Shown piece after piece: positions 1-35,333 of a stretch of DNA of 35,333 bases; position 1 is the first letter of the stretch; each line of letters opens with the position of its first letter. The notes beneath the pieces were generated by a model. The model saw nothing but the letters and a program-made list of their open reading frames with translations. It was not told the origin of the DNA and ran no database searches. Source of the stretch: Asparagopsis taxiformis (lineage: Eukaryota > Rhodophyta > Florideophyceae > Bonnemaisoniales > Bonnemaisoniaceae). The DNA lies in NCBI GenBank assembly GCA_030407315.1, contig JALQPE010001787.1, positions 1-35,333 of the forward strand, given 5' to 3'. Position numbers and translations under genes: made by a program.

Positions 1-5
1 TTTTT

Positions 6-21
6 TGGATGCGGACATCCA
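6..21 (+). repeat. Left terminal inverted repeat 16-mer
   Basis: TGGATGCGGACATCCA, preceded by a T-run, is the reverse complement of 25963-25978 with one mismatch. It is also an exact reverse complement of 4586-4601. The core GGAC(A/G)TCC is near-palindromic and recurs throughout the element. Confidence 0.8.
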
Positions 22-239
22 CACTTTCTCTTTAGTACATATGCGGAAATACTAGGGCCCGACATCCACTTTCTCTAGTACATATGGCGGAATACTAGGA
101 CCCGACATCCACTTTCTCTAGTACATATGGCGGAATACTAGGACCCGACATCCACTTCTCTAGTACATATGGCGGAATACTAGGGCCCGACATCCACTTT
201 CTTCTGTACGTTTGGCGGAATACTAGGACCCGACATCCA
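22..239 (+). repeat. Subterminal 43-bp tandem repeats, 5 units
   Basis: Five units of about 43 bp carry CTAGTACATATGGCGG and end in CCCGACATCCA. The first and last are degenerate and one has lost a T. Short subterminal repeats beside the TIR are characteristic of CACTA-type elements, where the transposase binds them. The right end has six cleaner copies at 25705-25962. Confidence 0.85.
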
Positions 240-362
240 GTATACATATATCAGCGAAAACCGTGAGGGAAGAAATTACAGCGGATGGTAAAATTCAGGG
301 CCCCAGATCGGACCGTATTTATTCTCTCATTTACGAACTGCTCGTATACAATACGTCTCTCT

Positions 363-470
363 AGAATGGGGAATACATATCGGTCAGAATAGAAATAAAT
401 ACCCGGTTAGAATAGGAAATACGTATCCAGCCAGAATACTGAATATGTATCCAGACCAGAATACGAATAG
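363..470 (+). repeat. Degenerate ~27-bp repeats (left arm)
   Basis: About four imperfect copies of a unit like AGAATAGGAAATACGTATCC. They mirror the cleaner copies at 25485-25582 in the right arm. Function unknown. Confidence 0.6.
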
Positions 471-799
471 TTCGCCAGAATACAAAATACCTGTCAGCAT
501 ATCGTCGATCACCCATCTCCCTCAATATCGCGTTCTCCCTACCATCCGAACGCCATGCACCACCATCCGCACATACTTCAAGAACCCTCACGACCTAGAT
601 TACAAAAATCCGCTCCTTCCCAATTCCATCCCCGCTTTCCTCGACAACCACCCCAGCCCATTAAATCATCAAGACATCAAACACGAACATGGTCAGCAAA
701 ATCTTACACCACTTGAAACCCTCTCACTTCTATCGTATGCCCGAAAATATACACATACCAGAACACCTCACAGCTTTCATCCCCATCTTCCTACATCCC

Positions 800-1740
800 T
801 TCTTCACTCTCCTTCAGTCCTGCCGTTCCTGCTTCACCACTCCTGCATCACATACAAAACATCAAACCCCAACTCAGATTCAAAAGCAACGCTTACCACG
901 ACAGATATCCTAGAACTCCCTTACTTACCTCTCCGAAGATGAGTGAATCATCCATCCTACACAAAATACAAACCATGATCCAAAACTTGCAATGATATAT
1001 CAAAGTCAGCAGTCCATATCTTCGCAAAACAAGTCTTGGTGCTCAGTGAAACTTACCTTCTGTCATCAACATTCCTGCACCATCTACACAACATCGGATC
1101 AACCACAACAGTCAGAACCCAAAACCAACCTTCCCTCGCTGCTTACTTTCAAACTCGCACACTTACCTTACCCTTCCATCCTGCACACAATAAAACCATA
1201 AGTCACGTAATCGTGTAGCCAAGAAAAGTAGTCAGCATTCCGCTCTTCTTCGCACAACCGGTCTGGGCGCCCAATGTGACTTACCTTCCGTCATCACTAT
1301 TCCTCCATCACCTACGCAACATCGAATCAATCGCACAGTCGGATTGAAAACCAACGTTTCCCTCGCTACATACCCTGAGAACTCGCAAATGTACCTCTCA
1401 TCCATCCTACACACAATACAAACCATGATCCAAACCTTGCAATGAATAATATCATAGTCAGCAGTCCATACCTTCGCAAACCACATCTTGGCACTCAATG
1501 AAACTTACCTTCCGTCATCAACATTCCTGCATCATCTACACAACATCGGAATCAACTAAAACAGTCAGACTCAAAACCACCTTCCCTCGCAGCACACTTT
1601 CAAAACTTCACGTCCTCTCTTCCATCCCCGCTCAATACACACCATGATCAACAGGCTTCCAATGAAAAATATCGCATCAACGGAAATAGTTCGAACTCAA
1701 AACCCCGCTGTACCTCAATGCATACCCTCGAGGTAGAGGA
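800..1740 (-). repeat. Intron-like mini-exon array (left arm copy)
   Basis: Degenerate tandem units of roughly 190-230 bp. On the minus strand each carries a 5' splice-site consensus (read on plus as ACTTACCTTC), a branch-point consensus CTGAC (plus GTCAG) and an acceptor TAG (plus CTACACAACATC). It mirrors 24180-25115 in the right arm, where the exon/intron structure is clearer. The plus-strand ORFs here (445-942, 992-1201) are low-complexity Pro/Ser/Thr/His-rich reads of the antisense strand and are not called as genes. Confidence 0.6.
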
Positions 1741-1751
1741 ATGGAACGAAG

Positions 1752-1788
1752 GTACTGCGCGAATCTTGATCAAGATTCGCACACGTAC
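1752..1788. repeat. Palindrome, left-arm copy (imperfect)
   Basis: Counterpart of the perfect 38-bp palindrome at 24023-24060. Here one base is missing and one is substituted, so the dyad is imperfect. The centre GAATCTTGATCAAGATTC is kept. Confidence 0.75.
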
Positions 1789-1862
1789 AAAGCAAAGGCG
1801 GTCAAAGAATCTCAGTCGGTGATGAGGGGGGAGTGGAGCCTGCGGCGTCGACCGGACAGCTT

Positions 1863-1937
1863 TCAGCGTCCGCTTAAGTCTTGCTGTGCATACTCGAAAT
1901 CATCGCCGGCAGTGAGATTGAGTATGGCCCAAGCCAT
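1863..1937 (-). CDS. Small ORF upstream of transposase (left arm, shortened)
   Basis: This 24-codon ORF starts at an ATG in good context and is divergent from the transposase copy. Its right-arm counterpart (23874-23999) continues to 41 codons. A TGA after DLSGR ends this copy early. Product unknown. It may be the first exon or leader of the outward-reading spliced transcript, or not translated at all. Confidence 0.25.
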   Translation of the reverse strand: MAWAILNLTAGDDFEYAQQDLSGR

Positions 1938-2388
1938 GGTCTCTGAATCCCCGAACAATGAGATCCGGATCGAGAACAACGAATATAAACATATAATCAT
2001 ATATATGAGAATCCATTTGCTTTCCTTACATGATCCGTGGCATATCCGCTGTAAAGCACATTCAGATTCCACGAAGTTCGGAAATAAAAAAGTTTATTAT
2101 TACAAATGAATTAATTGAAAATTCATGTCCCAGGCAGTCGTTCGTCCTTCCATGCACACGTTGCCAGCACGCAATGTGATGTAACAGTTGGAAATGATTG
2201 AACTCTCGGTTAAATTCCACCGTTGGGATGTCAGCTGGAGTGAGCACAAAACTACTACCCACAAAACTACGAACGAACACGTTACATTCCAAGTCTCGAA
2301 AGCACCACAAAAATAAAATTGGTCGCATCTGGACGGCACAGTCTCCCCTGTTCAGCTCGCAATCCTCCCTTTTGCGTCAAAACTCGAC

Positions 2389-4302
2389 ATGGAATGCAAG
2401 TATGAAGGGTGCTTCTACTACTGCGTAGATGCTTATGCGCTCGCGCTGCATGAGCGAACGTGTCGCTACCGTTTCAACCCCTCTCCCCAACATTTCAACA
2501 ACGCTCGTGTCCCTGCCGTCACCCATGAGCCTGCTCGAAACGGCGACCATGATTCCCCCGCAACCCAGCTCCCCAGACCCAGAATCTGGTCGTGCTTCCT
2601 CCAGCGACTCACCCTGTGACGCTCACTGCCACCAACCTCAACCCCTCCCGCGCAGACCTCCTCGTGCAATCCCTCGCCGCCAGTCTCACAACCCTCGAGT
2701 ACAAGGCCGGGCGCTGGCCGCGTGAGCGAAGTCATCACCATCCTACAAGACCCCGCATTCTCCCTAGAAAAGTTCAACAGCGCCGTTCGCACCGTAGAAG
2801 AATGTCGCCACGTTACCGCTTCCATGGTCGAAACACATTTCCGCACCGAAGGTTACAAGAGCCACATCATTCCAGACAAAACTGGTAAGTACTCGGCACA
2901 GCTGTACCTCCGCGACCCAGTCGACATGCTCCGCAGGCAGTTAGCACTGGCTAACGACCAAAATACTCTCTTCCACCCCCTCCCCACAGACCGCCCAGAC
3001 GGCACCGCAATATTTTCTCATCCCCTACACACAGAATTCGCGAAAACGCTGCACCAGGTTACTAGACAGCGCGTGCAGCTCTCGGAAGATCCACAGGTCG
3101 TATGGGCAGAGGAAACTGATCCCACACCTTCCTCCTTTGCCGGCCTCCTCCAAGTGTACTCCGACAAGAGCAGCACAAGCCTCAAGAGCTCCGCAATCGT
3201 CGCATACCCCATACACGTCACACTGCTCAACTTCTCCGCCCCCTCCGTCGCCACTGCATCCGTACCGGCCTCACCATCGTCGGGTATCTTCCGTACATTG
3301 TTACCCTTCGTCCAACGCCTTGTTCGGTGATGAAATGCCGACAACCTCTAGTTCTGCTAGTCGCGCTCGCAAAATGATATTCTTCATAAAGCACTCGAAA
3401 AAGTGTTTTCGTCCCTATCCACCGCGTTCTCTTCCGGGTTCCCCTGCACAGACTCCACTGCAACTGCCCGCCAATGCTTTCCCATCCTAGCCAATTATTG
3501 CTGCGACTTTCCAGAGGCCAAAGAGCTGTCATGCACTCGCAACAGCACTACCACCACACATCCCTGCCACCGCTGCTACACCCCGCCACTCAACTTGAAT
3601 CCACCGCGCCACACCAGCCCCGCTCCCTCGATGATACACGCTCTCCACGCCAAGAGAGCGCTCAGGAGCATACAACTGCTCCGCTCGAAGCTCTCTCCCT
3701 CCTCGAACAACACTCTGTCCTCGAATCGACCGCTCTTTTACCCACCAACAGTCCCCTAGACCCCTACAACATTTTCTCCTTCGAGCCTCTGCACAATCTC
3801 CACCTCGGCATCTCAAAGCTCATCAAACAGTGCATTGTCCACCGCCTCAGCTCCCCAGACCTCACCACCACCACTGCCTCCCATTCCGGGACACCTCGCA
3901 CCTTCAAGAAGTGAAAAAATCCATCCTCGCCGGCTCAAACAGCATTCTGTCCGCTATCGAACGCGACTACTACATCACCGGTCTTCATGTCGACTTCTCC
4001 AAGGGTGAGAAGGGCACCAATTTGAACGGCCTCTTCACGGAGGACGGCATACGCGGCATGCTCGCAGCCAAAGACTATCACCATGTCGACATGGGTTCCC
4101 TTTCATCGCACATTCATTGACACATGCTGTGACGAAGTAGAGACGCCCCTCTCACTTCCATCTGCACGCAATACTCTGACCTCGTCGCATGGGTCATGAA
4201 ACGCGGTCGCATCAAGCACTGGACTGCCGCCGAACTAGAAAGCCTCCAGAACTCCATTTTCTATTCAAAACAATGCTCTCCACCCTCGGCCCATTCCACA
4301 CA
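2389..4302 (+). pseudogene. Truncated, frameshifted CACTA/Plavaka-like transposase
   Basis: This is the left-arm copy of the intact transposase at 20387-23425. It starts with the same ATG and N-terminal Cys/His region (MECKYEGC). The reading frame is broken many times. Examples are a C-run one base longer than in the intact copy near 2560, changes near 2610-2710, a C-run one base shorter near 3240, a lost A near 3302, a lost G near 3912 and losses near 4090-4110. Most are one-base changes in homopolymers. The copy stops at a position equal to residue ~640 of the intact protein, just before the conserved KTFKFHLLDHL motif, and the C-terminal third is absent. It could be a decayed end of a once complete inverted copy, or the frameshifts could be assembly error on top of a true truncation. 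Confidence 0.88.
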
Positions 4303-4601
4303 CGTCTGTGTTCTCGGAAATGGACGCGGACGTCCACAACCTCTAGTACACCTAGTATTACTAGGCGGACGTCCATGTTCTCCAGTATTTTTGGATGTCC
4401 GCCTAGAACCGGACGTCCATGCGGTCTAGTACGTCTAGTATTACTAGGGCGACATTCATTGTTTCTAGTACCACGGATGTCCCCCTCGGGATGGACTTCC
4501 GCCATGTCTATGTCCACCTAGGACGGGCGCCGGTTCAGAAATTCAAAAATTTCGACCCCAGAAATTTCTGCCGCCGTGCTCGACATGGATGTCCGCATCC
4601 A
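4303..4601. mobile_element. Short non-autonomous element or second left terminus
   Basis: It begins with CGTCTGTGTTCTCGGAAA followed by TGGACGCGGACGTCCA (4321-4336) and ends with TGGATGTCCGCATCCA (4586-4601), so it has its own terminal inverted repeats. Inside are diverged versions of the 43-bp subterminal unit (CTAGTAC ... ACTAGG ... GGACGTCCA). The first 34 bases are an inverted match, with two mismatches, to 26060-26093 beside the retrotransposon. It is either a MITE-like deletion derivative of this family or the true left end of a 21.8-kb element running to 26093. Confidence 0.6.
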
Positions 4602-5940
4602 TCACGGCGACCACTCTATTTTTCCTTGTCGGTCGACTCCAATTTCGTCTTTAATTTTTTCATCCTCTCGCTCACACCCCCTTCCTGTTGGTGCTCACCT
4701 CCCCCGTACTGTACCTCAAACACCCCCAATACCACTCTAGCACGCATTTTCAGCTACCTATCCCCGCTTCCACGGTGCACACCTCCATTCCATACCTACT
4801 TTTCTGCTCTACCGTACAGATTTCGTATAACCAGTCCTCATACTACCTCAGAATAGGGCAAAACACCCCCTATCTCCTCGACCATGCTCTCCCCCATCAC
4901 CTTTGAAACGTATTGTTCTTCAATACCCTCTCTCCTCTACCCTCAACCCCTCTCCTTCGCCCTCTACACAAACTTCCCCTGCAGCTTACTCTTCCAAAAC
5001 CTCTCACTCCCCATCCCGTACCCGACCTGCTCCACCCCTCCCTCCCTCAGCTGCTCCATGCCCCCACGCCATCCGCATCTTCGATACCGTATACACCACC
5101 ACCACCGGCCCACGCTCCCGCACTGCGGGGTGGCTCCCCCGCCGTATCCCCAGAAACCTCCCCGCTCTGAAACACATATCAACCCCCCACTTCGCACCCT
5201 TCCTCCCACTCCCCTCCCTCCCCAAATACAATAAACCCCTTCTTCTCCATCACATCCCCACTCACCACAGCCAGAACAGACGCCACCCCCTCCCCTTCTT
5301 TCTCCTCACTTTCCTAAAAACCCCTCCTCTCGGCGCCTTCAACCGCACCCTCCTACGGTCCCACCTAAACACCTCCTCCGCCCTCACTACCCCAACACCC
5401 CGCAGCGTCTCCCCAATCCCCATAATATGCTTGTCGGCACTCCTCTCCGAATCACAATCCATTCTAAACCCGCACTCCGTACATTTCCACCTCCCCCTGT
5501 ACCATCCCAAGATTCCATCCCCCCACAGAACACATCCTCATACCACAGAAGAATTTTCTTCCTCTCATACCTCATCCTTAAAACCTCCATCAGCTCCATG
5601 TAAATTTCGATGAAAATATTTTCTCTACTATGCAATCTCAAACATGTATGAGCCTATGCCTTTCCGCTTTGTCAACCCTGAATATTGGTACTCATGTATT
5701 CATAAAATAGGGCCACCCACATCCCTATCCCGTTCTGCAAGCTTTACAAACCACTAGACGCATACTCCACAACTATACAACAAACACTACTCGCTATTTC
5801 AGACGACGCGGTACACAAGTAGCGTAGTGTCAACCTTCCGTGACGCCTTCCCTGATGCGTACAAGTGGGAAACACGTCTAGACGTATATCAGAAGTGAGT
5901 GCGGGAATTTTCGGCACAGGAGATGCTGGGCCACCAAATT
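4602..5940. other. Pyrimidine-rich stretch without a convincing gene
   Basis: About 1 kb (4640-5640) is strongly C/T-rich on the plus strand. It gives low-complexity Pro/Ser/His ORFs on plus (such as 4903-5613) and Gly/Arg-rich ORFs on minus. Codon content looks compositional rather than selected. The possible zinc-finger remnant at 5262-5510 is listed separately. Nothing is recognised in 5640-5940. Confidence 0.5.
5262..5510 (-). pseudogene. Possible decayed zinc-finger N-terminus
   Basis: The 82-aa minus-strand ORF contains KCTECGFRMDCDSERSADKH, a CxxC pair followed by a spaced His. This resembles the N-terminal Cys/His finger region of the intact transposase (MECKYEGC...ALALHERTC). Neighbouring minus-strand ORFs in other frames (5387-5641, 4964-5231) could be frameshifted continuations. 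The remainder is Gly/Arg-rich and unrecognisable. It may be a relic of a diverged transposase, or chance in a purine-rich strand. Confidence 0.2.
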
Positions 5941-6029
5941 GATTTTTCGGAAATTTTAGAATTTCTGGGCTGGCCAGCAATGCAATCGAGCTGGACATCC
6001 ACCGGACGTCCATTTCAGGTTGGTCGCGA
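5941..6029 (+). repeat. Dispersed ~200-bp repeat, 3' half only
   Basis: Only the right part of the dispersed repeat is present, from AAATTTTAGAATTTCTGGGC to GGACGTCCATTTCAGG. The palindromic left half is missing. Confidence 0.75.
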
Positions 6030-6270
6030 GAGGGTGGGGCGGGACCATGATGAAACAAGGACCAAGACCTTTCCCTGACGTGTTGAGCCTGAAATCGACC
6101 CTTCGTGAGACGCGATTTTGGCTTACAGTTGGTGCTAATAGAAGCCAGTGATAGCCCCGATCGGGGCGGCAGCCGGCTCCGGCTTACAGTTGGTGCTTAC
6201 AGACGCCAGTGATAGCCCCCGATCGGGGCCGGCGGTCGGTTCCTGGGGCCGTTGTGGCCAAATTAGACAC

Positions 6271-6469
6271 CCTGATTTGAATTAAAATTTGGGCTATTCT
6301 CAAAAACATGCACATGTGAACATGTTTTTGAGATGGGGGTGTGCCGTACGGCACAATCGACCGCCCAAATCGTTGATTTTTGCAAGATTTTTTGTGCCCG
6401 AAATTTTAGAATTTCTGGGCTGGCCAGCAGTGCATCTGAGCTGGACATCCACCGGACGTCCATTTCAGG
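6271..6469 (+). repeat. Dispersed ~200-bp palindrome repeat, copy 1
   Basis: It starts CCTGATTTGAATT and ends CATTTCAGG, so the ends share CCTGA/TCAGG. Inside are a hairpin with 12-bp arms (CTCAAAAACATG, 6299-6332) around a CACATGTG centre, a perfect 14-bp palindrome GTGCCGTACGGCAC (6341-6354), and TGGACATCCACCGGACGTCC near the right end. It is embedded in a longer duplicated block that begins about 6060 with a GC-rich motif (CGATCGGGG). Confidence 0.85.
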
Positions 6470-6769
6470 TTGGTCGTGTGCTGCCTACATCCACGCATTG
6501 CAGAAACTAAGCCAGCGGGTTCACTACTAATACAAAGTACACGGAATATGAGTAACGTGATAGGTGAGTAGTGTTTGTGTTGAGGGAGTAAGGCGGGACC
6601 ATGATGAAACAGGGAAAAGATGTCACCCAAGCATAACTTAGGCTTCAAGCCTGGAATCGAACCTTCGTAAGACGCGATTTTGGCTTACAGTTAGTGCTTA
6701 CAGAAGCCAGTGATGGCCCCGCTCGGGGCGGCGGCCGGTTCCTGGGGCCGTTGTGGCCAAATTAGACAC

Positions 6770-6968
6770 CCTGATTTGAATTAAAATTTGGGCTATTCTC
6801 AAAAACATGCACATGTGAACATGTTTTTGAGATGGGGGTGTGCCGTACGGCACAATCGACCGCCCAAATCGATGTTTTTTGCAATATTTTTTTCTGCCCG
6901 AATTGTAGAATTTCTGGGCTGGCCAGCAATGCATCTGAGCTGGACATCCACCGGACGTCCATTTCAGG
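6770..6968 (+). repeat. Dispersed ~200-bp palindrome repeat, copy 2
   Basis: Same structure as copy 1, including both palindromes. It lies about 280 bp downstream of the dioxygenase stop codon. The preceding block (6478-6769) is closely matched by 11758-12050. Confidence 0.85.
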
Positions 6969-7245
6969 TTGATCGTGTATCGTGCACGTCCACCCATTAC
7001 CGGAAGCAAGTAGGCGATGAAGCACGTACAAACCCAATTGTTCTGCTATTTCTACCATAGACCATCGAGTCTAGAGATGTGAGGGAATCGTCCTGGAAAT
7101 CATGCTCCAACCCACGAGGGAATGGACAATCTAGTTTGAAAGCATGGAACGGAAGTACATTATACTAGGTTCATAGATTGGAAGTGATAAAGGAGATGAT
7201 TATATTCTCGATAATTGTTTACCAAAGTAGTAGTTGTTAAGCTAT

Positions 7246-10200
7246 CTAGCCGTCGGAAAATTGTTCTTCCTCTTCGTCCTCACTATATTCAGGATCTCCC
7301 GGCAGAATAGGCGTTATCGGCAACTGTGGAGTTGAATAGCTCAAGATGAATTTTTGACCCGGTGTGAGGGTTCTCTTCTTGGGAGCTTCTGTCGTCTTCA
7401 TCCGCATGATTCCGAGCTGCCCTGTCTTCGGCCTACGATCTTTCTTGACCGGGATGGGAACAACTGTCTTGTGGCGAACATTGACAGGTGCCGGTTGACT
7501 TTGCCTGGCAGACCGGCGCGGAGCATTGGCGATTACTTCTTCTTCGAATCCCAACCGCCTGATGAAACCAAACGAAACATTGTCGGGAATCGGATACGAC
7601 GCATTCCTGAAATACGTGTGATACCTCGTTGTCGTGTGTGACACAACTCTGTCGACATGCCCTGCCCCGGCATGTTGTACATGGCCGTGACCGATGAAGA
7701 CTGAACGTGGCGGAACGATTACCTTCTTCAGCTTCATCGTCTTGGCGTACATATCTAATTCCAGCGCTTTGGAAAAGACGTACTTGTGGGACCCTGGACA
7801 CACCCAGATAGGGAATGGGTCATCTCCGTTGGCAATAACAAAGTAACCCGGAAGTTGATCTTTGCGGTCGCGAGGAGGAACAGGGAAATCATTGTGTGGG
7901 ACCTGCCGAGGACACCCCTTTCCCGTTATCAAAAACCGTCCCCCAGATGCCGGCATGACAAGTTTTTCTCCCGGTAAACCGCACTCCTCCAGCCCTATCA
8001 GCCGGACAAGGATTCCCAACCACACATCCAGCAGGGCTCGCCGCGTCACAAACTTGAACCGGTCGATATGCGTCTCATCGTTCTCGGCATAGTCAACCAG
8101 GCAGTGGCGCGTAGACGTGAAGCGAGCCCTCCCCTCATTCCGGTTCTTCTCATCTGTTTCATCGTCCCCAGTATTGACAATGGGACTCCACAGCTGCCGG
8201 TTCCCAGGGTCCTTGTGCACCTCCTCCCCCTCCCACGTTCCCAAAAAGTACCGAAACAATTCCTGGTTAGGAATTTCTTCCATGAGACCCAAGTCAAATG
8301 GGAACTTGTCCGACGCATCGAGGTAGCTTACATCCGCGAAATTGTGCATCACCGTATACCCTCGCTCGTTGATTTCCGTTCGGCAATTGTGGAAGTACGC
8401 CATACCAGTGCCGGCCTCATACGAATCCTTCCAGCTTGTAGACATTCGCGCAACCTGGGCGAAGTCCAGCCTCGAGGGTAGAAACGTCGATGTAGGCTCA
8501 CACATCGCCTTGGCAGCCATCTTCCACGCTGCGAAAAACATCGGATAGATGGTGTCGATCTCGAAAACAAGATGACGAGCCCGATGTTGTTCCGGAATAT
8601 GCAGCCCCTCAAACACAGGGTCCATCGCCACTTGCTTCAAATACCTCACCTCTCTGCCCTCCTCATCGATTTCCACACTCTCCAATAACAACCTGAGCTC
8701 AATCGGGGGCAGACAGCCAACCCTCACCGATGCGATGACGTCCGCGGGACGCTGCGCCAGATGATGCCCTTCAGCTCGGTCTTTGACTTCGAAATCGTCG
8801 GGAAGAGATGGCATCCGGTCGTCGAACAGGAGGTCGTGTTCAGAAGGAGAGTCACGAACGATGTAACCGTCTTCATCGACTTCCACTCCTTCCGGAACAG
8901 TGAATGTAATTGTCACTTCGCGGACCCCCTTGCTTTCGACTTGGCCCTCGTCTGCACCCTGTTTGTCTTCCTCGTCCGAAGCGGTATGGACAGATTCTTG
9001 GTTGGAGGGAGTCGCACCAGCACGTTGGTTATCTTGGGGGACAATCTCAACGGCAGAATCGGGGGAACGGGCGGAGTCTTCGTCAACCTCATCACCGGAA
9101 GCAGTGGCTTGTTGTTGATCGGTGGGTTTATCAACAACGGCCTGCTCTTCTTCCCCGGCGGATTGTTGTACCACAACCGGCTCTTCTTCCTCGAGGCGTG
9201 TGCTCCCCGTCGAGCGAAGTCGCTGTGAACGGCGGCGGATGCCATGCGAAGCAGGCTCATGTTCGACATTCCGCTGCTTCTTGTGAGTGAGTCTCACATT
9301 GGCAGCAGAAGGGCGGCGTTTGCGTCGAGCCTTAGTCTTCTTCTTCAATGTCGGATTGAAAAACTCTTTCAAGTTCGTTTCCAAATCCTGTAAACGCGTG
9401 GTTCTCCGTCGCATTCGAACCTCACTGCTCCGGTCGTCCCCTCTATACATTGCAATGGCATTGGTGAGATGCCATTGCAACTCCTTCGGCTGCTTAACCG
9501 ACCCAATTGCCATCTCTGTGCTCAGAAATGACTTGCGCATAATACTCTTTGGGCGCCCATACGCAGCGTACAGAGAATTTGCTATTGCAGTCACGCGACG
9601 GACGTATGTATAGAAGTCGTTCACGTCAAAGCGTCCATCCGGACGTCCACCATGAGCAGGGTTCAAGTACTCCGAAAGACCACGCAAGACGAAGACAAAG
9701 TTTTCTTCCAGCAACTCGCGCACTATCTTGTGGTCCAGGTGCGTTATCCCAATCTCGTTGCGGCGCTCGGAATTGTTCAGCTCACGCAACACTTCGTCGA
9801 GAACAGGATGCTTCAGCGTTGCTATAGCCAAACGCGTCCACCGCCGGGCCGTGTTCGTTGAATTCATCATCCCCATGAACTGCGCCTCGAACAATGTTCG
9901 GATGACATCAGACTCACGCAAGTCGCCAGCGTTTTCCACGTTATTTGCAACAGCAATCGTACGGATGAACTGCTGGATGGACGACAAGATTCGAACCAGG
10001 GAGCGCTCCGTCAGTTGCGTCCCAGTCGTATGGTTCGACTCTGCACTCTTGTGGATGATCTCATGAGGCTGAAGATCACTGTCGTCCTTGCGGCGAAGGT
10101 AGTACACATCCAGAGGCTGAGTAACCCAGCGCAAGCGGTTTGCGTCCTGTGGCAGCTTGGTTCTGTGCATACGGGTGAGGCGCGTGAAGTCATCGGCAAT

Positions 10201-11202
10201 GCTATGCATAGCATTGAGACGATGCAGTCCGTCGATCACGGTCACGTTCGCATTGGCATGGAATTTGCCATTCTGGAACAGACGCGTGTCGGCGGGCAGA
10301 TGCGTGTTCTGCGACCTCAGCACCGTCACAGTGATACGCGAAGAGCTCACATACCCCACAGCCAACATATTGTTGCGCAGGTCCTCCACGTGGTCTTCTT
10401 TCACATCCCGAAGGGTCACGGCCGGTTCCACTAGCTGCCTCACCAACACAGTCGCTCCTTCTCCGACGTAATCCGACGTCACAAACTTGGGCACCGTAAT
10501 TTGCGTCCCCTGCTGCTCACGAATGCTTTCCGCCACCTCCGGTTCGTCGTCCACTTCGGTTACGTCCTGCGTAGTAGCTTCGGTGACGTTGGAGCGAGCA
10601 GGGTGCTTCGTGCCTCCACTGGAGGGTCTTGCAGAGCGAGCAGGGCGCTTCGTGCCTCCCGAAACCGGGACGGAGCGTGCTGGATGCTTCGTACCCCCCG
10701 AACCAGTGATTTCGCCTGCCGGACCGGTACTGGGCATCCGTCCCGAGCTGGCCTGGTTCGTCGCTGCGTTGAAGTTTGACGCTGCAGCAGGGGTACGAAT
10801 GTCGCTAGGGCCATCCTCCGCAGCGGGGCGCATCATCCGAGTATCCCAAGGGTAAAACGCCGCGGCGTATGCTCCACCCATCGTCTCCGGCGGTCCCTCG
10901 GCGCCATCAAACATGTACGGGAACGGGAGGTCCTTGAACTTGTCCTTAGTCGCAATGTTGCGCACGACGATATAGTCGGCCTCGTCGGTTTCCGGCAGCT
11001 TGTGGTTGTGCAGCGTGCGCGGAAGGCCAACATCGCCACCAGCAGTGCTCACCGAAGCCGTCCCAATATGCACAGCCGCACCGTCCACGTCCGCAAACAA
11101 ATTGACATCGACGCCGCGCTTGAGTCCGCGCGACTCCGCTGACGCGCTCACTTGATCGCCGCAAACCGTTGAAAACAAACTGCTGAAATGCGTATCCGCC
11201 AT
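7246..11202 (-). CDS. ParB-like domain + 2OG/Fe(II) dioxygenase fusion protein
   Basis: The 1318-aa intronless ORF starts at the ATG at 11202, which has strong context (ACCATGG). The frame is open for 40 codons further but without an upstream ATG. Residues ~167-206 hold three SGGTK(H/R)PARS repeats, basic and AT-hook-like. Residues ~250-410 look like a ParB/Srx fold, with VIDGLHRLNAM (322-332) matching the family motif and a helical segment behind. A basic stretch (KKKTKARRKRR, ~619) is a likely nuclear signal, followed by a long acidic linker. The C-terminus (~1060-1210) carries HND (H1103, D1105), GHGHVQHAGAG (H1177) and RYHTYF (R1193). This is the HxD...H...R layout of double-stranded beta-helix 2-oxoglutarate oxygenases. 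Such enzymes hydroxylate or demethylate proteins, nucleic acids or small molecules. The substrate is unknown; modified DNA bases are an attractive guess given the neighbouring methylase. The tail is acidic. It is divergent from the methylase gene. Confidence 0.8.
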   Translation of the reverse strand: MADTHFSSLFSTVCGDQVSASAESRGLKRGVDVNLFADVDGAAVHIGTASVSTAGGDVGLPRTLHNHKLPETDEADYIVVRNIATKDKFKDLPFPYMFDGAEGPPETMGGAYAAAFYPWDTRMMRPAAEDGPSDIRTPAAASNFNAATNQASSGRMPSTGPAGEITGSGGTKHPARSVPVSGGTKRPARSARPSSGGTKHPARSNVTEATTQDVTEVDDEPEVAESIREQQGTQITVPKFVTSDYVGEGATVLVRQLVEPAVTLRDVKEDHVEDLRNNMLAVGYVSSSRITVTVLRSQNTHLPADTRLFQNGKFHANANVTVIDGLHRLNAMHSIADDFTRLTRMHRTKLPQDANRLRWVTQPLDVYYLRRKDDSDLQPHEIIHKSAESNHTTGTQLTERSLVRILSSIQQFIRTIAVANNVENAGDLRESDVIRTLFEAQFMGMMNSTNTARRWTRLAIATLKHPVLDEVLRELNNSERRNEIGITHLDHKIVRELLEENFVFVLRGLSEYLNPAHGGRPDGRFDVNDFYTYVRRVTAIANSLYAAYGRPKSIMRKSFLSTEMAIGSVKQPKELQWHLTNAIAMYRGDDRSSEVRMRRRTTRLQDLETNLKEFFNPTLKKKTKARRKRRPSAANVRLTHKKQRNVEHEPASHGIRRRSQRLRSTGSTRLEEEEPVVVQQSAGEEEQAVVDKPTDQQQATASGDEVDEDSARSPDSAVEIVPQDNQRAGATPSNQESVHTASDEEDKQGADEGQVESKGVREVTITFTVPEGVEVDEDGYIVRDSPSEHDLLFDDRMPSLPDDFEVKDRAEGHHLAQRPADVIASVRVGCLPPIELRLLLESVEIDEEGREVRYLKQVAMDPVFEGLHIPEQHRARHLVFEIDTIYPMFFAAWKMAAKAMCEPTSTFLPSRLDFAQVARMSTSWKDSYEAGTGMAYFHNCRTEINERGYTVMHNFADVSYLDASDKFPFDLGLMEEIPNQELFRYFLGTWEGEEVHKDPGNRQLWSPIVNTGDDETDEKNRNEGRARFTSTRHCLVDYAENDETHIDRFKFVTRRALLDVWLGILVRLIGLEECGLPGEKLVMPASGGRFLITGKGCPRQVPHNDFPVPPRDRKDQLPGYFVIANGDDPFPIWVCPGSHKYVFSKALELDMYAKTMKLKKVIVPPRSVFIGHGHVQHAGAGHVDRVVSHTTTRYHTYFRNASYPIPDNVSFGFIRRLGFEEEVIANAPRRSARQSQPAPVNVRHKTVVPIPVKKDRRPKTGQLGIMRMKTTEAPKKRTLTPGQKFILSYSTPQLPITPILPGDPEYSEDEEEEQFSDG

Positions 11203-11549
11203 GGTTGTTGAGTTGGAAAGTAAAAGAGATGGTTGACGTTGACGTATTCGAGTGATGTGGATGGTAGGTTTCACGTTGCTTGAAGAATGGTCGTGAACGC
11301 CAATCGCTGGAAATAATAACACAATACAACCGAAATTTTGTTAGGTACACACCTATCGTGACCGCTGGAATGCAAGACAGGCAATCGAGATGTGAGTGTC
11401 CGTTCGGAACGGGCCCGAGTCGGGCTCTCGAAACCTGACGAGGTGGCGTGAAGCAGGCAGTGTCCTTGATGTGTAATGTGTTAAAATTACAGCTGTCAAG
11501 CTAGGCGGCTTTTGGGGCGGCTGCGAGCACCCCTTTATCCGGGGAACAC
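11203..11549. promoter_or_regulatory. 5' flank of the dioxygenase gene
   Basis: This 347-bp region upstream of the minus-strand ATG presumably holds promoter and 5' UTR. The ATG-proximal 120 bp have no in-frame stop. I see no certain TATA box. The far end joins repeat copy 3. Confidence 0.35.
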
Positions 11550-11748
11550 CCTGATTTGAGTTAAAATTTGGGCTATTCTCAAAAACATGCACATGTGAAC
11601 ATGTTTTTGAGATGGGGGTGTGCCGTACGGCACAATCGACCCGCCCAAATCGTTGATTTTTGCAAGATTTTTTGTGCCCGAAATTTTAGAATTTCTGGGC
11701 TGGCCAGCAGTGCATCGAGCTGGACATCCACCGGACGTCCATTTCAGG
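11550..11748 (+). repeat. Dispersed ~200-bp palindrome repeat, copy 3
   Basis: Same ends and both palindromes as copy 1. It is followed by a block (11758-12050) nearly matching 6478-6769, showing that a larger unit of about 500 bp was duplicated. Confidence 0.85.
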
Positions 11749-12051
11749 TTGATCGTGTGCTGCCTACATCCACGCATTGCAGCAACTAAGCAGGCGGGAT
11801 CACTACTAATATAAAGTGCACGGAATATGAGTAACGTGATGGGTGAGTAGTGTTTGTGTTGAGGGAGTAAGGCGGGACCATTATGAAACACGGAAGAAGA
11901 TGCGTACCTAGCATAACTTAGGCTTGAAGCCTGGAATCGACCCATCTTTCGGCGCCATTTAGCCTTACAGTTAGTGCTTACAGAAGCCAGTGATGACCCC
12001 GCTCGGGGCGGCGGCTCCGGTTCCTGGGGCCGTTGTGGCCAAATTAGACAC

Positions 12052-12251
12052 CCTGATTTGAATTAAAATTTGGGCTATTCTCAAAAACATGCACATGTGA
12101 ACATGTTTTTGAGATGGGGGTGTGCCGTACGGCACAATCGACCCGCCCAAATCGATGATTTTTTACAATTTTTTTGTGCCCGAAATTTTAGAATTTCTGG
12201 GCTGGCCAGCAGTGCAATCGAGCTGGACATCCACCGGACGTCCATTTCAGG
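12052..12251 (+). repeat. Dispersed ~200-bp palindrome repeat, copy 4
   Basis: Full-length copy with the 12-bp-arm hairpin and GTGCCGTACGGCAC. The downstream flank (GAGGCGGGACCATGATG...) matches that after the partial copy at 5941-6029. Confidence 0.85.
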
Positions 12252-12439
12252 TTGGTCGTGAGAGAGTGAGGCGGGACCATGATGGAACAAGGACCAAGAC
12301 CTGTCCCTGGCGTATTGAGCCTGAAATTGACCCTTCGTCAGACGCCATTTAGCCTTACAGTTAGTGCCTACAGAAGCCAGTGACAACCCCACTCGGGGCG
12401 GCGGCCGGTGCCTGGGGCCGTTCTGGCCAAATTAGACAC

Positions 12440-12606
12440 CTTGATTTGAATTAAAATTTGGGCTATTCTCAAAAACATGCACATGTGAACATGTTTTTGA
12501 GATGGGGGTGTGCCGTACGGCACTTTCGACCGCCTAAATCGATAAAATTTTGCAATTTTTTTCCTGCCCGAAATTCTACAAGTTCTGGGCTGGCCAGTAA
12601 TGCATT
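12440..12606 (+). repeat. Dispersed ~200-bp palindrome repeat, copy 5 (3' truncated)
   Basis: Begins CTTGATTTGAATT and keeps the hairpin and the 14-bp palindrome. It ends after CTGGGCTGGCCAGTAATGCA, losing the GGACATCC...GGACGTCC end. Confidence 0.8.
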
Positions 12607-13634
12607 AGCTATCTCCTCTAAACCGATTCTAACAAGCAGAAAGAATCCTCTCCTTCATGACGATGCTCTCCATCGTCTTTTCGAAGCCATTTCCGTACGA
12701 AAAATAATCGAAAAACATATTTGACTTTAACCTAACAGCTATCGCGAGCACCGTACTCAGCTATATTTCCTCTGTAATTTCCTTCCTCCAACCAATCAAT
12801 AGCCGCTTGGTCACAGGCTTAAAAGCCTTCCACTATCTGTCCTATCCATCGAAGACCCTCGGAGGGTTCGATCCAGGCCTTGATCACCCATGATGGGTGT
12901 GCAACCCGAGAAAATGAAAATGGAACATATTGCGACAGGGACGAGATATCATTCCATGAAAGAGAACTTCTCTTTCGTTTACTTTTTTCTAACAAGATTC
13001 TAAACGTCTACAAACCCTATGTCGTCCGTCCGTTTTCATCCCGGAGAGATGTGGATGTGAGGTAAGACGCAGTGGTGATGTTGTGTTGATTCCCACAGAC
13101 GGAGGTGGAGGAGGTGGCTACGGAGGAAGCCTGGAGAACTTGTCCGGTACTGACATCTCACATGTTGCCATTAACGGAGGTGGTGGAGGAGGCTATGGTG
13201 CAAGCCTGGAGAACATGTGACTCACATCTCGCAGATGTCAGTACCCATGGATGAGAAGAAAAGCATGTTGAGGTGCGGTTCGGATATTCGATCCATTAAC
13301 GGAGGTGGTGGAGGAGGCTATGGTGGAAGCCTGGAGAAGAATAGAGTAGTCCTATACCCATGGATCACAAGAAGACGTTGTTGGGCTCCTTTTCGAAGCC
13401 CATTCGTCTCTTGAATAAATTTAGCACCCAAATCATATACGATTGCCGAGTTGACACCCCGTATGTCTCGTTGGTAGAAATAGCAGGGGTTCCACCACTC
13501 AGCTGGCGGGAAGTAGTTACTGATTATATGAGATATGGCTTAGCTCCCGCCAAAACCGATAGCTCTGGGCTCAGGTTCTCCAAATGTGGTTATACGAATG
13601 TGTTCTGACAATGCTAGAAGACGAATATCTGCAT
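12607..13634 (+). other. Gene-free stretch with three Gly-rich repeat units
   Basis: No ORF here is recognisable. Three copies of a ~40-bp unit (GGAGGTGGTGGAGGAGGCTA then GGAAGCCTGGAGAA) lie at about 13101-13138, 13171-13213 and 13296-13338. Each can encode a Gly-rich peptide of the type NGGGGGGYGGSLE. They sit in short ORFs (13217-13414 holds the third). A remnant of a glycine-rich gene, or simple repeats, are both possible. Confidence 0.45.
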
Positions 13635-13815
13635 CCTGATTTGAATTAAAATTTGGGCTATTCTCAAAAACATGCACATGTGAACATGTTTTTGAGATGG
13701 GGGTGTGCCGTACGGCACAATCGACCGCCCAAATCGATGTTTTTTTGCAATATTTTTGCTGCCCGAAATTGTAGAATTTCTGGTCTGGCCAGCAATGCAT
13801 CTGAGCTGGACATCC
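13635..13815 (+). repeat. Dispersed ~200-bp palindrome repeat, copy 6
   Basis: Full left part with both palindromes. The right end diverges after GAGCTGGACATCC. It lies about 350 bp upstream of the methylase start codon. Confidence 0.8.
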
Positions 13816-14165
13816 CCATGTCCAGTGGCCGTCCGGATGTCGCTCACCTGGTAAGCGTGATGCACCTGTGACAACCTATGTGACTGCAGTCACAGCCGCC
13901 ATGGCGGCCGTGCAGTACAACCCTCAAAGACAGGGAATCACAATCTTTTTAAAATTTTTGTCTACCACGTATCCGTCACAACTTATTACCTACACCGGTT
14001 ACGGGTTTCAAGACCTTTCCAGTGCTGTGTACCCGTATACTCTGTTCCGTTCGATATCAACCAGTGTTCCTCACGAAAGAGTGCAAACGTCACGAGATAC
14101 GTCGTCAAATTTGACTGTCTCGCCGAGCGGTCGCCATCCTGTACCGAATTTCCACTCATTCCATT
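13816..14165 (+). promoter_or_regulatory. 5' flank of the methyltransferase-SET gene
   Basis: This 350-bp region must contain the promoter. It has an AT-rich stretch (about 13939-13960) but no clear TATA box. The start context CCATTATGAC resembles that of the coiled-coil gene (TTCATTATGCC), so the two plus-strand genes may share control. Confidence 0.35.
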
Positions 14166-17100
14166 ATGACGAATAAGCGCAGGCGCAACAGCAATCCGAT
14201 CGTTGACGACGCAACCGTGCCAATTCTGCGCGAACCCGCTAGCCCTTGGGAGGATTCTAGTGACATGGGTACACGTCGAAACGTAGGTCGCGCCGCCCGC
14301 GAAACTACTCTCGCTGGCAAAGACTTCCTCCGCCTCTTGCTGGATTTGTTCGCCCACTCAAGTTTCGCAGACTTGACGGACAAGCCGGGAGGTTTCACAT
14401 ACGCGGACCTTGGCGCTTGGGTTGCGCAGGGCACGGAAGAACAATTTCTGGCGCTGCAAGGTCGACTCAGCATGGCCTTCAGCGGTCGTTCGAAGAATGC
14501 TGGAGTCGAGGCGGATGTTGCCGAAATCGTCATGGCAGAGATGAACGTTGAGCGAGCCAAGCAGATTGTTCGTCTGGCATTACCGATTGCCGAGTTTTCA
14601 AGACAGGATGAGCGTATCGGGCAATGGGTTGAGCACTGCATCCTTTCTGGGATCGTGCCGCAGACCTTCCTTATTGGATGTAACATGCTTCCTTCGCCAC
14701 TACAGGCGCCGCAGCGCGGGGAACCAAGCGCCTTCGTTCTTGCTCCACCGGAAACGTTCGAGGTATTGATGTATTTCCAAGCGTTGTCTATCATCCGAAA
14801 TCACAACAAGAACCTGCCGCGTCGCCGAATAGGCGACGCGGCCGAGGAGGGGAACGAAGCCGCACGCGTCCCAGCCCATCGGAAAAGCACTAATCGAGCT
14901 TGTTACGTGGTTCAAGTTTTATACCATGCTTGGACCGATGTGGCCTTCGCCGCAAAGTTTTCCAGCTTCGAAGAGTTGATGGCGCCGTACATCATTTTCG
15001 ACAGCAGTGAGCATTGGTTTGACGTGCTCGATGAAGGTCTATTCGCACCGATGGAGCAGAAGCTAGATCTCTACCACGACAAAGCTCCCCTATCTCATCC
15101 TGATGGATATGGTGGAAAAGTAGAGACAAGAACCAGTGCGCAGCACAGTGCATTTAGGGACCTTGTGAGGAAGTTCTTCGACCGGTTGCAGTTTCTTATC
15201 GTCAACCCGGACCTGTACACCTGGCCGGAGTCCGACCGCTGGGGGGCGCTGGAAATATACTTGTCAAGCGGAAATCCGGACAAGCTGCCAGCGTACTTTG
15301 ACACCCTCGACGAAGACGTTATGGCTGTCCTCCGCCCGGCACCACAAGCCGCGGACGCAGAAAAGGTCCCCAAGCCGGTTGATGACACTCCCACTCGTCG
15401 CAACACAGGAGGGAGAGGTTTGGTTCCGTCGACAAGACACACAACCAGGCTTCAACTTGGACCTGGGAGGACCAGTCTTACTGCCCAAGGGCCGTCTCCC
15501 CCGTCACCGTCACCCCATGCGACAGAAGAGCAGGAAAGTGAAGGGCAGGCTCTCGCAAAGGACTTTCTTTCGAAAATGAGTCAGTATTGCCGGGTGTACG
15601 ACGTCCCTTTCGAAGATTTGGTCAGTGCCGACGAGAGCCGAGAACACGTGCCCATCACGGGCAACGTTCAGCTCATTCTGACTGATCCGCCCTACAATGT
15701 TCGTCGTAAGAGGAACGATTCCAACTCTTCGTACGACAGGCTAACTGCAGAAGATATGCAGGCTAGCATCGAAGTGTTTGACGAGCTGTTGCGCCCCGGT
15801 GGCCACGGCATCGTGTTCTGCTCCGTTTTGCAGTTCTACGAATGGTTCCATTACTTGGAAACGTACAAAGGACCGCAGTCAGAAGGCCCAACCGATGCTG
15901 CTGCCAGTGATGACGGGTCGGATGAAGAAGAGGTTACGTCCATGAATTCGGACTCCGAAGCATCGCAGCACAGTGGCGAAGAAAGTGCGGATGAGGAGGA
16001 GGAGGAGGACGAGGAGGAGGACGTCGTTCGGAATTCAGTTTTCTTCGTTGACGAGGTACCTCTGTTGTTTGTCCGACTACCTGGGCACCTCTATCAAATG
16101 CCGGGGCGGAAGAGGTACCAACGCATGAACATGGCAGAGGTCGCTATCCACTTCTGGAAGCGAGGTGTTCCGTTCAAGACTGGAAGCGAGATGGTGGCCT
16201 ATAGGAACCACGGATACATGGACGGCACGTACCCGGCGTGGTGCAACGTCACCATCAATATGCCCGCCATCGATTCGAATGAGATGGTGTGGCGAACAAG
16301 GAGCACAACCGGTGCTACGGTCAGAGTTCGTGCAGAGCAGAAGAGCGTCGCTCTCATGATGGAGTTGATCAGCCAGCATTCACAGCCTGGTGATATTGTT
16401 GTCGATCCATTCTCTGGCACTTTCGCAACGGGAAAAGCAGCTATGAGCTTGCCTGAGCACCGTGTTTTCGTCGGCAGTGACATGGACAAATTGTGTGTGG
16501 CACGATCGCTTCCAAAGCTGTGTGCAGTCATGTCACGTGTAATTCTTTCAAACAACACTGACATGAGGGTCACGACAGAAGCGAAACAGAGTGCTGAGAA
16601 GTTCTTGGCGTCCCCCTCTGTCACGATGCGTACGCAGAGGGAACGCAGGATCATCGAACCCCCACCTGGCCTTCCCCTGTACCAGAGGTTCCCGAAATAT
16701 ATTCGGCAGTACCTCTGGCAGCTGTGCCCAGAGTCGATTGCGTCGCACGAGCACATGGAAAAACCGGTACATTATTGGCCACCTTCCCTGCGCCGCTGGT
16801 TGCAAACTGAAAACCCTCGCGTGATGCGGGCACACGATTGTGTTGCGAAAAAATTGAGCGTTCGACCATCGCTGATTAAGCATCCAAATGCAGGAAGAGG
16901 GCTCTTCGCTGAACAGACATTTAATGTTGGCGACGAAGTATGTGCATACTACGGAACTGTTGTGTACTCTGATATGAGCAAGGAGTCGATGAGGTTCGCG
17001 TACGGAGAGGGTCACATGGCGATAACGAAGGAAACATTCTTGATGTATGCCATCAAGCTGTATGCAACAGCGGAGGACGACGAAAACATCGAGCATCCAA

Positions 17101-17366
17101 TTTGGATTGTTCCGGCTCCGTTCTGTTCGGCGCAGTTCATCAACGACCCGCGGTATTTGCGAGGTGAGGACACTCCGGCGGAAGACACCAGGCGGATGGC
17201 CAACGTCGAGTTTGTCGAGAACTACAGCAGCGGTTCGACGGGGAAGAAGCTCAAGGCGAAGGACCTAGAAAATCCGAAGATCATTGTAGTACGTGCAATC
17301 CGCGATATCCGTCCGGGGCAGGAGCTCTACGTTCATTATGGGACAGCGTTTAGAGCATGGAATTAG
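14166..17366 (+). CDS. Beta-class DNA amino-methyltransferase fused to SET domain
   Basis: The 1066-aa intronless ORF starts at the first ATG. Residues 1-450 are unrecognised and partly helical. The catalytic motif TDPPYNVRR (506-514) is motif IV of N6-adenine/N4-cytosine methylases. After an acidic insertion (~579-620) the S-adenosylmethionine site follows at 741-757 (GDIVVDPFSGTFATGK), then FVGSDMD (768-773). DPPY before the FxGxG-like motif is the beta-class order of bacterial restriction-modification enzymes. Residues ~905-1062 form a SET domain: GRGLFA (910-915), YYGTVV (928-933), FINDPR (991-996), NVEFVENY (1013-1020) and RPGQELYVHYG (1049-1059). It should methylate DNA (6mA or 4mC unresolved) and a protein lysine, probably in the nucleus. 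The SET NHS-type motif is FINDP here, so peptide activity could be weakened. The methylase half suggests bacterial ancestry. Confidence 0.85.
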   Translation: MTNKRRRNSNPIVDDATVPILREPASPWEDSSDMGTRRNVGRAARETTLAGKDFLRLLLDLFAHSSFADLTDKPGGFTYADLGAWVAQGTEEQFLALQGRLSMAFSGRSKNAGVEADVAEIVMAEMNVERAKQIVRLALPIAEFSRQDERIGQWVEHCILSGIVPQTFLIGCNMLPSPLQAPQRGEPSAFVLAPPETFEVLMYFQALSIIRNHNKNLPRRRIGDAAEEGNEAARVPAHRKSTNRACYVVQVLYHAWTDVAFAAKFSSFEELMAPYIIFDSSEHWFDVLDEGLFAPMEQKLDLYHDKAPLSHPDGYGGKVETRTSAQHSAFRDLVRKFFDRLQFLIVNPDLYTWPESDRWGALEIYLSSGNPDKLPAYFDTLDEDVMAVLRPAPQAADAEKVPKPVDDTPTRRNTGGRGLVPSTRHTTRLQLGPGRTSLTAQGPSPPSPSPHATEEQESEGQALAKDFLSKMSQYCRVYDVPFEDLVSADESREHVPITGNVQLILTDPPYNVRRKRNDSNSSYDRLTAEDMQASIEVFDELLRPGGHGIVFCSVLQFYEWFHYLETYKGPQSEGPTDAAASDDGSDEEEVTSMNSDSEASQHSGEESADEEEEEDEEEDVVRNSVFFVDEVPLLFVRLPGHLYQMPGRKRYQRMNMAEVAIHFWKRGVPFKTGSEMVAYRNHGYMDGTYPAWCNVTINMPAIDSNEMVWRTRSTTGATVRVRAEQKSVALMMELISQHSQPGDIVVDPFSGTFATGKAAMSLPEHRVFVGSDMDKLCVARSLPKLCAVMSRVILSNNTDMRVTTEAKQSAEKFLASPSVTMRTQRERRIIEPPPGLPLYQRFPKYIRQYLWQLCPESIASHEHMEKPVHYWPPSLRRWLQTENPRVMRAHDCVAKKLSVRPSLIKHPNAGRGLFAEQTFNVGDEVCAYYGTVVYSDMSKESMRFAYGEGHMAITKETFLMYAIKLYATAEDDENIEHPIWIVPAPFCSAQFINDPRYLRGEDTPAEDTRRMANVEFVENYSSGSTGKKLKAKDLENPKIIVVRAIRDIRPGQELYVHYGTAFRAWN

Positions 17367-17397
17367 GGTCACGAAAGATGTTTTCATTTCGACTACA

Positions 17398-17403
17398 AAT
17401 AAA
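17398..17403 (+). terminator. Poly(A) signal of methyltransferase-SET gene
   Basis: AATAAA lies about 32 bp after the TAG stop, in a good position for 3' end formation. Confidence 0.55.
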
Positions 17404-17591
17404 GCTACGTTCCAGAGTTGAAGTATATCATATAATGCAGCATGTCCAGCCACCATTACTCCAGGGTGAAACCTATTGAGCAGTACTCGCCTGTCAAAAA
17501 CCAATCGTTCACACTCTAGGTGCACTTCGTCCGAGCAGTGAACCTGACTGCTTGGATGCTGTTATGCGTGCAGATGCAAAATACACGACCA

Positions 17592-17792
17592 AGTTGAAAT
17601 GGACGCCCGGTGGATGTCCAGCTCAGTTGCATTGCTGTCCGGCCCAGAAATTCTACAATTCAGGGCAGAAAAAAATATTGCAAAAAACATCGATTTCAGC
17701 GGTCGATTGTGCCGTACGGCACACCCCCATCTCAAAAACATGTTCACATGTGCATGTTTTTGAGAATAGCCCAAATTTTAATTCAAATCAGG
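17592..17792 (-). repeat. Dispersed ~200-bp palindrome repeat, copy 7 (inverted)
   Basis: Full-length copy on the minus strand with both palindromes. It lies between the methylase and the coiled-coil gene. It is the only inverted copy, so copies 6 and 7 bracket the methylase gene as an inverted pair. Confidence 0.85.
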
Positions 17793-18025
17793 ACGTCTTC
17801 CGGACATAGGGGTGCTCGCGGCCTAGCTCTACAGCTGTAATTGTACCTCATTAAATACTGTTGATGACTGCCTACCGTATACAATCTGGGCTGTTGGCGT
17901 ATTATCCGGTACTTGACCTGACCTGAACGTTCATCGCAGACCGTTGTGGTTACCGACACTATACAGCAATCTTTTTTGTATCTCGTGCAACTCAATCGTT
18001 CCATCGCTTCCGGGAAAGCTTCATT
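17793..18025 (+). promoter_or_regulatory. 5' flank of the coiled-coil gene
   Basis: A 233-bp region between repeat copy 7 and the ATG, with pyrimidine-rich sequence close to the start. No certain TATA box. Promoter role inferred from position only. Confidence 0.3.
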
Positions 18026-20309
18026 ATGCCGCCGCGTATTGCGAAGAAAGCTCCAAAGCCTCCGGGCCTCCAGAAAACCCGGTCAGCAGCTGCTGTATCG
18101 AGTGCCCGACAATCCCGTGCGAAGAAGCGGTCTGGGCCTACCGGCAGCATTGAACCGCGGTCCGGTAGTCGCAAGACGGACCGGCGCAGAACTGGGGATC
18201 CGCAGCGAGAAAGTGAGGAAGGAGGAACGGCGCGGAGAGAGATGGGGCTTGACCGAGGCAAGCGTGCTCGCAGGGACAGTGAACATCATGATGATGACAT
18301 GATAGTGGCTCAAAACATGTTGGAATTGCGGCAGAGTGCTATGGCAAAGGTAGTTCCTCCCGGGTTGGCAGATGCGGAGGTGCTGCAGACGGAGTCCCAG
18401 CCGGGGGTTCCGAGACACTGGAGGCTGTGACCCCCACTGCGCCAACTATGCCGAGTACATCAGCCCCAGCAGGTAATGCAGTCAGGGACCCGAGGATAGC
18501 GGCAAGGGATGTTGTTTCTGAGCAACGTTCACAGGATGCCAACTATCATCGGCGGTCAGGTGGTACTGAGGGGAGAGAGCAGCCGGAGTGCGGGCCTCGT
18601 CACAACAGACTGTCATTGGTGCCAAATATGCGCGTAACGCCCCCGCGACGTCAGGCTATTGGCGATGGAGGACATCATATTCCCGATAGCGTGGGAGATG
18701 GGGGGACGGTGAGGGCAGAGAGGTTGCATCCGCCGGAATCCATCGATTTAATGGCGAGTCGCATCAATGCGCAGAAGAAGAAGATCGCGGAGCTGGAAAA
18801 AAAGTGTTTAGCCAGGACATAGCAAACAAGGCGCTCACCACGGAGATAGTTGCGTTGGAGGCTAAGGTGAAGACTCTGCAGGCGGAAAATGCCAGCCTTA
18901 CTGCAATTGCGAGAACAGGTAGAATCAGTGATCACGGTGGCGGTAAGTCGAAAATACAGAAAGCCATTCCTGTGAAATACCTTGGAGTTCTTAGGGCGGT
19001 TGAGGAAAACCTGACAAAGTGGTGCAAGAACGAGACTATGGAGCTGGACCCTATAGCGGAACAAACGCAGAGACGTTGGACTGGACGTACCATCGAGGTA
19101 GAGCCGGTAGAAGGGGCACTTTGGAGCGAAAACGGTGTAGGATATATTGCTACCCCTCCGGGCTATATCATCAAGAATCTGCAGTGGTATACACCTTCGT
19201 ACAGGGACGAGAGTGATCTGCTGAATGACTTGGTGCGACACGTACTGCGTCAAAGTCCGTGGTGTGATGTGTTTTCCGATGAGGAGCAGCGTGTGTGCTG
19301 TCAAGAGGCTGTGGCGGGGAGCAAGGAATTGAAAGTGAAGGTGACGCAGAAACTGTCCGACGTGATGAGTGCACGGAAGCGTAATGCGAGGGACAGATTG
19401 TTCGGTTCGCTGGGGTACACGAAATTAATGTCTAGATGCACGATGCTGACGACGCGAGCTGAGATGGACGAGCGAGAGGAACAAAAGCGCGAAGCGTCTG
19501 AGAAGCTTTTGAAACGGGAAAGTAACGGTGATTTGGATATGGGGAGGTGGCGAACGGCACCGTTCTCAGAGCTGCGATACAGCAAAGGCTTGGTTCCTGA
19601 CAGCTTCGAAATGGAAGTGAATGGTGATGCATGGTTTAACAACCGAGTAGCTGTGAATGTGCTGGACATCTTCAGGGGTTATTCGATACGACCAGAACAA
19701 GTAATGGACATAGAGACGAGCATACTAACGCTGGCGCGCCTGGATGCTTGGCTAGTGACTACTGTGGAGTGTTTGGATGAACCGAAGGGGAAAGGAGGTG
19801 CACGGCAGAAGGAGTTTACAAGGCGGTACAGTCAATATGTGGGGGTAGCTTTTCAGCAATTAGTTGGTATGGTGGTGTACTGCATGTCTTGTCTCCAAGG
19901 CTCGCAAGCAAGGGAAGAAACGGACGTTGTCGAGAGCGAACAGCGGACTAGTGCACAGTCACGGCATGTGTTTGCAAGCCGTACTGTGACGAGAGAGGCT
20001 GTTGAAGTGTGGCAAAGCGGAGAGGGGTCTGGAATTGTTCATGTCGTTGATGATGTAAACCGCTGCTCATCACTTGTTCTAGTGTCCGAGGATTGGATTC
20101 AATCGCATATTACGTCAAACCTCGGTGCTGTAATGGATTGTGTGATTGCGCAAGGACTAATTGGCGCAGAACTTTTCGTCGTTGACCCATATGCTGGACA
20201 CCTGAGTGCAAACCTGAATGTCGAAATCAATGCCCCACAGTATGGGGGCATGGAGCGGCGCCATGCAGCCACTGCTGATAACGGTTTTGGCGTAATGGAG
20301 GATGGTTGA
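18026..20309 (+). CDS. Coiled-coil protein of unknown function, split over three frames
   Basis: Three overlapping ORFs (18026-18430, 18427-18822, 18804-20309) each step to the -1 frame and together give about 760 residues. The N-terminus is basic and Pro/Ala/Ser-rich with Arg/Lys clusters, probably nuclear or DNA-binding. The middle is a coiled coil: INAQKKKIAELEKK leads directly into DIANKALTTEIVALEAKVKTL across the second shift. The C-terminal ~400 residues are a folded, unrecognised domain. The first shift falls at a G5 run (18403-18407), after which the -1 frame reads GGSETLEAVTPT. The second falls at A AAA AAG (18798-18804), a canonical -1 slippery heptamer in the right phase. Programmed frameshifting, decay, or two one-base undercalls in homopolymers could each explain it. 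It ends 77 bp from the convergent transposase stop. Confidence 0.65.
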
Positions 20310-20385
20310 AATTAGTGCAGTAAATGTGACGTTGACTAGAAGGTTTATCATGTAGTACATTATCAATAGAGTGCTGCGATTTAGA

Positions 20386-20391
20386 TTTATT
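20386..20391 (-). terminator. Poly(A) signal overlapping transposase stop
   Basis: On the minus strand the stop codon TAA is embedded in AATAAA (GAAGAATAAATC). With only 77 bp between convergent stops, the two transcripts probably overlap at their 3' ends. Confidence 0.45.
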
Positions 20392-23300
20392 CTTCTTCAT
20401 TATCATCTGTGAATTGGTAATCAGTGTTGGTGTAGAAGCGGTTGAGATAGAAACGGTGGTCCGACCAGTGCATTTGTTTCGTAAATGGCTTGACTGGAAA
20501 GTTACTTCGTACGATGTGCACGGTGCCAGATATAGTAGATGCAGGAATGAGGTCAAACCAAGGACCACCTGCACTGTGGGATGCAGTGTCATTGCTGTCA
20601 ACGGATCCGTTGTCCGGGTCCCATGTGGACCACTTTAAACAAATGCACCCAAGTGATTTTTCCACAGCGGTTTTTGGGGCAAAGCAGGTCATATACTGAA
20701 CGAAAGCGAGTTCTACAGGTTGAAACAGGTTTGGAGACTGCAGGCGTACCAGTGCCAGGACGCGCCCTACCCATATGGTTCTGTAGTCATCGGCAGTTCC
20801 GGAGATGACGACAAAGGAGTACTGCGATCTCTTTGCGGGGCCGAACGATGAAGTTGCAAAGACGCGCTGCTGCTTGTGCCTCGACACGTTTGTGGGGCGA
20901 AGCATGCCACTGTGCGGGTCAAAGTCGTCGGCATCTGGGACGTACCCTCCCATGACGTAGGCGGACTTTACCACGGTGACGGAAATGTCCATGTCATGTA
21001 TTGGAGGGCCTTCTGCCGTGGCGCGCAGTCTAGCGAGGGTGAGGAACGCTTGTGCAGCTGTGTCACCGAGTTGCTGGAATAGCGTTATGGTGCCAGACGG
21101 GAACGAGGAGTTGTGCAGAGGCAAAAGAGTGGCAGGATCGGGCTGTCCGTCGATATCTGCAACGAGGAGGGTTGCATCGGGCAGCAGGGAGGCAAAGTCG
21201 TGCAGTGCAACGGTGAATCCGTCGCGAACGAGTACTGCACCGTCTGTGGGCGATATCATGCGTGGGTTTCCCAATGTGTTCGATGGGGTGTGACCAGTTG
21301 GAGTGGCCAAGGAGAATTCCATGTGGCGAATAGTCTCTTCCATGGCTGTGGAGCGCCTTCGAGAGGTTTTCCTATAACTCTGTTTGAACAGAAGATGCGA
21401 GTGTTCGTAGGGGCCTGCATCAATGTGTTCCAGGGCGCCATATCTCTGCAAGTCACCGGGAAGATGGTCTAGAAGATGGAACTTGAAAGTTTTGAGACCT
21501 GTGGTGTGGAATGGGCCGAGGGTGGAGAGCATTGATTGTTTGAAATAGGAAATGGAGTTCTGGAGGCTTTCTAGTTCGGCGGCAGTCCAGTGCTTGATGC
21601 GACCGCGTTTCATGACCCATGCGACGAGGTCAGAGTATTGCGTGCAGATGGAAGTGAGGGGGGCTGTATCTACTTCGTCACAGCATGTGTCAATGAATGC
21701 TGCGATGAAAGGGAACACCATGTCGACATGGTGATAGTCTTTGGCTGCGAGCATGCCGCGTATGCCGTCCTCCGTGAAGAGGCCGTTCAAATTGGTGCCC
21801 TTCTCACCCTTGGAGAAGTCGACATGAAGACCGGTGATGTAGTAGTCGCGTTCGATAGCGGACAGAATGCTGTTTGAGCCGGCGAGGATGGATTTTTTCA
21901 CCTTCTTGAAGGTGCGAGGTGTCCCGGAATGGGAGGCAGTGGTGGTGAGGTCTGGGGAGCTGAGGCGGTGGACAATGCACTGTTTGATGAGCTTTGAGAT
22001 GCCGAGGTGGAGATTGTGCAGAGGCTCGAAGGAGAAAATGTTGTAGGGGTCTAGGGGACTGTTGGTGGGTAAAAGAGCGGTCGATTCGAGGACAGAGTGT
22101 TGTTCGAGGAGGGAGAGAGCTTCGAGCGGAGCAGTTGTATGCTCCTGAGCGCTCTCTTGGCGTGCAGAGCGTGTATCATCGAGGGAGCGGGGCTGGTGTG
22201 GCGCGCTGGATTCAAGTTGAGTGGCGGGGATGTAGCAGCGGTGGCAGGGATGTGTGGTGGTAGTGCTGTTGCGAGTGCATGACAGCTCTTTGGCCTCTGG
22301 AAAGTCGCAGCAATAATTGGCTAGGATGGGAAAGCATTGGCGGGCAGTTGCAGTGGAGTCTGTGCAGGGGAACCCGGAAGAGAACGCGGTGGATAGGGAC
22401 GAAAACACTTTTTCGAGTGCTTTATGAAGAATATCAATTTTGCGAGCGCGACTAGCAGAACTAGAGGTTGTCGGCATTTCATCACCGAACAAGGCGTTGG
22501 ACGAAGGGTTAACAATGTACGGAAGATACCCGACGATGGTGAGGCCGGTACGGATGCAGTGGCGACGGAGGGGGGCGGAGAAGTTGAGCAGTGTGACGTG
22601 TATGGGGTATGCGACGATTGCGGAGCTCTTGAGGCTTGTGCTGCTCTTGTCGGAGTACACTTGGAGGAGGCCGGCAAAGGAGGAAGCGGTGGGATCATTT
22701 TCCTCTGCCCATACGACCTGTGGATCTTCCGAGAGCTGCACGCGCTGTCTAGTAACCTGGTGCAGCGTTTTCGCGAATTCTGTGTGTAGGGGATGAGAAA
22801 ATATTGCGGTGCCGTCTGGGGCGGTCTGTGGGGAGGGGTGGAAGAGAGTATTTTGGTCGTTAGCCAGTGCTAACTGCCTGCGGAGCATGTCGACTGGGTC
22901 GCGGAGGTACAGCTGTGCCGAGTACTTACCAGTTTTGTCTGGAATGATGTGGCTCTTGTAACCTTCGGTGCGGAAATGTGTTTCGACCATGGAAGCGGTA
23001 ACGTGGCGACATTCTTCTACGGTGCGAACGGCGCTGTTGAACTTTTCTAGGGAGAATGCGGGGTCTTGTAGGATGGTGATGACTTCGCTCACGCGGCCAG
23101 CGCCGGCCTTGTACTCGAGGGTTGTGAGACTGGCGGCGAGGGATTGCACGAGGAGGTCTGCGCGGGAGGGGGTTGAGGTTGGTGGCAGTGAAGCGTCACA
23201 GGGTGAGTCGCTGGAGGAAGCACGACCAGATTCTGGGTCTGGGGAGCTGGGTTGCGGGGAATCATGGTCGCCGTTTCGAGCAGGCTCATGGGTGACGGCA

Positions 23301-23425
23301 GGGACACGAGCGTTGTTGAAATGTTGGGGAGAGGGGTTGAAACGGTAGCGACACGTTCGCTCATGCAGCGCGAGCGCATAAGCATCTACGCAGTAGTAGA
23401 AGCACCCTTCATACTTGCATTCCAT
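20387..23425 (-). CDS. CACTA/Plavaka-like DNA transposase (intact)
   Basis: The 1012-aa ORF starts at ATG 23425 with no frameshift. The N-terminus has a Cys/His cluster (MECKYEGC...ALALHERTC), a probable zinc finger for end recognition. The core follows the order seen in Plavaka and related CACTA-superfamily transposases: YSDKSST (257-263), AYPIHVTLLNFSAPLRR (272-288) with VGYLP (298), CCDFPEAKELSC (372-383) with PCHRC (393-397), EPLHNLHLG (467-475), and a His-rich helix region KTFKFHLLDHL (645-655) with YEHSHLLFKQ (673-682). These correspond to the RNase-H-fold DDE core and its helical insertion. I do not assign individual catalytic acids. It would cut and paste elements bearing the 16-bp TIR and 43-bp repeats. 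The family call is from motif resemblance only, and the related KDZ group is an alternative. Intactness suggests recent activity. Confidence 0.8.
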   Translation of the reverse strand: MECKYEGCFYYCVDAYALALHERTCRYRFNPSPQHFNNARVPAVTHEPARNGDHDSPQPSSPDPESGRASSSDSPCDASLPPTSTPSRADLLVQSLAASLTTLEYKAGAGRVSEVITILQDPAFSLEKFNSAVRTVEECRHVTASMVETHFRTEGYKSHIIPDKTGKYSAQLYLRDPVDMLRRQLALANDQNTLFHPSPQTAPDGTAIFSHPLHTEFAKTLHQVTRQRVQLSEDPQVVWAEENDPTASSFAGLLQVYSDKSSTSLKSSAIVAYPIHVTLLNFSAPLRRHCIRTGLTIVGYLPYIVNPSSNALFGDEMPTTSSSASRARKIDILHKALEKVFSSLSTAFSSGFPCTDSTATARQCFPILANYCCDFPEAKELSCTRNSTTTTHPCHRCYIPATQLESSAPHQPRSLDDTRSARQESAQEHTTAPLEALSLLEQHSVLESTALLPTNSPLDPYNIFSFEPLHNLHLGISKLIKQCIVHRLSSPDLTTTASHSGTPRTFKKVKKSILAGSNSILSAIERDYYITGLHVDFSKGEKGTNLNGLFTEDGIRGMLAAKDYHHVDMVFPFIAAFIDTCCDEVDTAPLTSICTQYSDLVAWVMKRGRIKHWTAAELESLQNSISYFKQSMLSTLGPFHTTGLKTFKFHLLDHLPGDLQRYGALEHIDAGPYEHSHLLFKQSYRKTSRRRSTAMEETIRHMEFSLATPTGHTPSNTLGNPRMISPTDGAVLVRDGFTVALHDFASLLPDATLLVADIDGQPDPATLLPLHNSSFPSGTITLFQQLGDTAAQAFLTLARLRATAEGPPIHDMDISVTVVKSAYVMGGYVPDADDFDPHSGMLRPTNVSRHKQQRVFATSSFGPAKRSQYSFVVISGTADDYRTIWVGRVLALVRLQSPNLFQPVELAFVQYMTCFAPKTAVEKSLGCICLKWSTWDPDNGSVDSNDTASHSAGGPWFDLIPASTISGTVHIVRSNFPVKPFTKQMHWSDHRFYLNRFYTNTDYQFTDDNEEE

Positions 23426-23873
23426 GTCGAGTTTTGACGCAAAAGGGAGGATTGCGAGCTGAACAGGGGAGACTGTGCCGTCCAGATGCGACCAATTTTA
23501 TTTTTGTGGTGCTTTCGAGACTTGGAATGTAACGTGTTCGTAGTTTTTTGGGTAGTAGTTTTGTGCTCACTCCAGCTGACATCCCAACGGTGGAATTTAA
23601 CCGAGAGTTCAATCATTTCCAACTGTTACATCACATTGCGTGCTGGCAACGTGTGCATGGAAGGACGAACGACTGCCCTGGGAGATGAATTTTCAATTAA
23701 TTCATTTGTAATAATAAACTTTTTTATTTCCAAACTTCGTGGAATCTGAATGTGCTTTACAGCGGATATGCCACAGATCATGTAAGGAAAGCAAATGGAT
23801 TCTCATATATATGATTATATGTTTATATTCGTTGTTCTCGATCCGGATCTCTTTGTTCGGGGAATCAGAGACC
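23426..23873. promoter_or_regulatory. Divergent intergenic region upstream of transposase
   Basis: A 448-bp gap between the transposase ATG (minus) and a small outward ORF (plus). It includes AT-rich tracts (about 23690-23735 and 23805-23832) suitable for TATA-type promoters. It is conserved in the left arm, and a bidirectional promoter is inferred. Confidence 0.4.
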
Positions 23874-23999
23874 ATGGCTTGGGCCATACTCAATCTCACT
23901 GCCGGCGATGATTTCGAGTATGCACAGCAAGACTTAAGCGGACGCAGAAAGCTGTCCGGTCGACGCCGCAGGCTCCACTCCGCCCTCATCACCGACTGA
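23874..23999 (+). CDS. Small 41-codon ORF, divergent from transposase
   Basis: It starts MAWAILNLTAGDDFEYAQQD and ends in a basic Arg-rich tail. Its ATG has strong context (GACCATGGC). A longer frame upstream (from 23739) has an ATG in weaker context. The left arm keeps the first 24 codons but stops early. No family recognised. It may be a true micropeptide or the first exon of the spliced outward transcript. Confidence 0.3.
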   Translation: MAWAILNLTAGDDFEYAQQDLSGRRKLSGRRRRLHSALITD

Positions 24000-24022
24000 T
24001 CTTCTTTGACCGACTTTGCTTT

Positions 24023-24060
24023 GTACGTGCGCGAATCTTGATCAAGATTCGCGCACGTAC
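24023..24060. repeat. Perfect 38-bp palindrome
   Basis: Two 19-base arms meet at TTGATCAA with no mismatch and no loop, starting GTACGTGCGCGAATC. It lies 24 bp after the small ORF and just before the intron-like array. It could be a cruciform, a transcription terminator-like hairpin in RNA, or the site of a dimeric DNA-binding protein. The left arm has an imperfect copy. Confidence 0.9.
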
Positions 24061-24179
24061 CTTCGTTCCATCCTCTACCCTCGAGGGTATGCGTTGAGGG
24101 AAGCGTGGGTTTTGAGTCTGACTATTTCCGTTGATGCGATATTTTTCATGGGAAGCCTGTTGACTGATGGTGTGTATTG

Positions 24180-25115
24180 AGCGGAGGATGGAAGAGAGGT
24201 ACGTGAAGTTTTGAAAGTATGCTGTGAGGGAAGGTTGATTTTGAGTCTGACTGTTGTGGTTGATTCCGATGTTGTGTAGATGATGCAGGAATGTTGATGA
24301 CGGAAGGTAAGTTTCATTGAGTGCCAAGATGTGCTTTGCGAAGATATGGACTGCTGACTATGATTATTGTTAATTGCAAGGTTTTTGGATCATGGTTTGT
24401 ATTGTGTGTAGGATGGATGAGAGGTACATTTGCGAGTTCTCAGGGTATGTAGCGAGGGAAACGTTGGTTTTCAATCTGACTGTTGCGATTGAATCCGATG
24501 TTGCGTAGGTGATGGAGGAATAGTGATGACGGAAGGTAAGTCACATTGGGCGCCCAGACCGGTTGTGCGAAGATGCGGAATGCTGACTACTTTTCTTGGC
24601 TACACGATTACGTGATTTATGGTTTTTATTGTGTGCAGGATGGAACAGGTAAAGTAAGTGTGCGAGTTTTGAAAGTAAGCAGCGAGGGAAGGTTGGTTTT
24701 GAGTCTGACTATTTCCGTTGATGCGATATTTTTCATTGGAAGCCTATTGAGTCATGGTGTGTATTGTGTGGAGCGAAGGTAAGTGTGCGAGTTTTGAAAG
24801 TATGCTGTGATGGAAGGTTGGTTTTGAGTCTGACTGTTGTGGTTGATTCCGATGTTGTGTAGATGATGCAGGAATGTTGATGACAGAAGGTAAGTTTTAC
24901 TGAGCACCAAGACTTGTTTTGCGAAGATATGGACTGCTGACTTTGATTATTCATTGCAAGGTTTTTGGATCATGGTTTGTATTTTGTGTAGGATGGATGA
25001 TTCAGTCATCCTCTCGGAGAGGTAAGTAAGGGAGTTTCTAGGATATCTGTCGTGGTAAGCGTTGCTTTTGAGTCTGACTGTTGTGGTTGATTCTGATGTT
25101 GTGTATGTGATGCAG
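24180..25115 (+). ncRNA. Outward-reading array of intron-like units with mini-exons
   Basis: On the plus strand, GT donors and AG acceptors alternate regularly. Type-A introns of 81-85 nt (24199-24279, 24424-24508) contain GTCTGAC or a close match as branch point. Type-B introns of 102-105 nt (24307-24411, 24536-24638, 24890-24991) mostly contain GCTGAC. Between them lie exons of exactly 27 nt (24280-24306, 24509-24535, 24863-24889) and short ones of 10-30 nt (24412-24423, 24639-24648, 24992-25021). A last acceptor is at 25115. The exons carry stops and look non-coding. The array reads away from the transposase toward the element end. A spliced regulatory RNA is the simplest reading; no transcript evidence is available. 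Confidence 0.5.
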
Positions 25116-25484
25116 GAGTGGTGAAGCAGGAACGGCAGGACTGAAGGAGAGTGAAGAAGGGATGTAGGAAGATGGGGAATGAAGCTGTGAGGTGTTTCTG
25201 GTATGTGTATATTTTGGGGCATACGATAGAAGTGAGAGTGCGTTTCAAGTGGTGTAAGATTTTGCTGACCATGTTCGTGTTTGATGTCTTGATGATTTAA
25301 TGGGCTGGGGTGGTGTCGAGGAAAGCGGGGATGGTATTGGGAAGGAGCGTATTTTTTGTAATCTAGGTCGTGAGGGTTCTTGCAGTATGTGCGGATGGTG
25401 GTGCATGGCGTTCGGATGGTAGGGAGAACGCGATAGTGAGGGAGATGGGTGATCGACGATATGCTGACAGGTATTTTGTATTCT

Positions 25485-25582
25485 GGCTGGATACGTATTT
25501 CCTATTCTAACCGGGTATTTATTTCCTATTCTAACCGGGTATTTATTTCCTATTCTGACCAGATATGTATTCCCTATTCTAG
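25485..25582 (+). repeat. ~27-bp tandem repeats, about 4 units (right arm)
   Basis: Units like CCTATTCTAACCGGGTATTT repeat four times, the middle two nearly identical. Mirrored at 363-470. Confidence 0.8.
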
Positions 25583-25704
25583 AGAGACGTATTGTATACG
25601 AGCAGTTTCCTAAATGAGAGAATAAAATACGGTCCGATATGGGCCCTGAATTTACCATCCGCTGTAATTTCTTCCCTCCCGGTTTTCGCTGATATATTGT
25701 ATAC

Positions 25705-25962
25705 TGGATGTCGGGTCCTAGTATTCCGCCATATGTACTAGAGAAAGTGGATGTCGGGTCCTAGTATTCCGCCATATGTACTAGAGAAAGTGGATGTCGG
25801 GTCCTAGTATTCCGCCATATGTACTAGAGAAAGTGGATGTCGGGTCCTAGTATTCCGCCATATGTACTAGAGAAAGTGGATGTCGGGTCCTAGTATTCCG
25901 CCATATGTACTAGAGAAAGTGGATGTCGGGCCCTAGTATTCCGCCATATGTACTAGAGAAAG
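25705..25962 (+). repeat. Subterminal 43-bp tandem repeats, 6 units
   Basis: Six units with an exact 43-bp period, each TGGATGTCGGG(T/C)CCTAG followed by TATTCCGCCATATGTACTAG and GAGAAAG. Only the sixth differs visibly (T to C). They lead directly into the terminal 16-mer and are probable transposase-binding sites. Confidence 0.92.
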
Positions 25963-25978
25963 TGGACGTCCGCATCCA
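25963..25978 (-). repeat. Right terminal inverted repeat 16-mer
   Basis: TGGACGTCCGCATCCA is the reverse complement of the left end with one A/G difference and is followed by AAAAA and a T-run. Transposition ends near here under the long-arm model. Confidence 0.8.
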
Positions 25979-25995
25979 AAAATTTTTTTTTTTTT

Positions 25996-26093
25996 TGGAC
26001 GCGGACGTTCATTTGTTCTAGTAAATCTCGGGGCCGACTAGGACCCGTACTAGAGAGACTGGACGTCCGCGTCCACTTCCGAAAACACAGACG
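25996..26093. mobile_element. 80-bp mini-element plus extended outer TIR
   Basis: TGGACGCGGACGTTCA (25996-26011) and TGGACGTCCGCGTCCA (26060-26075) are inverted repeats around a core with CTAGTA and ACTAGGACCCGTAC, like one decayed 43-bp unit. The right 16-mer is an exact inverted match to 4321-4336, and the next 18 bases match 4303-4320 with two mismatches. It may be a tiny MITE inserted beside the big element, or the real right end of it. Confidence 0.6.
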
Positions 26094-26121
26094 AACTACT
26101 GTTGTATGCGCCGGTGGCGGC

Positions 26122-29100
26122 TTGAGTATACTCTCTCCGAGAGATAGAATCCTTCACCGACATCGTGTCTCTATCCCGAATGGGGTTGCGGAAGTCATCC
26201 CGCGACAGGAATTCCTGACTATATTAACTAACTTCGGTACATCCGACAAGTACCTCCCTAAAGGGACCATTATAGGCTATGCCCTTCGGGCACCCGAACG
26301 GCCAATGCGCCCCATGGCTCTCAGCCGTTCTACCCCTTCCTCCCAAGATGCCTCCACTATGGTGACTACTCTCCATCAGGAGCAAGAGGCCGAGGCCACA
26401 CAACCATCAAGTTGGAAGCAAGAAATCTCTCTAGACCACCTTGGTCAAATCCCGTTGAGGGAACGCATCCTTAGCATGCTATCTCGACACGAGTCTATGT
26501 GGGATGGATCCCTAGGGGACATCCGCGCTACGGAGCACCGAATCGATATTATCGAAGGAAGTAAGCCTCGACGGCAACAACCCTACCGGATGGGACCCGC
26601 TCGTCGAGAGATTGCCCGTAAGGAAATAACCAGCATGCTGGAAAAGGGAGTGATCGAACCGTCGACCTCAGAATGGGCTAGCCCAGTGGTACTGGTTCCG
26701 AAGAAGGATGGTAAATTACGCTTTTGCGTCGACTATAGGGGTCTTAACGACATCACTGTCAATGATGTGTACCCCCTTCCACGAATGGATGATTGTATTG
26801 ATTCCCTCGGAGATGCTCAAGTATTCACCACATTGGATTGTAACTCTGGTTATTGGCAGATACCTGTTGCACAGGACGACCGTGACAAAACGGCTTTTAC
26901 CTCCCATTTGGGAACATATCGCTTTAAGCGTTTGCCTTTTGGCTTGAAGAATGCACCAGCAACGTTTCAGCGTGCCATCGACATTGTTCTTAGCAGCGTT
27001 CGCTGGCAGACCTGTCTGATTTACTTAGACGATGTGATCGTATTCTCTCGGGACGAGGCCGAACATCTCCACCATGTGGACCAAGTACTCTCCCTCCTAC
27101 GGGAAGCAGGTGTCACCCTGAAGTTGACGAAGTGTCATTTCTTCGAAAAGAAGGTTGATTACCTGGGACATGTCGTGATGCTAGGAAAGCTAGCTGTTGC
27201 ACAGAACGCCACTTCGGCTATCGCTGACGCGATCTTTCCGCAAACGCCTACGCAAATGCGATCCTTCCTCGGAAGCTGTGGCGTCTTTCGACGATTCATC
27301 AAAGGGTATGCCGCAATTGCGCACCCCTTGAACGAAATGCTGACCAAAGACAGCCTCCCTAAATTCGGGAAAGAACCTCCTACCGAGGACCAACGCCGCG
27401 CGTTCAACGCTCTCAAGGAGGTCATGACCAAGCCGCCGATACTGGCTCTACCCAAGTTGGGTCAACCCTACACCGTGGATACGGACGCTTCCGCGTACCA
27501 AATAGGATGTGCTCTGCTTCAGCAGCAAGGGGAAGAGAATGATCTCAAGCCAATTGGCTATTGGTCGCGCACGCTGACTAAACCTGAAAGAGGTTACTCC
27601 CCTACGGAGCGAGAATGCTTAGCCGTTGTATGGGCTGTCACTATCCTACGTCCATACTTGGAACAAACAAAGTTTGTCGTCCGAACGGACCATAACGCGC
27701 TGCGTTGGCTCATGAACATCAACGACCCTTCAGGGAGACTATGCCGCTGGCGCCTCCGACTTGCGGAATTTGACTATCAAATAGTCTACCGACCCGGTCG
27801 GGTTCACCAACTACCAGACGCCCTTTCGCGTGTTGAAACTAACGGCGAGACGCCCGTCACTATTGACGATGAAAGACCAACTCTGTTGGCCACGCACGCA
27901 CCGCAAGGTGAAACATCCCTGGATGATGACACTGATGTTTGGTTCTACGACCTCTCTCTAGCAAGAGACCACGCCGAGGAGGCGCCTAATCGCAACGGTA
28001 CCCCCGTCTTAACCACTCATCCGCAAACGGAAAACTACAGCCCGATAACTCGCAAGGAGTGGCTCGAAGAGCAAAGAACGGACGACTTCTGCCAACAGGC
28101 CCTGGCCTCGCAGAAGTCTGACTCTCTCTTCTTCGAAGATGAAGACGGTGTCCTTTGTAGGAAGTCCAGACTGGATGGGTCATCCCAAATCGTAGTACCT
28201 AAAGCCTTACGGCAACGTCTATTGACGATGTGCCACCACGGCATATTGGCAGGACATCCTGGTCAGAACCGCATGTACGACACGATGCGCCTATCTTATT
28301 ACTGGCCTGCAATGGCTGCGGACATAACCGGAACGGTTGAACGCTGTTCAGCGTGTGCGAGAAACCGATTACGGTTGCGCAAACATGCGAGTACCCTCCA
28401 GCTGTTCCCAGCTACCACACCATTGGATGACGTTGCAATTGACCTCCTCGGTCCTCTACCTCGTACCAAGAAGGGTAACGTGCACCTACTGGTGATTTCG
28501 TGTCGCTTTACCAAGCTAACCCAGGTGGTTCCGCTGCTGCGAAGCATTACGGCTTACCATGTGGCAGTAGCCTTTTGTACACATTGGGTGTTTAAGTATG
28601 GTCCTCCACGGACACTACTATCCGATAACGGTCCGCAATTTGCGTCAAAGTTCTTCCAGGCTGTCTGCCTCCAGCTAGGAACGAAGAACGTCTTCACGAC
28701 GGCTTATCATCCCCAGGCAAATGGGCAAGTCGAACGGTATAACCGTACTCTATTGAGCATGCTACGTAATTACGTTAATGATAACCAGGACGACTGGGAT
28801 GTCTACGCATCAGCGTTAACCTATGCGTACAACACGCACGTGCATCGCACAACGGGAACTACACCCTTCGACCTCATCCTAAGCCGACCTCCACCGCCAT
28901 ATGCGACACACCATTCGGTGAAAAGGAGGGCAACGCCAGACGCGTTCACGAAGCAAGACTTCTTACGCCGTATTACGGATACCATTGATATGGCAGGTAA
29001 ACGCCTTCACAGCGCGCAAGCACGCTACAAGCGTAACTTCGACCGGTCAATCCGGAAGTCTAAACGACTCATCACTACCGATGATTACGTTTATCTGGAT

Positions 29101-30390
29101 AATCCAGAAGTCCGTGAACGGAACAAGCTAACTCCAATAGCTCAAGGTCCCTATAGGGTTATCCGTGCCGGACGGCGAACGGTTTACATCGACCGCGATG
29201 GTATCACCGAAAAGGTTAGTCTCGATAGAGTTGCACTCGCTCCGCGACCAACCGAGGAACCAACCTTGCCACCTAGGCAACATGCCGCTAACGCACAAGC
29301 GTCACCATCAGGTGCAGACGCCCTCGCGCCGAATACACAACCACGCCAGCCGCCGGGCGACGGCCAACAATACGCGCCAAACAAATCACCTTCACCAACG
29401 CCTAATCAGGAATACCCCTTCAGGGATCAACTATCGTCTCTACGACAACCTACAATTAGGATAACACCTGAAGGTAGTGGTTTGGGACAAACCACCCTTC
29501 AGGAGGGGGCCCCCGACGCTGTGCGCGTAACCAAAAATTTTGCAACTCCCTCTCGGGATCAACCTTGTAGTCTTCCACCTTTCGGTAACTCACCCACAAT
29601 TGGGAACGACGCACACGACCCAAGTCGTTCACCCACCCACCCGATAACTACCAACCGCAATCGCACACAATTGCGAAGAAGTCAACAAAGACGCCATGAC
29701 AACTCTGCCAATGCAGACCAAGACCAAGACGTCAACCCAGACCGGGCTCTTACATCGCACAAGCGAACGTTGCGACAAGACACGACAAATGTCGACGCTG
29801 CTGAAGCCACCCGAAGACGTTCAAACCGCACAATTGCGATGAGAGGACAACCATCCAGGTCACGCGTACAGACGCCGATTTCTCCACAACGAGATGTGAA
29901 CCCTCCATCGGGAGCCGAACTTCGCATAGCGAACCAAGCAAGTCAAGCACCCGCCCATTTGGCAAAACCCAAACAGGGTCGACACACTCGCTCAAGTGCG
30001 AAGAAGATAGCCACGGCAAACCCCGTAAGGTCTTTGGAAGCCACCCCCAATGGGGAACAAGAGAAAGCGCCACAGGGCACGCAGCCGAACTCGGAACGAG
30101 TAGCTCTCCCTGAAGGGACGAAGGAAACCCCAGAGGGAAGTAGCGACGCCGAATGCGCAACCTCAGAGGAGGAATATCCCATCGATGATCTCCTAGATTA
30201 CGTCACTGACGATGATGGGGAACAATGGTTCCTTGTGAAATGGTATGGCTACCGCAAGCCAACATGGACGCAACGTGCAAACGTTCCCCCCGAATGGGCA
30301 TCACGGTATTTCCGTCGAACGCAACACCGCGAAGGTGACCGGCAACCACGCCGAGCGCGCACGCGCAAACCCAAGAGAGGGAAGAAGTAG
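26122..30390 (+). CDS. pol: Ty3/gypsy chromovirus Pol polyprotein, 5' partial
   Basis: The 1422 codons counted start at a TTG. The frame stays open upstream into the transposon end, so the native start (with gag and protease) is lost. Reverse transcriptase spans ~165-345, with LDCNSGYW (D239) and YLDD (301-304). RNase H spans ~450-530, with VDTDAS (D453/D455), TERE (E498) and RTDH (D523). The integrase has an HHCC zinc site (H706, H712, C742, C745) and a DDE core D774, D835, E871. A long low-complexity Pro/Gln/Arg/Ser tail follows. A chromodomain (~1350-1400) has QWFLVKWYGYRKPTW, which would bind methylated histone tails and steer integration. The enzyme domains have no internal stop, so the element is young but 5' truncated in this window. 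Confidence 0.95.
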   Translation: MSILSPRDRILHRHRVSIPNGVAEVIPRQEFLTILTNFGTSDKYLPKGTIIGYALRAPERPMRPMALSRSTPSSQDASTMVTTLHQEQEAEATQPSSWKQEISLDHLGQIPLRERILSMLSRHESMWDGSLGDIRATEHRIDIIEGSKPRRQQPYRMGPARREIARKEITSMLEKGVIEPSTSEWASPVVLVPKKDGKLRFCVDYRGLNDITVNDVYPLPRMDDCIDSLGDAQVFTTLDCNSGYWQIPVAQDDRDKTAFTSHLGTYRFKRLPFGLKNAPATFQRAIDIVLSSVRWQTCLIYLDDVIVFSRDEAEHLHHVDQVLSLLREAGVTLKLTKCHFFEKKVDYLGHVVMLGKLAVAQNATSAIADAIFPQTPTQMRSFLGSCGVFRRFIKGYAAIAHPLNEMLTKDSLPKFGKEPPTEDQRRAFNALKEVMTKPPILALPKLGQPYTVDTDASAYQIGCALLQQQGEENDLKPIGYWSRTLTKPERGYSPTERECLAVVWAVTILRPYLEQTKFVVRTDHNALRWLMNINDPSGRLCRWRLRLAEFDYQIVYRPGRVHQLPDALSRVETNGETPVTIDDERPTLLATHAPQGETSLDDDTDVWFYDLSLARDHAEEAPNRNGTPVLTTHPQTENYSPITRKEWLEEQRTDDFCQQALASQKSDSLFFEDEDGVLCRKSRLDGSSQIVVPKALRQRLLTMCHHGILAGHPGQNRMYDTMRLSYYWPAMAADITGTVERCSACARNRLRLRKHASTLQLFPATTPLDDVAIDLLGPLPRTKKGNVHLLVISCRFTKLTQVVPLLRSITAYHVAVAFCTHWVFKYGPPRTLLSDNGPQFASKFFQAVCLQLGTKNVFTTAYHPQANGQVERYNRTLLSMLRNYVNDNQDDWDVYASALTYAYNTHVHRTTGTTPFDLILSRPPPPYATHHSVKRRATPDAFTKQDFLRRITDTIDMAGKRLHSAQARYKRNFDRSIRKSKRLITTDDYVYLDNPEVRERNKLTPIAQGPYRVIRAGRRTVYIDRDGITEKVSLDRVALAPRPTEEPTLPPRQHAANAQASPSGADALAPNTQPRQPPGDGQQYAPNKSPSPTPNQEYPFRDQLSSLRQPTIRITPEGSGLGQTTLQEGAPDAVRVTKNFATPSRDQPCSLPPFGNSPTIGNDAHDPSRSPTHPITTNRNRTQLRRSQQRRHDNSANADQDQDVNPDRALTSHKRTLRQDTTNVDAAEATRRRSNRTIAMRGQPSRSRVQTPISPQRDVNPPSGAELRIANQASQAPAHLAKPKQGRHTRSSAKKIATANPVRSLEATPNGEQEKAPQGTQPNSERVALPEGTKETPEGSSDAECATSEEEYPIDDLLDYVTDDDGEQWFLVKWYGYRKPTWTQRANVPPEWASRYFRRTQHREGDRQPRRARTRKPKRGKK
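29499..29511 (+). promoter_or_regulatory. Possible internal polypurine tract
   Basis: TCAGGAGGGGGCC is identical to 34447-34459, just before the 3' LTR. Some retroelements carry a second internal plus-strand priming site. It lies in the low-complexity tail of pol. Confidence 0.35.
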
Positions 30391-30699
30391 AATAACCCCA
30401 CAGGGATAAGAACCTAACAAGGTACCCACTGGGTGGAGCTACCAAACCTCGGAGGGTCAAGCCAAAAAGGGCGCACTTTATCACCGCCAACCGGAGCCAT
30501 TGCGGAAATTAAGATTTTCAGGAAATGAAAAAATTGACAAAAAAAAGGGTCTCAACAAACAAATCCGCACGTCAGCGTTATGATGCATCTTTAATGTACC
30601 TCAGAGGTGCCTCAGGACTACCTGATGAACAATGGCGCAACGCAGAAGCGTGTTCAAACTACCGTTAGAGGTTATTCTCCCAAAGGCAATTGCCAGTCC
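30391..30699. other. Gap between pol and antisense ORF
   Basis: A 309-bp stretch between the pol stop and the stop of the convergent antisense ORF. No gene or repeat seen. Confidence 0.5.
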
Positions 30700-32820
30700 T
30701 TAGCGACGATAATGGCTAGAAGGCCGAGGCCGATGAGAGGCAGACGGTGCCGTAGGGGCAGGAGCGCGTACATTCGTCGAAGGACGAGGATGGCGGGGTG
30801 CAACCCTTGCGAAGGTAGGATTACGACGCAAACCGCGTTGCTGAACTGCACTAGAACCCCGACGACGGGCAGGCACAGGGCCATGCGAAGACGCAACCGC
30901 AGAAGCGGATAACCCAACTGCTGGGATGGACGCGGGAGGCGGAGAAACATCTGGCGACTCAGGCGACCCTAACCGGGCATCAAGACGCGCAAGTAAAGGA
31001 TTACTAGCATCCGCAGCACCCACGGGGGAATGAAGACGAGTACGCACGTTGCGTTCGGGAAGACCCTCATCGGGAGACCTAGCGCGACGACGCGAGTAAC
31101 CAGGCTGAACAGCCTCCTCGCCACCCTCTTCGGGAATAACTGCTTGCTGCAGTAGACGCCTGGCGTCCTCCAACTCACCTTCTAATTCCCCAACCCGGGT
31201 TCGCAATTCTGCTGCCTCCAGGCGTGCGGCCTCAACCTCCCTATCCGCTGTGCGGCGCCGCTCTCGGGCGATGTTACGCTGTTCGCGTCCTTGCTTATAG
31301 CGAGCAGCTAACGTGATGCACGACAATGCGAGTCCATCCAACGCGGATCTTACGATGTAACGCCCATTGGCAGAGGCAAAAATGGAAGCCACCGTACCAT
31401 CCCCGAGATCATCGGCCAACCGCCGCACATGCGGAATCGATAGCAATTCGCGACTCGACAATTCCCCACGTAGGATATCAACAGCAGGAGGCTGACGCGT
31501 GACTACATCATCACCGTTCACGGATGGCTCAGAGCCTTGGTCGGATGTCAGAAGCGCCTCCATGGCGGGACCCACTTGGGATGAAGGGGCAGCTGTGGGC
31601 TGAAGGGTTGGCGCGGTAGGCGCGACGGTCATCGGGACCTGACTTTCGTACAAGTCATCGGCACCACTGGGTGGTAAGGAAGCAACAGGAGCTAAGCTCC
31701 GTCCTGCGTAAGGCGAACGCCCGGCTGGGCCTCCCGCCTCGGCGGCCGTCCACCACGGACGCGGCACAAATGCCTCGCCAACAGGCTGATATTTGTAAGA
31801 GTCGGGGTGACCGTCGGAATACCTGTCAGGCTCCACGCCGTAATACCCATCTTCGGTGAACTCACCATCTCTGCGATAAGGCGGCAGCTCTGCGACTGTA
31901 CCATCTCGATGGTTTAACACGTTAATACGTAACGCCCTCACCGGCAAGTCAACAGTCCTGTAGATAACCACCTTCTCCGGTGCCACTCCCGTGATGTTGG
32001 TACTGACCAATTCCTGCGGATAATCATCACCCCCAAGGGCCACCTTCAGCAACCGACGCACTACCGAACCAGGTAACTCCCGACTATAGGGGACCACGTC
32101 CGACACCGGAACCTTCGGGATATCGTACCAAGTACTACTCACCCTATTGAGGAGTTCCTCCGCCATCACCGGCACAAAGCCCCGCGTCTCGGCGGTACGA
32201 GCCAACTCGATCCCTATAAGGATATCCCTCTCCAACTCGAGGTATGATCGGAACCTGTCCATTCGCCATTCGGGCGCGTCGCGAAGAGCGGAATTGTGGA
32301 AATACACCAGCGACGGAGGGTCGGCAACGGGCAAACACATCGGTGGAGATGACTTGCCTTCCCAAGTGGGATCATCCCATAGCGGGTCCAAAGCTTCCCT
32401 AGCTACCTTCATGGGTCTAGTGGCCGGCTCAGCAGAGCTACCATGACGGTGCGCGAACACGCGATAATCATTCGCCGTCATCTGACGCCCCATCCTTCGG
32501 GAAGTAACCCTAGCGTGCAAACGCATATGATGCTCGTAGCTACCCGTATCGGGACGTGGAGGGTACGCAAACCAGCGTGACCGAACCATCGGTAGATCCG
32601 CTACGGAGCCTTGGTACGATCCCTCTTGGAACAAGCGACGATTCATACGCTCGACGTAAAGCGCATCTCCGGGATGGAGCAGGAAAGTCCTGTCGCTGCA
32701 TAGCGTATGGGGGACACGGAAGTGACGCATAGGGCGACTCGAAGGGAGACGGGCGTAAGCCGACCAACATTCGTTTTGAACCTGATGGTTTTGACCCCGG
32801 AGGGAGCTCATGAGAAGCAT
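30700..32820 (-). CDS. Antisense ORF 2 of the chromovirus, unknown function
   Basis: The 706-aa ORF starts with an ATG at 32820 and is antisense to pol between pol and the 3' LTR. The first ~310 residues look globular (motifs such as SRWFAYPPRP and ELERDILIGIELARTAE). A Pro/Ala/Ser linker follows, then a helical coiled coil (ARERRRTADREVEAARLEAA, then ELEGELEDARRLLQQ) near 545-600, and a basic, Pro-rich tail. No cysteine knuckle or protease motif is visible, so a reversed Gag is not supported, although the globular-plus-coiled-coil build is Gag-like. It lies 63 bp after antisense ORF 1, so the two may share a minus-strand transcript. Function unknown. Confidence 0.65.
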   Translation of the reverse strand: MLLMSSLRGQNHQVQNECWSAYARLPSSRPMRHFRVPHTLCSDRTFLLHPGDALYVERMNRRLFQEGSYQGSVADLPMVRSRWFAYPPRPDTGSYEHHMRLHARVTSRRMGRQMTANDYRVFAHRHGSSAEPATRPMKVAREALDPLWDDPTWEGKSSPPMCLPVADPPSLVYFHNSALRDAPEWRMDRFRSYLELERDILIGIELARTAETRGFVPVMAEELLNRVSSTWYDIPKVPVSDVVPYSRELPGSVVRRLLKVALGGDDYPQELVSTNITGVAPEKVVIYRTVDLPVRALRINVLNHRDGTVAELPPYRRDGEFTEDGYYGVEPDRYSDGHPDSYKYQPVGEAFVPRPWWTAAEAGGPAGRSPYAGRSLAPVASLPPSGADDLYESQVPMTVAPTAPTLQPTAAPSSQVGPAMEALLTSDQGSEPSVNGDDVVTRQPPAVDILRGELSSRELLSIPHVRRLADDLGDGTVASIFASANGRYIVRSALDGLALSCITLAARYKQGREQRNIARERRRTADREVEAARLEAAELRTRVGELEGELEDARRLLQQAVIPEEGGEEAVQPGYSRRRARSPDEGLPERNVRTRLHSPVGAADASNPLLARLDARLGSPESPDVSPPPASIPAVGLSASAVASSHGPVPARRRGSSAVQQRGLRRNPTFARVAPRHPRPSTNVRAPAPTAPSASHRPRPSSHYRR

Positions 32821-32883
32821 ATCGCGACGTAACTCGCTTCTCGGGCGATCCGTAAAGTCCCTACGAGGGAGTCGCGCAAACGG

Positions 32884-33966
32884 CTAGTGTTCCCAAGGAG
32901 CGGCGAGCTCACGCCTGAAAGGCAAGGCTTGCGAGTCGAATACCACCAGTTCATCAGCATTGGCTGGGTAGAATTCTCCCATGGAGCGCCAATTGGCAGT
33001 CGGCTTAGGTGCCCGAGGGGGAGTGTCGTGTGACGGAACAGCTGGTGCTGGAGCAGACGCAACCGCGTAAGGGTCAACTAAGGCGGTGCCCGACGGTCTT
33101 ACGCCTACAGAGGCATCGGCGGCAGCCGCACCAGACCCACTTCGGGTAACTCTGCCAGTAGAGGCATATGGGTCTATGACCTTCTCGACAGGTTGAGCAT
33201 TAGCCTTTTCGGCTGCAGCCTTCTCGGCTTCTGCTCGAGCAGCCTCGCGACGCAATTCTTCTTCCCTACGCTTTCGAGCGTCCGCCAGTATCTGCTGGTT
33301 GCGGCGACCATAGTCCTCATAGGGATTCGCTGAAGCGTCATGACCAGAAGAGGTACGAGCCGCCGGGGCGGAAGGACGAGAAGTAATCGGACGCGAACTT
33401 GGCGAAGGCCTGACGTTCGGCTGCCTTGTTGGCCTGGGCGTAGCGCCTCCCTCGGCGACGACTTCTATCACCTCCTCGGTGTCGGCCGGCATGGCTCCCC
33501 TTGGGGACGGGCCGGCGGCCTTCGATGACTCACCTTCGCGTGACGGCGGATTAACCGATGACGGTTTGACACTTGCCACTGGGGTGGAAGGCTTCGGGGA
33601 AGCAGGCGATTCAGCCGGAACAGAGTCGCGCTCTTGTGCGCTTGCCCTGGTAGGGGGGACCGTCTCTTCGGAACGTGCTTGCGCACTCACAACCTTGCCA
33701 GCAGGCGACGCTGGATCAGCGGTGCCTTTGGCGGCAGTCGAACGCGTTCGCGTTTGCGATTGAGCCGCGGTGGCTGAGGGCACGCGTGGCGCTGAAGTCG
33801 ACGAAGACTTAGCCGGTGTAGGCGGGACCCCGGTGCGGGAAGAGGAAGCCTGGTGGCGAGTCGTGGGACGGCGAACGCTGGAGCGTGTGGTAGGACGGTT
33901 GGGCGAACCCATATTGTCTCCTTCCTCTTCGGAGGATTCGAATTGAATCGGAGCACGAGGGGTCAT
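32884..33966 (-). CDS. Antisense ORF 1 of the chromovirus, unknown function
   Basis: 360 aa from ATG 33966; the frame is open 35 codons further upstream to a TTG. The N-terminus is acidic (ESSEEEGDN) and is followed by long Ser/Thr/Pro/Ala-rich disorder. A charged helix (ADARKRREEELRREAARAEA, ~230-270) is the only ordered-looking part. No recognised family. It precedes ORF 2 on the same strand with a 63-bp gap. Antisense genes in this position are known from some plant Ty3/gypsy lineages, but I cannot show homology to them. Confidence 0.55.
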   Translation of the reverse strand: MTPRAPIQFESSEEEGDNMGSPNRPTTRSSVRRPTTRHQASSSRTGVPPTPAKSSSTSAPRVPSATAAQSQTRTRSTAAKGTADPASPAGKVVSAQARSEETVPPTRASAQERDSVPAESPASPKPSTPVASVKPSSVNPPSREGESSKAAGPSPRGAMPADTEEVIEVVAEGGATPRPTRQPNVRPSPSSRPITSRPSAPAARTSSGHDASANPYEDYGRRNQQILADARKRREEELRREAARAEAEKAAAEKANAQPVEKVIDPYASTGRVTRSGSGAAAADASVGVRPSGTALVDPYAVASAPAPAVPSHDTPPRAPKPTANWRSMGEFYPANADELVVFDSQALPFRRELAAPWEH

Positions 33967-34446
33967 CCTAAAAGCCAGTAGAGGCGATGACGGACGTTGA
34001 TAAAAACCCTGAAGCGGGACGAACAAGTGGCCTATTGGCTTAAGTCTCCGGGAGGGAGCTGCGCTATTCAACCCAGGAAGGGGGATCGCGAGGCAATGGG
34101 CCGAAACGGCGAATGCAAGCCTCGAATTGGCACCGCTCGTGCGATCACGCGGCTAATTATTTAGCAGATGGACGCAAAAACCCTTTGAGGGATAATGGAA
34201 AGGACGCGAATGCGTGGACGCAGTTGGACACCGAAGGGGTGAATACGCTGTGTTGCGTTAGGAGATGATAACCTGAAACAGTTATTGATTCAATAGGAAA
34301 CGGTCGGGCGGAACTCGGGAAGAGTCGGATGGACAACACATTTAGTGTGCACGCGCGCGCGCGGGAAAATTTTGAATTGCACATGCAACGGCCACAGCCA
34401 AAATTGTAATTTTATTTGATCAAATTTTGTCGGGACGACAAATCTC
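33967..34446. other. Leader of antisense ORFs / 3' untranslated internal region
   Basis: 480 bp between the antisense start and the polypurine tract. It includes a GTGTGCACGCGCGCGCG stretch near 34347-34363, a possible Z-DNA tract, and AT-rich sequence before the tract. A minus-strand promoter must lie here or in the LTR. No specific site identified. Confidence 0.4.
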
Positions 34447-34459
34447 TCAGGAGGGGGCC
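34447..34459 (+). promoter_or_regulatory. 3' polypurine tract
   Basis: TCAGGAGGGGGCC ends one base before TGTCGTACCG, the inferred LTR start. This is the expected layout for plus-strand DNA priming in a Ty3/gypsy element oriented like pol. Confidence 0.65.
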
Positions 34460-34794
34460 GTGTCGTACCGCTTGGCGGTCCTCGCTGATCGAGCCGTGTC
34501 GCTTCCCTATTGGGTACCCACTTACGGGATGTGCCAATCAGAAGGCACCAGCCAACTGGCGTGTTTCCTATACTTAGGACCAGCTAAGGCTGACAAATAA
34601 CCCCACCCGGGCCTATCGGCCCCGGCCAAGACCCCACAAGGGGCAAATTTTAACTTAGGCTGATCAGCCATACATTACAATGTAAGCCTATTGGCAATGA
34701 CCTCGCGGGTAGGCGAGCGCCAGTAATTGGGTTCTGATTGGTCACTAACTGGATATTATTCCTAACCACTAACCCTAGCTTACAGTAGACTTAG

Positions 34795-34801
34795 TATAAA
34801 A
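34795..34801 (+). promoter_or_regulatory. TATA box in the LTR
   Basis: TATAAAA lies about 335 bp into the LTR in the pol orientation, a plausible promoter for the genomic RNA. Confidence 0.5.
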
Positions 34802-35244
34802 CTGCCACTGGAATAGCCAGTAGGCACGGTTTCTAGAGTAACGTAAACTCAAGTGGGATTACGACCATTGGAACAGTGTTCGCATACCTATTGTTCAACC
34901 CCTCTCCGGGAAAACCTTATGGTTAGCCAACAGCTCGACGGATTACGTCACTCGCTCTATCCATACGCCTCTCGCGTGAGCACCCCTTGTCGCACAGCCC
35001 CCTCCGGGTAACGACCCTTCTCTCTACGAGACTACCCGTCGGGTACCTATAAGGTTCATCTGCTCTACCGCTTCCTCTACCGAGGCTCGGGACACCCTGT
35101 CGGGGGTTTCCCGCTCTAGCGGATTTCTACCTGCTACAATCAGAACTTCCCCTTCGCTCTTTTTCTTTTCTTCATTATTCCACTAACAGAGGAGTCCTTA
35201 TTTTGATAGGACTTCCCACTGTCGACCAATTGGAATGCTTCTGC

Positions 35245-35272
35245 AAGCTTTATGGAATGTTCCATAAAGCTT
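35245..35272. repeat. Inverted repeat in LTR (13-bp arms)
   Basis: AAGCTTTATGGAA and its exact complement flank a two-base centre. It could form an RNA hairpin in the R/U5 region. Confidence 0.8.
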
Positions 35273-35333
35273 TAAAGTCACTGGAAAGGACACTGTGTGA
35301 AAATTCTAGATCGTTAGAAAGTCTAGATTGTAG

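Follow-up and report, generated by a model that had tools for sequence, protein, structure and literature searches.

The window, the whole stretch of 35,333 nucleotides that was analysed, contains a transposon in which a Plavaka transposase shares one unit with a DNA methylase-SET fusion, a fusion of a ParB-like domain to a predicted 2OG-Fe(II) oxygenase, and a coiled-coil gene. The assembly, probably of a fungal genome as judged from the Plavaka domain and the publications on it, carries roughly 1000 whole or partial copies of this element. Both cargo fusions are kept by purifying selection between copies, similar to the transposase, as observed in one copy pair. We propose, with about even confidence, that the cargo fusions mark the element's own DNA and chromatin and that host silencing is thereby escaped. 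Features are listed in Table 1.

Table 1. Features of the window (positions count from its first letter)
Feature	Position	Strand	Basis
Left flank: part of another element copy, cut within its transposase gene	1..4301	+	97% match to 24727-21504; junction repeated in C164
Whole transposon, 21,791 bp	4303..26093		Inverted ends; identical end base elsewhere; gene order kept in two complete copies
Left terminal inverted repeat, CGTCTGTGTTCTCGG...	4303..4349	+	Inverted-repeat match; 1145 exact 39-mers genome-wide
Left subterminal CGGACGTCCA / CTAGTA repeats	4327..4470	+	Direct repeat family D17
Internal repeats 1, 2: 36-bp inverted repeat and 16-bp palindrome (6340, 6839)	6226..7010	+	
Fusion of ParB-like domain and predicted 2OG-Fe(II) oxygenase, open over 1318 aa	7246..11202	-	Fold, motif; 908 genome-wide tags
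Predicted iron/2OG motif H1103-x-D1105 ... H1177 ... R1193	7624..7896	-	Invariant columns of alignment A2
ParB-like N domain and helical part (aa 240-581)	9460..10485	-	ParB-N fold matches
Internal repeats 3 to 5, with palindromes at 11619 and 12121 and a palindrome with one mismatch at 12509	11505..12680	+	
Internal repeat 6: palindrome 13704	13632..13815	+	40 identical places scored genome-wide, window's included
DNA methylase-SET fusion, 1066 aa (frame of 1083 aa), open	14166..17366	+	Pfam; open, near-identical matches genome-wide
Beta-class amino-methylase domain	15666..16490	+	PF01555; motif positions; nearest solved relatives
SET domain (YYG, INDPRY, ELYVHYG)	16893..17342	+	PF00856; conserved columns of alignment A1
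Internal repeat 7, inverted: palindrome 17708	17612..17823	-	
Coiled-coil gene, frame broken into two pieces in window copy	18027..20309	+	Open frames; intact in C164, C192
Plavaka transposase, open frame, first ATG at 23425	20387..23425	-	PF18759; 987 genome-wide tags
Right subterminal 43-bp tandem repeats and left-like unit	25662..26023	-	Families D3, D17; sequence reading
Right terminal inverted repeat	26047..26093	-	Inverted-repeat match; 1186 exact 39-mers genome-wide
Right flank: frame outside element, Ty3-type pol-like	26094..30390	+	Open-frame reading

Ends, copies and gene linkage

The element is bounded by 47-bp terminal inverted repeats, identical at 41 of 47 positions, with the termini CGTCTGTG..CACAGACG. 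In 601-base slices around the expected left end of 20 other copies, the identical start base with differing flanks was observed four times; in the remaining 16 the end lies outside the slice. Among ten copies examined at both ends, seven show an exact 2-bp target duplication (TA, TT, TA, TC, TG, TT, AA), a result with a chance probability of about 4e-7, one shows a 3-bp duplication and two show none. The transposase matches the Plavaka domain PF18759 in Pfam (E=1.7e-24, profile positions 24-318 of 325), and a 2-bp (or 2-3-bp) target duplication is characteristic of Plavaka elements. The termini, CGTCTG..CAGACG, are of neither published type, PlavakaA (TGT..ACA) or PlavakaB (CATCA..TGATG), as given in the available part of PMC12730594. 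Of the CACTA/Plavaka-like label in the preliminary description, the Plavaka part is upheld by the transposase domain but not by the termini.

Counted over element fragments as well as whole copies, and perhaps up to two-fold high since the assembly may contain both nuclear genomes of a dikaryon, exact 39-base tags from the left and right ends occur at 574+571 and 591+595 places, respectively, in the 141-Mb assembly. The corresponding figures for gene tags are 987 (transposase), 984 (coiled-coil), 977 (methylase), 957 (SET) and 908 (oxygenase). Reversed-pattern controls for the end tags and the controls for the gene tags gave 0 places in the same assembly. That the gene tags are near-equal in number indicates that the cargo is part of the element: cargo tags (908-984) equal the transposase tag in frequency, and the refutation named in the preliminary description, other genomic copies lacking the cargo, does not hold.

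Two complete copies, C164 and C192, were read from end to end and carry the four genes in the same order as the window; C192 is flanked by a 2-bp target duplication. The same gene set and ends can therefore be found elsewhere, and the copies that are free of cargo form a shorter class. The claim of one unit with four genes is borne out by the ends, the gene set and these copies, except that the coiled-coil frame is broken in the window. Among 20 sampled transposase matches, the methylase is at the window's position in eight, a second fixed arrangement of the block is seen in seven, and the ParB-oxygenase gene is present with 11. On contigs up to C276, exact tags fall at 97 places for the oxygenase, 70 for the methylase and 99 for the transposase; among these, a transposase place lies within 12 kb of 41 of the 70 methylase places and an oxygenase place within 14 kb of 36 of them, the misses including mismatched places and contig ends. 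Some copies have disrupted cargo frames.

The shorter class, with ends 10.0-12.0 kb apart, accounts for 14 of 24 paired ends among the ends listed (100 on the left, reaching contig C204, and 89 out of 100 on the right). It has ends and internal repeats in common with the full element, and no frame longer than 250 aa was found in the 10 kb read from each of two such copies. The conserved 16-bp palindrome of the internal repeats has 6301 exact places in the assembly, and repeats with palindromes persist in both gene-free copies read. Conservation among the 28 internal repeats compared is partly built in, since they were found by searching for the two motifs themselves (at most 3 and at most 8 mismatches). 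The short copies have a one-mismatch form of the palindrome. The palindrome split (40/44 versus 0/23) may mark the short class as a lineage without indicating function.

The window copy and C164 occupy the identical site within an outer copy. The two flanks do not make up one empty site, because the left flank is the interior of another copy and the right flank is a Ty3-type-pol-like frame, which we take to be pol from its motifs. We considered whether the Plavaka stretches at 1-4301 and at 21.5-26 kb, which are inverted relative to each other, are the ends of one composite and rejected this: the first is a piece of the outer copy, into which this element inserted, and C164 shares the outer-copy junction. 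The cargo block as a separate element ended by the internal repeats was also rejected, since these repeats lie between genes as well and occur in the gene-free copies read.

Cargo proteins and selection

By its match to N6_N4_Mtase (PF01555, E=3.1e-15) and a DPPY motif (aa 507) placed before the SAM motif DPFSGT (aa 747), the methylase half is, at the sequence level, a beta-class amino DNA methylase; its nearest solved relatives are DpnA (E 1.9e-13), CcrM and MboIIA. The SET half matches all 105 profile positions of PF00856 (E=1e-6), with candidate catalytic residues N993, invariant, and Y1058, nearly invariant in alignment A1; among solved structures, the SET relatives listed, KMT2A/B and EZH2, are weak matches throughout. 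All 42 scored matches to the fusion, the window's included, are open and about 100% identical. Nine distant relatives share 27-33% identity, and Pfam flags both domains in six of them. A scan of viral contigs with the methylase-SET alignment, covering up to 600 candidate stretches, yielded at least 44 loci, and among the matches listed none extends past residue 889 into the SET part.

The second fusion contains IDGLHRLNA at aa 323-331, in line with a ParB-N fold with a GxxR motif, and its relative P0013 matches a ParB PHROG at E 0.0018. Structure comparison supports the ParB-like fold; the 2OG oxygenase half is predicted from its motif and weak fold matches. Searches of Pfam, NCBIfam, PHROG and PDB sequences with the window's protein gave no useful match, nor did Foldseek with the 2OG model (best E 1.3), and the five members of alignment A3 gave no TET/JBP Pfam match. 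PE-type TET/JBP proteins are described, in the part of PMC12730594 available, as very distant in sequence from known TET/JBP.

The coiled-coil gene is split in the window over two frames (17927-18430 and 18690-20309), and is a single 794-aa frame in C164 and C192. Its product matches weak coiled-coil profiles only, below their cut-offs, and a synonymous-site test with only 10 changes was uninformative. For the other genes, dN/dS between the window and C192 is 0.40 for ParB-2OG (P 4e-5), 0.45 for methylase-SET (P 0.013) and 0.33 for the transposase (P 0.008). There is no strong sign of repeat-directed mutation, as the element has a CpG o/e of 0.97 and CpG-to-TpG changes occur at levels close to those of other C-to-T changes (0.0040 versus 0.0035; 0.0097 versus 0.0056).

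Possible roles of the cargo

Under the anti-silencing role proposed above, the methylase half would write N6-methyladenine, as predicted from DPPY, the beta class and the nearest solved relatives, DpnA and CcrM. The SET half would methylate a histone lysine in the same chromatin. The ParB-like half may tether the second protein to the DNA of the element, perhaps through the palindromes, and the oxygenase half would oxidise methylated bases. Together, the fusions would hold element chromatin permissive, so that transposase expression could continue and copies escape decay. Short copies would be moved by proteins acting in trans, and the coiled-coil protein may be an accessory DNA-binding factor. 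In the sources as available, 6mA accompanies permissive chromatin in eukaryotes (PMC12695648) and TET/JBP genes on transposons are interpreted as anti-silencing (PMC12730594).

We may also hypothesize the reverse, namely that DNA and histone methylation by the fusion lowers the activity of the element and that the oxygenase reverses the marks, as a switch. The presence of a writer and a possible eraser within one element agrees with such self-restraint, and bdelloid N4CMT is described in the available part of PMC8885841 as depositing 4mC at transposons, with SETDB1 variants as proposed silencing partners. However, restraint would not lead one to expect about 1000 tags per gene, open copies that are nearly identical, or nesting that recurs, and the weakness of the solved SET relatives also speaks against it; we consider this reading unlikely.

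Quite unlikely, in our view, is a bacterial-style partition and modification system within a eukaryotic transposon. Here the ParB-like protein would load at the palindrome TGTGCCGTACGGCACA, spread and bring the oxygenase, while methylase-SET would write 6mA and a histone mark; the approximately 1000 copies would form a self-marked chromatin compartment that may take up a tenth of the genome, and copies lacking genes and having imperfect palindromes would ride along. Bacterial parS is 16 bp long with TGT...ACA ends, and the palindrome agrees with it in length and ends.

That the cargo consists of host or foreign genes, captured once and merely carried by a successful transposon, appears improbable. 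The short copies amplify well and some cargo frames are broken, as would be expected of passengers, but both fusions are under purifying selection similar to that on the transposase, albeit in one copy pair, and persist in distant relatives. Improbable too is a role in transposition timing, whereby methylated ends or internal repeats would tell new from replicated copies and license the transposase, much as Dam methylation licenses IS10 transposition. The DPPY beta-class methylase does resemble DpnA and CcrM, and the palindromes are retained in the two gene-free copies; however, neither the SET domain nor the oxygenase would be needed. Finally, two elements with ends of their own flanking unrelated chromatin genes, or a misjoined assembly, might be suspected from the mismatched flanks and the outer-copy site shared with C164, but this is largely refuted, and hardly credible, as C164 and C192 have the gene set and the ends of the window copy, C192 with its 2-bp duplication, and gene-tag counts are near-equal.

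Relation to known elements

Earlier work has described transposons that carry TET/JBP or SET genes; the literature found, as far as it was available, contains no report of this gene set, in keeping with the earlier remark that the combination was unfamiliar. Published Plavaka elements share with ours the transposase domain, 2-bp target duplications and, if the prediction for our element is right, an oxygenase-type cargo gene, and differ in their termini, whereas here the cargo includes methylase-SET and a ParB-like domain fused to the predicted oxygenase (PMC12730594, available part). ParB is unmentioned in PMC12730594, and the part available describes no transposon-borne DNA methylase. As cited there, HarbingerS and the MuDR of Phytophthora are DNA transposons with a SET gene, as here, but belong to other transposase superfamilies, and no fusion of their SET to a DNA methylase is described. 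The KDZ elements (Kyakuja, Dileera, Zisupton), fungal transposons with TET/JBP, share the association of a transposon with an oxygenase gene, which is predicted in our element (PMC12730594, available part). Their transposase is unrelated to the Plavaka transposase of our element. We know of no methylase-SET in KDZ elements. In maize En/Spm (CACTA), TnpA/TnpD combine transposase and accessory protein, and subterminal motifs are repeated, likewise here; unlike our element, it has to our knowledge no methylase, SET or ParB-like domain.

The bdelloid N4CMT also joins a bacterial-type N6_N4 amino-methylase to a eukaryotic chromatin domain; it is a host gene with a chromodomain reader, SPPY and 4mC, whereas our fusion has DPPY and a SET writer on about 1000 mobile copies (PMC8885841, available part). 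If the proposed role is correct, the element offers a direct test of whether a transposon can import DNA amino-methylation, reported low in Dikarya, and of the effect on silencing; routine long-read data should suffice to read the marks, as gene tags occur at 900 to 990 places in one assembly. The element is also a case of a ParB-like domain on mobile DNA of a eukaryote, accompanied by a candidate site for its binding. Under the proposed role, a DNA- and histone-writing enzyme would be carried as a single chain on a mobile element, where the transposons described in the sources available carry single epigenetic genes.

Copies of the element and their cargo

Exact 39-base tags from the left and right ends of the element occur at 1145 and 1186 places in the 141-Mb assembly. 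Gene tags (42 to 45 bases, up to three mismatches) occur at 987 (transposase), 984 (coiled-coil), 977 (methylase), 957 (SET) and 908 (oxygenase) places, in counts that include fragments, since the transposase tag, for example, is present twice in the window. Reversed-pattern controls of end and gene tags gave 0 places each. That all five gene tags occur in nearly equal numbers argues most strongly for the cargo belonging to the element. The window's gene order, ParB-oxygenase (-), methylase-SET (+), coiled-coil (+), transposase (-), recurs in two long copies read end to end, C164 and C192 (125.9-147.3 kb), which are about 95-99% identical to the window across long aligned stretches. The preliminary description had proposed that the cargo travels with the element, and both the tags and these copies bear this out.

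In a search with the methylase-SET protein, 42 of 4144 candidates were scored, and all 42, among them the window's own, are open over their full length and about 100% identical. About 950 gene-bearing full-length copies would occupy about 20 Mb of the 141 Mb, an upper figure because copies are nested and truncated, in an assembly that may contain two nuclear genomes.

Fourteen of 24 neighbouring inward-facing end pairs lie 10.0-12.0 kb apart and six 20.0-22.5 kb; the others measure 14.2, 15.6, 29.1 and 40.2 kb. Two short copies (C20 and C112; 10 kb of each read, the last 241 and 825 bases left out) keep the left end as well as the right subterminal region with its arrays, carry internal repeats in both orientations, and contain no frame above 250 aa in these 10 kb. 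Their CpG observed/expected ratio is 0.82-0.83 (L059, L060; 10-11 kb) versus 0.97 in the full element. The element is a mobile unit with conserved cargo, alongside a shorter class with common ends and repeats.

We sampled cargo at 20 minus-strand hits preceded by at least 14 kb, among 123 transposase hits listed, using two 300-base slices per hit. The methylase place holds a window-like methylase in 8/20 and a second fixed arrangement, with window 13.5-13.8 kb inverted, in 7/20 (L071, L075, L077, L081, L087, L091, L093); the rest show other element parts (two), a 36-base match (one) or nothing (two). At the ParB-oxygenase place we found the gene in 11, other element sequence in two and nothing in seven. 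Both arrangements were seen again in exact-place lists: of 70 methylase places, 31 match the window, with a transposase place 6.5-7 kb downstream in the opposite orientation; at another seven the transposase place lies 7.5-8 kb upstream in the same orientation. The second arrangement, a common one, has the methylase block inverted, apparently between inverted internal repeats.

Element boundaries and insertion sites

The two ends are identical at 41 of 47 positions. Five copies (the window and 4/20 fetched slices) share the same left start base with differing flanks; in the remaining 16 slices the end fell beyond the slice. Both ends were read in 10 of 24 paired copies. Seven carry an exact 2-bp target duplication (TA, TT, TA, TC, TG, TT, AA; chance of at least 7/10, about 4e-7), C102 has a 3-bp one (TAA), and C164 and C88 have none.

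Features of the window
Feature	Position	Strand	Basis or remark
Transposon	4303-26093		47-bp inverted repeat at ends
Inverted internal repeats around methylase block	12007-12292 to 17612-17823		block inverted, apparently between them, in some copies
46-nt GGAGGTGG-rich repeat, three times	13093-13338		gap before methylase gene; family D19
Two long open frames	30700-34152	-	727 and 422 aa; past Ty3-like frame

Four copies whose flanks were compared to the window lie within other copies (L051, L059, L103, L104, L113, L114), in the coiled-coil gene twice and in the ParB-oxygenase and transposase genes once each. C102 interrupts the ParB-oxygenase gene of another copy, its flanks matching window 9803-9744 (98%) and 9746-9687 (100%). 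On its left side, the window copy occupies the same insertion place as C164, in an outer copy's transposase gene, where C164 has 22 additional bases.

The window copy (1-4301 / 4303; L103, L104) shares this site with C164, but its right flank is Ty3-like; a join in the assembly or recombination between copies would account for this. The two long open frames beyond have no convincing Pfam match.

Internal repeats

Seven internal repeats adjoin the cargo genes in the window. Among 28 repeats from five copies, 27 carry a 36-bp inverted repeat, TCTCAAAAACATGCACATGTGAACATGTTTTTGAGA, without mismatch, and 17 carry an exact 16-bp palindrome, TGTGCCGTACGGCACA; in the remaining 11 the palindrome differs at a single position, within its first two bases or at its last. 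Conservation averages 0.99 within both motifs, 0.94 in the nearest columns and 0.81 outside, a difference partly built in, as the repeats were chosen by these motifs. Across the genome, the exact 36-mer is present at 7333 places and the exact palindrome at 6301, with 0 for controls of either. On contigs C7 to C23, which head the list, a perfect palindrome follows the 36-mer in 40/44 cases outside four known short copies and 0/23 inside. A ParB-like gene adjoining a repeated 16-bp palindrome invites comparison with parS, and the palindrome is a candidate binding site.

Selection, proposed role and known systems

Between one pair of copies, the window's and C192, dN/dS is 0.40 for ParB-oxygenase (P 4e-5), 0.45 for methylase-SET (P 0.013; 937 codons open in C192) and 0.33 for the transposase (P 0.008); for the coiled-coil gene, C164 versus C192 was uninformative. 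Frames are broken in C164 (methylase, ParB-oxygenase), C192 (5' part of methylase) and the window copy (coiled-coil). CpG observed/expected (element 0.97, right flank 1.08) and C-to-T change at CpG versus elsewhere (0.0040 versus 0.0035 in C164; 0.0097 versus 0.0056 in C192) leave no strong mark of repeat-directed mutation overall, and a mild one in C192.

Both domains were flagged in six of nine methylase-SET relatives. From the protein families, methylase-SET is predicted to join an amino-methylase, probably one that makes 6mA, to a histone methyltransferase, and ParB-oxygenase is predicted to be a DNA-held oxygenase. The former would write DNA amino-methylation and histone methylation, the latter would be kept on DNA, and the element may thereby mark itself as permissive chromatin. 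Elsewhere among eukaryotes, 6mA accompanies permissive chromatin (PMC12695648), and transposon oxygenases are interpreted as anti-silencing (PMC12730594). The main rival is the opposite use, in which the marks serve silencing of the element, as is reported for N4CMT, a bdelloid rotifer amino-methylase with a chromodomain (PMC8885841).

The gene combination had been described as unfamiliar, and the searches fit this: the literature covered, with most subscription papers outside its scope, yielded no description of a methylase-SET or ParB-oxygenase fusion carried by a transposon. The passages on fungal 6mA writers in a 2026 review of fungal DNA methylation name MetB (PF02384) and MT-A70 enzymes, with no mention seen of a methylase-SET type (PMC13297926). 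Giant Plavaka-flanked repeats are mentioned in Amoebidium (PMC11244446). Transposons with TET/JBP, Plavaka among them, or with SET genes are already known (PMC12730594); relative to the portions of the literature covered, the methylase-SET and ParB-oxygenase cargo is new, and the termini belong to neither of the two published Plavaka types.
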